Below are positions 1 to 64,000 of a stretch of DNA of 64,000 nucleotides, piece by piece. Position 1 is the first letter of the stretch. Each line of letters opens with the position of its first letter. The DNA is from Pohlia nutans. Taxonomy: Eukaryota; Streptophyta; Bryopsida; Bryales; Mniaceae. The stretch covers positions 2,666,001 through 2,730,000 of the forward strand of contig CM040088.1 in NCBI GenBank assembly GCA_022496805.1. The letters run 5' to 3'. Position numbers and translations under genes: made by a program. The notes beneath the pieces were generated by a model. The model was not told where the DNA came from. It searched no databases and worked only from the letters and a program-made list of their open reading frames with translations.

Positions 1-103
1 AAAGTTGCCATTGCATTTCATCCCTTTCAACATGTGCTCTATTTCCATTTTAAATCTTAGTTTTTTCAACAAATTGGACTCTTATTATGAAACAGAGGGA
101 GTA
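1..103. mobile_element. Right end of a Stowaway-like MITE, cut by the window edge
   Basis: The sequence ending at 103 reads GAAACAGAGGGAGTA, the usual outward end of Stowaway-type (Tc1/mariner) MITEs, whose inverted repeats resemble CTCCCTCYGT and whose target is TA (102-103). The left end lies outside the window, so no pair can be checked. A complete, very short relative lies at 40658-40741. Confidence 0.4.
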
Positions 104-201
104 ATGAACATCATGACTTTCAACAAACTTTTATTCACAATGGTCTTTTGATAAGCATTACAATTATTACAGTATGGCAGTGAGAGCTACATAAAACAAC
201 C

Positions 202-1068
202 TTAACCCCTAAATGTACAGATCCTTTGAACAGAAGTAGATACTAGCCTCAAGAATAGATAATAGCATGGCTTAGATGTATATGAGGTGTACATGAGAGG
301 ATCATTGCAAGTATAAAATCTATCCAACAAATTTGACATACTTGCATTTGGAGGCCTCTCCAATATTATCATCATCTCCCTATCATAATTGATTTGCATT
401 AATTGGTAGAGATTCTAACCCTTTAATGTCCCAATTCAACACTATTTTCAAAGATGCATTATAAAATGTTTGATGAATAACAAAAATAGAGTTAATATAC
501 AAAGCTAAGTTGTAAATGTCAATGTGAAGATCACATATATACAATTGAATTTATTATAAGTTTTACTAATAAATTTCTATTAAAATTTGAAGATTTTCTT
601 TTGAAATTCAATTTAAAATCCCAAATCAACCAAAATAAAGATAAAAATTGTAGTAATAAATTTGGAATAACATGCATTATGAGATGGTATGATTTTCATT
701 ATTTGATTCTACTTATTTTGGAAAATCATGTTTAAGGTCTCACTTTTTGAACTAAAAATGAAACTTGACATAAACCAATTGTGTTGTTTTTCAAAAAATC
801 ACAATATCTTATTTTGAAGATCCATACAATACAAATGATAGTCAAGTAGCACATAATCAAGAGAAATTTGGATAGATGAAAATTGTCCATGTTTGTAGTA
901 AAAAGAACAATTTGAATTTTGTTCATCGTCCACTATGTGGACACATGCGCGTCAAAGGATTAATAGGCTTGCAAAGATAACCTGAATGAAAACCATTCAA
1001 GATTGTATGAGAAAGTTACAAGGCTTTAAATTTTTCCAGTAGCTAGACGCTAGAACATTTAGGGGTAA
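202..1068. mobile_element. TTAA-flanked MITE (family C), interrupted by a second MITE
   Basis: It begins TTAACCCCTAAATG at 202 and ends ATTTAGGGGTAA at 1068 (one T of the final TTAA lost). Its two halves (202-414 and 960-1068) match, in reverse orientation, the uninterrupted 312-bp copy at 30120-30431. The difference in length is a separate insertion at 415-963. No coding capacity. Confidence 0.8.
415..963. mobile_element. Nested TTAA-flanked MITE inside the family C element
   Basis: The insertion is bounded by CTAA (415-418) and TTAA (960-963). The intact sister copy at 30120-30431 has a single TTAA at the equivalent place, so the insertion duplicated TTAA and the left copy later mutated to CTAA. 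Imperfect inverted ends are CCCTTTAATG on the left and CGTCAAAGG on the right. A 6-bp stem hairpin GTCCAC/GTGGAC lies at 928-942 near the right end. Confidence 0.8.
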
Positions 1069-1089
1069 CCAAGATATATAACACATGTC

Positions 1090-1668
1090 TTAACTCCTAA
1101 ATGCCTACAACCCTCTTCAAATTGGGTTGCTTTTGCAAAAATGCATTTTAAAATGCAATTAAGAAGGATATTTTGAACTTGATGTATGAATAAAAGCTGT
1201 GCATTATGAATCTTGTGCATTTTAGATTCTTTCTATAAAGTTAAATCTATGATTGCAATCACCAATATTTTTGAATGGAACTTGAAACTTAGAATTCAAA
1301 ATTCTTTTGTAATTCAATTTTGAATAAGATATTGACAATCTATGGATATAATTTGTTGTGATGGGTTGAAATGTAATACTCTAACTGTAGTGATTTTTGG
1401 AGATTTTTTGGTTGCTTACTTTTATGAGTTGATTTTTTCAAGAGCACATTTAGACTAAAATCTTCAAATTTTTTGATGGATCACTGCAACATGAAATGAG
1501 GCATAAAAATTTCACAAATCATCCCCTTTCAAATTAATTCTCACATGCATGAAGCTCACTTCCCATAAAATCTATATTAAAAGATTCACACTGCAAAAAG
1601 TGCATGACAGATGAGAAAACGTGGATGAAATGTGTACTTTGTCAAAAAATGGACGATTAGGCAATTAA
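1090..1668. mobile_element. TTAA-flanked MITE, family A (copy 1)
   Basis: Left end TTAACTCCTAAATGCC at 1090. The interior shares the family A core (for example GATATTTTGAACTTGATG and TAAGATATTGACAATC) with the copies at 11215, 21844, 24788, 34256, 43608 and 50670 and the reversed copy ending at 19781. Its last bases run directly into the TTAA that begins the family B element at 1665, and its own right terminal repeat is missing, as if the neighbour had replaced or truncated it. Confidence 0.75.
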
Positions 1669-2208
1669 CCCTAAAGGACAGAGGAGGTAAGGGCAAAACC
1701 TAAATGTGTTATAAAATATTACTTCTGCAACTTTGATGAAGTTTGGTCCAAAAGAGAAAATGAGTAGCACAACGTTTAGTAATTATCTATACTGTCAAAC
1801 TTTCAAAAAATGTTTTAAATACTCATTTAATGAATTTAGAAGCATTCATCGTTGAATATTCCCCCAAATTACAAATTTTATTTTTAGAGCTTGAAATTTG
1901 GTACGATTGGTTAAAACTAAACAATTTTTTCTTCAATGGTCGATGGCAATTTTTTTAAAGGAGAAAATATCATTAATTTCCCGTAATAGTAAGTTTTATA
2001 ATTGTAAAACAATATTGAGGTCTTTGTCTTTGAAAAATTATCCTCGGTGGAGTTAAACTAGAGTTGACATGACTCAAATTGGGTTGGAAAGTAGACTTAA
2101 TTTCCGATTTGAAAATATTTTTTATTTTTTATAAAAATATAATTTTCATCTTGGGCAACCTGTAAAAAAATGGCAGCAAAAATGGTCGTTTGGACACTTA
2201 GGGGTTAA
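1665..2208. mobile_element. TTAA-flanked MITE, family B (copy 1)
   Basis: It starts TTAACCCTAAAGGACAG at 1665 and ends CACTTAGGGGTTAA at 2208 (544 bp). The interior matches, inverted, the copy at 19778-20327, including the block around GAAGTTTGGTCCAAAA. The right end keeps a decayed form of the family B subterminal hairpin (AAAATGGTCG). It is the transposon copy nearest upstream of the HD-Zip gene, ending about 1.35 kb before its ATG. Confidence 0.8.
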
Positions 2209-3446
2209 AGGTTAAACTTTGTACTTCTCCAGCAATATTTATTACACATGCCCATTTATAAATGATGAACCACTCACAAGTCACCAAGGAGAAATAGAAA
2301 TAAGAAAACTTCCCTTTTTTACACTTGAACAAAAAGAATTCATTGTGAAGATTTGGTGTAAAAATTTGCTCATTTTCTGCCAGGTAAGAGATTTGCAGTA
2401 CCTGAAATTACTGTTAATGGAGATTAAAGCAATCAAGTGATGATTTGTACTACGAAGATCAAGTCATCTTGGTCGGGTACAACGGCCATGGAACGAAGTT
2501 CTATTCTTCCACATTCTTCACCAAGGGGCCGTGCTGCTGCACGAGAGCTTCATTCTGTCAGGATTACTTTAATTCCGTCTCTGCACGTATTGATTGAAGC
2601 TTACAGCGATGTCGGAGACGACGACGACGGTGGTGATGGAGTACGGTACTTGTAGAAAACTCCGTCGCAAGTAAAAAATCATTTATTCGTTTGTTTGTTT
2701 GATTCTGGTAAGTAAGTTAATTCACAGAGATATGGCTATGGCAGAACGGTCTCCACTGTGCCAGACGGACGACGACAAGAAGATCCAACGATCGTCCATG
2801 GCCTCAACTGCTGTACAGTGTACCGTCTGAAGCAGCGGATTTAGTCAAAGCGAGTGATGAGGCGGGGCCGGAGAGCGTGTCGGTGGTAAGAAGCAGCGAT
2901 TAGAGACGGGGCTATGCTGGAGAAACATCACGACTGCTTATTAGTATATCCCCTTCCACATTGATTTCATAAAACCGCGTTGATGAGGAGAGTAGTACTC
3001 GCGGGAGAATATTAGTGAAATTGCATACGGCGAGTGAGCCCTGAGTGAATTACCGGTAATTGAATTTTGTGAGGAAACGCGAGCGCGGGGGCCACCATGC
3101 GCGCGGAGCTTTTGCTCTTTGGCTTTTCTCGCTTATGTATTTAGAGCTGCGCCTCACTTGTTTGGAAACCACTCTGAGCTGCTCAGCACTGTACTGAAGG
3201 CTCTCTGTTCGTGCGCTCCACAGTTAGAGCGCTCTGAATTCTGTGTGTGTGAGGGAGAGAGGGAGAGAGGTAGAGAGGGGGAGAGATAGGAGTCTTGGAG
3301 ATGCAGTGATTTTTTATTTTTTATTTTTCGAAAGATAGTGGGGGAGATTTTTTGTGATAGACGGGGTTTGGTTTTGGTGAGTGGAGATCTGTGGATTGCT
3401 GTAGAGGAGAGGTGTTGTTAGCAGCGACGCTGGAAACACAGATTCA
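2209..3446 (+). promoter_or_regulatory. Upstream region and probable 5' leader of the HD-Zip gene
   Basis: No coding exon was recognised here. From about 2450 base composition is less AT-rich than in the flanking transposon DNA. A GA-rich tract (about 3249-3292, GAGAGAGGGAGAGAGG type) lies 280-320 bp before the start codon; such tracts are common in plant 5' leaders and are bound by GAGA/BPC factors in other plants. A three-codon upstream ORF (ATG CAG TGA, 3301-3309) follows it. The transcription start cannot be fixed from sequence. Confidence 0.4.
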
Positions 3447-3506
3447 ATGCGGGGACTCGTCGGCACGGCAATGTTGGGATACGCAAACGTGTTCGAGTAC
3501 TATTAG
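3447..3506 (+). promoter_or_regulatory. Upstream ORF of 19 codons in the HD-Zip leader
   Basis: ATG at 3447 opens a frame of 19 codons closed by TAG at 3504-3506, 61 bp before the HD-Zip ATG at 3568 and in a different reading frame. The peptide ends VFEYY. HD-Zip I genes are among those with conserved-peptide upstream ORFs in angiosperms (ATHB1). Whether this one is in the mRNA or conserved is unknown. Confidence 0.35.
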
Positions 3507-3567
3507 TCAGTCAGTAGAGTTGCCTGCGGCTGTGTATCTCACGACGAGTGCCACTGCCTGGTCAGAG

Positions 3568-5088
3568 ATGGCGAACCGAGGCTACAGTGGTTCCAATGTC
3601 ATGCTAGTGCGAAACGAGAGCTCGAACGACGTGTCCTTGGTTGCCATGCTTGCTTCTTGTTCTCCTGTTGCGCTTCAAGGTTAGTTATCACAGTGCACAG
3701 ACGGGATAAATGTATATATATTCTCTCTTTCTGTTGGGAATCTCAACACTACATTACTTTGAATCTGAAACTAATTTTCATTTGTGAATAGGAGTCCCCG
3801 CATTGAACGTGCAAATCGTGTTCTAACGCAGGAGTAACTTGCAGGAAGAGAGGTTTTTAGAACACGATTTTTTTTGTGTATGATATGAGTCAGAATTGCT
3901 CTCTGTTTTTGTCACAGTAAAATGGAATGTGCTGGCAATCTCGTTTCTCTAACTGATCTTCTTTGGTCACGCATTGTGCAGTGCAACGCGCAGGTGGAGG
4001 CTTAGAGGATGCCGTGGCCAGTTGTGGTCAAAAGCGCTTTTTCTCTCCCATGTTCGAAACGTCGACGGGTGAAGATCCAGGGGAAGAGGATACCGGCGAT
4101 GACTGCACACAACACAGTGTGGAGAAGAAGAGACGACTTTCGTTTGATCAAGTCCGGTCACTCGAGAAGAGCTTCGAGATAGAGAATAAGCTTGAGCCGG
4201 AGAGGAAAATGCAGCTTGCAAAGGATCTCGGGCTTATGCCGAGACAAGTGGCGGTGTGGTTCCAGAACCGCCGCGCACGCTGGAAAACCAAACAGTTGGA
4301 ACGGGATTACGACGTCCTCACCGCCGATTACAACCGCCTGAAAACTGATTTCGATGCAGTCCTCGAGGAGAAGCAGAAGCTTCAGATCGAGGTGAGAGGC
4401 TTTAATCACACCGCGACTCTTCCACTTCTAACCATTGATAAAAATTCGTAAAACTCTCGCGAAGTTCGATATTTGTTGAACCTACTCTGTATTCGTGTCA
4501 CATTGCATCCAATGGAAATCTTGAGCTCATCGTTCCGTAATCGTTGCGTGCTTCGCAGCTGAATTTAATTTCGATTCTTTTTGGTTGTCTTGACAGATTG
4601 ACTGCCTGACGGGAAAGCTGCAAACCGCACAGGCCGTCATCAGCGATCTACCAGAGAAAGACAAGAAATCGAAAACACCGTCGGATGAGTCTGTAAAGCA
4701 GGAAATGCTCCCCGAGCTTACGAATGGCACCAACGAGGTGTGTAAGGAGGAAGGTTCCGGAGAAGGTTCTGGGGAAGGTTCGAGCCGGGAGACAATAAGC
4801 TCCGGCAGTGCTTCCAGCGAAATACTGAATGTGGACAGCCCTCGCACGATGGACAGTGGCGGCCCGGCCCCGCTCGTCGTCCCTATCAATTTGTATGCAG
4901 AGATCGACTCCAATGCCATCATTCATTTCCAGAGCGACAACCTCTGCGACCAAATGCTCCCTCCTCTCGATTGCTCGCGCATCATTTCCGTGAAGCCTGA
5001 GGATGGCTCCTTCCAAGACGACTCTTGTAATTACATTTTGTCGCAGTTGGAGGATGAGAAGGGACTACCGTGGTGGGAATGGCCGTGA
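3568..5088 (+). CDS. HD-Zip class I transcription factor (three exons, 337 aa)
   Basis: A nuclear homeodomain-leucine zipper protein expected to bind CAATNATTG-type pseudopalindromes as a dimer. Exons by splice-site and frame agreement: 3568-3679, 3982-4391, 4597-5088; both introns are GT-AG (phase 1, then phase 0). The start at 3568 (MANRGYSG) is the first in-frame ATG; the frame upstream of it has no ATG. The homeodomain covers about residues 85-145, with recognition helix [10 protein letters not shown] at 130-139. The zipper follows at once, with heptads L143, L150, L157, V164, L171 and L178; the second intron falls inside it after residue 174. The C-terminal part holds Gly/Glu/Ser repeats, a long acidic stretch and the end PWWEWP, a tryptophan-rich tail typical of HD-Zip I activation motifs. 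No START or MEKHLA domain is present, which excludes classes III and IV, and no N-terminal EAR or zipper-flanking CPSCE motif, which argues against class II. Confidence 0.93.
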
Positions 5089-6069
5089 ATTGACCTGCGG
5101 TCATTTCGGTTTCCAATCGCCATGACGTACTCCTTACCCTCATTATGCTATACATAGCTACCTATCCATCTTCCGATCTTCGTCTTCAAGCTAAATTAAT
5201 TTTTTCGTCGTAGAGGCTGTCTCATCGTGAGAGCACGAATACATTGCGTTTTTCGTGCAGCTTGCACATACAAATTTTTAGAGATAGAGATTTATAAGAT
5301 ACAGGTCCCTGCTGTTGCAATTCATGTAACATCAAACCGAATAATTTTTGCTCAACCTCCAGCCATACGTATTCTAGTTTACAATAGACGTTATGGACTC
5401 GACTGGCTGCAAGTAAGTTAGTAAGCAAGGTAAATGGGGAAACAATGAAGCTGAATGTGTCCGATTTGAGATAGGTGTGCTTTTTCTGCAAATAAGCTCT
5501 TCAGGAGTACTTCCCATCCGGAGTATTCACATATGCGTGAGCGTCACAGAGAAGTAGACTTACATGTACATAATTAAATTGTTATTATTTCCATGTGGTT
5601 TTGAACCATCGCTTGTTGCAAGCACTTTCGCTAATAAATTTTCCCTTAGGGTGTACGTGCTTTCTTTTCTTTTCATTTGTGTTTTTTTGTTGCAGTGTGC
5701 GCTGACGATTCTCTTTTCCAACAGATTTGCATCGGGAGATCGATGCTGCAGATCCGCGAGCTTGTTAATCAACAGGTGAGCTCATGCAGACCAGTGCCTA
5801 CAGGAGTGAGTTAAGTGGTGTACTTGGATTCATACAGAATCGTCTGACGAATATGAATATCGCCGGTTGTACCTTCCCTGGAACATTCAGGCAACTTGCC
5901 CTTGCCTGAATGTCGGGTGGAGCAGGTCAAGCATTCGTTAACTGTTGTGAGGGAGCATTTTCTTCAACACGTTTTACCGTCAAATCTAATTCTGTGACGC
6001 TACGGCACTCTTGCCATTGAAGCTCATGCCTCAAGAGCAGGTTCCCACTTGAAATCAAGCACCAGCATA
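5089..6069. other. 3' flank of the HD-Zip gene, no other gene seen
   Basis: This must contain the 3' UTR and polyadenylation site. AATAAA occurs at about 5633, but no site can be assigned with confidence. Short ORFs on both strands lack recognisable protein character. Confidence 0.4.
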
Positions 6070-6631
6070 TTAACCCTTTCAACGCCACACACTAAAAATA
6101 GATTTTTTTCCGTAGATACCAAATTCATTAAAATTTGCTAAAAATATTTTGATCTTCACACAATATTATAAATAGGACTTTGAGCTTATTCCACAAAATT
6201 TGGGATGAAAATCATAGGCATGGATGAGAACAATGCTTGTATTTATCAAGATTCATTTAGTGTCCAAATTTATGTTTACATATATGTTTTATACTATTGT
6301 ATAGTTAAGCACAATAGTGTAATTAAATTTGGCATCATAAACAACAATTCTCTAGATGGCAAAATACAACCAAACTATTTGTAGAAAGTGCTTATTTTGA
6401 ACAAAAGTGCATTTATTTATCACCAACAAATCAACCATTTTGACTCATTTTCATCCATTTATGATGGTTTGCTCCAAATCTACATGAAAGTGATAAAACA
6501 TATTTGTTTCACTTGTGCCGCTTGCTTGAAAAATGAAAAATTGCAAAAATTTCCTAATCATGAGAAAAGAGAACAAAGGCAAAAAGGCAAGCAAAACCAG
6601 GTGCACATAACGGGCTCTGATTTCCTCCTAG
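6070..6631. mobile_element. Possible TTAA-type element, left end only
   Basis: TTAACCCTTTCAACG at 6070 resembles the terminal repeat of the nested element at 415 (TAACCCTTTAATG). No matching right end was found before the different MITE at 6632, so the element may be truncated or the match fortuitous. Confidence 0.3.
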
Positions 6632-6803
6632 CATAACATTCAGTAGCCTTCATGCCTGCTGCCTTTCCTTCATGCACTCTCCTCATTACCTTGAACCTTC
6701 ATCTGTCTACTTAGCTACTGATGAGGTACTATTGGCTGTGTAATATTCCACACTATCTACTATAGAGCCAAGGCAAAGACAATGCATGCTGCTGAATGTT
6801 ATG
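6632..6803. mobile_element. 172-bp MITE with CATAACATTCAG inverted ends (copy 1)
   Basis: It begins CATAACATTCAG (6632) and ends CTGAATGTTATG (6803), a perfect 12-bp terminal inverted repeat. The interior (CTTCATGCC, CTTAGCTACTGATGA, ACTATAGAGCCAAGGCA) recurs at 62691-62852 and, interrupted, at 28431-28789. Target duplications are not clear. Confidence 0.75.
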
Positions 6804-7347
6804 AGTTAATTTATTGCAAGTAGTTAATTGATTTTCTTTAACAACATGTTCTGTGTGAGCATAGACCATGGCCTATAATTCATTTTAAATCTAAGTAAGA
6901 CAAGGTGCTGCATGTTATGTTCACCGAAGGATTTCCATTTTCCATATCAAGATGCTAACCCATATCAGCCTTGGAACTAATTATTTACATCATTGGGTTG
7001 AACAATGTTTTGAAGGCATGGGCAGAATATGTATGAAGGAGTGAAACATGTGGTGCCGCACTTGCTCTGGATTATTGGAATATAAATGTGTGGAACGAAT
7101 AGATCAATATATGGAGCTGAGTTTTATTGTCTCTGTCCTTCCAGGGGAGAGACTACAGAAACGCTTTGTTTTTGAGGAGTTATCAGGAGTTACGTGCCTG
7201 AACAGTAAAAAGAAGCCGTAAAAATAAAATTGGGGTCAATACTAAGGCAGAGACTTCGCGACTAGCCACTTGTTATACTTAGAAATTCAGGTCCCTGTCA
7301 CTGTAATGCCTCTTGCAGACTGTGTCAACCTCAGGATGGGTTTTACC
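6804..7347. other. Intergenic DNA, nothing recognised
   Basis: No ORF of protein-like composition, RNA gene or repeat could be identified on either strand. Confidence 0.4.
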
Positions 7348-7606
7348 TCATATATGGATCAAAACTACACTAAATAGTGTATTTAGTGTGAGATAATTAT
7401 AAGATTTGAAAATGTTATAGATTTTTACTCTCGACAATTTTTTTTACCAAAGACATTGTTTCCAATACTATTGAAAGATCCCCATCTTGACCAATATAGA
7501 GGGTAAAAAAATTGGTCAACAGTAAAAACTTACAACATGTTTATGTAAATTAGTGTATCTCACACTAAATACACTATTTAGAGTAGTGTTTTTAGGTCAT
7601 ATATGG
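7348..7606. mobile_element. Mutator-like MITE with a perfect 10-bp target duplication
   Basis: The element (7358-7596, 239 bp) is flanked by TCATATATGG on both sides (7348-7357 and 7597-7606). Its ends carry inverted repeats of about 37 bp containing CTAAATAGTGTATTTAGTGT at each end. A 9-11 bp duplication with long inverted repeats is the mark of MULE-derived MITEs. Confidence 0.8.
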
Positions 7607-9053
7607 GAAACCTAAACTATATATTTGTAAACACATTCAGTGAAACCATATAAGGTAACTCACCCCGTACCCGCTAGTGACTCAAACCCGCCATTTATTT
7701 CAACCCCCCACTTCTGCCCCTAGTTGCTCCATCACCAACATTCTCACTTGCTATTTGCAGGTTTCTATTGGTTAAAACCCCTTACTTTTCTTGGGCGCTT
7801 ACGGGAGGTATCTAGTAGCACAAATAGGTTAAACATGGCAGACCACTTTGAAAATTCATAATTAATTCATATTTTATCGAGAATAGGGTAGGACATCTTA
7901 ACCGTTGTTCTATGGCAAAGCTTGATGAAAGTGCAAGGCTACTAAAGGTGGACATGATGCCCATTACCACCCTCATGTATTGAAAGCGTACATTCTAAAA
8001 CACAAGTATACACCCCTGGTACATTTAGGAAAATTTGTTAAATGGATGGTAATGGGTACTGTATGTCTACCGTAACAGTGTTTTGATATTCCCATGTGCA
8101 CCAAACATCTGACTGCCCCACGAGTGTTGTGCAAACATTCATTGGATTTCCTTAAATTTCTATGTGCATCCCTGGCTCTCTTACAACCTTGCTCCATCAT
8201 AACCAGTGATGAGCACATGATGTCCATCTCTGTATCATATACTACTACAGATGTTTTCTGTTTTTCTTCTTCAAGTTTTTTAATTTTTTAATTTTTTAGA
8301 AACAAACTGTAGGCCACTTTACTTCGAATGATGCTTTGATGACTCTCCTGTTTCGTGTAAACTCGCGGAGCACAGAGAAAGCTCTCAAATTCGCCAGGCT
8401 TTAGAAGCCTGTCTCTTTCGCAACTGTTGGCGGGTTTCTGTATAATGTACCCAGCCATCAGGGTCAGGAGCTCTTGGCAAATTATTATTATTTTTGTCCA
8501 AGCGGTCTCAGTGGATTTTTTGGAAGATTCTATGAATATTTTCAAAGACTATCTTGTTCATCTTAAAATTTTATTTAAAAAAAATTGAAAACATGATTTC
8601 CTACAGATTTGGGTTTCTCTTTTTAGAATTATTTTTTGTTGACCTTTACGGTTGGGTATAATACAACTCAACTACAGTGCAAATAGAGAGATAGGACAAC
8701 AAATTCCTATTTACTGAAATGGATCCTAAACATAACATTTTTCAGTAGGTTAAGAGTCACACCCTTCTCCTCCTAAGAAGAATCATCATTCTAGACAATA
8801 TTTGTGAGGTGGAAAAAGGACAAAACAATAAAAATTTGAAAACTAAGTCATATGACGAGTCCATCTGAAGTTAAAGATTGTAACAATTCCCTTGAATCCT
8901 TGACAAGGTGCAAGGTGCAATGATTCTAATTGGATCAAGGCCAATTCTTTGCACGAGAAAAGGGTGTGATGCACTACTCGCTTAGGAATCTTATGAATAA
9001 GATGAATATATATATTACGAAATGGATCTCTCAACTTTGTTGTCATATAATGT
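7607..9053. other. Intergenic DNA, nothing recognised
   Basis: The only repeat noticed is at about 7985-8055, which resembles one unit of the tandem array at 9054-9230 (ACATTCTA, GGTACATTTAGG). No credible gene. Confidence 0.4.
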
Positions 9054-9230
9054 GGTGTACATTCTAGAACACAAAATATACGCTATTGGTACACGAGGGT
9101 GGATTTGAGGCGGTGGTATATATGCTAGGACACAAATATACACTATTGGTACATTAGGGTGGAATTGTGGCCATGGAATATATTCTAGAACATAAACATA
9201 TATTATTAGTACATGAAGGCAAAATTGTTA
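9054..9230. repeat. Diverged tandem repeat, three units of about 60 bp
   Basis: Units begin near 9054, 9113 and 9173, each with the order TCTAGAACA (or GCTAGGACA), AATATAC, TATTGGTACA and AGGGTGGA or a variant. A related single unit lies about 1 kb upstream at 7985-8055, so the repeat was dispersed before or after local amplification. Confidence 0.65.
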
Positions 9231-10060
9231 AATGGATGTCAATTGGTACTTTCATCTTGTGGCAAATCCACTCTCTATTACATACTAGTATGTTATATTT
9301 AATTTTTCTCATATTTAAAAATGCAATTAGACATTCACCGTTTGATGTCTTGAGTCTTCCATGGGGTAAAGATTCTTGACTAGGGAAATTGTTGATGTAT
9401 TCACTTTTGCAATTGAATGCAATTTTGTTTTTTTACAATCTTCTTGAGTGATTGTGAGAGCTCATCCTTCTCTAAAACCCAAAAAAGATATCAATAGACT
9501 TACATTACGTAGCTTCATTGGTAGTAACTTTAATCTCCATGTTAAATAAAGTCCTTTGGAAAAAAACTTGAAATGAAGGTGACCATTTATAAAAATTATG
9601 GCATTTGGACTTCGTGACTTATATATGACATATGTGAAAAACATTATTTATAAAAATGGACTTTTCAGCAAATTGTTTTGAAAGTAACATTTCAAAATAG
9701 AACTGCAAGTGAATTATAAGCGCAAGGACAATAAAATAATCACATAAAGTTATTTTAAATTTTAAAGTATGTTTGAATAAAAATTTATTTAATTTTTTTA
9801 TGAAAGTAGAGTCTTTATGTTATTTGTAAATACAACAATCTAATATACACTATAAAAATTTGTCAATTGTCAAGGTAGATTTTTTTGAAAAGGAAGATTT
9901 TTAGATTGTGGACTGTCCAACACCTGTCAACTGGTATGACCTGACACGGTCAATTCAAGACAGTGTCAATTCAAGACAGTGTCTAAAGTAAATATACCCT
10001 ACATCAATGTGCTGGTGACAATTCTACGTTATGAGTCATGGGCATGACAAATTATTGCAA
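9231..10060. other. AT-rich intergenic DNA, nothing recognised
   Basis: Low-complexity AT-rich sequence without a supported gene. A short direct repeat, GTCAATTCAAGACAGT, occurs twice in tandem near 9950-9980. Confidence 0.4.
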
Positions 10061-10163
10061 GACAGAACAGTTGTCAAACGGCTATTACATCTCAATACTT
10101 TCTAGATTTGACAGAGAGCAGTTGTCATACGGCTATCACATCTCAATTCTTTTTAGATTTGAC
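10061..10163. repeat. Tandem duplication, unit about 51 bp
   Basis: Two adjacent units share CAGTTGTCA-ACGGCTAT-ACATCTCAAT and end in TAGATTTGAC, with few differences. No further copies were seen. Confidence 0.7.
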
Positions 10164-11214
10164 ATATGCAAGTGATATAACATTCTTTTATGTAATTTAT
10201 GAAACAAAATACAATGCTCACATACATTGGTACTTCATTTTGAGAGAAGGGCCGCCCTACTGTGTTGAAAAGTGTTATTTTAAAGAATGAATATCAATTA
10301 AGATTGATGTCTTGCCATTATGATAGAAACTACACATTCTCAGGGGATTCATTTGCGCTCCTCTTTTGCTCGTCTTGTGCTCTTTTTCCTCTCCTTTTGC
10401 ATTCCTCTTTTACTCCCCTTGCGCTCTTGTGAATCACTATGGCAAACTAGGTGAACTTGTTTTTACAGGTGTACTTCCCCATGGTGTTACTCGATCCTGC
10501 TGATGATTGGCGCTTCGCATTGGGAGATGGGGCGCAGATGATGGAGCTTCTTTGCTACCTTGGAGCTGTGTGCAAATTGTAGAGGGGCGCATGTGAGGAG
10601 ACCGTGCGGTGCGCCTCGCGTTTTTGGACTTGGATGCAGTTCTGCCTACGCGAAAGTGATTGACAACATAGGGACAGAGACGAAGTATTTGCATAGAACG
10701 TACCTTGCCAATCGGAGTCGTTGTCGAAGTGATGGTTTATGGAGGTGGAGTTGAGCGAGAAGATGCGCACGGAACCGTCGAATGCGTTGTCTGTACCAGA
10801 GCTTATTGTGTTGCGGTCACAGCTACAGCGAAGGTCTCACTATGATCAAAGGTGAAGGTTGTGTGTCTTTTTTATTAGAAGGGAGGGGTGGTTTTGCAGG
10901 GTTTGAGAAGCTGTTGTTTAGTGTGAGTGGTTGCTCTGTTAGAGCGCTAGGTTTTGATCAAGGTCAAAGCTTTGAAAATCTCCTAGGGCTTGTTTTTTAT
11001 TTATGACATTTAGCACCATAAACCATATGCACTACCATGTCATAATCTAAAAATTATTAAAAATATAGCATGCCCAAAGAACATTCTAAATCCAATTTAT
11101 AACTAAACACAAGGTATATTAAAATAGAAAAAAAAACTAAGAATATGTAATGATACCTAGGGTATAGTAAAATATTAAACAAAAAATTATATAAACCCCT
11201 CTTCCCCGCCCCCC
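10164..11214. other. Intergenic DNA with a GC-richer patch, no gene assigned
   Basis: 10330-10980 is less AT-rich than its surroundings and has overlapping open frames on both strands (for example 10437-10694 minus, 10560-10754 plus). None shows a known domain, consistent splice sites or a convincing start. It could be a decayed gene or a promoter fragment; I cannot tell. Confidence 0.35.
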
Positions 11215-11789
11215 TTAACTCCTTAATGTCTACAACCGTCTCTAGTTTTGGAAAATTGCAAAGGTGCATTATAAATTGCAATGAAGAGGGATATTTTGAA
11301 CTTGATGTATGAATAAAAGTTGTATGTTGTGAATTTTAGATTCTATCCATACGATTAGAACTAGGATTGTAGTCACCAATATTTTGGTATAAAATTTGAA
11401 ACTTAAAATTAAAAATTCTTTTGTAATTCAATTACAAATAAGATATTGACAATTTGTGAATGTAATTCATTGTGATGGGTTGAAACGCAATACTCCAAAT
11501 GTAGTGATTTTTGGAATTTTTTTGGTTACTTAATTTTATGAGTTGTTTTTCCAATAGCACTTTGGAACTAAGATCTTATAATTTTTTAGTGAATCACTGC
11601 CATATGAAATGAGGCATAAAAATTTCACAAAGCATCCCCATTCTACTTGGTTCACACGTTCATGAAGCTAACTTCCCATAAAATTTGTAGTAAAAAATGC
11701 ACCCTACAAAGAATGCATGATGAATGAGAAAACCGAATTTGCTTCTGTACATCAAGCAAAATATGCTTGGTTAGGTGGTTAGGGGTTAA
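11215..11789. mobile_element. TTAA-flanked MITE, family A (copy 2)
   Basis: Left end TTAACTCCTTAATGTC at 11215, right end GTTAGGGGTTAA at 11789 (575 bp), same interior as the other family A copies. Near the right end is the hairpin CAAGCA-AAATA-TGCTTG (11753-11769). Its stem differs in sequence from that of the copy at 24788 (CGTCCA/TGGACG) but is equally complementary. Confidence 0.85.
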
Positions 11790-13912
11790 AAGACCCTTTG
11801 GTCGCGCCAATTTGTTTATATTTTATACTTACAGGTAATTGCACACGAAAGGAAAGATGAGCGCCCATCTAAATGGGAGAGGAGCGGCATAATCACATGA
11901 AATGAGAGGGGGGTGGTCGTGGTGGTAGTAAGGAGATCTTTTGGGTCTAAATCTTTGTTGTCGTCCTCCCTTGTCCAATTCCAAGGTCAATACTGTAATT
12001 GTCGACGCTGTCAGTCTTCCCACATGCACCACCAGTCTTTCTCGCGCGCCCAAGTCCAAACCTTCTTGGAGTGAACGTTAAGTCTACCGAGCACAAATGG
12101 AGTCACCAATGTTGTATTCATAAGCAATAGACTTCTTCCAAATCCCCCAATAGAGCAAAGACAAAATTGAATTGGCATTACCTAATGCAAAAATGTTGGA
12201 ACATTTGATTTCATTTGCCAAATTAAATCTAAATATGTATTGTACACAATTCTATTTTGTTTTAAAAATAAAATAAGATAGTTTCAAATATAAGATCCTT
12301 CATAGGCTTGTAGTTGAAAAGTAACATGAACTTGTCCTACTAACTTCAAACCTTGATGGATTGGTGTCTAGAACTCTAATCAACCAAAAATACAAGGTTG
12401 CATTTATTTAGAGTGTATGACTCAGGACCATCGCAATTAGCCATTGAAGAGGGTCAGTTTAGTCAAAACATTTCGCAAGAGTGTCTTTGCTACAAAGATG
12501 GGATAGAAGAGACACTTGTATATTGATTAGTCTTCAATTGATTTTCTAGAGAAGCTTGGAGTTCCGCATCAATTTTTGAGTGATACTTTTACACTAGTGT
12601 TTTTCAAAGCAATATATTCTTCTAGAAGATTTCTTCATAAGTTAAGAATAAATAAACATTAGTGATTGACAATTGAAAAGTTATTTTTTAGATCAGTTTG
12701 CTTGTTACAAATGTTAAATGATGATGTTAAACAATGAGAAATTAAGCAATGAAAGTATGTTGAATTATGTGAAAATTACTTTTTACAAAGCCTTGGAGTC
12801 AAGTCAAGAAGAGGCCTATCGGGGTTTTGTGTGATGTTTGTAATTCTTTAGAGTGGCATAAACAATAGCCTATGTGGTATTTTTTGTGGTGCTTCACAAT
12901 AGAATAAATCTTCCTTTTGTATCAATTTAAAATAAAATAAAATGAGGGAGAGTCATTGAACTAATATCAATGAACCTTTACTTGTCAGGATGTATTGCAA
13001 GTGCATATTCCCTATTAAATGTATGGAAAGGTTACAAACTACCTTGTGTATAGGTTACTTAGTCAAGAGTAGACGATTTCTAATAGATATAGCATTTGAA
13101 TATGTAATAAATAGCAAAAAAATTATTATCATTTTCAATGACACTTAGAAACATAACAACTATGAGCGTATGCAAGAATCAAATCAACATTTACAAGGCT
13201 TGGCCAACAGTCGCATGAAAATAAATATTAATGTTGACGTAATAAAATCAAATATGTGTTTATTTTCAATCAATTAGGTAATAAGAATTAAGTGTGGTAT
13301 GTTGAGCTCTACTCAATATACGCATCTTTTCAAGCTCCTTTTCTACAAATGTAATCAGCTTTGATGAAGCAAGTTATGTAATATGATCTTTGTTCAAGAT
13401 ATTTTTAAAGAACGTAAAGATAATCTTTTGCAATACTAAATTGGATACTTGAGATAAAAGGCTCATTCTTTACACTCTCATTCTCCATATTGTTGTCGTC
13501 ATCATCAAGTTGGCCTACTAAATCTAAAATCTCTTCTTTCTCTATTCTATTTTAACACATAACTAGATGTATGTACAAAGGGTGTTATGAAGAATTGGTA
13601 ACTTTTAACATGTAGCATTTTTCTTTGAGAAAATAAAAAGAAAGTGTCAAAGTTGTGTAAACAAGGGGTGAAGTTGTGTAACACATATGAAATTTAAACA
13701 CTCAACAAACTACCACACATAAGGTAGAAGCACCTATTTGTGACACATTCTAGAAATTATCTTCATCTCAAAACGTAAGTCATAGCTATTTCAAGATAAA
13801 GTGTCATAGTTAGGTGCTTAGAGGGTAATTTTTATGTTTGATCATAGGTAGAGGGCATGGTTGGTCCATGTATGTTGAATATTTAATTTTCTTTTGAAAA
13901 TAAGGTTGAAGC
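11790..13912. other. Long AT-rich intergenic stretch, nothing assigned
   Basis: No terminal repeats or protein-like ORFs were recognised. A minus-strand frame at 11829-12059 has fairly balanced composition but no recognisable domain. The stretch may be decayed transposon sequence whose coding frames are no longer readable by eye. Confidence 0.4.
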
Positions 13913-14128
13913 GCACATTTCATTAGAATTGGACTACTGGACGGGAAAAGTGATGGGGAATGCTCTCCTTCTCAACAGAGATAGGTCCCCAATTTTTCTA
14001 CAATGTTTTTATATGTGAAAGAGCACGAATAAGAGCATTGTAGAAAAATTGGGGACCTATCTCTATTGAGAAGGGGTGCACTCCCCATCACTTTTCCAGT
14101 CCAGTAGTCCAATTTTAATGAAATGTGT
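13913..14128. mobile_element. Near-perfect fold-back element, arms about 100 bp
   Basis: The left arm begins CACATTTCATTAGAATTGG and the right arm ends with its complement CCAATTTTAATGAAATGTG. The arms pair almost throughout (for example ATAGGTCCCCAATTTTTCTA against its complement) around a loop of about 25 bp near 14010-14035. Mismatches are few, suggesting a young element or selection on the hairpin. No clear target duplication. Confidence 0.8.
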
Positions 14129-14759
14129 GTTTTGAACGGATAAAATATCCACAAAGTTTTTGTAAAATTCTTTTTTACCATAATAATTTTAAAATAAAAT
14201 CATAATTTCCGAAAAATTTGATATTTTCCATTTTTCTTTTTAAAAATCTCTCCGCCTAAGAATGGTGGTGTACGATGCCCCTTAGAAAACATTGTCCCCT
14301 CTCTGCTAAACCCATAAATTTTGTACTTAAAAAAACAACAACATATCTTCATGATCATTCAAAATCTCCCAATAAGAATTTTCATAAGTAAAGCTTTTTA
14401 ACCCTAGTTTATAATCTAATTTTTAAATTTAGAAAAATCTAAATATTGTGCATTCTGTTGCATTTACAAGCCTTGTGGGTCAAAATCTATGATATATTCT
14501 ATAGCACTTTCACTCGCTATATTTTCCAAACAAAAGTATATTTTAATGATTTTTTTACCATGTGAATTTTTATTGTGGCTTTTATTTTCTATCAAAATAT
14601 TGGATTTTTTTGGAATGTTTTGAATTTAAATATGGTTGTTTCTGCAAACAAAGCTCAAAATCTTCTCAAGGTGTGCCGATCTATGCCTTTTAGATTGGAA
14701 GCAGTGATCAAGGCAAAAGGTAGACATACACGTTGGTAGATTGATAGAATTTTGTAGTT
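14129..14759. other. AT-rich intergenic DNA, nothing recognised
   Basis: No supported feature in either strand. Confidence 0.4.
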
Positions 14760-15430
14760 ATTAGATCATTTCAATGTAAGTGAGAAGCCTTAACAGTCAA
14801 ATAGTTGTAGAATATTGAGTAGTCATATGTAATTCTACAACTTTTTTTAAAAGTTCATTCCATAAAGATGTTTATTTCTAAGTTATTTATACACATGTCT
14901 AATTAGATGTTCAAAATCTATCAATGATGATTTTTAAATGATTTTCTAAGATTGAACACCAAATTATTCTTTTAAGTTCACCAAAAATCAACATTCAATT
15001 TCTGGAAAGTAAAAATTTGAATGATTGATCAAAAAAAATTCTTTATGAAGTCTTCATTGATTATTTTAGAAAAAAAACGATTTAGTATCATTTTGCATGC
15101 AATTGTTGTAGAGCTTTGATTAGGCATATGTAGTAAGCGACAATCTTTCTTTCACTAGATTTATGTGAAAATGTATAATTTTTGGGAACTTTCTTCTAAC
15201 TTGAAAGATGTTTACTTTTAGCTTATCTATACATGTATCCAATTACAGGTCTAAAATCTATCAATGATGATTTTAAAATGAATTCCTAGTTTTGAAGTTC
15301 TACATAAACTCTTAAAAAATTCACCAAAATTAAGCATTCCAATTTTAGAAAGTAAAACTTAGTATAATTGCTCAAAATGTTGTCTCCTTGAGGTATTGAT
15401 TGAGTATTTTTAAAGAAGTTGATTTCGTAT
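14760..15430. repeat. Old tandem duplication, unit about 350 bp
   Basis: The block AAAGATGTTTA...AAAATCTATCAATGATGATT...TTCACCAAAA...GAAAGTAAAA occurs around 14865-15035 and again around 15205-15360 in the same order and spacing. The units have diverged considerably and have no coding potential. Confidence 0.6.
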
Positions 15431-15437
15431 TACTATA

Positions 15438-15555
15438 CATGCAATTTTGTGAGTGGTGGTACGAAGGGGCGATAATCTTTTCTTAGGGGCACTGTACATG
15501 CAATTTTGTGAGTGGTGGTACAAAGGTGCAATAATATTTTTATTAAGGGCACTGT
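15438..15555. repeat. Tandem duplication, unit 59 bp
   Basis: CATGCAATTTTGTGAGTGG begins both units (15438 and 15497), and each ends with GGGCACTGTA. The units differ at few positions, so the duplication is more recent than the neighbouring 350-bp one. Confidence 0.75.
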
Positions 15556-15589
15556 AAAAAGGTTCCTAATGGTGTAAGGAGAAGCTATT

Positions 15590-16045
15590 GTAGTTAATCG
15601 TTAGGATTGACAAAAAATAATCGTAAAAACAAGAAGCCCAAATCTTTAGGAAATTCTCTTTTCCGAAAAAATCTTTTTTGTATGATGAAATAAAGAATCT
15701 TGAATAATATTAACAATATTTGGCATTTGTTGAAAAGATAACTTCCAAAAATAATAATTATTTGCATGATTTGCCGACCATGACGACCGAGTTGGTGTCT
15801 TGGATGATGTATGACAAGAACCAAAGTGTACCGTACTCGGTCGTCAAGGTTAGCAAAAAATAATCATAAAAAGAGAATCCCAAATCTTTAGGAATTTATT
15901 TTTCAAAAAAATCTATTTTCTATGGTGAAAAAAAGAATCTTAAAAAATCCACAAAATATTAGAGAATATCCACAACAATTGGGCAATTCTTTTTAATTAT
16001 TTAGCATGCCTTGTCGATCACAACGGCCTGGTACAGTAGTTGGGG
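15590..16045. repeat. Two adjacent copies of a dispersed AT-rich repeat (family K)
   Basis: Copies at about 15590-15835 and 15826-16045 share ACAAAAAATAATCRTAAAAA, CCCAAATCTTTAGGAA and TATGATGAAA-AAAGAATCTT. They end near GACCGAGTTGG / GGCCTGGTACAGTAG. A third partial copy lies at about 17015-17145 and a fourth at 27617-27812. The outer ends GTACC...GGTAC suggest a small transposon, but exact termini are unclear. Confidence 0.55.
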
Positions 16046-16286
16046 TTTACAATTAAAAGGAAACAATAAATTATTTTTCATATGCCTCTGCTCTCAAAAC
16101 ATGTTATTCGTTAGGAGAATTTTTCATGTAGGAATTCACGTAACATGTTATAACAGCAGAGTTCCAAACTCCCTATTGCTTTGATCGAATTTTACAGATA
16201 CAATAACTTTTCTTAGAACTATGGTGAGAGAGGACATTTGGCATTGTGTGAGGGAATTTATTAAGAATCAAACAAGCAAAACTTAG
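16046..16286. other. Short intergenic gap, nothing recognised
   Basis: No feature supported. Confidence 0.4.
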
Positions 16287-16853
16287 TTAACCCTTAAGCG
16301 TCCACATTACAATTATCTAGTCAAACCGCATCAAGTCCTCACATTTTAAAATATATTATATTTTTTGGTATTTTTCTCATACAAGGTATTGTTAAACCGA
16401 TTTATCCTGATTTTTTCATAATTGTCTAAATGAAAAAAAAGATTATAAGATATTTCAAAGTTTGATTCTTGTGTAAATCATAGTAATTACAAAAAGCTTA
16501 GAATAGTATGAATTTTTTAAGAAAAATGTAAATAATAGTGATGAACAACAAGGTGTAGGTGGCATGCTTCTTGAGCTTACATAAAAAAGAAATTCAATAG
16601 AAAAACGTTTTCAGCATTGTATATTTGAATTTTAGGGTTTTGGACTTTAAAGTGCTATAAAAATCGCAATTTTAACAATTTTGAAGAACGGTAAATTTGA
16701 CTAGAAAGTAGAAGGTAGCCCCCACACTTTTTTAGTTGGGACCATTTTCATTTGAAATTTTCATTTTCATTTGGAACTAGGTGGAAATCAGTGTTTAACT
16801 GAGAAACGATCAAAACATCGCTCCACGGGGCTCCTTGCATGCTTAAGGGTTAA
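16287..16853. mobile_element. TTAA-flanked MITE, family D (uninterrupted copy)
   Basis: Left end TTAACCCTTAAGCGTCC at 16287, right end GCTTAAGGGTTAA at 16853 (567 bp). The interior matches 34892-35795 along its length, including AAGGTGTAGGTGGCATGCTT. It serves as the empty-site reference for the insertion at 35307-35662. Confidence 0.85.
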
Positions 16854-18610
16854 GATGTGAAGAAAAGAGTATCCAAGAGCATTGGAGATAATCTTGGAAA
16901 CTATAGTAGGGGTAGAAAGTCTAAGGCTTAATAATGTGATGATATAACCTCGTCGTCAACTTATAATTTATGACTTTCCTAACTACTCGCCTGTTGAGCC
17001 GCATCCACCTACACTTTTTTATACGGTGAAAAAAAGAGTTTTGAAGAATGTTACAAAATTTGGCATTTGTTGAAAAATAATTTTCCTAAAATTATAATTA
17101 TTTGGCATAACATATCAACTCTGGCAGCCGGGACGCCGGGTATAGTATTTGCAAATGTATATACATACAAACATGATTCTGTCAAAACTAACAAGGACAA
17201 TATAAATATGAGGTTCTATTCCAATCTTCTTTATATTTTTTGTAAAGTTTAAAAAAAGATTTGAAATTAAATTTATATCATTGGAGTTATATAAACATGT
17301 AGATAATATACGATATACTACTAGGAGTACAAGATAATATATATCCTATTAAGACAATATATTGCTTGCAAAATTTAAAAATTCTTAACTTAGGGTTGTG
17401 TGAAAAGATATATTTGGAATCATTCTCTAGTAGGAAGTGTGGACAAGGGTACTCAATAGGAAGTGGACTTTCAAAAAGTGGAAGTTCTTGGGTAGTCTCT
17501 GTCTTTGGAACAAAATCAACAAATTTCTTGTGAAAGTGCATGTTTGCTTGATACTTTGTAATCCGTATTATTTTTCAATAATAAAAAATGTAAAAATGTA
17601 AAAATGTTTTAAAAAGTGCAACGTGTAAAAATAATTTAATGATGACTTTTAAAAAAAAGTCGTAAACTATGACCTATACTAGATCACAATCATATAGTTG
17701 AATCTGTATGAAGTTTTGTAGATGTTCGGGCTGCCCTTCCAAAGGGCCAAGGATGTTTAATGGTAAACATAAGAATTCATGTCCATTTTAGGTCATTTAC
17801 TAATAAAACTTTGAACCTTTATACCACAGGTGAAGGACAAGATCAACATAAGATATTTCTTAAAATGAATGTCATAATTTTAGATTTTTTTTTTTTTGTA
17901 TGGCGATTCTTTTTAAAATAAAAATCTCATTTTCAAAAACAAAGGGAAAATCTCATGTTCACTATTATAATCTCAGCCATGCATTGTTGGATTCTTTTGT
18001 TATTTTTGCTAACCAAGCGCATATGGAATGGTAGTGGATTGGTATGCTTTAAAAATATGCTTAATTTTTCTATTGTGTTCGACATCATTTGAAAGAAAGA
18101 AAGAAAAAAGAACACTTGAAAAATAGCAAGGACAATGAACAATACCTTTGGCACTAAAGAATCACCTAAGCATAGTTCAAATGGGAGATTAGAAGTAGAG
18201 CAAAAAGGGAGGTTAGATGGCTCTATTTTCGGATAATTTTAACATTGGAGAAAATTATTTCACCCCATAGTGATTGAGGTGTCACAAGAAGCAAACTCTA
18301 GGTTATAGATATATTATGCATTTCGGCAATCCCATAAGCGTGAGCATCTTATTTAGGAGTCTCTTATGGAGGCAATTGGATTAAAACTCTGCAACTTATC
18401 CAAAGGCTCTCTCCACATCGAATGAGGATCTTGGGATGCTTTGACAAGCAATGACTGCCTTCCTTTGCCTTTGCAAAATGTAGAGCCATGACTCTCCACT
18501 AAAAATTAGATAAACCTAGATTTAATCCCTTCATGTAGGTCTTAATGTTGAGTTGCCCCTATCGATGGTTAGTGTTTGTGCAGACTGCTTTGGTATTGGT
18601 GACTTGCTAA
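16854..18610. other. Intergenic DNA with a family K fragment, no gene seen
   Basis: About 17015-17145 is a partial copy of the family K repeat. The rest is AT-rich with short ORFs of no recognisable character (17287-17541 minus is the longest). Confidence 0.4.
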
Positions 18611-19169
18611 TTAATCCCTAAAGGACCAACCATTCATTTTTTGGATGGTTTTTGATCAAAGACCCAAAAAATCAAGTATTTTAATTTTGTTGGAGTTAGT
18701 GTTTTCATTAGATGTTTAAGTTGAGTTATGATACATCTTTTGACCGTTGGAATTGAAGAATAGACTTCATTGAAAGATTTTACAACATCAAGAAATTTGA
18801 AATTTGAGTGTCCAAAATACAAAGGGCTTTCTAAAGATGCTCCAATCATGTGTCTCTATTAATTTCTTCACTTTTTTTTACTTGATTTTTTTTAAAACTA
18901 CTTTTAATTATAACTTTTATCTACTTTAAATATATTGTTGATATTAAATTTGACAAAGATATATTTATTTTGAATTTTTATCTTGTTTAAATGATTAAAT
19001 TTGTAAATATTTCAAATCTTCCAATCATGTTGAAATTTTTGTCATACCTCCATAATGTTGATGACTAACTATGGAAAATTATAAACGATTGAATGTGATA
19101 ATTATTCCAAGTATGCAGATCGTAGGGCTTTTGACTTTTACAAAACATGTGAGGACTTTTAGGGATTAG
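18611..19169. mobile_element. TTAA-flanked MITE (family H)
   Basis: TTAATCCCTAAAGGACC at 18611 pairs with GAGGACTTTTAGGGATTAG ending at 19169 (559 bp, last base of the right TTAA changed). A 9-bp stem hairpin, AACCATTCA-TTTTT-TGGATGGTT, occupies 18628-18650 next to the left end. Confidence 0.7.
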
Positions 19170-19304
19170 AGCTACTCCCCATGAAGCACCCGACACCGCT
19201 CTTACAGAAAATAGACAACCAGTTGACTGTTCAATCTCTGGTGATTCTTCTTTAATAAAAGTGAGAGCGGGTCTCTGAAAAACAACAACCTTGATTTCAG
19301 GAAG

Positions 19305-19781
19305 TGCCAACTTTTATAGGAAGTTAGATTCATGCACGTGTGATCCGATTAGAAAGGGGATAATTTTTGAAGTTTTTATGCTTCATTGCATGTTGTAGTG
19401 TTCCACCCAAAATTTCAAAGATTTTAGTCTAAAAATGCTCTTGAAAAAGTCAACTACTAAAATTAAGCAACCAAAAAATCTCCAAAAATCACTGCACTTA
19501 GAGTATTACATTTCAACCCATCCCAAAAAATTTCATTATTAGATTGTCAATATCTTATTCATAATCATGTTACAAAAGAGCTCTAAATTTTAAGTTTGAA
19601 AATTTACACACAAATATTGGTGATAGCGATCGCAAATCTAACCGTATGGATAGAATCTAAAATTCATAATGTACAACTTTTATTCATTCATCAAGTTGAA
19701 AATATCCCTCTTAGTTGCATTTTATAATGCATCTTTGAAAAAGTGCCAAATCTGAAAAGGGTGAGAACGTTTAGGGGTTAA
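19305..19781. mobile_element. TTAA-flanked MITE, family A (copy 3, reversed and truncated)
   Basis: Inverted relative to the other family A copies; it ends ACGTTTAGGGGTTAA at 19781. Its hairpin-bearing end is missing: homology stops near 19305. The last TTAA (19778-19781) is also the first TTAA of the family B element, so the two share one target copy. Confidence 0.8.
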
Positions 19782-20327
19782 CCCCTAAGCACTCAAACGA
19801 CCATTTTTTGGTCGCTGCCCGAATCTAACGGGCTGCCCGGAACAAAAAAGTATTTTTTTGAAAAAATAAAAAATATTTTAAAATACTACATCAAGTCTAC
19901 TTTCCAACCCAATTTGAATTTTGGCAATCCGAGTTAAACTCCACCTGGGAGAAATTTTCAAAGTAGATCACCTCAACATTGTCTTAGTGTTATAAAATTT
20001 GCTATTTGGGGAAAGTAATGATGATCCCTCCATCATTTCTTTTGCTTTTTTGAAGTTTACAATAGATAGCCCAACTTTAACCAATCATACTAAATTTTGA
20101 ACTCTAAAATTGAAAATTATAATTTATACAAATTCTCAAAGGTTAATGCTTTTAAATTCATTAAAAAATGATCTAAAGTTAATTTTGGAAGTTTGACTGT
20201 ACGGATAATTTGTAGAGATGATACTCTACATTTTGTTTATTGAACCAAACTTCATCAAACATATGGAAGGCACATATTATAACACATCTATGTTTTGTGC
20301 AATACCCCTCGGGCTTTTAGGGGTTAA
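19778..20327. mobile_element. TTAA-flanked MITE, family B (copy 2)
   Basis: Begins TTAACCCCTAAGCACTC, ends GCTTTTAGGGGTTAA (550 bp), inverted relative to the copy at 1665-2208. A perfect hairpin, CGACCA-TTTTT-TGGTCG, lies at 19798-19814 near the left end, followed by GCTGCCC as in the third copy at 53741. Confidence 0.85.
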
Positions 20328-21218
20328 GCGGGTTGCCATTTGTTTAAAAAAAAAAAAAAAAACTTATGGATCTCAGAGACATCAATTGCATGCCACCAAG
20401 AGGCTGTGCATGAATCATGTTCATTTTCATAATCAGCATTTCAAATTCGAGATTCCACCTTTTCTTTCAGTCAACGGTCAACAGTATCTCTTAGTATTCG
20501 GGAACAAAAAGCCACTAATTCTTCACATTATAGAGGAAGTGTTTTATAGGCAGGTGGCCATTAATTATTGACTGGGTCAGGGGTTAATTGACATTTGCTT
20601 TACTGATTACAGGTAGCAACTTAAACATGACTGGGGAAATTCAGAAGACAACAATGTTGAGTGGCCGATTTCATGCAATCAGTGGAAGGTCGGTCATGAG
20701 TTTGGAAAAGGGACATCTCCCAAACGCTTAAAAATTGAGAGCGGAGTTTGGATATGCTCATTTGCGTCACACATGACTAAAAGCCATTGTAAAGTGGGTT
20801 AACTAGCAATTGATGGGAATTTTCCTTCCTAGACTGCACACCTTCCAATTGGAATCAAATTTTACTTATGTCTCCTTTAGCAAAGGGGTCAACAAAGTAA
20901 TTGGGCCTTATACAGCCTGGAAGGCCGTACAGATTCCATCAGCCTCAAGTGACATACTTGTTTCATGGAATTGTGAGCAGCAGTTGGTATCCATTTGCTT
21001 GGTAATTTCAACTTGTCAAAAAGATTTATGCCATGAGAATGTTGTGTTTGCTTATTTAATTTTAAAATATTATGAACAATAAGAATGTCAATGCATCACA
21101 ATAATAATGATGATGATCAAAATATAACAAGATGTTCACTTACTCTAAATCAATAATTCACATAGACTATTTTTGTACTAAAAAAATCGTAAATTTTCTA
21201 TTTTTGAATAGTTGTAAA
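20328..21218. other. Intergenic DNA, nothing assigned
   Basis: It begins with an A-run (20347-20362). Two open frames (20218-20571 and 20810-21082, plus) have no recognisable domain, splice sites or composition of a gene. Confidence 0.35.
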
Positions 21219-21437
21219 TAAGAACATTCCCACGAGTGACTATTGTCCTCACATTTCTTGCTAAAATCGAGGTTCCAATTTGACTTGGAAAGACTTTTTG
21301 CGAGCTAAAGTGCTCGTGGCTAGTATTTTTTTGAGGATACTAACAAGATTCCCTCGTTGTTTGGCAACACTTAGGTTAGGACTCGTATATGAAGTTTGGA
21401 AATAGGGATACCAGCTTCAATGGTGGGCATGCTCTAA
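21219..21437. mobile_element. PIF/Harbinger-like MITE with TAA target duplication
   Basis: TAA at 21219-21221 and 21435-21437 flank an element with ends GAACATTCCCACGAGTG and ATGGTGGGCATGCTC. The GAGCAT-YCCCA end and the 3-bp TAA target are typical of Harbinger-derived MITEs in plants. Confidence 0.6.
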
Positions 21438-21843
21438 GATAATGATCGATATTGAGAATCCTTGTTTTTATTCATCCAAAGTGTGAATGTATTGAATTCT
21501 TTTAAAAACGTCTTTCTAAGCCCCTCGGGCTTAATTTCCCAGGAATCTTGTTTCTAGTAGGAGCACTACTCAACTCCTTTTAGACATAGACCATTGGATG
21601 CACAACAAGGTGAGGCATCTGATGTACTTAGTTGCAACAACAAATTCTTTGAATTCATACTTGTTCGCAATGTTTAAATCAAAGGTATTGTAGGATCATT
21701 TGATTCTTGTCCAAGTTCCTAATTGATTCCTTGTGTACTTGTTTCTTTGTTGTGATTGGTCATGCACCCATGCATGGCCTAAATATATAATCCACATTCT
21801 TGTAGATATCCTTGGGTTGCTGAGTGAGGACCTAAAATGTCGT

Positions 21844-22383
21844 TTAATCCCTAAACGTCGTCACCCCTCTCCAAATTCGACAGTTTTGCAAAGATGCATC
21901 ATAAAATGCAACTAAGAGGGATATTCTAAACTTGATGTTTGAATAAAGGATGTACATTATAAATATTAGATTCTATCCATATGGTTAGATTTGCGATTGC
22001 TATGACCAGTAATATTGTAAAAAAATTGAAACTTGAAGTTCAAAAATATTTTGTAATTCAATTACAAATAAGACATTGACAATTTGTAGATGAAATTTGT
22101 TGTGATGGGTTGAAATGTAATACTCTAAGTGTAGTGATTTTGAGTTTATTTTCTCATGAGCACATTTAGACAAATCATTGAAATTTTAGGTGAATCACTC
22201 CAACAAGAGACATAAAAATTTCACAAATCATCCCCTTTCTAATTGAATCACACATGCATGAAACTATCTTGCTATAAAATTTTGTAGTATTTCTTTTCCT
22301 TGCAAAAAGTGCATGATGGATGAGAAAAAGTGGATGAAATCTGTACATCGTCCAAAAAAGGGATGGTTGGTCCTTCAGGTTAA
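21844..22383. mobile_element. TTAA-flanked MITE, family A (copy 4)
   Basis: Left end TTAATCCCTAAACGTCG at 21844; the right end is decayed (CCTTCAGGTTAA at 22383). The family A interior is present with a short deletion around the GATTTTTTGGTTGCTTAATT block. The subterminal hairpin has lost pairing. Confidence 0.8.
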
Positions 22384-23174
22384 TTCAGTTCATCCACTAA
22401 CATTTATAAGAGTAACATTTATGTAGAGTGGACTGTAGTTGTTTCCTTGTTGTCGTAAGTGCCAACTGCATCTCTGAGACAACAACTTGAGTGACTGACA
22501 ACAAATTGAGTGACCGACGACAACTTGAGTGACCGACAACAACTCGCCTAAAGTTGCTCAAACCCTTAGAGATCTCAAAATCCTCAAATTAGAGTGCAAC
22601 TTCAAGCAACGGAGAAGAGAAGCTCTTTTTACTGCGGTTCCCCAACTACTTAGAATGAAAAGTGTAGTAAGAGTGCACCCACGCTGGCTGGCTGGCTGGC
22701 GGGCGGGCAATCCTTGTGGAGGAAGCGGCCATGTGAGACTCCGTACAGTAGTGCTGCAAAAAGTCCGACTCCAAGAGAGTTCCTTAATTCCACGCAGGCA
22801 ATGATCACTGTAAGTCAGACCTTGGTAAAAAGCAGCACCTGCAGAGAGCTTGCTTGCCTGCAGTCTGATGGTATTTGGGAAACACTTTAATTGATGAGGA
22901 CCACTGCCTTCTTTCTAGCTTTGAGAGTCTATGAATCATCTTTGACAGTCTATGAATCATCAGCAGCTCGACATGTTCAATATGGTAACGATCTTCTAAA
23001 CTGGCACTCTATTGCAAGGTCGACCTCCTGCATGCTGCAGTATCATAATGAAAACATACAAAAAAGTCATGCCCATGCCATCTAGCGCGTAAAGACGGCT
23101 TTTTATGTAGAACCTGAACCTGCATGTGTGATGGCATATCAACACCAAGGTTGATGCATTGATAGTCATTCAAG
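22384..23174. other. Intergenic DNA with simple duplications
   Basis: ACTTGAGTGACYGACRACAA-type units repeat at about 22480-22545, and GGCTGGCTGGCTGGCGGGCG is a short GGCT repeat near 22685. ATGAATCATC-containing duplicates occur near 22930-22965. No gene supported. Confidence 0.4.
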
Positions 23175-23617
23175 TTAACCCTTAAGTGTGCAGGTGGACC
23201 ATAGTGGTCCATGGTTCAGCTCATATTGTGAAAAACTTGTGGCTAATGGCTGAATTGAATTGGATGTTGAACATCAAATTTCTGTGCATTGTAATGTAGA
23301 GAATTGTGGACTTTTCAAAAAAATAAATGGAATATTTTTGTAGATTTTGTGGCCTGATGAATGGTTGTTTATACATATTTGTATAAATACCAGTGTAGAT
23401 ATTCCTCTAGAATGCATGTACTCTGTGGATGGCAGTTGTACTAAATCATCTCACAAAATTCTACCAAAATTCCCACATCTCATTGTTCCATACGCGTGTG
23501 TGGCAAAAAAATTCAGGTTCAAAAAGTCATTTTTGGGGCATTAACTTATTGGCATTACCAAAAAGACCTCCTTGTATTCACTTCCTTCAAACATACATCT
23601 GCGCATTTAAGGGTTCA
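23175..23617. mobile_element. TTAA-flanked MITE (family I)
   Basis: TTAACCCTTAAGTGTGC at 23175 and GCGCATTTAAGGGTTCA at 23617 (443 bp; final TTAA changed to TTCA). A perfect 7-bp stem, TGGACCA-TAG-TGGTCCA, lies at 23195-23211 beside the left end. Confidence 0.75.
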
Positions 23618-23816
23618 CATACATGTGTTATGGTCTTGCATTCTTGGTTTACCAGGCTGTTGATAGCTGAAACTTTATCCAGAAGGGCCTACTACACGAA
23701 ACATAATTACAATGCCACATGATAGAAGTATTAATGAAGGACCTTGAATTTTGGGCAACCATGCTTTGCATAACATTAGTTTGCGGGTTCAGGCTCTACA
23801 TGGAAAGCCATCCTGG

Positions 23817-24146
23817 CACTAGTAGAAAACTATGCCAAAAAAACCGTAGTCGAAATCGGCTATGGTGTTTTTGACCAGACTAATCTGAAATCGCTAAATG
23901 ACAACAAATTTTTCATTTTCGTTTTGCGACTGCAATTTTGAGAATTTTGGGACGTGTAATCTGCCGTTGGAAAGGTATTTTTGAAACCTTTCCAATGGTG
24001 TATTACACGTCCCGAAATTCATAAAATTGTAGTTGCAAAACCAAAAAGAACAAATTTGCAGTCATTTAGCGATTATAGATCATGCTAGTTAAAAGAACCG
24101 CAGCCGATTTCGACTGCGGTTTTTTTGGCATAGTTTTTTGTGAGTA
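23817..24146. mobile_element. CACTA-type fold-back element, hairpin over its whole length
   Basis: The left end CACTAGTAGAAAACTATGCC is the usual CACTA-transposon tip; the right end is its imperfect complement (GGCATAGTTTTTTGTGAGTA). The two halves pair almost completely about a centre near 23980 (GGGACGTGTAAT against ATTACACGTCCC; GAAATCGGCTATGG against CCGCAGCCGATTTC). No coding capacity. A transcript would form a hairpin of roughly 150 bp. Confidence 0.75.
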
Positions 24147-24787
24147 TAAGCTCCAGTACAAGAAAATTAGATAATCTGTCACAACCACTGATTCCTAAGC
24201 ATCTGTCAAAGCTAGAAACTTTCAATTGGTTTTTCGATCGATAGAATGTCAATACCCAGGAGCATTTAGTACAATACAATCAACCCTCTGTAATTGCACT
24301 ATCTTTGGGATAATTGGGTTTCTAATTGCACTCTAAAATGTGTTCACAACTTGATAGTCATGTGGGATTTATGTAATCCTGCATATGTTCTGATTGCAGT
24401 ATCTTGAAGGAACAAATGAGCTTTTAAATGCACTGTAATATTTGTTCACAACTTGACATGTGGGATCGTGTAATTTAATAGGATGTGCACACAACATGAG
24501 AGATTCTTAGGATATAAGTTATAGGAGTGCAATCAGAGAGGTTTAAGTATCCACAATTCGTCTGCGTACTTCATCCACGGCATAGTTAGGATAGACTGTG
24601 AAACTGTGGTAATACTGTACTAGCACGAGTGTCACAGATTCAGCGTTTTGCCTCAATAGATGAACATTTAGAACTAACGAATACCAAATACATAATTTCG
24701 CAATCAGGGGTATTTGAAACATCGTACCTCCCTTTCTGGAAATTCCATTCTGCTTCCCCTATGAATAGGTCACATCTTGATCTGCGT
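24147..24787. other. Intergenic DNA, nothing recognised
   Basis: A short diverged direct repeat (TGTTCACAACTTGAYA, about 24340 and 24440) is present. No gene seen. Confidence 0.4.
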
Positions 24788-25361
24788 TTAACCCCTAAAC
24801 GTCCTCACCCCTCTCTAAATTCGGTAGTTTTGCAAAGATGCATCATAAAATGAAACTAAGCATGATATTTTGCACTTGATTTATGAATAAAAGCTTTACA
24901 ATATCAATTTTAGATTCTATGTATATGGTTAGATTTTCGGTTGCTGTCACCAATATTTTTGTATAAAATTTGAAACTTGAAATTGAAAATTCTTTTATAA
25001 TTTGATTACGAATAAGATATTGACAATTTGTACATGAAATTTGTTGTGATTGGTTGAAATGTAATACTCTAATTGTAGTGATTTTTGGAGATTTTTTGGT
25101 TGCTTAATTTTATGAATTGACTTTTTTAAGAGCACTTTTACACAAATCTTGGAAATCTTGGGTGAATCACTACAACATGAAATGAAGCATAAAAATTTCA
25201 CAAATCATCCCCTTTCTAATCGGGTTACATGTGCATGAAGCTAACTTTCCATAAATATATAGTAAAAAATCCATGGTGCAAAAAGTCAATGACGAATGTG
25301 AAAACTGTATTTGATTTTGTACATCGTCCACTTTCTGGACGGTTGAACGTTTAGGGGTTAA
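24788..25361. mobile_element. TTAA-flanked MITE, family A (copy 5, complete)
   Basis: TTAACCCCTAAACGTCC at 24788 and GAACGTTTAGGGGTTAA at 25361 (574 bp): both ends intact. The right end has the hairpin CGTCCA-CTTTC-TGGACG (25325-25341). The best reference copy of the family in this window. Confidence 0.9.
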
Positions 25362-25449
25362 CCAAGCCCTACTTCTGTAGACTCGTACGATACCACTCTT
25401 AGGATTTTTTATATTCTTTAGTTGCAGAAATGGCAAGCACTAAAGAGGA

Positions 25450-25821
25450 TAAGAGCATGCCCAGTAGCACCCATTTTCCACTCACTAACGCTATTTACGG
25501 ATGATAAAGTACCTTTTATGGCGTGGAGTTTGATATTTGCCCACCAAATATTGCCCATATGGCGAGAGGTGATTCTTGCATCAAGCAATTTGTTCCATTC
25601 TCTGACAAGTCCATGCTCCCACTTTATGAACTTTAGTTTAGTAAATTTATTCTCCGCCATTATGACTGTCCCAAGTAGTGACAAAACTAGGAGTTTAAAA
25701 TTGATTGATGTGCTCTATTCTAAGCACACTTGGTGGTTGTTGCTGGTGAAGTTCTCAATTCTCACACACCATCTTGGATGTGGACTTGGTGCACAATGAC
25801 AAACTGTTGGGCTTGCTCTAA
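25450..25821. mobile_element. PIF/Harbinger-like MITE (1 of 2 adjacent)
   Basis: TAA (25450) followed by GAGCATGCCCAGTAGCACCC; the right side ends GTTGGGCTTGCTC then TAA at 25819-25821. The interior is not recognised. Confidence 0.5.
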
Positions 25822-25932
25822 TGTTACTTATTATGCAACTGCTCCAAGCAGGACCAGGGGCCTGCATTAATGGAGTGAGGGATAATATAGCCAAACAGAG
25901 AAATTGTTCAATGTCCCTGCTCAACATATTGG

Positions 25933-26333
25933 TAAGAGCAAGCCCAACAGTTTTGATGAATTCATGGGTACAACGCCATTTTAAATTGGGAGAACATGAG
26001 CATAGGGGGAGGGGTCTGCATGCTTGTCCCAGCAGCACCCAATATTCTATTGTAGCCAGCACCTTATTCCATGTTGTTAGAGCATTGTAAACTACGCCCC
26101 ATCATGCTATCAGTCAACTGCTGGCTACTGGATCCCCTACAACTCTTAATTAAGTTTAGTGCAAGAAAAAAAGCACCCGCCAAGACAGTAGTGTTTGGCG
26201 TGGAGAAATCAAATTTAATGGCGTTGGGTATCATCTTGGGGTTGGCGTCACTGTTGCTGGGGTGAACTAGAGAGCAACTGCCCTTTATCTTGACGTTGGG
26301 TCAAGAAAATTGCTGCTGCTAGGCATGCTCTAG
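25933..26333. mobile_element. PIF/Harbinger-like MITE (2 of 2 adjacent)
   Basis: TAA (25933) then GAGCAAGCCCAACAG, ending GCTAGGCATGCTC then TAG at 26333. The left tip is the inverted counterpart of the right tip of the neighbour at 25821, so the two could also be read as halves of one larger composite (25450-26333) with the same outer tips. Confidence 0.45.
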
Positions 26334-26735
26334 GGTTGGTTGTCCTATTACCAACCACTGCCCCAAATATGAGATGTAGACTTTTCTTGGGGCCACCACA
26401 GTTGAGACCCAAAACCACCAATTTCACTATTCAAGTAGACCAATGGCACGCCAAGCATTGCGAAGAAATAGTTGGTGGTTTTGGGTATCATTATGAGTGA
26501 AAGTTAGCACCACATGGTGTGGAAATGGAGAAACCTAGTGACCAGTTTTGGGTCGCAGGTTACTTTTCACTTTGGAATTTTGTATAAAATTGAGAAATGC
26601 AAATTATAAGTTGCAATTTTTTGCAATCCTCATGAAATCCTATTTCGAACGCGGTCATAATTTTTTTCCGGATTTACCACTGCCAAATATAGGTCAGATT
26701 GCTTAAGTGGTTGGTAATAGGACAGTCAACCCTAA
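26331..26735. mobile_element. MITE with GGGTTGGTTGTCCTATTACC inverted ends
   Basis: The left end (26333) and right end (26733) are near-perfect inverted repeats of about 27 bp, continuing with CAACCACT / AGTGGTTG. A second, inner inverted pair (CCCAAAACCACCAA near 26408 against TTGGTGGTTTTGGG near 26473) lies inside. TA flanks both ends. Confidence 0.65.
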
Positions 26736-27030
26736 CCAAGCCATTTTCCCGGAGGTACAGTGGCATCACAAGGGTGTCGCGCTATTCATCTGGTCAAGTT
26801 TAGTTGACTGTGGGGCAGATCAGCATGGTCCCAATGTTGGTTGTAATTCACCAGGTGCCGTGGCTCCCTTCCAAAGACTTTGGATTAGTTTGACTTTAAG
26901 TGGGACAAATTTTCCATGATCTGCTCGAGGGATGACCTCAAGATCATTTGTAGTAAAAACTGTGTAACTGGGATAGGTTAACCCATGCACCCCTTCCTGC
27001 TGGCAGTGGACTTGGTCACGGCTAGGGTGG

Positions 27031-27226
27031 ACCAAAAGAGCCATGTTTTGTATGGCGCATGCCACTTGTGTTAAAGCCTAGGTTGTCCACAAATAATAAA
27101 GCCAAGGCTTGCCGCCCTCATGCCACCCTGCACCCTTTGACATGAGGCCGGGTGGTCCATGTTTTACTGCATGCAACCTAGGCTTTAGTGTGGGTGGCAT
27201 GTGCCATACAAAGCATGGCTCTTTGG
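27031..27226. repeat. Fold-back repeat with 53-bp arms
   Basis: The left arm (27031-27085: AAGAGCCATGTTTTGTATGG ... AAGCCTAGGTTG) pairs with the right arm (27174-27226) with few mismatches around an 88-bp loop. Likely a small MITE; the ends beyond the arms do not extend the pairing. Confidence 0.65.
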
Positions 27227-27616
27227 TTGGCGGATTTTGTGTTTTCACAGTCGTATCTTTATACCTCTAGCCTTTTTTATGCAATGGGTTCCCTCCATTG
27301 GTTAAAACGAAACGAAATGAAAAAGAAAAAGAAAGATAGAAGATAAATTAGCTTCAAATTGCACAGTCCATAGTCTTCCCAACATGATCATCTTTCATCG
27401 GATTAGAGCATCCACACCTCTTTCCCTTCAATTCACCTCCTTGACCACAACCATCACATTCAAAATTTGATGTCACAAGCTATTGTCTCCACACCCTTGA
27501 ACCACTATGTGTCCCTCTATATAGTACGTGAACCAATCACGGTCACTATACATGGTAATCATCATAGTTCATCAATTTAGGATACCGAGCCCTTCTTTAA
27601 ATTAGCTATAAAGGGG

Positions 27617-27812
27617 CGTACCATATTGTGGAAGGCAAGGTCGACAAAAAATAATTATATAAAGAGATGCCCAAATTTATAGGAAATAATTTTTTCAAAA
27701 AAAAATATTTTCTATGATAAAAAAGAGAACTTTAAAGAATATTTGCATCAATTTGGAAAAAAATGAAATTTGGTAGGAGCTGCCGACCCTGTCTTCAGGG
27801 TACAGTATTCAG
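27617..27812. repeat. Dispersed repeat, family K (copy)
   Basis: Shares GACAAAAAATAATTATA, ATGCCCAAATTTATAGGAA and TCTATGATAAAA-AGAGAAC with the copies at 15590-16045. Ends GTACCATA ... AGGGTACAGTA. Confidence 0.5.
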
Positions 27813-28430
27813 TTATCACTATATCTTGCTCATATTCCGTGGCTCTCTCACCAGCCCTTAATTTTCAGCATTAATACAAGCACTTTTCATCCAATTTTCA
27901 GAGAATCTCCTGCTATCAGTTGTACAGTGCCGATGCTCTTAGCATTAGCTTAAAGAAACAGAAGCAGCAGAGCATTTTCATGAGCACTGTCTGTCTAAAC
28001 GTACCACAAAGGTGTCTTACAGACTGTCTCACTCCAGCACTACACTGTCTGTCTTCATAAATATTCTGCCATATCGAAAAACGAAACAAGTGGCATGAAA
28101 ACAAGTGGCACCCTAACTGCTACTCAACAATGAAATCATCTCATTCAGTGCAGCAGAATGAAGCATCCCCCAGCATAAAGCACATAACATCATGAGGTTG
28201 ACCAGACTGATCAATAAACATTCTATCAACCCTATTCAGAGCTCCATACCTCATAACCTTTTCGACTCTTTATAATATTGCCTGTCTGGTCTGTCTCTCC
28301 CAAGCCACAGATTGCACAACCTCAAGCATCTTGTGTACAAAGAAACTCTGCAACCAAAGGGCTTGAAGCTATACTGCACATGGCGAAAGTTAGAGGGCAG
28401 CCATTGATTCTGGAACCATCGTTCATATCC
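27813..28430. other. Intergenic DNA, nothing assigned
   Basis: Less AT-rich than average, but the minus-strand frames at 27916-28104 and 28251-28436 are short, with no recognisable domain or exon borders. Confidence 0.35.
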
Positions 28431-28789
28431 TAACATTCAGTAGCCTTCATGTTCTCTGCCTTTCCTTCATGCATCATCTTGGGACTCCACTTGTCCTCTT
28501 AGCTATTGATGTGGTCTTGTTGGGTGCAGGTTCTTGAGTAGCAGTGATGCTCACCTCCAAATCCCAAGCATCCGTCATAGAGAATTGGAGGAATCATAGA
28601 GAATTTTCTCTAACTTTAGTTGGTCAAAGCGAAGAGGGTTGGAGAGTTGAATTATTTTATTAGCAGTTTCTCTACAATGTTGCTATAGTGTAAAGGGTGT
28701 GGTCAAGCAAGGTATTAAGAATCTTATGTGCAAAATATGCTGCACCATCTACTGTGGGGATAGCCACAACAAGCTACTAAATGTTATGA
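28431..28789. mobile_element. CATAACATTCAG-type MITE (copy 2, decayed, interrupted)
   Basis: TAACATTCAGTAGCCTTCAT at 28431 and the right end AATGTTATGA at 28789 match the family at 6632-6803. About 210 bp of unrelated sequence (about 28527-28737) separates the halves, probably a secondary insertion whose ends I cannot define. Confidence 0.55.
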
Positions 28790-28979
28790 TAGATGGAAGA
28801 ATTGGACCTAAAACTTGAATAAATGTTGCACGTGCATCATAAAAACACTCTGGACACCTGAAGCTTACTCTCATAACATGCACAATCAACAATCACAACA
28901 CGCTTCTTACATTTCTTTGTCATGCACAAATGGCGAGTGAAAAATTTGAGAAACTTCAGAAGAAAATATCTGTTGTGTG

Positions 28980-29225
28980 AGTTTAAGCCGTTGGTGGGTG
29001 TGCAGCCTCATCACAGCGTTTGCATTGTGAACATCAAAGCTGCCATTTCTAGGCTAAATCCTAAACCCTAAAATCCAAACCCTACCCATTATATAGTTGT
29101 GTAATAGTCACTCGAAATTGAGTGATTTTGAGAAAGGACAAGGCATCGGCGGGTGTGCAAACTCATAGCCTTGGCGACGTGAACATTGAAGCCGACATTT
29201 CTAGGCAAACCCTAAACCAAAGCCT
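28980..29225. repeat. Diverged tandem duplication, period about 155 bp
   Basis: GTGGGTGTGCAGCCTCAT...TTTCTAGGCTAAATCC and CGGGTGTGCAAACTCAT...TTTCTAGGCAAACCC are the two units, each followed by AACCCTAAA-type sequence. The short AAACCCTAAAA string is a telo-box-like motif, not a telomeric array. Confidence 0.55.
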
Positions 29226-29287
29226 TATCACCAATTCTGCTAGAGATTTACAAAATTTTGGAAGTAGACATACGGGCTAAAAGGGGT

Positions 29288-29370
29288 TCCGACCAACCGG
29301 ATTCGAACCAGTGACCTAAGGATCTCGGCAACTCTACAGTCCTCCGCTCTACCAACTGAGCTATGGTCGG
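29288..29370 (-). tRNA. tRNA-Tyr (GUA) with a 10-nt intron
   Basis: Read on the minus strand, the acceptor stem CCGACCA pairs with TGGTCGG and the discriminator base is A. The D-arm is TAGCTCAGTTGGTAGAGC, the anticodon loop holds GTA followed by G37, and the T-arm is GGTTCGAATCC. After G37 there are about 10 extra bases (AGTTGCCGAG), the canonical nuclear tRNA-Tyr intron position; removing them leaves a 73-nt mature tRNA. A and B box promoters are inside the gene. A run of four T on the transcribed strand (29279-29282) is the Pol III terminator. CCA is not encoded, as expected for a nuclear gene. Confidence 0.97.
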
Positions 29371-30004
29371 AAGGCACACCCAGGTATACCGAGTGCTCCA
29401 AGATATACACCCTTCTCGAACCAAGTTATTTAAATGATACTCAACATCGTGCTCTACACGAAGCGTGAGCTAAACAGAACCCAGATGCGAGGGCAAGTCT
29501 CATGGAGGAGCAAGTGCATCGACACATCCGACACCAGCAAGAATGAAACCCTAAAATTACAGGAATCGAAATCCGGAAGCATCCTCAGTTTCAATCTGCG
29601 ATCCTATGACCGATCTCCTTCTTGTAACTTACTCCAAACTTGAAACAAATAGCAATACCTTCAAGCAACAAAGTCAACAATCATACATAATTAAAAAACA
29701 ATCTATGCGCACTTGGAAAGTACACATGTAAAATCGTACTCCATACAAGTTTAGTAATCTTCTACCAAGAGAAAAAACCAAGTGAGTCCTTAGAAAATGT
29801 TTGACAGGCTTGTGTGGTGGATTTGATGTTCACTTTTGGCCCAACCTTTTCGTGGCTCAATGTGATTTTATCTCAAAATCCAAAAAAAAATTAACAACCT
29901 ATTCTTAACAATATTCTAAACACCAAATGGAAGTAGATGCATGATGCCGTGTGAGATTCATTTCTTATGCATAGCATTTTTTGAACCGATCGGAAGACCA
30001 TCCT
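29371..30004. other. Intergenic DNA, nothing recognised
   Basis: No gene or repeat supported. Confidence 0.4.
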
Positions 30005-30119
30005 TTAACCCCTAAACAACCATGCTCATCCTTGAAATATTATCACTTTTTGTGATGCTTTCAAGAACGCAGGTATATCTCTCAATTGGTGTTTATGTAG
30101 AAAATTTCATCGTTGAAGC
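30005..30119. mobile_element. Left end of a TTAA-flanked element
   Basis: TTAACCCCTAAACAACC at 30005 is a clear terminal repeat. No matching right end is seen: the next TTAA is the start of the family C element at 30120, which either truncated it or sits inside it. Confidence 0.55.
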
Positions 30120-30431
30120 TTAACCCCTAAACGTCCCAGCGTCCAGAAACTGGACCACGAACAGATTCGAAGCCTTGTAACTTTCTCATACAACCTCGGA
30201 TGATTTTCATCCAAGTCACCTTTGAAAGCCTATTAAATTCTCTACCAATTACTATAAATCTCTTGTGATGGGGAGTTGTTGAATAATATTGGAGAGGCCT
30301 CCAACTACAAGTATGTCTAATTTGTTGGGTAGATTTTATGCTTGCAATGGTCTTCTCATGTACACCTCACGTACATTTGAGCCATACTAATATCTACTTC
30401 TGTTCAAAGGGTTGGTACGTTTAGGGGTTAA
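30120..30431. mobile_element. TTAA-flanked MITE, family C (complete, 312 bp)
   Basis: TTAACCCCTAAACGTCCC to ACGTTTAGGGGTTAA, both tips intact. The inverted, interrupted sister is at 202-1068. The hairpin GTCCAG-AAA-CTGGAC lies at 30141-30155 near the left end only. It provides the empty site that proves TTAA duplication for the insertion at 415-963. Confidence 0.9.
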
Positions 30432-30827
30432 AGAAGACCTAGTCATGAGACTATATATCAATTTTCAAGACAATCTACCATATGGATTACATGATTATAA
30501 AGTTTGATCATTAATTGTTTTCTAAAATTCTTGAGCAAAATTAACAAGTCATTCACTACAAAAATTATCATAAATTCTAGAACTATGATTAGCGTTTGTA
30601 ATTTCTGAGGCATACAAAGATGTATTGTATGTAGGTGCTCACAAAAAACGGTGTTCTAAAACCAAATTAATACAACAATGATTGAATTCGAAAGATTGTT
30701 GTTTGGATGCAATTCTTGGTGATGATCGGACCAATCAGTTACTTATACCAGCAACTCGCTTTTAGCATCGATTTGTTAGAGCATCACGCCAAAACATCTA
30801 AACTCTAAACAGACAACATACATTGTG
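30432..30827. other. Gap between TTAA elements, nothing recognised
   Basis: No feature supported. It may be the remainder of the element whose left end is at 30005. Confidence 0.35.
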
Positions 30828-31744
30828 TTAACCCCTAAATTTTTGAGCGACCATATTCTGGTCGTTCCACTTTTTGGGCAGCCTCCAGGGACCTCATACT
30901 TTTAAAATTTTCAATGAAAATTTCAGTGTAGCTTCCAAAAACTACACTCTACATGTCGCACTTCGTTTCATGTCATTCCGATAAGTCTTGCAAAAGTTAT
31001 AAGCATTTGAAGTTTTTGAAGCGAGATCGGGCAGCAAGAATTTTTTTATTTTTTACTCTTTTTCAAAATTTCTTTTTTGATTCATGATTGGTTGATCTTT
31101 ATCTACAAATGAAGCTTTAAATCTACCCATTTTGAGCAATGGGATAAAAGTTATGAGGAGATTTGTTTTTTGGGCAGTTTGGACAAAAAAAACTTTGAAG
31201 CTCATTTCTAAACTCAATTTTCAATATTTTTTAATGAAATAAAAGGCACTAGGTGAAGATTTCCAAGTACAACATTCTCACCGTTAAGATTGACATTTTA
31301 CAATTCCATGTCAAACTTATTAATGATTTTCTTTTTCCTTTCACTTTGTACCCACTTCTAGTAATTGTTTTATGAAAAAATTAATATGAGCTTTTTTCTT
31401 ACAATATTTTATATTTGAAGACTTAACTCAATTGTTAACATGGCCTTGCCATTCATTGAATTTCTAACCTATTCAAAAAAAAGATATTAATTTCTAAATT
31501 TCAAATTTGTCACCGGATTGAACCCCAAAAAATCTTCTTTTGCAACTTTGATCCTTATAATCTAAGAATCTAATGGTCATTTTGCTCTCAAATTTTGTGT
31601 TCTCATGAAAATTCAAGTTGGGTATTAGATCTTACGGTTAAATGATGAAAAAACTAAAAAACATATGATTTCTTCTGCAACTTCCAAATGCTGCGTTTTT
31701 CATGGTTTTTTGTGAGAATACGGTCCTGGTCCTTTAGGGGTTAA
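30828..31744. mobile_element. TTAA-flanked MITE, family E (917 bp)
   Basis: TTAACCCCTAAATTTTTGAG at 30828; right end CTGGTCCTTTAGGGGTTAA at 31744. The hairpin CGACCA-TATTC-TGGTCG (30848-30864) uses the same stem as family B although the interiors are otherwise unlike. One of the longer members, still without an ORF. Confidence 0.8.
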
Positions 31745-31981
31745 AGAGACTGAGAACTTCACATTTACAATTTGTCGTTGAATTAGGTTTTGAGCTAACC
31801 AAAGAGGAAGATCCACCACTGATCCTTGTGCCATCTGAAAACGGATTCACACAACCCTAATTACCATTATTCACCTATCTAATGCACATGCCAATCTGGT
31901 TTATGATCATAGTCTAAACATCCAATGTGCACATGATTATACAAAGCTCTCTAACAATGTAACAATCAATATTGTTGCATG

Positions 31982-32558
31982 TTAACCCCTAAAGGACCGT
32001 AAGGCCCCCACGCGGCTTCTAGAACTAGAAAGTGAGGAAATTCGGGTTCTTGGGCTTTGATTTGTAGGATGAGCAACAAAGAGACCCTGGCTCTTTTTGA
32101 GCCAAATCTGTAGGTACTTCTTGATCGGAAATTCATCAAGTGAGCGATTTTTGGTGATTTTTTTGAGTTGTACAAAGGGTATCTAGGCGTCACTTCAGAC
32201 CCTTATATCTTCCTCTTCACACCTCCAAATTACTTGAAATTTTTTGTACATGTTTAAAATGATGATTTCTACTCACAGTAAAAATTTCAGAATTTTTGGA
32301 GCATTTTTGAACAATGCGACTTCAGCATGTGTACAAAATACCCCAAACAAGTTCCATCAATCTTCTCAACGGTGGCATTTTCTAAAAATTATGCGATTTT
32401 GTTGATCTTTTTTTCATAAAAAAACTATGTAAGTCTTCTTTAATTTCAACAGTGCCGATCGTCAAAATTACCCCACACCAATGAGGAGTTGAGCTTGCTA
32501 CAAGAGCTAGTCAAGAAAACAAGAGCTAAGTTCAACACCCCCCGTCTTTAGGGGTTAA
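31982..32558. mobile_element. TTAA-flanked MITE, family J (577 bp)
   Basis: TTAACCCCTAAAGGACCG at 31982 and GTCTTTAGGGGTTAA at 32558. The interior is not shared with another copy in this window. A minus-strand ORF (31966-32193) inside has no protein-like character. Confidence 0.75.
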
Positions 32559-32789
32559 AGTGAAATAACTAAAGTTAGTTGGCTAACCCTTTCCACAATT
32601 GTCTAGCTTTTTATTATCACAACTTCTTTTGGAAAACAAAGTGTGTGCAAAGTGGGTGAGAGAGAACAAATCATGTGATATTACAAAGATTGATATTAAA
32701 GAGACTGGGAGTGCTAGAAACCCCAAAACTCAAAAAGAAGCACTCACATTGTTTTCTTCTAAAGATGGATTTAGAAACTCAAAGCCACT

Positions 32790-33346
32790 CGTTCTGTGCA
32801 AAATCATTGTCAATACATTTGCAATTGTCGGATCCGACAGTTCACAATTGCACCCTTCCTCTCAATAGCAGTCCAACAGGAGGGATGCTGGCTTTTGTCT
32901 AAGAGGGTGGAGTCAACTTGTGAACCAGAACTGCAATGCAATCTGGGGCTCGAACTGGAGCCAATCGTCAATAGTGATGGATTGCCGCTTGTGCTTCATT
33001 CAGATTTCATTGTCGAAGAGAAACAGAGCATAGGTCGAGATCATGGTATTCTCTCGAAGGAAAACCATAGATGTCTTCACTTTCTCGGTTTACAGCGGCA
33101 GGGGCTCTCAAAGATGCCCACAGGGCAATTCACACTTGAGGGATGGAGATACACCCAACCATGTTCCTTGGTGAAGAAACAGAGCTCGTAGGCACCATCA
33201 GTTTTCACTATAGCTCCCCCTTCTGTTTGCACATATGTCTTCTCTGGGTGCAACACTCGTACAATGTACGAATAAAATCCCGCACAGATCAAGGCTTTCA
33301 CTACACTGACATTGTTTGTGTTTTTGTTGAGGTAAGTTGCTGCCAA
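32790..33346 (-). pseudogene. Broken fragment of a DExH-box RNA helicase, C-terminal OB-fold region
   Basis: The minus strand reads a stretch (33346 to about 33105) with VVKALICAGFY, HPEKTYVQTEGG, ELCFFTKEHG and VYLHPSSVN, the order seen in the OB-fold/C-terminal part of DHX36/DExH-type helicases. It then needs a frame change near 33105 to continue as EKVKTSMVFLRENTM, STYALFLF and SITIDDWL. An in-frame TGA interrupts this near 33001, followed by TGA and another frame break near 32915. The catalytic RecA domains are absent from the window. At least three disruptions and loss of the N-terminal 80 percent make it a pseudogene fragment. Homology upstream of 33346 is uncertain. Family assignment is by motif recognition only. 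Confidence 0.62.
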
Positions 33347-33935
33347 TAATCAAGGAACATATCATGATCATTAGGTTGAGCAGATAGCTTGAATTTTGGA
33401 GCGGCGGTACAATTGTGCGTTGGTCCTTCTTCTTCCGCACCACCTCCACAACACAGTCCAAAAGCGATAACAATCTAGCAATTTCTCACCCTAAACTCTA
33501 AAGAGATTGTTCCATTTTTGGGCTTTTGCAAATTGCAGGATGAAATCTCACGTATCTGCACATATCCGCATGATGGAAATGAGAGAAACAAAATGGTATC
33601 CTAGTTTCTTCACAAAAACTCCAAAATGTGCTAAGATTCCTCGAGCGTTTAGAGCATGAAAAACTCCCTTAGCGATGCACCATTGATTCGACGGAGGGAT
33701 TGTGTAGCGTAATCCCTAACGGAGGGATTGTGTAGGTTTTGGTACCTGAGAGGAAACACGATTTGAGGCACTTGGAGTAGCTGTTTGAAGTTGCATTTGT
33801 TCCAGTGGAAGCCAAATTCACTCCAAACTCAAGACATATCACAGACGTAGCTCTTACCGTGGTAAGCATCCGCCAGTGCTTAGTGGAAGAAAGATCGAAG
33901 CCTCTACAAGGGCTTTTTTTGTGGGCGTTTAGGGA
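33347..33935. other. Flank of the helicase fragment, no gene assigned
   Basis: A minus-strand frame (33198-33473) overlaps the helicase relic and may include a further decayed piece. GGAGGGATTGTGTAG is duplicated near 33693 and 33720. Confidence 0.3.
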
Positions 33936-33939
33936 TTAA
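33920..33939. mobile_element. Solitary right end of a TTAA element
   Basis: GGGCGTTTAGGGATTAA ends at 33939. No partner left end could be matched between the helicase relic and this point. Confidence 0.4.
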
Positions 33940-34255
33940 GAAAAATTTATATCCAAGTTTACATAGAACTATTATCATGATGGAGAGAATAATGAAGATA
34001 GTGGTAGAAAGATTCTTTCGTATTCTAAATAATGACTAAGTGTGGAAATGAACTCAATTTCAATATATAATCCTAGCCTAGTTCAAGAAAAAATGCCCAC
34101 TTCTTTTGGTGTCCATATGTATATCACTCCTTTGGTAACCAACTTATATGAATTCAAAACTTGGCATGTAGAAAGTGTCGAATCACATGTGTACACAATA
34201 GCAGATATTCTCTACACATATTGGAATGAGCTAAGAAAAAATTCAAAGCATTGTG

Positions 34256-34824
34256 TTAACCCCTAAATGCCTTCAGACCTCTCTAAATTTGGAGAGTTGC
34301 AAAGATGCATTATAAAATGTGACTAAGAGGGATATTTCGAACTTGATGTATGCATAAAAGTTGTACATTATGGATTTTAGATTCTATCCATACTGATAGA
34401 CTTGTGATTGCAATCACCAATATTTTTGTATAAAATTTGAAACGTGAAATTCAAAATTCTTTTATAATTTGATTATCAATAAGATATTGACAACTTGTGG
34501 ATGAGTTTTATGTGATAGGTCGAAATGTAAAACTCTAAGTGTAGTGATTTTGGAGATTTTTTGGTTGCTTAATTTTATGAGTTGATTTTTTCAAGAGCAC
34601 TTTTGATTTGTTTTGAACTAAGATCTTAGAAATTTTTGGTGGAAATGTGTGGCATGAAATGAAGCATATAATTTTCAAAAATCAAATCACACGTGCATGA
34701 ATCTATCTTGCCATAGAATTTTGTAGTATTTTGTTTACTTGCAAAAAGTGCATGACAGATGGGGAAACAAATTTCAATTTTGTACATCAAGCCAAAAACG
34801 CCTAGTTAGGCAGTTAGGGGTTAA
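34256..34824. mobile_element. TTAA-flanked MITE, family A (copy 6)
   Basis: TTAACCCCTAAATGCC at 34256 to GCAGTTAGGGGTTAA at 34824 (569 bp). The interior is colinear with the other copies. The hairpin is partly decayed (CAAGCC-AAAAA-CGCCTAG), showing the family can keep intact tips after losing the stem. Confidence 0.85.
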
Positions 34825-34891
34825 CTTTGGCTTAACGTCCGTTAAACTAACTACCTCGGACTTCATATGTGGTGATGCCCTCGGGAGTGGC

Positions 34892-35795
34892 TTAACCTTT
34901 TAAGTGTTCACACTACATTTACCTAGTCAAATCTCATCAATTTCTTACATTTAAAAATATATTATATTTTTTGTTATTTTTCTCGTGTAATTTATTGTTA
35001 AACCGATTTATGTTGATTTTTTTAATAATTATTTAAATAAAAATGAATTTAATAAGACTTTTCAAAGTTTTTCTTTTGTAATAGTCATAGTAATTACAAA
35101 AATACCTAAAATAATATTAAATGTTTAGGAAAAATGTAAAAAATAGTGATGAACAACAAGGTGTAGGTGGCATGCTTCTGGAGCTTACATAAAAAGAAAT
35201 TCCATTGAAAAAAAAATCTCCATTGTATATTGGAATTCTAGAGTTCTGAGCTTTAAAATGCTGTAAACAACGCAATTTTGACAAATTTGAAGAATAGTAT
35301 CATACTCTACCCCTAGGTTGGGCAAAAAGGTGCCTAACAATTATTTTAATGTGCCGAAAATTTTAGCCAGATCCGTAGGAAAATTTTGAAAAACGTAAGC
35401 ATTCTTTATGAGTAATTTGCAAGATTTTAGGCACTGCTATCAAAAACCGTTGGAAATCATTCATCTAGTGCAAATTACAACGGTTTAGGGAAAATCTTGA
35501 ATTTTACTTAACATCTTACGTTGTCACATTCATGGTGTAATTTATGAGATTTTAGGCATTGTAGTTCCTAAATTTTTGAGATTTTAGGTAAAAACCTCCT
35601 ATAAATTATGGACATGATAGAATATGCAGTAAATAATTATTTTTTGCCCAACCTAGGGGTAGATTACGGTAAATTGAACTAGAAAGTAGAAGATAGCTTC
35701 CACACTTTCTTAGTTGGGACCATTTCATTTGAAATTAGGAACTAGGTGAAAATCAAACATGGCCCCACAGGGCTCCTTCCACGCTTAGGGGTTAA
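34892..35795. mobile_element. TTAA-flanked MITE, family D, interrupted by another MITE
   Basis: TTAACCTTTTAAGTG at 34892 to ACGCTTAGGGGTTAA at 35795. Colinear with 16287-16853 except for the insertion at 35307-35662. Near the right end GCCCCACAGGGC can form a GCCC/GGGC stem. Confidence 0.85.
35307..35662. mobile_element. MITE with CTACCCCTAGGTTGGGCA inverted ends, nested in family D
   Basis: CTACCCCTAGGTTGGGCA at 35307 pairs perfectly with TGCCCAACCTAGGGGTAG at 35662; the match extends into A/T runs (22 bp). Comparison with the intact copy (GAAGAACGGTAAATT near 16683) shows the insertion point. ATAGTA before and ACGGTA after the element suggest a 5-6 bp target duplication with two transitions, so a few bases outside the listed borders may belong to it. 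Confidence 0.75.
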
Positions 35796-35928
35796 TTTAT
35801 GACATTTTCTTTTCAACAATTTTGAGTAGGTCATATGGAGACTTTCTTTTCTTCAGTTTTTAATTTTTTTTTGACAACCCCATGTAATGTTTTGCATTGG
35901 TTATTGTAATATACAATTTGGTCCCATC

Positions 35929-35993
35929 TAAATTCTTTTTTTTCATAGTATGTATCAATTAAATTGATCATACTATGAAAAAAAGAATTTAGA
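35929..35993. repeat. Near-perfect short hairpin, about 30-bp arms
   Basis: CTAAATTC-T8-CATAGTATG pairs with CATACTATG-A7-GAATTTAG around TATCAATTAAATTGAT, itself nearly self-complementary. It lies about 360 bp upstream of the RAF2-like start codon. Confidence 0.7.
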
Positions 35994-36352
35994 GTCCTTA
36001 GCCCTTGAAGGAAGTTGGGCCAAGATTTGCTTCAAACCAATAAGAACTTTCAATTCTTGCCTCAACTTCTTCTTGGACTACAGTCTTTATGCACAATAAA
36101 GATTCTCTAGAAGATGAATTGCACTCTGTTATCTGTGGAAGATTCTGGAACAAAGGAGCTCAGTTCCACAGGGAATCAGCCACCCGTTCAGAGAAGGCGA
36201 AGCCCAGTTCCACATGGAATCAGCCACGCATTCAGATAAGGCGAAGCCCAGTTCCACATGGAATGAGCCACCCATTCAGATAAGGCGAGCTTTGAGAAAC
36301 GCGAACACTTTGACGAGCTTTGTCCTGTTTTCTTGAAGCTTTCAACAGGAAG

Positions 36353-38642
36353 ATGGCGATGGCGTTCTCCTCCACGCACGTGCACGCGGTCCTCAGTAGT
36401 TTGGCTCAACCTCAGCACCAAGTCTCGGACCGTTCTCGTAGCTGCTGCAGCTCCAAGTTGGTTGCCCCTCGACTTGGAAGGAGAACCAACCCCGCACGCC
36501 ATGGATTGGTGGTGCGCGCGAGCGGGAATTTGGGCGACTTTGGAGCTCGCGACCCCTTTCCAGGTTCGCGCGACCGAAATTTCGAGAGATTCTCGTGCTC
36601 CTTCTCTGGCAGTAGTAGCTTTGCATTGGCAGTCAGAGTTTCATGAGCCACAGCTGTATGATTTTCGGTCTGTTTCGTCTCATGAAATTGACTTTGCTCC
36701 AACAGGATATTAGGTTTTGTGATTTTTCTTTCTCAATCAGCCTCTGTTTGATGGCGATATGGAGTAATAGGTCTTCCTAGGTTCCTTAAGAGTCATTTTG
36801 AGCTTTTAGAGCTCTATAGCTTTCACTTCGTGAATAGCGCTAAATTGTTATACATTTAGATAATGGAATTAAACTGTGAGAAGAAGAAGGAAACACACCT
36901 CTTTCTTTCCATTCTCAATCTTCAGAGAATGCGTACGAGGCACTTTCTCCTTGAATTGTGGAGGACCCATTCTCTGAAGATTGAGAAGTTTCATTCTTCT
37001 CCATTCTTCTCCTCCGGAAGTGAAGAATGGGTGTGACGATTGAGAAGCTGTGGAGAAGATTAACAATCCGTGTCCATTCTCATTCTTCACGCGGCCTCAA
37101 GGGGAGTCACATCTTCTTGGAGAATGGCCACGATTGGCTCCAGGTTTCTCTCCCAAGGTTCTCCATCTCCAGAGAATCAAACTTCTCGGAAGAGGTGTGA
37201 CAACCCCTACTATGTGAGAAGAGTCTTAAAACGTTAAGATTTGCCTGTGGAGAGGAGCTGGAATGGCATTGGTGTTTGTCGTCGGCATGAACCATCCTTT
37301 TCGATGATGTTTTTAATAGGCTAGGTTTTTTTTTAAACTGGAACTGCAACAGAAGTTACCTTAAATCCTGGTTTGGTTTTGGATCTGCAGAGGAGTTGGC
37401 AAGCAACTTTGGTGATAAGACACTCGGTAATGAATCTACTGAACATCATATTTTAGTTCCGACATTGACTGTTCTGAGTCTTTCTGAGAAAGCAATTAAA
37501 ACTCTTCCAGAGGGGGCAGCTCCTCTTACTGAAGCTGAGGCAAAGGCTTTGCTTCGTAAGGTAAATTGACGTCCTCCTTCTTGTTGTATCCTCAGTTTGT
37601 TGTTACATGAACCTCGCATCTTTGCACATTCTGTAATGAAGTTTAGCTTAGCCCTTTTCTCAATTATTTTCGTCTACGGTTAGCATTATATTGGCCTGGA
37701 TCAGCAGGAAAGACAGTCAAGTTTGCACATAAGGATTTAACACGAGTTTCCAGAATGAGCATCTTTTTTCTATTCAATGCATTCCTTTATGTCGAAATCC
37801 GCCAAGGACGCATTGTTGATTCTGGAATACGAAAATTGATCGTTAAGATGAAGGATTCATGGTTTTAAAATGACAAATTCAATTGATCATGTTGCAAAAA
37901 ATATTAATCAGATGGGACCAAATTTTATGTCACCGGAATTAGTGAAGAACATTGCACGTGTTGGTCAAAAATCAAACAAATTTGAACAAGAAGTCCACAT
38001 AGGATCTAATCAAAACTGCTTAAAAAAAACACAAGGCCCAATTCGGGCTTCTTCGTCCTTTAGGGTTTAGCTAGGGTTCTGTCATTTATAGGATGCTTTT
38101 GTTCATGGGACATATGGACTCATTTTTTAAAAATTGGCGTTTGATTTGAGCAGGTTGTAGGATGGAGACTTGTGAATCTGGGCTCAAGTGAAGCAGGGTT
38201 GAAGCTTCAGTGTGACTGGAATTTAAAAGATACTGATTCGGTAAATGAGTTGTACGCCCGCATAGCCAGGGTCGCAGACGCTGAGAACTACCAACATGAT
38301 ATTCAAACTTTGGAAAACAACAAAGTTCGAGTCGAGGTCTGGACGCCGTCGATAGGTCTGGACTCCTCTGCCTGCCTACTAAAAAGATGCTGCAATCCGG
38401 GCGCTGAATTAATTTTTGCTGATAGATTTTATTGAGGCACTATTTACATTGTTTCTCTGCTGTACTTTCAACTTCGTAGAGCAAGAAAAGCAGTTTGCAT
38501 GGGTGAGGTTTGACTCTGGTCAAGCTAACCATCTCTATTTGGGTATGCAGGGGGCTTGAGTGAGAATGACTTCATTTTCGCATCAAAGATAGATCAAGTT
38601 GAGACAAAGGATTTAACCAGGAAGCTCCGGACCTGGTTTTAG
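36353..38642 (+). CDS. RAF2-like plastid pterin-dehydratase-fold protein (four exons, 224 aa)
   Basis: Exons 36353-36563, 37391-37560, 38154-38355 and 38551-38642, all GT-AG and in frame. The first 55-60 residues are Ser/Arg/Ala-rich with no acidic residues before the DRSR motif, as in chloroplast transit peptides. The mature part runs GDFGARDPFPEE, SNFGDKTLG, then a PCD/DCoH fold from about residue 108 (LTEAEAKALLRKVVGWRL) to the end (GGLSENDFIFASKID). This order matches plant RAF2 (Rubisco accumulation factor 2), a PCD homologue that helps Rubisco assembly, rather than the mitochondrial or folate-recycling PCD. The positions of the catalytic HHP and TH motifs of true dehydratases read YQH (173-175) and TP (191-192), so dehydratase activity is unlikely. 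The start ATGGCGATGG offers two adjacent in-frame ATGs (36353, 36359). A 310-bp MITE sits in intron 1, with an inverted partner downstream at 39749. Confidence 0.87.
36891..37209. mobile_element. 310-bp MITE in intron 1 of the RAF2-like gene
   Basis: Begins near CACACCTCTTTCTTTCC and ends GAGGTGTGACAACCCCTA. The interior (CCATTCTCAATCTTCAGAGA, GGCCTCAAGGGGAGTCAC) matches 39749-40065 in the opposite orientation. Confidence 0.75.
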
Positions 38643-39748
38643 AAGTGTGCATAAGCCCCAGGTATATTTTTCACAAAATCTTTTACATCAAAACAGGGGC
38701 TATCAAGAAACCCTCTAGTTTTCTTTTTGTTATAACAGGAGGTAGGGTAAAAGTTAATTTGTGCACCTTGGTTTTTCAAATCCATTTTTTCAGATGATTG
38801 ATTTTGCTCTTTCAACACTTTTAATAGAAGACTGTAGGTAGTTGTGGACGTCACAGAAGGTCCAGACATGAATTTCTCTGCTCTATGCAATCCAACACCT
38901 CGGGTTTTGGAAAATTGGTTGTGTTAGGATCATGGTGTTGTTTATCTCATCTGACAAATCATCATTGTAGCAAACCGCAGTCTTACCAATTCTAGCAACC
39001 TCCTGCACCCTACCATACCTAAAGTTATAAGTTCAGCTGTTTACTAGGGCTCATTGACAGACATGTAGGAGTCATTTGCAGTCAGTGTAGTCTTCTCAAC
39101 ATTTCATATTAGAGTCCTTTAATTCATGTGTGGCCCAGTCATACTAACATGATATCATAACATATCACATTTTGTGTAAGAGTCCATTCTCAGTGCTCAA
39201 ATCATGTTGGCATGACATCCGTTTGCAGTTATCAACATATTGTGGTCCTGTTTGTTGTCCCTGTTAATCCTTTACATCCTCAGGGCTTTTGGGCGGGTTG
39301 TTGTGTTCTCCTAGGGTTTTGATCCAGGGATCCATGGGGTTTCAATGTATCAATATGGTGAAAGAATTTCAAGATTTAACTAAAGCAGTCTGGGCACAAC
39401 TTGTATACCAGTATGTGCTACAGATCAAGTTACGTTTTTAAGCACATCTACTGTATACTGTATAAGATAATGATGTGTATTTTGACCATATAAACTAACT
39501 AGGTTGGCCCAGAGTTTGGCACTTCAGTTCGTTCGGCAGAACCATTGTGGCATGCTTGTGTGCATGATGTGTATTCATGCACATTCCAACGATAAAACTA
39601 TTGTGGGAAGCATGTGTGCGTGCACCACCTTGCGTTATATAATCAATAACTGCTCATGGAAATGTCGACTTTCACAACATTTGTAATATTCTTCCATTTA
39701 AAAAATATATATTTTAAGGACCACTTTCTGGCTTCACAGATTCCTAGA
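38643..39748. other. 3' flank of the RAF2-like gene, nothing else recognised
   Basis: Contains the presumed 3' UTR. Two similar stretches around GCATGCTTGTGTGCATGATG / GCATGTGTGCGTGCACCACC near 39550 and 39605 are the only repetition noticed. Confidence 0.4.
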
Positions 39749-40065
39749 ATAGGGAGTGTCACACCTGCTCTGAGAAGTTTGATTCTCTGAAGATTGAGTT
39801 GCTTGGGAGATAATCGTGGAGCCAATCCTGACCATTCTCCATGAAGAAGGTGACTCCCCTTGAGGCCGTGTGAAGAATGAGAATGGTCATGGCTTCTCAA
39901 ACTTCTTCACAACTTCTCAACCTTCACGCCCATTCTTCACCTCCAGAGAAGAAGAATGAAACTTGTCAATCTTTAGAGAATGTGTCCTCCACAATTCAAG
40001 GAGAAAGTGCCACATACGCATTCTGTGAAGATTGAGAATGGAAAAAAAGAGGTGTGATACCCCTA
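39749..40065. mobile_element. 310-bp MITE, inverted copy downstream of the RAF2-like gene
   Basis: TAGGGAGTGTCACACC at 39749 and GGTGTGATACCCCTA at 40065 form the inverted ends. It matches the intron copy at 36891-37209 over its full length in reverse orientation. Confidence 0.8.
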
Positions 40066-40657
40066 ATGTAAAAGGTTGTTGAATGCGAACCACGTGGTCA
40101 CTTTATTTCTATTGCATTTTCGAGGACAAGTGCGGACACATTCTGCAAGTGACGCACCAGCTTCCTTTCAATCTGTGGCTGGGATTCCGGGATGTCTCAA
40201 TGGGAGTACCGGTAGCTGCTACAACATGGCCCCTGCATCCATCATTGCAGGGTCTCATCGACTTCTGGTTTGTACAGTACTGGGCGGAACCTATGCACAA
40301 GTAGGAAGTACTAACACATGTAGAACTACCTTTTCTCATTTTACAAGGATTTCGTTTTTCAGCCTCACTTGTCAGACCAAATTTTCAAGTATGAAACTAT
40401 GAATCCAGTAACCTATATACCTGCACTTCATGAACCTTATAATCTCTCAATAACACAAAGTTGTCAAATTGTTCTCATGAAAAATGAAATTTATTTTATT
40501 TTATTTTTTCCAAAAACCTCCCTCACCATGAACGATGATCCTCATCCCGAACTCTCAAATTCAATCTGGACATTCAATTGTCAAATCGAATGTCACCTAA
40601 ACCACACCAAAGAAGAAAAAGAGTGAAAAAAATGAAAAAAATGGTTTTCTTATATAG
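40066..40657. other. Intergenic DNA, no gene assigned
   Basis: Overlapping frames at 40076-40402 (plus) and 40109-40339 (minus) are open, but no domain or exon structure is recognised. Confidence 0.35.
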
Positions 40658-40741
40658 TATTCCCTCTATCCCATTAAAAACCTATGTTTTCCTTTGTACA
40701 TTACAAATGAAAATATGGTTTTTTTAGTGGAATAGAGAGTA
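40658..40741. mobile_element. Very short Stowaway-like MITE (84 bp with TA targets)
   Basis: TATTCCCTCTATCCCATTAA at the left and TTTTTAGTGGAATAGAGAGTA at the right are imperfect inverted repeats with TA at both borders. CTCCCTCYGTCCC-like tips with TA targets mark Tc1/mariner-derived Stowaway MITEs; 84 bp is near the lower size limit. Confidence 0.65.
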
Positions 40742-40916
40742 ATTAAAACCCCAAAACCTCCAAACCTTTGTTCCCTTCATCATGGAGTTCCTTCCAAGTC
40801 AGTATTAACCTAAACCTCTTCCATTCCGGAAAGTGAATAAATGCAAAAAGAAAAAAGACTAAAGAACTTTTTATTTTATTTTAAACAAATGGATGCTTTA
40901 TTTCCATTGCACAACA

Positions 40917-41284
40917 ACAAATTACAAAACACGCAATTCGCTATTTATGCACTTGGCCAAGTGCGCTCATTTCATAAGCATATTTGACTTTAAAAAAAGT
41001 TGGTTAAATATTTCTCTAAAAAACATCAATGTTGTCTTTCTTCAATCCCTTACATTGTAAACAAAATAATTAATTTAATTATTTTTTATTCTTATCTTTA
41101 TCTTTTCTTTTTTATCTTGATTTCTTTCTTGTCTTCTTTCTTGTCTCCCTCTTGTCTTTCTTCTTGTCTTCTTTTTGTCTTTCTTCTTGTCTTTCTTTTT
41201 GTCTTCGTTGTCTTTTTCTTCTTCTACTTTTTCTTCAGTTGGGGGTGCTGAACCCTAAACAATGGAAGCAAGCCAACAAAAATG

Positions 41285-41330
<46 letters not shown>

Positions 41331-42872
41331 TTTTTTTTTTTTGGCCGTGGGGTGCTGTTGAACCCCAAAATGGCAGCTGCCCAAAACAAAAAACAAAATA
41401 AAAATAAATAAAAAAATTGGCCGTGGGGTGTTGCTGAACCCTAAATGGCAGCCGCCCACCAAAAAAAAAAAAAAATTACTTTTTTTGACTTTTTCAAAAA
41501 TTTCTATTTTTAGGCGCTGGGGTGCGCGGCCGCGCACCCTAAAGCCCTCTCATCTCCCTCATTTCTATCTTCATCTCCCTCTCCATCTCTTCTCCATTCC
41601 TATCTTCATCTCCCTCTCCATCCCTTCTCCATCCCTTCTCCTTCTTCTCTCCATCCCTTCTCCTTCTTCTCTCCATTCCTTCTCCATCCCTTCTCCTTCT
41701 TCTCTCCGTCCCTTCTCCTTCTTCTCTCCATCCCGTCTCCTTCTTCTCTCCATCCCGTCTCCTTCTTCTCTCCATCCCTTCTCCTTCTTCTCTCCATCCC
41801 TTCTCCTTCTTCTCTCCATCCCTTCTCCTTCTTCTCTCCATCCCTTCTCCTTCTTCTCTCCATCCCTTCTCCTTCTTCTCTCCATCCCTTCTCCATTCCT
41901 ATCTTCATTTCCCTCTCCATCCCTTCTCCTCTCCTCTCCCCTATACCGTAGTACCATAGCAGATTCGTCCAAAAATAATTCTAAAAATAAAAAACGTAAA
42001 AATTAGAAAATTCTGAAGACAGAAAAACGAAAATAGAATAAATTAGTTTTTGCAATATTTTGTTATTTCTAAGCTAATTAAGGTCATTTTTACTGATTTT
42101 TTGCTAAGAAAACGAAAATTGAGAAATTCAGTTTTTGAGAGGCGAACCTTATTTTTTCAAAAAAAAAAAATATTCGTTTGCTAGGTGGCGAACTTGCTAT
42201 GGTGTTACGGTATATATGAGGAGAGGGGAGGGATGGAGAGGGAGATGAAGATAGAAATGAGGAAGATGAGAGGGCTTTAGGGTGCGCGGCCGCGCACCCC
42301 AGCGCCTAAAAATAGAAATTTTTGAAAAAGTCAAAAAAAGTCAAAAAAAAAAAGTTTTTTTTTTTTTTTTTTTGTTTTTTTTGTTTTTTTTGGGCGGCTG
42401 CCATTTAGGGATCAGTAGCACCCACGGCCACAAAAAAAGAAATTTAAAGAAATTAAAAAATTAAAAAATTAAAAAAAACATAAAAAATTCTTTTGTTGGC
42501 TTGCTTCCATTTTTTAGGGTTCAGCATGCCCATTTGAAGAAAAAGTAGAAGAAGGAAAAAACAACGAAGACAAAAAGGAAGACAAGAAAAAAGACAAAAA
42601 GAAGACAAGAAGAAAGACAAGAGGGAGACAAGAAAGAGGACAAGAAAGAAATCAAGATAAAAAAGAAAAGATAAAAGAAAATATAAAAGAAAAGATAAAG
42701 ATAAGAATAAAAATAATAAAAATAATAATTTGTTTACAACGTAAGGGATTGAAGAAAGACAATAATTGTCGGTTTTTAAAAAAAAATGTTACACAAGAAA
42801 AATTATGCGCTCGGGGACCAAGTGCATGATTATATTGCCAAGTGCGTGAATAGCGAATTCTGTGTTACAAAC
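40917..42872. mobile_element. Two-kilobase fold-back element with pyrimidine minisatellite
   Basis: The left arm (about 40917-41975) and right arm (about 42190-42872) are inverted copies. Matching landmarks are ATTCGCTATT...GCACTTGG with its complement; the CTTTCTTCAATCCCTTA block; GTGCGCGGCCGCGCACC (itself palindromic) with CCTAAAGCCCTCTCAT; and TATACCGTAGTACCATAGCA against TGCTATGGTGTTACGGTATA. Arms carry long A and T runs and purine or pyrimidine tracts. The left arm is longer because of the minisatellite at 41620-41905. Frames here encode only low-complexity Arg/Glu or Ser/Leu/Pro strings and are not genes. The superfamily is not clear. Confidence 0.75.
41620..41905. repeat. Minisatellite, 22-bp pyrimidine unit, about 13 copies
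   Basis: The unit TCCATCCCTTCTCCTTCTTC + TC repeats with occasional changes (CCGTC for CCCTT, a short CATTCC variant). One strand is pure C/T apart from one A per unit. The right arm of the fold-back has no such array, so the expansion happened after arm duplication or was lost there. Confidence 0.85.
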
Positions 42873-42914
42873 ATCACACTGCGAACGAAGAGAGCATGAT
42901 TCCAGTACTCCCCC

Positions 42915-43175
42915 GCGGGTGATTTTTTTGGATTTTTCTTCCTACAATATCTGGACAAGACCCAATGCTCCTAATCATTTCCTACTAAGAGCGACGCCCC
43001 CACCGTAACATGAGGCCCGGAAGCCATCCCCGTAATGCACGGAGTTCCTATCAAGCTCGGAAGTATTAGCCCTTACGACGTGCATCCGACCGGAATCGAA
43101 CCGCCGCCCTCTTTGGTGCTACTAAGCACTCCTAAGGGGAGCCCACCTCCTAGCTATCACCTAGGTAGTTTAAGG
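42915..43175 (-). mobile_element. Possible tRNA-derived SINE (minus strand)
   Basis: On the minus strand a GGTTCGATTCC B-box (near 43090) lies about 50 bp downstream of TAGCTAGGAGGTGGG, which resembles a tRNA A-box. A non-tRNA body of about 170 bp follows, GC-richer than its surroundings, up to a short A/T-rich tail. This is the layout of plant tRNA-SINEs. Only one copy is in the window and no target duplication was found. Confidence 0.4.
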
Positions 43176-43607
43176 TCATTCCGGACCAAAGACTAAAGAA
43201 CTTGAAAGTTGAGGTGCAAGAAAGTAAGAATGAATAAATCACACTAAAGGAGAATAACCTGAGTGAAAGAAATGAAACCCATGACCTCCTTATATAAGAA
43301 ATAGACAACCTACAATTATTGTGTTTGCACTTTTAAGGTTTGATCACTCATTCTTGTATCATCATGTTTTGAATGCAAATGTTGCAAAGTCTGAATTTAT
43401 TTTGAATGTCAATGTATCTACATCAACATCAATACCAATTCTGAAAACTAGTTGGTTGGACCTCTGTCTTTTGAGACAGTCTCTACACTTAGAACTCTTT
43501 TCATGTCATGCCTTCGGTTACTTATAATTTTTTTTATGTCAAGCCTTTGGCTACTTAGAGCTCTTTTATGTCACACTTTTGGTTACCAACATCCACATCT
43601 TTAAAGC
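43176..43607. other. Intergenic DNA, nothing recognised
   Basis: Short duplicated phrase TGTCATGCC-TTGGTTACTTA / TGTCAAGCCTTTGGCTACTTA near 43505-43600. No gene. Confidence 0.35.
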
Positions 43608-43975
43608 TTAACCCCAAAACGTCCTCACCCCTCTCCAAATTCGGCAGTTTTGCAAAGATGCATCATAAAATGCAACTCAAAGGGATTTTTTGCACTTGAT
43701 GTATGAATAAAAGTTGTGCATTATAAATTTTAGGTTCTATCTATACGGTTAGATTTGCGATTGCTATCACCAATATTTTTGTATAAAATTTAAAACTTGA
43801 AATTGAAAATTCTTTTGTAATTTGATTACGAATAAGATATTGACAATTTGTACATGAAAATTGTTGTGATTGGTTGAAATGTAATACTCTAAGTGTAGTG
43901 ATTTTTGGAGATGTTTTGGTTGCTTAATTTTATGAGTTGACTTTTTTAAGAGCAATTTTACACTAATCATTTTCG
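43608..43975. mobile_element. TTAA-flanked MITE, family A (copy 7, right end lost)
   Basis: TTAACCCCAAAACGTCC at 43608 and family A interior up to about 43970, where homology stops abruptly after AAGAGCAATTTTACAC. The hairpin-bearing end is missing. Confidence 0.75.
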
Positions 43976-44462
43976 ATTGTTGATACTATAAAATATTCAA
44001 CCTTGAAAAAAATGCCCCCAAGTACCCTACGCTCTAATCAGATTTGCTAAAAGATAATCCAAAAAATAATAAAAAATGGCATGTACTAAAATTTTCCAAA
44101 ATTATAAGGTGATATAATTGAATAGCATAGAAAATATTAATGAAAATAATCTAAATTCATAAAAATTCAAGATACTTGCAAACAACTTACCCAAGTACAA
44201 ATTACAACACTTTCTAATGAAAAGCTCAATGAGGTGTAACAAACAAAGCCTATGATCAAAAGTCACGGGGAAATATCAGATATCACAAGAATGAAATTTG
44301 AAGAAAATATAATTTCACTTAATGAATGAAAAATAACCCTAAAAATAATTCACTTTGTATTGGACATGGCTAATGAATCTAACCCGAGGGTAGGATATGC
44401 TAAATTACTTACTTTGATGGTTTCTACCTTGAAGTCAATTTGGAATGGGACTCACATGTGAG
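43976..44462. other. AT-rich intergenic DNA, nothing recognised
   Basis: No feature supported. Confidence 0.4.
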
Positions 44463-44770
44463 TAAGAGCATCCCCACTCCTACATGCTAGAGATAACTCG
44501 CTGAAATTATTCATTTACATTTGAAGAGCCCTTGCACTTACACTCCCCCACCCTTGGAGGCCCCTCATACATCAAAAGTGCACATCAAATAGTCAATGGA
44601 CCAATCACAAGTAGAATGTGGGGATATAGTCAACTAAATAGTGATTTGAAGGGCCATTTCTTAACACGCTAGGATCCAGAGTCAAGAGGCATTTTGGAAG
44701 GGCCCTTGGCACTTTTCATCTAGTTCTGGAGTGCCAGAGACTCTGGAGGGCTGCGGTGGAGCTGCTCTAA
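44463..44770. mobile_element. PIF/Harbinger-like MITE with TAA target duplication
   Basis: TAA (44463-44465), then GAGCATCCCCACTCC; the right end GGTGGAGCTGCTC is followed by TAA (44768-44770). Tips and target fit Harbinger-derived MITEs. It ends about 1 kb upstream of the VTE2-1 start codon. Confidence 0.7.
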
Positions 44771-45806
44771 GCCCTAAGAGCTTCTCCAACGCTGCTCCCT
44801 GGCCTTGAACTTTAGACGATCTTTGAATAATTTCATATAGTAACTTATTCAGAAAAAGTCCTTGAGATTCTTCGCGACTTCACCTTGAAAAAGGCGAGTG
44901 GGTTCACGGCCCAGAAAAACTCTGAACATAATTCTGCTTTCAAATAATTGCAACAAAAATCTCAGAACTCAGGATTAAACTCAGGATTAGTTGTACCAGG
45001 AAAGCTCCAGCAAGGAGCGAGTGCGAACCGGCCGTAAGTTTAGGTCTAGAGATGCTTCGTCTAGCACTGGCCTGTTGCAACGTGGAGCTCCCACAGCAAC
45101 CTTCCCCTCGCCATAGCCACCTCTCCCTTTGCTTACTGTCCTACTCTCGATCGCCGTAGCCTGCCCGCTGCTCCCTCGGTTTCTGCGTCCCGTGAAAGTA
45201 CTGTAATTCCACTCCCGTTGGCAGTCGTTTGGTCCAGGCTTTTGCTGGAGCCAGCACTTCGCACAAGAGCCGGCGTTCCGTTCTTCTTGGCTATCACGCC
45301 CGTTTCTTAGGAGCCAGTCCGAGGAGTGTGTTCACGGCATGTTCATTGCGCATTTATTTTATAATCGTCTTTTCCTTTCCTTTTCTTTCGTACTGTTTGT
45401 AGTGGCTTTGGTAGCTTCCTATCAGTCTGTTGTACATGCACATGCACATGCGGAGGGAGTGTAACTTACAGGAGAGGTCTTCGACTGTTGTGCGTGAATC
45501 CCGAGCGACGCGGTAATTTGTCGACAAAGAAATCGATCACGTAGTGGAGAAGAGTGCTCTTGAATTATTGTTCGACATGCACGTTATCTGGTGAAGCATA
45601 TTCTGGAGAAAACGTGAAACCGATTGATTCTGGAAGACAATGTCAAAGGATTGTTGAATTGCGGCGCACTTGTCGGGTTCAGTATACAGAAGTGCGCCGG
45701 TCGGCAATGAATACTTGAATCCTCAATGTCGGAAGCCACGAGGAGCGCACTTTGACAGACTGAATATTGGAGATAGCAACTATTACGAGAGTCTTGTAGC
45801 TTCCTC
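44771..45806 (+). promoter_or_regulatory. Upstream region of the phytyltransferase gene
   Basis: From about 45000 the sequence is less AT-rich than the flanking repeats, with pyrimidine tracts (45370-45392) and a short ACATGC repeat (TACATGCACATGCACATGCG near 45435). No exon was recognised. Promoter and 5' leader must lie here, but no start site can be fixed. Confidence 0.35.
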
Positions 45807-48800
45807 ATGATGGAAACCTTTCACTCAGCGGCACTGTATTCCAATGGAGGTCTTGTACACAGTATTCAGAGGCCGAGATTTAAAGCTCAACAATCCTCTG
45901 CCACTTTTCAATCAACTCATCAAGTGACGTGCTTGCAATGTGAGTTGCTTCATCATTTTCTTGTGTTTGATACGCCTCGTTTGGTTGCTGATCGACCTAA
46001 ATGTAAAGAATCTACAATGTCTCGGCGGATTGCGTTTTGTGCAAAACGTGCCCGTCCAATGGCTAAAACCCTGGAGAGATAACTTCTTGACTCTGTCAGA
46101 GGTCACCATGCAGTGGAAGTCTGGGACTTTCTAGGGATGTTTAATACGGTGGTGATCAATGTTGATCAGTATTCAGTTTCATACGGTGCTCGCAGCTAGT
46201 GTCCGGCTTTGTTTCTTAGCATGAAAGGATGTTTGAACAGTGATAAAGAATATGAAAGTTTACAAGGTTGCAGTCAATTAAGTGAGCCATTGTGGAAGGA
46301 TTACCGGTAGTTGAAAACAACAATGCAGTTTTTCTTATGAAAGATTATAGTTTGGACTTCAGATGGTTGTGGACTTTAGATTCATTTTAGTTGTTGCATT
46401 AGAACTGGTTGCTTCTTTGCTGGTTTGTGGTAAGCAGACTCGAACTTGCTCTTAGCATTGTTCTTTAGCAAGGCGGGAATACTGTCTTTGAATTCTGCTT
46501 CTTTGTAGATACCTGCTCTTTAGAATACGTTTCCTTGAGTTTGATTCCTTGTGTCTCTCACGGTCGTCGTCCTACGTTGTTAAATAGTCGTATAATGGCG
46601 TGGCAGGTGCTGTAGTCAAACAGCTATTTGCGGCAGAGTTATCTGAGATAGGGCGTGTAACACGTTCAGAATTTTCCTTCGTTATGAATTGACAATTTTC
46701 AAGTTATCCAGCATTTGTTTGTGCATATTGATGATGCTCTTCGAATTTGACATTGTAGTTGTATACGACTGTGAAGCAGGGGTAAGACAGAAACCCCGCT
46801 ATTTGCCATCTCCACCAAATCCCCGTGGCCTACGGTCTTCAGGTAGGCTATTTGGCGCACACTATGGTGAACCACTTGCTAGGCTTCTCCGAAATGCGGA
46901 CAAGAGAGCAAATCGTGGCATAGAAAAAAAATCTCACTGCTTTATCTCAGCAACTGCGAGGCCCCTGGACGTGGATGTGGACTCTTTTGATGAAGATGCT
47001 GGAAACCTGGTGCAGGCAGGTGTTGGCTGGTTTGATGCTTTCTACAGATTCTCTCGTCCTCACACCATTATTGGCTCGGTGAGTGGATTTTTACTGTTAG
47101 TTGTTAAACTGTGCTAGGCTTGCAGTGGTGCTTTATCTGTGTCTCGGTCACGGAGATCGTGATCAACAGGGAGCGGAGAATATTTCATTGGTTTTTAACG
47201 CACGATTCAGCTTATGATTCAGCTAACAATCCGGTTTATGATTTCAGCAAAGATCGTCCGTTGTCAACCATGTGAACATATCTACTTTAAAGTGGAGAAA
47301 GGTGTATAGGATTACTGAACTGAACTTTTGTTGACAGGCATTGAGTGTGATTTCAGTATCGATGCTGGCTATTCAAAGTCCAGCTGACATCTCCATAACC
47401 TTTTTGGTTGGGCTGCTTCAGGCAAGTAGCAAATTTTCTGAGCCCCAAGAAGAGTAATTTCTTCGTAAAGCATACCTTAACTGTGTCTGAAGGAGTAAAA
47501 TTCTTCAAGGCAATTTCGTTGTGGCGTTTGACATGCAGGCCGGACATGAAATTGCTAGGGCTTGATGACTTGCTGGTCAACTGGAGAAATTCCTTTTTTT
47601 GGTTCATGTTGCTCGTCAAACATACATGCCAATCCTCAGTGGCCTTAGTTTTATCTCACGTTTTTGCAGGCAGTGATTCCTGCACTTTTGATGAACGTGT
47701 ACATAGTTGGACTAAATCAAATATTTGACATCGACATTGATAAGGTATGTAAGTGTACAAATTGAACAGGACGCATACCATAGATGATTGACTAAAAAGT
47801 ATGCAGAGAAATGACAAGATTTCATGGCTACAGTTACAAGATGGCAAGATGGTCGTTTGAATTCAATCTATATCATTGGAATTCTTACTGTTCATGAATA
47901 TTTAGAAGTTATTTCTCTAGATGCCGTTTACAACAACTTCCATAAAACCTTTAAGATTATTGATACTATCTTTACTAACTCAATTATATACACTCAATCT
48001 GTAACGACTAACGTTGAATTTATTTTTGTAGGTGAATAAACCATATCTGCCGTTGGCGTCTGGTGAATTCTCTCTAAACACTGGGATTGCGTTGGTGACC
48101 ATCTCTGCAGCGTTGGTAAGTTTATTCATTTACGATGCAATTTGTTGAATCCGGTTTGACTGGCTTGGATATGTTAATGACATGGACTGTGGCACTGAGT
48201 TCTCGGGCTGAACATGCATGATGTTCTTGGATCTGTTCGGCTTTGCTGACAAGGATTTGCTGCAAACATTCTGGATCCATTCGGCTACAATTTCGCATGT
48301 AGTCTTTCACTTAAAGCTAATGTTTGTCGCAGAGTTTCGGGATGGGAGTAATCGTTAAATCAACTCCTCTACTTTGGGCGTTGTCTGTGAGCTTCGTTCT
48401 TGGTACTGCTTATTCAGCTGATGTGAGTTGCTACTTCCATCACTCTATGACCTTGAAGCATGATATCAGCCCAAGGCAGTAAATTGACCTTCTTAATACT
48501 CCTTGTGTTATATACCTTAATCGGTTGCACATGCATGCTTATAGGCAATCTCATTTATGACGAAAGACGAAGGATATTCATGCGATATAAGAGGTCCAAA
48601 AAATGGTGAACTTATCTTTCATTGTATCCTTTTTCAGGTTCCACTTCTAAGATGGAAGAGGTCTGCAGTTGCTGCAGCATCCTGTATTTTGGCCGTGAGA
48701 GCTGTTGTTGTACAGCTTGGGTTCTACCTACATATGCAGGTTTGATTGGACCCAAAGACTGTAGATCGCTGCTATTTGGCAATAGATTGTCAGAGAGGAA

Positions 48801-50078
48801 CCTGACACGATAGACATATTTGATGTTAGGCGTGAGTGACGTGATTCTGGACTTAAACGATTGCTGAATTTATAAACCGGAAGCAGCTGACACTTTACAG
48901 TTAATCTATTCACTCGGTTTTTACAATTCATGCAAAGTTTGGCAGTTTAATACATATTTGTGTATGCAGGCCTCTGTATTCGGCAGAACAGCAGCTTTGA
49001 CGAGACCACTGTGGTTTACAATGGGCTTCATGAGCTTTTTTTCCATTGTCATTGCTCTTGCCAAGGTATGCAGTATAGTTCACTTGTTTCGTGCACATGA
49101 GATTATGAAAGAGTGTTTTCAAAGAAAGAGGGTTGGGAAAGTTTAGTGTTGTGGTTGTTGATACTCTACTTTACGACAAAAGTTTGATCTTCTGACAGCT
49201 TGGCAAATGTAATAATCTGTTTCAATTATGCATGGTGACCTTGCAGGACATTCCAGACATAGAAGGAGATAAGATTTTTGGTGTACGCACCTTCACTGTC
49301 AGAGTAGGGCAGAAAAAGGTGGGTTTGAAAGTGAACATTTTGTTTCGAGTCCAAGAACGAAGATGGTGCCTCCTTACTGAGCAGGCTAATGATAAACGAA
49401 ACTCGGTTTCTCATTGCTTGTTGTCTGAGTGTTGAAGTCAATTTTTGGTGGGCTTGTTCTTTAGGTTTTCTGGATATGCGTTGGACTACTTCAGGCAGCA
49501 TATGCATCAGCTTGTGTCGTTGGTGTCACATCCACGGTTGTTTGGAGCAGGGTTGCTATGGTATGAAATGCAGGTTCCCCTCTCTAGTAATTGTGCTTTG
49601 GTCTAAATTATGGTTTCATTGCCAGAAACTTCGTATGTTTCCAGTCCCTGCTGTAGCATTTCCCTGATAATAGCTTAAAAACTGCTTGAGCTGGAGTCAT
49701 TGCTGGGTGTTTACGGTTTGGTGGTCCTTCTCCATCATATCTGCAGGTGTTGGGCCATATTGCACTTGCTACAATATTGTGGTCTAGATCTCAAAGCGTG
49801 GACCTGAAAAGTAGAGCATCCATAACCACATGGTACATGTTCATTTGGAAGGTGAGTAATCGGTCTATTTTCTTCTTTTCTCCTTTTCTCTAACAATTGT
49901 TGTGATTCATTCTGTGGATGCTCATAAAGTGCATGGCAGGAGAGCATGAACGGTAGCCCTTGCTCTACCAAATTACATGGTCGTCACTAACGCATGGCGT
50001 GAGTTTACATCTAACAAAGCTCATGGTTTTGTGCAGCTATTCTATGCGGAATATTTTCTCATACCGCTCATGCGTTGA
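45807..50078 (+). CDS. VTE2-1: Homogentisate phytyltransferase, plastid (twelve exons, 425 aa)
   Basis: Condenses homogentisate with phytyl diphosphate, the committed step of tocopherol synthesis, in the plastid inner envelope. Exons: 45807-45939, 46780-47078, 47338-47421, 47670-47744, 48032-48115, 48333-48422, 48638-48739, 48970-49065, 49247-49318, 49465-49560, 49747-49851, 50037-50078. All junctions keep frame; intron 3 has a GC donor (CAG|GCAAGT), the others GT-AG. The UbiA motifs are NxxxDxxxD (N188, D192, D196 in NQIFDIDID) and DIPDIEGD (322-329), with SRPHTIIGS (136-144) and [10 protein letters not shown] (200-209). About eight hydrophobic segments follow the basic, Ser-rich transit region of about 100 residues. 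[10 protein letters not shown] at the C-terminus is as in VTE2-1 rather than the solanesyltransferase VTE2-2. The start could be either of two adjacent ATGs (45807, 45810). Exon 1 and its join are the least certain part because transit peptides vary. Confidence 0.92.
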
Positions 50079-50669
50079 ATGCTTTTACCATGTGCTCATC
50101 AACAACCAAAATCCGCAGATCAGTATCTCATTGCTGATTGGAACTCTAGTCATCTGCACTGCGAATTAGATTACAATGCCTTGTCTTAAATCCCCAGCGA
50201 GAGTCCTTAGCCACCATTTGGTTCATCAATCTTACCATCTTGTGTCATTTTATTGTATACAAACATTCATCGTGGTTTATTCTTTCATTCCTCCTTGTGA
50301 ACTTTCTAGCTGGAGCTCAGCACGCCAGTAAAGGGTAAAACAGGCAAGCAAGATGTTTATTAGCTGGGATATTCCCTTGTATTTGGGCAGCTTGACCGAA
50401 ATCTGGAACAGCTACGGGATTATCTCAGAATGTAGACTGTTTTTCTCAGCAATATATTGGATAGCATCGATTGGTATTGGCGTGGACAGACTCAGTGTTG
50501 ACGGAGTTGCAGGGAAATGTTGCTGGATGAGTAGACTAGTAGAGTTCAATGTGCAGTAGCATTATTTGCTGTCGTTCTGAATGCACCAACTCTTTGACCG
50601 GAAGTGGGCCTGTATGAAACTGCTACAGAGCGCCTGCAACCTTCAAGGTCCCTACTCCAGCCATGCTAC
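50079..50669. other. 3' flank of the phytyltransferase gene
   Basis: Presumed 3' UTR; no further gene is recognised before the family A element at 50670. A frame at 50353-50559 has no recognisable domain. Confidence 0.4.
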
Positions 50670-51246
50670 TTAACCCCTAAATGCCTAGAGCCCTCTCCAA
50701 ATTCAGCAGTTTTGCAAAGATGCATCATAAAATGCAACTCAGAGGGATGTTTTGAACTTGATGTATGAATAAAAGTTGTACATTATGAATTTTTGATTCT
50801 ATCCATATGGTTAGATCTATGATTGCTATCACCAATATTTTTGTATAAAATTTGAAACTCAAAATTCAAAATTCTTTTGTAATTTGATTACATATAAGAT
50901 ATTGACAATTTGTGGATGAAATCTGTTGTGATTGGTTGAAATGTAATACTCTAAGTGTAGTGATTTTTGGAGATTTTTTGGTTGCTTAATTTTATGAGTT
51001 GACTTTTTCAAGAGCGCATTTAGACTAAAATCTTCAAATTTTTTGTTGAATCATTGCAACATGAAATGAGGCATAAAATTTTCACAAATCATCCCCTTTC
51101 TAATTGGTTCACATATGCATGAAGCTAACTTCCCATAAAATCTACAATAAAAAATCCACTCTGCTAAAAGTGCATGATGGATGAGAAAACATGGATGAAA
51201 TTTGTACATCGTCCAAAAAATGAACGCTCACGCAGTTAAGGGTTAT
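50670..51246. mobile_element. TTAA-flanked MITE, family A (copy 8)
   Basis: TTAACCCCTAAATGCC at 50670; right end CGCAGTTAAGGGTTAT at 51246 (last base changed). Hairpin CGTCCA-AAAAA-TGAACG (51210-51226, one G-T pair). It lies 590 bp beyond the VTE2-1 stop codon. Confidence 0.85.
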
Positions 51247-51760
51247 GATTTGAAAGGGTTATGATTTTTACCAAAGGTATAACTTACAATGAAGAACATT
51301 ACAGTGGATAAAAATCATCCATGTATCTAAATTTAAATTTTTTTGCTACACCATGGTAATACATGTTGAACTTGTAACTCTAATAAAACACTCAATTTTT
51401 AGATTTTTCCAAAAATTCAAAGTGGAATAGAAATTAGACTTAGTAAGCTTCATTTTATTAGTTAAGCTCAAATGCAATAGAACCCATTTCCATGGCCCAA
51501 ATTAATTCTAGTAGAAAAAACATAAAAACCCAAAACACACTACATAGTCAACCATTTTTACTACTCTATTTGTAATTGGGACCCCATGTAATATCCAAAA
51601 ATAGCTTGAATGATCTGAATTTAACTTGAAGAGGTACCATGATCAACAAAAATCCTTCACGAAAATAATTGGATGAAAACAATCCACGTAGCAATTGGAA
51701 TTGAATAGTGAGTTACATTCCTAAGCCAAGTTTTGGCCTCCCCAGACATTTAAGGGTTAA
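51247..51760. mobile_element. TTAA-type element, family G (right end and body)
   Basis: Ends ACATTTAAGGGTTAA at 51760, with the hairpin GCCAA-GTT-TTGGC at 51725-51737. The body (GTGGAATAGAAATTAGACTT, TTTTTAGATTTTTCCAAAA) resembles 58600-58760. The left end is not clear because it abuts family A. Confidence 0.55.
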
Positions 51761-51969
51761 AGTTATCATCACTCACAAGCAAACGTGATTTGCAGGGTAT
51801 GAAATTTGAATTAATAAAAGAAACAAAAACTAGGTTTACCTTGCCTATATACCTATGTCCTATACCAATGAAAAGCTTTTCCATCCATGCACTAAATCTG
51901 ACGGCAATAGTAAGCTCCAAAACTTGAACCTATGTAGGTACCAAGGTAGTATGCCCTATTTGTGGCATA

Positions 51970-52000
51970 GTTATATACTTTGTACAACAAAGTATATAAC
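51970..52000. repeat. Perfect 14-bp stem palindrome
   Basis: GTTATATACTTTGT and ACAAAGTATATAAC face each other across ACA. Isolated; no further inverted repeat continues from it. Confidence 0.7.
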
Positions 52001-52193
52001 TTGGGTGTTGCAAGAAATTCTAAACGTTCCATTAGTGTCCCATATTAGGCAAACATCCTATATTTGTTTGTAATATTAGGCAAACATTTCAAGATATGCA
52101 AATAAGATGTTTATTAGTTGGGATATTCCTATGTACCAAAAAGTAGTCTATAATGATCATTGCCCTTGGTCATTTCTATCACAAGGCTTTATA

Positions 52194-52434
52194 TTAACCC
52201 TTAAAGAATATGGCTTTCTTGATTCCCAGACCCAAAATCTCTTTCAAACTTCATTTTAAGTATGATTCTCTTTTTAATTTTATTTGGTTCTATTTCAAAG
52301 AAGTATAGATGCCTTAAATATATTTGTTTTGGCATTTAAGAAACCCCATTTGATTCAACAGAGTAGAAGTTATGAGCAAGATTTTCCCCAAAAAAAGTAA
52401 TCCCGTGGGGCTTAGTATGTCCTTTAAGGGTTAA
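52194..52434. mobile_element. Small TTAA-flanked MITE (241 bp)
   Basis: TTAACCCTTAAAG at 52194 and CTTTAAGGGTTAA at 52434 form a 13-bp perfect inverted repeat, the most symmetrical tip pair in the set. The interior is unique in the window. Confidence 0.8.
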
Positions 52435-52688
52435 ATAGACATATTTTTAATACAAAATGGCCACATGATTTGAATAGTTTTCTATATTGATCTTACAAAA
52501 TTGGTTCATTCTCCTAAATCTCCATTCTTTTCCACTCGTGTTACATTGACATCCCATTTCCATATTGTTTTCAAAAGTGGCACTGAAAGAATAAGTTAAT
52601 GGCACAAATGAGGGCGTGGTAGGTGTCACAAATAGTCACATGTCATGAATAGGGTGCCATTACCTTAATTAACTATGTTTGGTATTCT

Positions 52689-52714
52689 TTAATCCCTAAA
52701 TGTTTGAGGGTTAA
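52689..52714. repeat. 26-bp remnant: two TTAA tips facing each other
   Basis: TTAATCCCTAAATG is followed within 4 bp by TGAGGGTTAA. It looks like a TTAA element reduced to its ends by internal deletion. Confidence 0.45.
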
Positions 52715-53740
52715 CCTAATGCAATAGTAAAGTTAACTATTGTAGTTCATTAAAGTTAATCTAGAAGTCAATCATAGTGTATTTTTCTCTTGTTGACCTC
52801 TATTTTGAGCACATGTCAATTCTTTTTTTGAATTTTATTTATATGCTTGTTTGACTTTGTATCTTCTTTGGAATGACAACACAATAAATTTGCTAGTATT
52901 AAGTTGATTGCTTTTCCAAAGTAAAGTTTTGGTTCCACCATTGCAACTTTGAGACAAAACAAGGAATCAACTTGATTTTTGCACCTCGATGTGTTTGGCC
53001 CCTGTTGTTTTCATTTTTTATTTGTCAAATCCCCATAATTCAAAGATTACTTCAATTCCATTGAATGCATGTGTCAAAAATGGGAGTCAAAATCTTGACA
53101 AAGCACACAACTTCTATGTTAGTTCTAGTTTTCACATTTAATTATCCTAGAATTAGATTGTAACAAATCAAAGCACAAGGTAGATGAAATTTCTTTAATA
53201 AATACTCTACATCTCTATGTATATTAATTGAATTTTCAAAGACAAAAATTTAGAAGTAATGTTTACATTCATTATTTATAAGTGGAAAATAATGATTAAA
53301 CAAAATTTTGAAAAACATATTGAATTTTTTAAGTTTTTAATGGTGAACCTATCTTTTTCATTAATAAAGACTTTTTTACAACAAAATTTAATTGAATCCT
53401 TGTCTTTAAATGATTTTCCAAACATCATTGTGAAAATTATTTGTAAAATTTGGATTATTCTATTTTTTCTCAAAGTGTAAATGTATACATAGTACTTTAG
53501 GTCAGTTATTTTTTGTAGTATATGATCTGTTATAATTTCAATGATGAAACATTATCTTTTGGAATCTATTATAACAATTTTGATTATTCTTATGTATTTA
53601 TAATTCAAAACAACACCCAAACCCAAAAATGGTTTTATGAAGTTTTAATGTATAATGTACCAACAAAGTGACCAAAATTTCATCTAGTTCCATATTTAAC
53701 ATATAGAAGGTGCAATTTTAATGATTTTTTCAAAATTGAT
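52715..53740. other. AT-rich intergenic DNA, nothing recognised
   Basis: Overlapping plus and minus frames at 53259-53480 are low-complexity Phe/Ile/Lys strings typical of AT-rich noise. Confidence 0.4.
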
Positions 53741-54901
53741 TTAACCCTAAGCTCCCAATCGACCATTTTTTGGTTGCTGTCCATTTTCTCGGGCTACCTA
53801 GGCCCAAATTTTATTTTATTTTTCAAAATAAAAATTTGATGTCATATGTAATTGAGTCTTTTTTCCAATGAAATTGAAATTATATGCATACAATCAAAAC
53901 TCCACTTAGGGGAATTTTTCAAAGTGAAACACCTCAATGTTGAAATCAGCTTCAACACTTCGGATAGGCTTGCCAAAAAATCTAAACCAATGAGATTCAT
54001 TGGGCACCTCAAAGAAAATTTTGTTCAATTCACATGGGTTGCATGCCATGAGTTGTCGGCTCTTCCAATTAGACAAGAGTTGAAAGGATAATCCAATTTA
54101 GCCAAAATCTCTTGCTTTCCTTTGTACCACCAGTAGAAAATGCGGTCCAAAATGATTAACCACATGGGACAAAATTGGGTCATAAGGGACCATTTTGTCC
54201 TTCACGACTAGTCTCGAAAATCAAGTCTCATCGAACAACCAGTCATATGGGACACGCTGAGTCAGATTTATTTCGGACGGCGCACCAACAATTCACTAGT
54301 CATATAGGACGGTTGAGCTCCATCATGCAAGCCGGTGGTCCACCGCAATTCGGCATATGGGACACTGGTCCACCATGACTGGCTCACAAGGGACACCGCC
54401 TACCACGTAAACCATTTTCCAATCAAGGAGGTGCGCTTGAATCAAAGGGGACATGAAGACAATTTCTGCAAAATCATTTCGGACTGTCATTTCTAGTAGT
54501 GTACCCCACCCATTACAAGGTCTTTGAAAAAATGCTAATGAATTGAACATCTTGTCAAATTGAGTCATGCATCTTGTTAACTACCTCATCTTGAGGATGG
54601 TCAAAAATGGCACATCATTTCAACTTCTTTCCTTTTTTTTGGTTTGGGAGCCCATCAAAGCAAGGCTGCCCAAATTCTTCGGGGCCCTGAAATTGCAAAA
54701 TTTCAACTTCATTTGCTATTATCTTGACATTTGTACAGTCAAATGATTTAAAAATTTAGGGGATAGTTTACAAGGCCTAGGAGTATAGGATTCCTATAGT
54801 TGGAAAGTGAAAAAGGGTTTTGAAAATTATTTAGAGATCAACTAAAATGACCAAAATGAGCAGTTTTGGGTGGGGGACCTCCTCGAGTGTTTAAAGTTTA
54901 A
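53741..54901. mobile_element. TTAA-flanked MITE, family B (copy 3) with extra internal sequence
   Basis: TTAACCCTAAGCTCCC at 53741, hairpin CGACCA-TTTTT-TGGTTG (53760-53776), then GCTGTCC as in the copy at 19778. The right end is decayed (GTGTTTAAAGTTTAA, 54901). About 54110-54530 contains GC-richer sequence absent from the other copies, probably an insertion. Confidence 0.6.
54163..54398. repeat. Six degenerate CATATGGGAC motifs
   Basis: YCAYAWGGGAC-like strings occur near 54164, 54180, 54242, 54299, 54353 and 54386, four of them 33-62 bp apart, in a GC-richer patch inside a family B element. On the plus strand the patch is part of an open frame (54175-54378) in which SHMG/SHIG recurs, but no known protein is recognised. 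Confidence 0.5.
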
Positions 54902-55513
54902 TGCTAGTGAAGCCGATCCGAAGTTTTGTTGTTGCAAAAGTTCAAGGTTTTAATTCTAAGTTGCTTAGAAACATTTATAGTAAAAATATCAAACTTAGTC
55001 ATGCTATACTATTGAAATTTCATTCTTTTGGAATTAGGTTCATTGCTAATATACGAAAGAATACAAATTTCTTGTGCACCAATGCTAATAAAACAAATCC
55101 GCAACTTCAATGTTGTCCAAAAGTGAAGATCATAAGCATTTGCCACCTTTCTTCTCTTATTTATTTCCATAGATGTTGATGCCATCTCAACTTATTCAAT
55201 TATCATTTTGACAATTTGAAATCCTAACAAAATTAACATTTAGCATAGAATCCTAATGCAATTAACTCTTAGGACAAGGAATACATGAAAATCACATTTG
55301 AATAACTATCATCATGGTGCCTATTCTCAAATTTTGAGAACTAAAATATCCTAATTTGAATCTAATAACAATTATTTTTTAATAACGGCACACAAATAAA
55401 ACTCTAATTCTAATATAAACATAGAATATGACATGATATGAATGAGTATAATTACGTGAAGGTGTCTTGAATTAAGAATTTAACTTCTAAATGTTGGCTA
55501 TGTACATAATCCA
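54902..55513. other. Intergenic DNA, nothing assigned
   Basis: A plus-strand frame at 54901-55179 is open but rich in Ile/Lys/Asn, as expected by chance here. Confidence 0.35.
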
Positions 55514-55834
55514 TTAATAAAAAGGATTCATGTCAAAAGGAATGGTGTTGAAATTTTCCAATGCATCAGATTTTGCCTTATCTTTATCAAAATTTCCCAT
55601 ATCAAGCTCTTTTCCAGAGGCAATTGTGTCACCACTATCAAGCTTGATTCCTCCAGCAAGCTCAGTTAGCTTGTCTTGCATCGCTTTTGTAGCAGATTGA
55701 AGCTTTTTGCTTTCTTCGTCAAGATTCCCTTTTTGTTTCTTAACTTCCAACATCCATAGTAAATCAATGCATTCCAATAAACTACGAATCACACCTTTAA
55801 CTTTTTTCACAACAGAGATAGTTTGATCACTCAT
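55514..55834 (-). CDS. Hypothetical 106-aa protein
   Basis: An ATG-to-TAA frame with balanced, charged composition unlike the Phe/Ile/Asn/Lys-rich random frames around it. The N-terminal half (about 5-70) looks helical and amphipathic (VVKKVKGVIRSLLECIDLL, then KKLQSATKAMQDKLTELAGG), possibly a coiled coil. The C-terminal part is acidic and ends FDMNPFY. No signal peptide or membrane segment is evident, and I do not recognise a family. It may be a small single-exon gene, the last exon of a larger one, or a retained retrocopy. An hAT-like MITE lies 130 bp upstream of its start. Confidence 0.42.
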   Translation of the reverse strand: MSDQTISVVKKVKGVIRSLLECIDLLWMLEVKKQKGNLDEESKKLQSATKAMQDKLTELAGGIKLDSGDTIASGKELDMGNFDKDKAKSDALENFNTIPFDMNPFY

Positions 55835-55954
55835 TGCACCAATCCAAATGTGAAGAGATTACAGAAATTTATGCAAAGTAATCTAGTCATGCTTGTTGAA
55901 CTTTGCCAATTACATAATCTTCATAGCTTGCTTGATTATCAATCATATGGTTGA

Positions 55955-56395
55955 CTTTGTACCTCGGGGAGGTTACTTCCAAATATTACGTAAAAACGTG
56001 CGAACAAGTGATTTTTAACCTCCTATATACTTTTTTATAAAGTTTGATTTAACTCCAAATTTTTTAGTGTGGTCACATAATCATTGTATCTTTTATTTTA
56101 GAAAACTCTTATTTCAATTAAATTCAAAACCAATTTTAAAAACACAATTGAAACTAGCTTTAAAATACAAAAATTAGTTGTATAATGTATTTATTTACTT
56201 CAAAAATTTGTAAGAAATTAATTTGAATAAAGAAAATTCCCAAAAATTCACAATATAAACTTTCAACATAAAAAAACGTCCTATAATTTTTTCAAGTTGT
56301 TTGATTGACTATTTACAATGTAATATAGGGGGTCAAAGATTTGTTCGCACGTGATACACATAAAATACATTGAGTGAACTCCCCGAGCTTTGTAC
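55955..56395. mobile_element. hAT-like MITE with 8-bp target duplication CTTTGTAC
   Basis: Element 55963-56387 (425 bp) between two perfect CTTTGTAC copies (55955-55962, 56388-56395). Ends CTCGGGGAGGTTACTT and GAGTGAACTCCCCGAG; inside them ACGTGCGAACAAG and TTGTTCGCACGT extend the inverted repeat. Same family as 59936-60581. Confidence 0.85.
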
Positions 56396-56626
56396 AATTT
56401 AATATGGATTAAAAGAATTTGATCATCATATTTAAAAATGAATGACATGATTTACATTTGTTCACATGATCTTTATTTGTCATTGCACCAATGTCATTAG
56501 AGTTTTAAGCTCATGCTCAAAATGAGTGAATGAGTTGATCTTACAAATATATCAAAGGAGATGAAGAGCAAAGAAATAAGGGTGGCGACTGAAAAATGGG
56601 ATTGCTATAGGCACCATTATATTTTT

Positions 56627-56662
<36 letters not shown>

Positions 56663-57486
56663 TTGAGACTTTTTGGATCCTTAGGGAAAACAAAAATGGA
56701 ATAAAATAATGAATTTATGTGCAAATGATTGTTGAGAACAAATTCAAATGTTGCTTTTTATTTTAGTCTAAAATACATAAATATATACATTTTTAATTTT
56801 TTTTTTGAACAAGTCATGTGCAAATTGTGTAAGTTTTTGTTCAAATCTCAAAAAAAATTAATTAATTTCTATTCAATTCTATTCCTATCATCAACTAGTT
56901 TATCCAAATTTTGGTAAAAATTAAATTTTTATGATTATGGTCCACTTAGATCAAGTAAACTTTAGGAATTTCAAATTTCAAATTTACCTTGTCATTTTCA
57001 GAATATATGTTTAGATATTTCATATTTCATATTATTTTATTGTTCATTCAATAATATTATTTATTGAATGACATAAGCAAGGTTAAATGAAACTAGGGCT
57101 CCGCTTCTCTCCACACCACCATGAAATTGAATAAGATTTGAAATGCTAAATTACTTCACATAATGATCTTTGAGGGCGGAATGGAACAATCATGAGAAGA
57201 TCATTCAAGGATGTAAAAGGCTAGGTTAATCATAAAAAGGTTACATCATAGAAAACCCTACCCTAGAATTGTCAACTGTCGGCTCATGGATGGCAGGCTC
57301 ACTTACAAACCCTACAACCGTTGGAAATCCACAAATGGAACCTATAGTTGTCAATACCATTTTTCTATACCAGCTCTGACCTATAGTCGTCATTGGAATT
57401 AGTGTATATAATTTGTATTAAATGCTACCAAGTAAACACTAAACATATAAGAATATTAGCGTAAACTTCTTTTCTATGTGACTTGT
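56396..57486. other. AT-rich intergenic DNA with a TTA microsatellite
   Basis: (TTA)n spans about 56629-56662. No gene recognised. Confidence 0.5.
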
Positions 57487-58995
57487 TTAACCCTAAATTC
57501 CTGGGCCTATCACCTTGGTAAAAAACTTTGGATTGTGGGTAAATGCATGCTTTGGTGGCTCAATAGTGGCATACGTACATTCCCTAAAAGTCCATATCAT
57601 ATTTTACATATAATGTTGAATATATTTATTTATTTATTTTTCATAAATTCTTTGTAATATATAGAACTCAACCACTTTAAAAAAAAATCTATTAACTTTC
57701 ATACATATTTTCTAATAATATTTTATAAAAAAACTGATAATTTCACTTGAATATAACTAAATATAAAAATAACTTACATAAAAATTAAGTCTATACAAGT
57801 GCAAGCCCACCTAAAGCTTAGATATCTTAACATGCTAAAAAATATGTTGTGCTGAAAAAATCTATTTCCATGCTTTAATAGACATTCAAAAACAACACCT
57901 AGTTTTTACCACAAAAAAGTCCACAAGTACATGATAAATTATGTGTTATCTTATAAAAGTATATTTTTGAGTTTCTCATGATTTAGCACATTAAGTAATG
58001 ACTCACTAACAAACATTTTCAACAACCTTTATTAAAAAAAGTCCATATGTGAAATGTTGGCAGCTTGTCACAGTCACTATTCTCGAGACTATTCTATAAC
58101 TAAAAAGTCCTTAATTTCTTTATGATGATGCCATTTCCAAAAGAAAACTATTTTTATAGACGAATATCAAGGCCAAAATGTGTATACAAATTCTCATGCC
58201 AAAATTCTTCATATTCTATTTTTTATAAATGTTTTAATGAAGGCACCATAGTGAATAATCCTCTGTGACATCAAAAGTGAGACACCAAACCATGCATTCA
58301 CCCTTGTAAGCTATATTTCACCACAATTATCATATTTTTCCTACATGAGACCAAATGTCAACTGTAATCTGTAATTTTTTCAAAATTATTAATGCAAAAT
58401 TTAAATTATTATGATTTTTGGAAGTAAGAAAAGTAAAGAAAATTCATATCAATTTCGAAATATATTAAAAAATATGATTTTTTTTTCCAAATGTGTACAT
58501 CACTATGAAAACATCAAGTTGTTTCTTGTGCTCAAAAAAAATTCTAAATTTGGAAATATAAAGGAAAAACCTAAAACTATGGAATACCATTGAGGAGCCA
58601 TGGTAATAGAACTGATCTTGTAATTGCTATAAATCATTCAATATTAGGAATTTTTCAAAATTTCAAAATGGAGTGAAAGCTAGACTTTGTAAGCTACAAT
58701 TTTTTTAGTTCAGCTTGAATTAAAAAATATCATCTCGATGGTCAAAATTGTATTTCAGTTACAAAAACAAATGAAATTGTGAATACACTACACGGTATTG
58801 ATGATTTTGGCTTTCATGAAGCACTAAAATTCATAATCATCTTAATTTGAAATTTTCTATATACCATTTGATTGATTCATCAACAATGTCCAACATCAGA
58901 AAAATACGGATGAAAAAATTCAAATGGATGAAAATTATGGATGATGAAAAAATAAAATCAACTAGATTTTGGTTGTTCAGGCGTTTAGGGGTTAA
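57487..58995. mobile_element. Long TTAA-flanked element (about 1.5 kb), family G
   Basis: TTAACCCTAAATTCC at 57487 and GGCGTTTAGGGGTTAA at 58995. The right half shares sequence with 51247-51760. No transposase-like ORF. The two ends might belong to different insertions, as no other full copy is available. Confidence 0.5.
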
Positions 58996-59530
58996 AAAAT
59001 CCGTCTTTATACCCGTAATCTCTATTTATAATATATCTTCTTCTCCTCGTCTTCGGGATCTTGTACTAAACGATAGACTTTATATATTTATTGACAACCT
59101 TCTTATTGAGATATGTTGAACTAAATGTCTATTTTTATTTTTATTTTCAAATGCTAGAATAAATTGGGGCATGAATGCATCAAGAGAGGGACCAAATCCT
59201 AGTGCTCTTGGTATTGTTGGCACCTCTTTTGGATCTTTATTAATTAAAAAAAAATGAGAAAAATAATTTTGTACTTTTTGAAAATGAGTTTTTGCATTTT
59301 GTTCCCAATCAAACTCTTTGCTACTTTTTCACATAAGTATAATAAACTTTGAAAGATGATAACAAATAATGTGGAACAATTTGCTCTAGACATACAAGCT
59401 AAAACTACATTAAAGATTAGTCAATTCCAATAAAAACATAAAAATAAAAATTACAATGAAAAAAAGTAACCACAAAATAATATAATTAATTATAATGAAA
59501 GGAAGTTGTAGGCATTGCTTAAGTTATGCC

Positions 59531-59653
59531 TTAACCCCTAAATGCCTAGAAGTTTTGGGCAATACATGAATGTATTCTAAAATGAGGTTTCTTTTACTTT
59601 TTTGAGCTTCAACTTTGAAGAGCATATATAAGACATCTATATATTAAGAGATG
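59531..59653. mobile_element. Solitary left end of a TTAA element
   Basis: TTAACCCCTAAATGCC at 59531 matches the family tip. The following sequence is not family A, and no right end is recognised. Confidence 0.4.
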
Positions 59654-59699
59654 TTGTTTGTTTGTTTGTTTTGTTTTGTTTTGTTTTGTTTTGTTTGTT
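59654..59699. repeat. TTTG/TTTTG microsatellite
   Basis: Runs of TTTG followed by six units of TTTTG-type sequence. Confidence 0.9.
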
Positions 59700-59927
59700 A
59701 TGTTGAGATCTCTTCAATCGTGCGATCCCCAGCCTCGTTCTTGGTACCGTCAAAAAGCTCTCAATAAGGAGGGGTGCACAGAGTTTGTTTAATTGCGTTT
59801 GGATCTACGGTGTGAAAGTTATAGACTTTTAATTGAATTTCGTCACAATGAATTGAACTAAATTATGAAAAACAGATTATGGGGTTTTTTGAAGTCATTT
59901 TTGGCATCGTCGAGAAGCTCTCGACAA

Positions 59928-60589
59928 GTAGGGGTCTCGGGTGGGTCACTTACTGCATTTTACAAACAACGTGCAGCAGAAAATAGCATGGGTTTTATTC
60001 ATCATAAGTAAAATTTATAAGAATTTATAAAAATATTACAAATAAGATAGAATGCAATGAAAGAGTACAGGCCATTATAAATAATTTAGGTACACCACAA
60101 TTTTGGTCCATTATGATTTTAGGACATGTAATTTAGGGAATTGCGAATGGGATCCAAGGTATTAAACTAAGTACAGTTTGTTTGGGGGGGGGGGGGGGGG
60201 GGGGGAAACAGCTGGAGCACAATTGGTAGGAAAGGGCGGTCAGCTGCGCGGTGGACGAAAAGTAGGTCTAGAAGTGCACATTTTCCAGAATGTATGAAAA
60301 AAGGTTAAGTTCTGGTCATTTTCTTGAGGCCATTTTTCTCAAATTTTTAAAGTCATGTTACTTTTAGATTATATTTAAGCCTTTACAAGGAAGATAGCAT
60401 ATAAAAAATTGCATTGGTCACCGTTTTATAAAAAATGATAGAGTCCATAATATAGGCCATTTTTTCCCATTAAGTAATCATAGGGGTCCTTTTAATTTCA
60501 GCTAGGAGGTAAATAGCCCCCCAAAAAACACCCCCTTGCCGCACGTGATACCCAAAATATATGAAGAGTGACCCACCCGAGGTAGGGGT
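59928..60589. mobile_element. hAT-like MITE with 8-bp target duplication GTAGGGGT
   Basis: Element 59936-60581 (646 bp) between perfect GTAGGGGT copies (59928-59935, 60582-60589). Ends CTCGGGTGGGTCACT and AGTGACCCACCCGAG are perfect inverted repeats. Contains a run of 22 G (60184-60205). The 8-bp target fits hAT. Confidence 0.88.
60184..60205. repeat. Run of 22 G
   Basis: An uninterrupted G tract inside the hAT-like MITE, able in principle to form a G-quadruplex; its length is also a likely assembly or sequencing weak point. Confidence 0.95.
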
Positions 60590-60719
60590 GCGCCAAAGTT
60601 GTTTCGCAGCTTTTGGACTTAAAATGTAAAAGTTATAGATTTTCAATCAAATTTTGTCACCATAAATTGAATTAAATTATGGATAAAGCAAAAGCAAAAG
60701 TACATGGAACACAAAGAAC

Positions 60720-62342
60720 ACACGAGAAAATGGGGTTATGCTTACATTTATACAATTGAATGTAAGCATAACCACATGTACCTTACGTATAAATGCAATT
60801 ATGTGTGAGTCTGTTTTTGACTCTTTAGTACCCGGGGTGGTTTTTGAGAAACCACAGTTTTTTTGGTGATTTTTTAAAAACTTATGTTAAAATTAGGGAT
60901 ACTATTATTAATATCCAACCATATAAATGTAAGCATATTTTAATCAATCAAGTGCTAGTTGAACCTCGATAAGATTGGATTGTTGGATTGGAAGATCATA
61001 ATATGTCTTTGAACTATATAATGCACACTCAAAAATTGATACGTTTTTAGAGGGGTGTGTGATTTCAAAGTTAAATAGATTTTGGATTAAATTTTCAAAA
61101 ATGAATGTGAGGATATTCAACAATGATCTATGTCAACCTCTCCATTGTAGTCTTTCATGTCAAGAACGGACTCACACATAATTATTGTAAATTTTATAAA
61201 TAACAGTGACTTATCCATATACGGTTTAGGACAAAATTTATACGTTAAAATATGAAAGGAGTAGGTACATTGATCAAGATTGGAATACATACACTAATGG
61301 AACATGAACAAAAGAACACAATCCATAAAAAAAAACAAAATAACAAGCTTCCAAACACAAGAAATACTGCATAGTATATGTGTTGTATTTGTGAGTATTT
61401 GTTGTATTTTGAGGTATTTGTAGTATTTTGATGTTTTGTACATAGGTATTTTGATAGCTTCACAACTCCAAATCAAAAAAAAATTGCATAAGATGCACAT
61501 GGCACACCCCTTTTTCTATTCTTCATCAGACAATCAATTCCATTCACAACAGATGTGAAGCTATTTAAAAAACATCAGCACTGACCAAATAGTGGTCTTC
61601 TGAGCACTAAAGGGTTGACTTGAAAGATTGCAATGGAGAGGTGATGACATAGATCATTGTTGAACCTCTTCACTTTCATTTTTGAAAATTTAACCCAAAT
61701 TCTATTTAACTTTGAAGTCACACGCCCTCAATATCTCATTTTTGAGTGTGCATTATACAGTTCAAAGACATATTATGATCTTCCAATCCAACAATCCGAT
61801 CTTACCAAAGTTTAACGAGCACTTGTTGACAAACTAACAAGATAACAAACTTCCAAACACAAAAAATACCACATAGTACATGTGTTGTATTTGTAAGTAT
61901 TTGTTGTATTTTTGTGTACATAGGTATTTTGATAGCTTCACAACTCCAAATCAAAAAATTATTTTTGCATAAGATGCACATGGCATTCCCCTTCTTCCAG
62001 TCTTCAGACAACCTAGTCCCATTCACAACATATTTGGAGCTATATCATAAAAACATCAAGCAATGGCTAAATAGTGGTCTTATGGGCACTAAATGGTTAA
62101 CATGAAAGATTGCAAATAGAGGGGTGTTGACATAGATCACTGTTGAACCTCTTCAGTTTCATTTTTGAAAATTAACCCAAATTCTATTCAATTTTGAATT
62201 CACACCCTCCAAAATCTCATTTTTGAATGTGAATTATACAGTTCAAAGACATATTATAATCTTTCAATTCAAGAGTTCAATCTTACCAAGGTTTAACCAA
62301 CACTTGCTTGATTAAGCTAAGCTTACATTTATACAATTGAAT
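60720..62342. repeat. Cluster of inverted and direct repeats (three copies of a 190-bp block)
   Basis: A block with GACATAGATCATTGTTGAAC, TCATTTTTGAAAATTTAAC and AGTTCAAAGACATATTATGA occurs inverted at about 60958-61147 and direct at about 61630-61822 and 62110-62312. A second block (AATACTRCATAGTAYATGTG, TTTTGATAGCTTCACAACTC, GGCACTAAA) is duplicated at about 61265-61618 and 61835-62100. TTACATTTATACAATTGAAT occurs near both outer edges (60745, 62326). At 61583-61597 is the hairpin GACCA-AATAG-TGGTC, next to CTAAAGGGTTGA, a decayed TTAA tip. Confidence 0.65.
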
Positions 62343-62690
62343 ACTATCAATAGTAAGGTAGAACTCCCCATAACCACCACTTCTCCATTTCCTTCTTTAT
62401 CTTTGAATGGCATTCATTTTAGTAGCTGAAATGAATGCTATTCAAAGATATAGACGGAAATGGGGAAGATGCATGGAATTGGAGCTTCTAAGATCATTTT
62501 TGTGTAAAAAAACACCACCTACATGTCACAAATGGAGTATGAATATCTTCACTTTCAAAATTCATATAAATTACATTTTATTTAAAAACGAATTGTTTAT
62601 TTCATTTTTATTCATGAACCTTAATTGTCTCGTTTCAATTTTTAAAGTTTCAAAATTTCAGTCTCGTTTCGATTTTCAAAATTTCCCAAG
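62343..62690. other. Intergenic DNA, nothing assigned
   Basis: A frame at 62407-62826 is open but runs across the MITE at 62691 and has no recognisable domain. A short inverted repeat ATCTTTGAATGGCATTCATT / AATGAATGCTATTCAAAGAT lies at 62398-62440. Confidence 0.4.
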
Positions 62691-62852
62691 CATAACATTC
62701 AATAGCCTTCATGCCCACTACCTTTCTTTCATGCACTTTGCTCATCAGCTTGAGCCTCCACCTGTCCACTTAGCTACTGATGAAGTATTGTTGGGTGTGG
62801 AATATTCCACACACCATCTACTATAGAGCCAAGGCAGGGACTGAATGTTATG
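62691..62852. mobile_element. CATAACATTCAG-type MITE (copy 3, 162 bp)
   Basis: CATAACATTCAA at 62691 and CTGAATGTTATG at 62852; interior shared with 6632-6803 (ACCATCTACTATAGAGCC, CTTAGCTACTGATGA). Confidence 0.75.
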
Positions 62853-63395
62853 AGCATCGCCTAAACCGTAAACCGCAAACCCTAAAATGGGGCAGTCTAC
62901 CTTGCACTCACAAATGTCGTTCCAACGATGAAGCCAAACGATACAATCAGACTGCTGTTTAGGAAGATTACAGCCAGTACGTTTTTCAAAAGACAGTATT
63001 ACTGAACAACAGAATAAATTTGTCATTGGCCGTCTTTGAGGAGCAATGTCCCCAAGGCATACGAGTTGCCAATCTTCATGTTACATCATCATTTGCAAAT
63101 GATTTTTCCAGGATTAAAAAAGCTTGTTCTGAAGAGAATCTCAGCACAAAAGGTTACCAACCTGGGTCTGGATTCTTAATATCTCACTGGTTGACTCAAT
63201 CCTGTCTCAAACAATGTCTCATATAACCAAAATACAGAGCACATCTTCATTCATTTTTGACGAAGAGGCTTCATGAACCCAAAAAAAAGGAAAACTAGCA
63301 ACTCTTGATCTCTACATATGGCAAGTGAGCGCTCTTGTAAAACAGCTCGAGTGGTCATTGTCCTGATCCTCACCTAAGATACTAAGACTTGAAAA
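62853..63395 (-). other. Intergenic DNA and 3' flank of the right-edge gene
   Basis: No separate gene recognised. The part next to 63396 should hold the 3' UTR of the minus-strand gene. Confidence 0.35.
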
Positions 63396-64000
63396 TCACC
63401 TGCTCTTCGCGGTTACTTTGCGCTTGACTTTCCTCTTGGCGAAGACATTAGGAGTTTGACGTTGCTTGTTTTGGTCCTTTTGGCCATCAAAGAGGCCAGT
63501 GATAAGACCCTTGGCAGGGATAGCCCACCCTGTTATCGACTCCAAGGACTTTGAAGGCCGACGGTATGCTTGTGAAAGAGTTCCATCAGCATGGACCACT
63601 GGCAACTCCCCTTGACCCAAAAACGCTAGTCTTGTCACGTCACCAATTTGGATATTAAGAGCCCTGCAACAACAACAATTCTGATTGAGTTTCTCTTGTC
63701 CAGCAACAATAAGACTGAGCTACCAATTACGTCATGTGCTCAGTTAACGATTGCATTGATTTTAAACTTTAATCCAGCCTTTGATTATCGTGAGGATAAT
63801 ATTTACAAGCAATCCTTTGTTTACAGGTTTACACCCTCAAACAATATACCAATTTAAAGAGTCATCAGGTAAAGCACAGAGCATACCTGAGTGCTGCAGA
63901 GAAGAAGATGACCACTCCCAAGTGCTGGAAATGGTCTTGCATGAGCCTTTCCGCTCCAAAAAGTAATTGATACCTCAGATTACCTGATAGTCCCATAAAT
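63396..64000 (-). CDS. Last two exons of a probable RETICULATA-related (DUF3411) protein, partial
   Basis: On the minus strand the penultimate exon (63887 to beyond the window edge) reads FMGLSGNLRYQLLFGAERL followed by a hydrophobic LGVVIFFSAALR. It splices (GT at 63885-63886, AG at 63664-63665, phase 2) to the final exon 63396-63663, ALNIQIGDVTRLAFLGQ, then a Pro/Ser/Gly tail ending in the basic KRKVKRKVTAKSR and TGA. The SxNLRYQ...G-E-R motif followed by a membrane-like segment is characteristic of RETICULATA/LCD1-type chloroplast envelope proteins, which affect mesophyll development and metabolite exchange in Arabidopsis. Most of the protein is outside the window, so the family call rests on about 130 residues. 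The splice junction itself is well supported by frame. Confidence 0.6.

Follow-up and report, generated by a model that had tools for sequence, protein, structure and literature searches.

TTAA-flanked MITEs in a moss genome as probable non-autonomous piggyBac transposons with a common tip and a one-sided palindrome

The piggyBac transposons are mostly known from animals, fungi and protists. They have been defined by 12-19-bp terminal inverted repeats and a CC[C/T]T terminal motif (PMC2872659), and in the T. ni element a palindrome occupies bp 17-33 of the left end (LE), with its axis at about bp 25 (PMC7351741). In piggyBat of Myotis (PDB 9c0f), the left end has a palindrome at bp 19-30 whose sequence is unrelated to that of piggyBac, and the source describes none at the right end (PMC11707139). 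Coral CMITEs form several families that have CC[C/T]T tips and duplicate TTAA, and they have been linked to piggyBac-like elements of the same genome (PMC2872659). For plants, a 2008 survey gave five superfamilies (PMC2528002) and a 2022 land-plant review six cut-and-paste superfamilies, with no piggyBac in the table rows that we consulted (PMC9033089); piggyBac is mentioned for plants, with no particulars, in passages of PMC10794571, PMC8086355 and PMC10813416, and a fern genome has 1230 pieces annotated as PiggyBac, or 122,417 bp (PMC6890710). Among the records returned by a literature search on piggyBac or TTAA MITEs in mosses, bryophytes, Physcomitrium and plant genomes, we found no moss piggyBac paper, and a search on the tip letters described below yielded no transposon paper, judged by titles and abstracts. 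MITEs of the piggyBac type are a known kind; the moss host is new.

We analyzed a 64-kb stretch of DNA (the window), assigned to a moss from an HD-Zip gene. We interpret its elements, with a probability of about 0.94, as non-autonomous piggyBac-superfamily transposons (MITEs) with a transposase supplied from elsewhere in the genome. A sequence-only reading had proposed a superfamily of tip-bounded TTAA MITEs at 202..58995, a right boundary that is slightly short, as a further exact tip begins at 59531. The tip TTAACCCCTAAA occurs exactly 16 times in the window (0.02 expected from shuffles), 30 times with at most one mismatch (0.58 expected) and 48 times with at most two (9.57 expected, and no more than 19 in any of 100 shuffles). 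Eight plus-strand tips with at most one mismatch have a convergent partner 200-1000 bp off, compared with none in each of 100 shuffles, so the anticipated excess of paired tips over shuffled sequence is present. Exact tips are common to several families, and paired elements range from 241 bp to 1,509 bp. Matches at 20576, 29061, 29544, 38059 and 41359 are, in our judgement, probably due to chance, as is the only match in a scan of viral contigs. The tip letters resemble the plant telomere repeat.

The same ends are abundant genome-wide, with 24,099 exact TTAACCCCTAAACG sites in the 698-Mb genome compared with 7 in the control. We counted 86 tips with at most one mismatch, 33 of them exact, in a separate 200 kb of the genome. 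Nearest convergent pairs made up 7.2% of the DNA there (27 pairs) and 11.3% in the window (11 pairs), although some pairs in either set may be false because pairing was mechanical.

We sorted the window elements into families (Table 1), using letters of our own and not those of the sequence-only reading. Family A has eight copies, as that reading held, plus a ninth nested inside B1; its three B, two D and two G copies have no match in our letters, under which B has two copies, C three (one partial) and E two, while D, F, G, H, I and J are single or partial. All eight left ends in the A alignment begin at TTAA and the flanking DNA is unrelated, so homology running past the tips, which would have counted against elements with these ends, is not what we see; two of the eight (A3 and A7) lack the right end. 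Empty sites have one TTAA: B2 has a single TTAA where the nested copy sits in B1, and a 145-bp flank relative of E1 is gap-free with one TTAA. A search for empty sites over 99 mechanical element pairs gave 73 spanning matches, of which we inspected 25 and used those of E1 and B2; several further spanning matches arose from mis-paired or nested candidates, with no clean site among those. The tip excess, the convergent pairing and the stop of homology at TTAA together bear out the proposed superfamily.

Table 1. Tip-bounded elements and single tips in the window (positions within the 64 kb)
Feature	Position	Strand	Remarks
B1	202..1069	.	split by nested A copy; right tip decayed to GTTA; homologous to B2 reversed
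A9n (ninth A copy)	415..963	+	nested in B1; B2 is the empty site, with a single TTAA; right-end palindrome GTCCA-catag-TGGAC, centred at 29, read by eye
A1	1090..1668	+	adjoins C1 via one common TTAA
C1	1665..2208	-	
A2	11215..11789	+	right-end palindrome CAAGCA-tattt-TGCTTG
E1	16287..16853	+	flank relative at genome coordinates C1:1132515-1132659 is a gap-free empty site with one TTAA
D1	18611..19169	.	left-end palindrome CATTCA-ttttt-TGGATG at 18631-18647
A3	19308..19781	-	far end lost; TTAA at 19778-19781 common with C2
C2	19778..20327	+	palindrome CGACCA-ttttt-TGGTCG at 19798-19814
A4	21844..22383	+	
F1	23175..23617	.	palindrome TGGACC-atagt-GGTCCA at 23195-23211
A5	24788..25361	+	both tips exact; palindrome CGTCCA-gaaag-TGGACG at 25325-25341
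Exact tip	30005..30016	+	no partner found
B2	30120..30431	-	palindrome CGTCCA-gaaac-TGGACC; two flank relatives on genome C1 without the element
G1	30828..31744	.	palindrome CGACCA-tattc-TGGTCG at 30848-30864
H1	31982..32558	.	
Tip	33928..33939	-	no sure partner; palindrome off-register (centre 33.5)
A6	34256..34824	+	
E2	34892..35795	+	foreign insertion at ~35303-35665
A7	43608..44091	+	far end lost
A8	50670..51246	+	
Tip	51749..51760	-	of J-related element
I1	52194..52434	.	241 bp; right-end palindrome TAAGCC-ccacg-GGATTA
Tip	52689..52700	+	no partner found
C3	53741..53960	+	partial, palindrome end only
J	57487..58995	.	1,509 bp; left end tentative; right-end palindrome CAACCA-aaatc-TAGTTG
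Exact tip	59531..59542	+	no sure partner

The piggyBac type suspected from the sequence is borne out by the transposases of this genome. A profile search with PF13843 (piggyBac transposase) returned 1305 candidates; the 116 that were scored and listed are all above the cut-off, giving at least 116 domains (best E 1.6e-81), with none in 14 control genomes. The nine loci we fetched represent at least five lineages with 33-42% mutual identity. Four of the nine, all of one subfamily, have a tip pair, and three of these four had been chosen for profile coordinates like those of L047; the other five (C17, L045, L046, L050 and L052) showed no tip pair within 5-7.6 kb. The four (L047, L048, L049 and L051) are 4427-4590-bp elements of one lineage, bounded on either side by CCCCTAAAGGACC, which in L051 has one change on one side. 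For L051, four other candidate pairs score as high as the tip pair, which we chose for its CCCCTAAA sequence.

L047, L048, L049 and L051 have open frames of 764, 779, 779 and 582 codons, respectively, and the first three copies, when aligned, keep the piggyBac catalytic residues D268, D346 and D447 together with a C-terminal Cys-rich stretch. The sequence-only reading had proposed looking for a DDD/DDE transposase between paired tips, and the AAAGGACC-tip lineage has one, a DDE_Tnp_1_7 (PF13843) domain with the DDD triad; none of the nine fetched loci carried the AAACGTCC tip form of families A and B. The full-length AAAGGACC lineage had no blastn match in the window. Neither a Pfam scan of 29 distinct window ORFs (20 of the 27 that reach 110 codons, plus 9 shorter) nor a tblastn search with T. 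ni piggyBac (best E 1.3) detected a transposase remnant there, in keeping with the earlier view that the window holds no autonomous element. By sequence comparison, the copy at genome coordinates C1:1103529-1104928 looks like a deletion derivative of a full-length element.

Four-base direct repeats, TTAA at L048 and L049 and CTAA at L047 and L051, border the full-length copies in unlike flanks and, with the single-TTAA empty sites, show the 4-bp target duplication of piggyBac. Their 13-bp CCCCTAAAGGACC inverted repeat falls within the length range of the superfamily, and the CC[C/T]T motif is only loosely matched, since the fourth tip base is C where the tip reads CCCC and T in families E, F and I, whose tips read CCCT. 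The moss elements resemble T. ni piggyBac (PDB 6x67/6x68) in the TTAA target, C-rich tip, one-end palindrome at bp 17-33 and DDD triad. They differ in accepting CTAA, in their palindrome sequence and in their length (4.4-4.6 kb versus ~2.5 kb as given for T. ni piggyBac), and the transposase is ~24% identical over 391 aligned positions.

Nine of ten families carry a palindrome at one end, centred 25 bp inside the tip. Across 26 window ends, with one copy per family and sides pooled, centre 29 (that is, bp 25) was the best of 212 centres, at a value that none of 2000 shuffles and none of 2000 random sets attained. It was also the best of 242 centres in the separate 200 kb. With all 86 ends of that sample, none of 1000 shuffles had a best centre as high as the observed value; with 40 dissimilar ends, 2 of 1000 did. 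At centre 29 taken alone, no shuffle out of 1000 reached the observed value in either set. Among 21 R-type ends, the best palindrome fell exactly at 29 in 8 and within one base in 12. Two other-side ends (B1L and C1L) likewise pair at 4 of 5 positions at this centre; the palindrome is off-register in family E and at the 33939 tip, and decayed in A1, A4, B1 and C1. The arms differ among families, with matching changes in both arms, and differ even within one interior family (CAAGC/GCTTG in A2, CGTCC/GGACG in A5). Unlike in T. ni piggyBac, the palindromes of a family's two ends differ, and whereas piggyBat has three left-end palindromes, the moss families have one common position. In position, this register (bp 17-33) is that of the site bound by the C-terminal domain of piggyBac.

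These features suggest a mechanism in which a transposase encoded elsewhere in the genome would bind the CCCCTAAA tip at both ends while a dimer of its C-terminal cysteine-rich domain would bind the palindrome 17-33 bp inside one end. The element would then be excised and inserted at TTAA or a close variant of it, for example CTAA, with duplication of 4 bp. The transposase is encoded by full-length 4.4-4.6-kb elements with this tip; of the shorter copies, at least one is apparently an internal deletion of such an element.

The sequence-only reading went further and had one transposase mobilize every family by the short tip alone, which would make the palindromes incidental. Exact tips are indeed common across families, and for coral piggyBac MITEs a tip motif plus a conserved interior has been proposed as enough (PMC2872659). 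In corals the interior is conserved and tips vary, whereas in the moss the tip is conserved and interiors are unlike. However, the position of the palindrome is constant across dissimilar families, changes in one arm are mirrored in the other, and several transposase lineages exist in the genome; we therefore consider a single helper unlikely and do not retain this part of the earlier claim. From families with different palindromes but the same tip, we infer that several related transposases, not one, probably mobilized them over a long time, with helpers presumably matched to families. More probably, these related helpers would all use the common tip but read different palindromes. The long and repeated activity suggested earlier is supported.

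Tc1/mariner (Stowaway) elements that duplicate TA and favor TTAA targets would leave the same sequence at perfect TTAA sites, where TTAACCCC...GGGGTTAA fits both readings, and another window element, inside E2, looks TA-flanked. However, TA duplication predicts CTAA...TTAA, whereas L047 and L051 have CTAA on both sides; in addition, 24,099 of 25,062 ends genome-wide have T as their outermost base, and the tip-bearing elements carry piggyBac transposases, which makes this explanation very improbable. Kolobok and Sola3, the remaining TTAA-specific superfamilies, have the identical 4-bp target, and Sola1 is given for Physcomitrella in the 2022 review (PMC9033089), but Kolobok ends are described as 5'-RR...YY-3' (PMC9587614), whereas the window ends are 5'-CCCC (5'-CC...GG-3'). 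With PF13843 the transposase found inside matching elements, we see hardly any chance for either. We give almost no credence to rolling-circle (Helitron2/Helentron-like) insertion between TT and AA with the palindrome as a 3' hairpin, for although Helitrons combine unrelated interiors with short conserved ends and a hairpin close to one of them, much like the unlike interiors, short ends and matched-arm hairpin here, the CTAA/CTAA repeats, the piggyBac transposase of the full-length copies and the palindrome's piggyBac register led us to reject it.

Under the piggyBac assignment, ~24,000 exact occurrences of a single tip form and more than 100 transposase domains would make the moss a clear example of this superfamily in a land plant. 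We give even odds to a moss radiation of piggyBacs in which helper specificity repeatedly switched while the tip stayed fixed and the one-sided palindrome changed in both arms. If true, the switching series would provide, within a land plant, a natural collection of piggyBac end sets distinct from one another. With the palindromes, the evolution of end specificity becomes directly testable, and the candidate moss elements may be of use for plant genome engineering.

The sequence-only reading had described this DNA as rich in TTAA-flanked MITEs, and its call of elements was right: the tips (the short terminal sequences next to TTAA) are in excess, they pair convergently, and homology among copies of family A is bounded by TTAA. 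With at most 2 mismatches, the TTAACCCCTAAA tip occurred 48 times in 64 kb, versus 9.6 times in shuffled sequence, and exact tips numbered 16 against an expectation of 0.02. Convergent partners were present for 8 plus-strand tips (at most 1 mismatch per tip), versus 0 in 100 shuffles. Families A to J were sorted by comparing the window with itself, which yielded 8 copies of A plus a ninth inside element B1. When the 8 copies were aligned with 25 bases of flank, their likeness began at TTAA and the flanks were unrelated; they are therefore units that moved. Most are old, since their identity averages 79% (28 pairwise values from the window self-comparison), while later activity is shown by full-length copies with open frames, described below.

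Individual insertion sites were also recovered. B1 and B2 are copies of the same element, and where B1 holds the nested A copy, whose left TTAA is now CTAA, B2 has a single TTAA. The flanks of E1 have a relative without the element and with one TTAA, at 83% identity over 145 gap-free bases. Two relatives of the B2 site also lack the element, with TCAT and TCAA in place of TTAA, which is consistent with drift and is not a clean TTAA. These window cases were taken from the 25 displayed among 73 spanning hits, themselves obtained from 99 mechanical pairs; several other hits arose from nested or mis-paired candidates. At two places A and C elements adjoin with one TTAA common to both, as expected when the duplicated target of one element serves as the insertion site of a second.

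Across the assembly (332 contigs, 697.8 Mb), we counted TTAACCCCTAAACG 24,099 times on both strands, versus 7 for the backwards control; versions with a first base other than T numbered 963 (control, 46), so that the outermost T was retained in 96% of 25,062 ends.

The guess that these elements belong to piggyBac was also borne out. A search of the same genome for the piggyBac transposase domain PF13843 gave 1305 candidates, of which 116 were scored and listed, all over the curated cut-off; by our own count from the listing, 78 of these had a domain without a stop. No match was found in any of 14 control genomes. We fetched nine loci, three of which (L048, L049 and L051) were picked for profile coordinates resembling those of L047, and for this reason the four represent one lineage. 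Element ends were sought as 4-bp direct repeats with inverted tips around the gene. The four elements are 4427-4590 bp long and bear CCCCTAAAGGACC at both ends, with a single change in one L051 tip. This tip pair had the top rank in L048 and shared that rank with one other pair in L047. In L049 it came second, outranked by the same tips read with a shift; in L051 it was level with four others, and the known tip singles it out. All flanks were unlike, and the duplications were TTAA in L048 and L049. In L047 and L051 the duplication was CTAA instead, reading the same way with respect to the gene in both, possibly a target preference of their subfamily. Open frames were 764 (L047), 779 (L048 and L049) and 582 (L051) codons. 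In alignment with piggyBac, L047-L049 keep the three catalytic aspartates (D268, D346 and D447 of piggyBac), along with a cysteine-rich tail. With 2501 candidates scored, the L047 core had 76 matches in 5.8 billion proteins. The closest, at up to 66-68%, were mostly metagenome proteins; the 5 organism-named matches all came from animals, none above 36%, and the listed matches included no plant protein with a name.

Coordinates of features in the window and in related genomic loci (C1 and C17 are contigs of the same genome)
Feature	Position	Observation
A copy nested in B1	415-963
HD-Zip homeodomain gene	about 3568-5088	Protein similarity; nearest matches 70%, sequences on short contigs; closest named proteins those of Physcomitrium patens (58%) and Ceratodon purpureus (53%), both mosses, from which the host was taken to be a moss
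E1	16287-16853
tRNA gene	29285-29371	Rfam 61 bits; ARAGORN gave no anticodon
Frame, possibly a captured gene piece	33080-33349	Inside unpaired tip at 33939; PF07717 (DEAH-helicase OB fold) sub-threshold, E 5.9e-05, 23.6 bits vs cut-off 29.5; in PDB, DHX36 only at E 0.14
Different MITE, mariner-like, inside E2	35303-35665	Inverted tips CTCTACCCCTAGGTTGGGC; possible TA duplication
3.2-kb unit	36889-40061	Inverted repeats of ~320 bp; no Pfam match in scanned frames
1.9-kb inverted repeat	40928-42866	Arms of ~700 bp; 11-bp tandem array mid-way
Relative of E1 flanks	C1:1132515-1132659
Short L047-type element	C1:1103529-1104928
piggyBac transposase, 565 codons (L042-L044)	G000:C17:26321800-26329400	Between long inverted arrays of a ~40-bp repeat; CCCCTAAA tip absent

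Many elements carry a short palindrome at one end, centered on position 29 inward from TTAA (bp 25 of the element). Nine of the ten families, E being the exception, include one or more copies with 4 or 5 of 5 arm positions paired at this center; the other-side ends B1L and C1L reach the same level. When 26 ends were pooled across both sides, with each family represented by a single copy, position 29 topped 212 centers, with 0.494 of arm positions paired versus a background of 0.273. None of 2000 shuffles and none of 2000 random sets of window pieces reached this value, in a test favored by selection in that representatives A5, B2, C2 and E2 and the arm length were picked after viewing the ends. 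A 200-kb stretch of contig C1, fetched later, is free of these choices. There, position 29 was the best of 242 centers both for 86 ends (z 5.1) and for 40 mutually dissimilar ends (z 3.7); the best center of a shuffle equaled or exceeded the observed value in 0 and 2 of 1000 cases, respectively, and center 29 itself did so in 0 of 1000 for both sets.

R-type ends, those on the palindrome side of the elements, had their best palindrome centered exactly on 29 in 8 of 21 and within 1 base in 12 of 21; the remainder were decayed or off-register. The arms vary among families, with several standard pair types at the same positions (pair 23/35 over 21 ends: AT 5, TA 5, GC 3, CG 1, other 7). This count leans upward, because R ends were assigned by homology for A, B, C and E but by the palindrome itself for single-copy families. 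No common palindrome was found at the opposite ends in the window, and some A, B and C copies have one near 58-65 there. In piggyBac of T. ni, the C-terminal domain binds a left-end palindrome at bp 17-33, with its axis at about bp 25 (PMC7351741). In piggyBat, the left end has a palindrome at bp 19-30, unrelated in sequence to that of piggyBac, and the right end lacks one (PMC11707139). The moss elements agree with these known ends in where the palindrome lies, in its one-sidedness and in its freedom of sequence. By eye, the L047 lineage bears palindromes on both ends: TGTCC-taacta-GGACA at the 5' end (center bp 24.5; L051 differs at one arm base) and a longer one at the 3' end (GGAGTGTTTTT...AAAAACACTCC in L047, center bp 27).

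The short element in the 200-kb sample retains both L047-type ends, and nothing in it matches the gene part; it suggests a route by which short forms arise. Blastn found no match to the L047 lineage in the window: the families there are those of relatives that differ in subterminal sequence, and several have tips of the AAACGTCC form. No helper for these families was found among the nine fetched loci or in the window. The transposases of C17, L045, L046, L050 and L052 share 36-42% identity with L047, and no tip pair surrounds them in the fetched DNA; L052 has a single tip 446 bases from the gene, with no partner found there. With C17 and L050 (67% alike) counted as one, the nine loci form five lineages at 33-42% identity, and the C17 locus is another end architecture within the same genome. 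The proposal that one transposase, reading a short tip, mobilizes all families is now the less probable reading, weakened by these several transposase lineages together with the family-specific palindromes.
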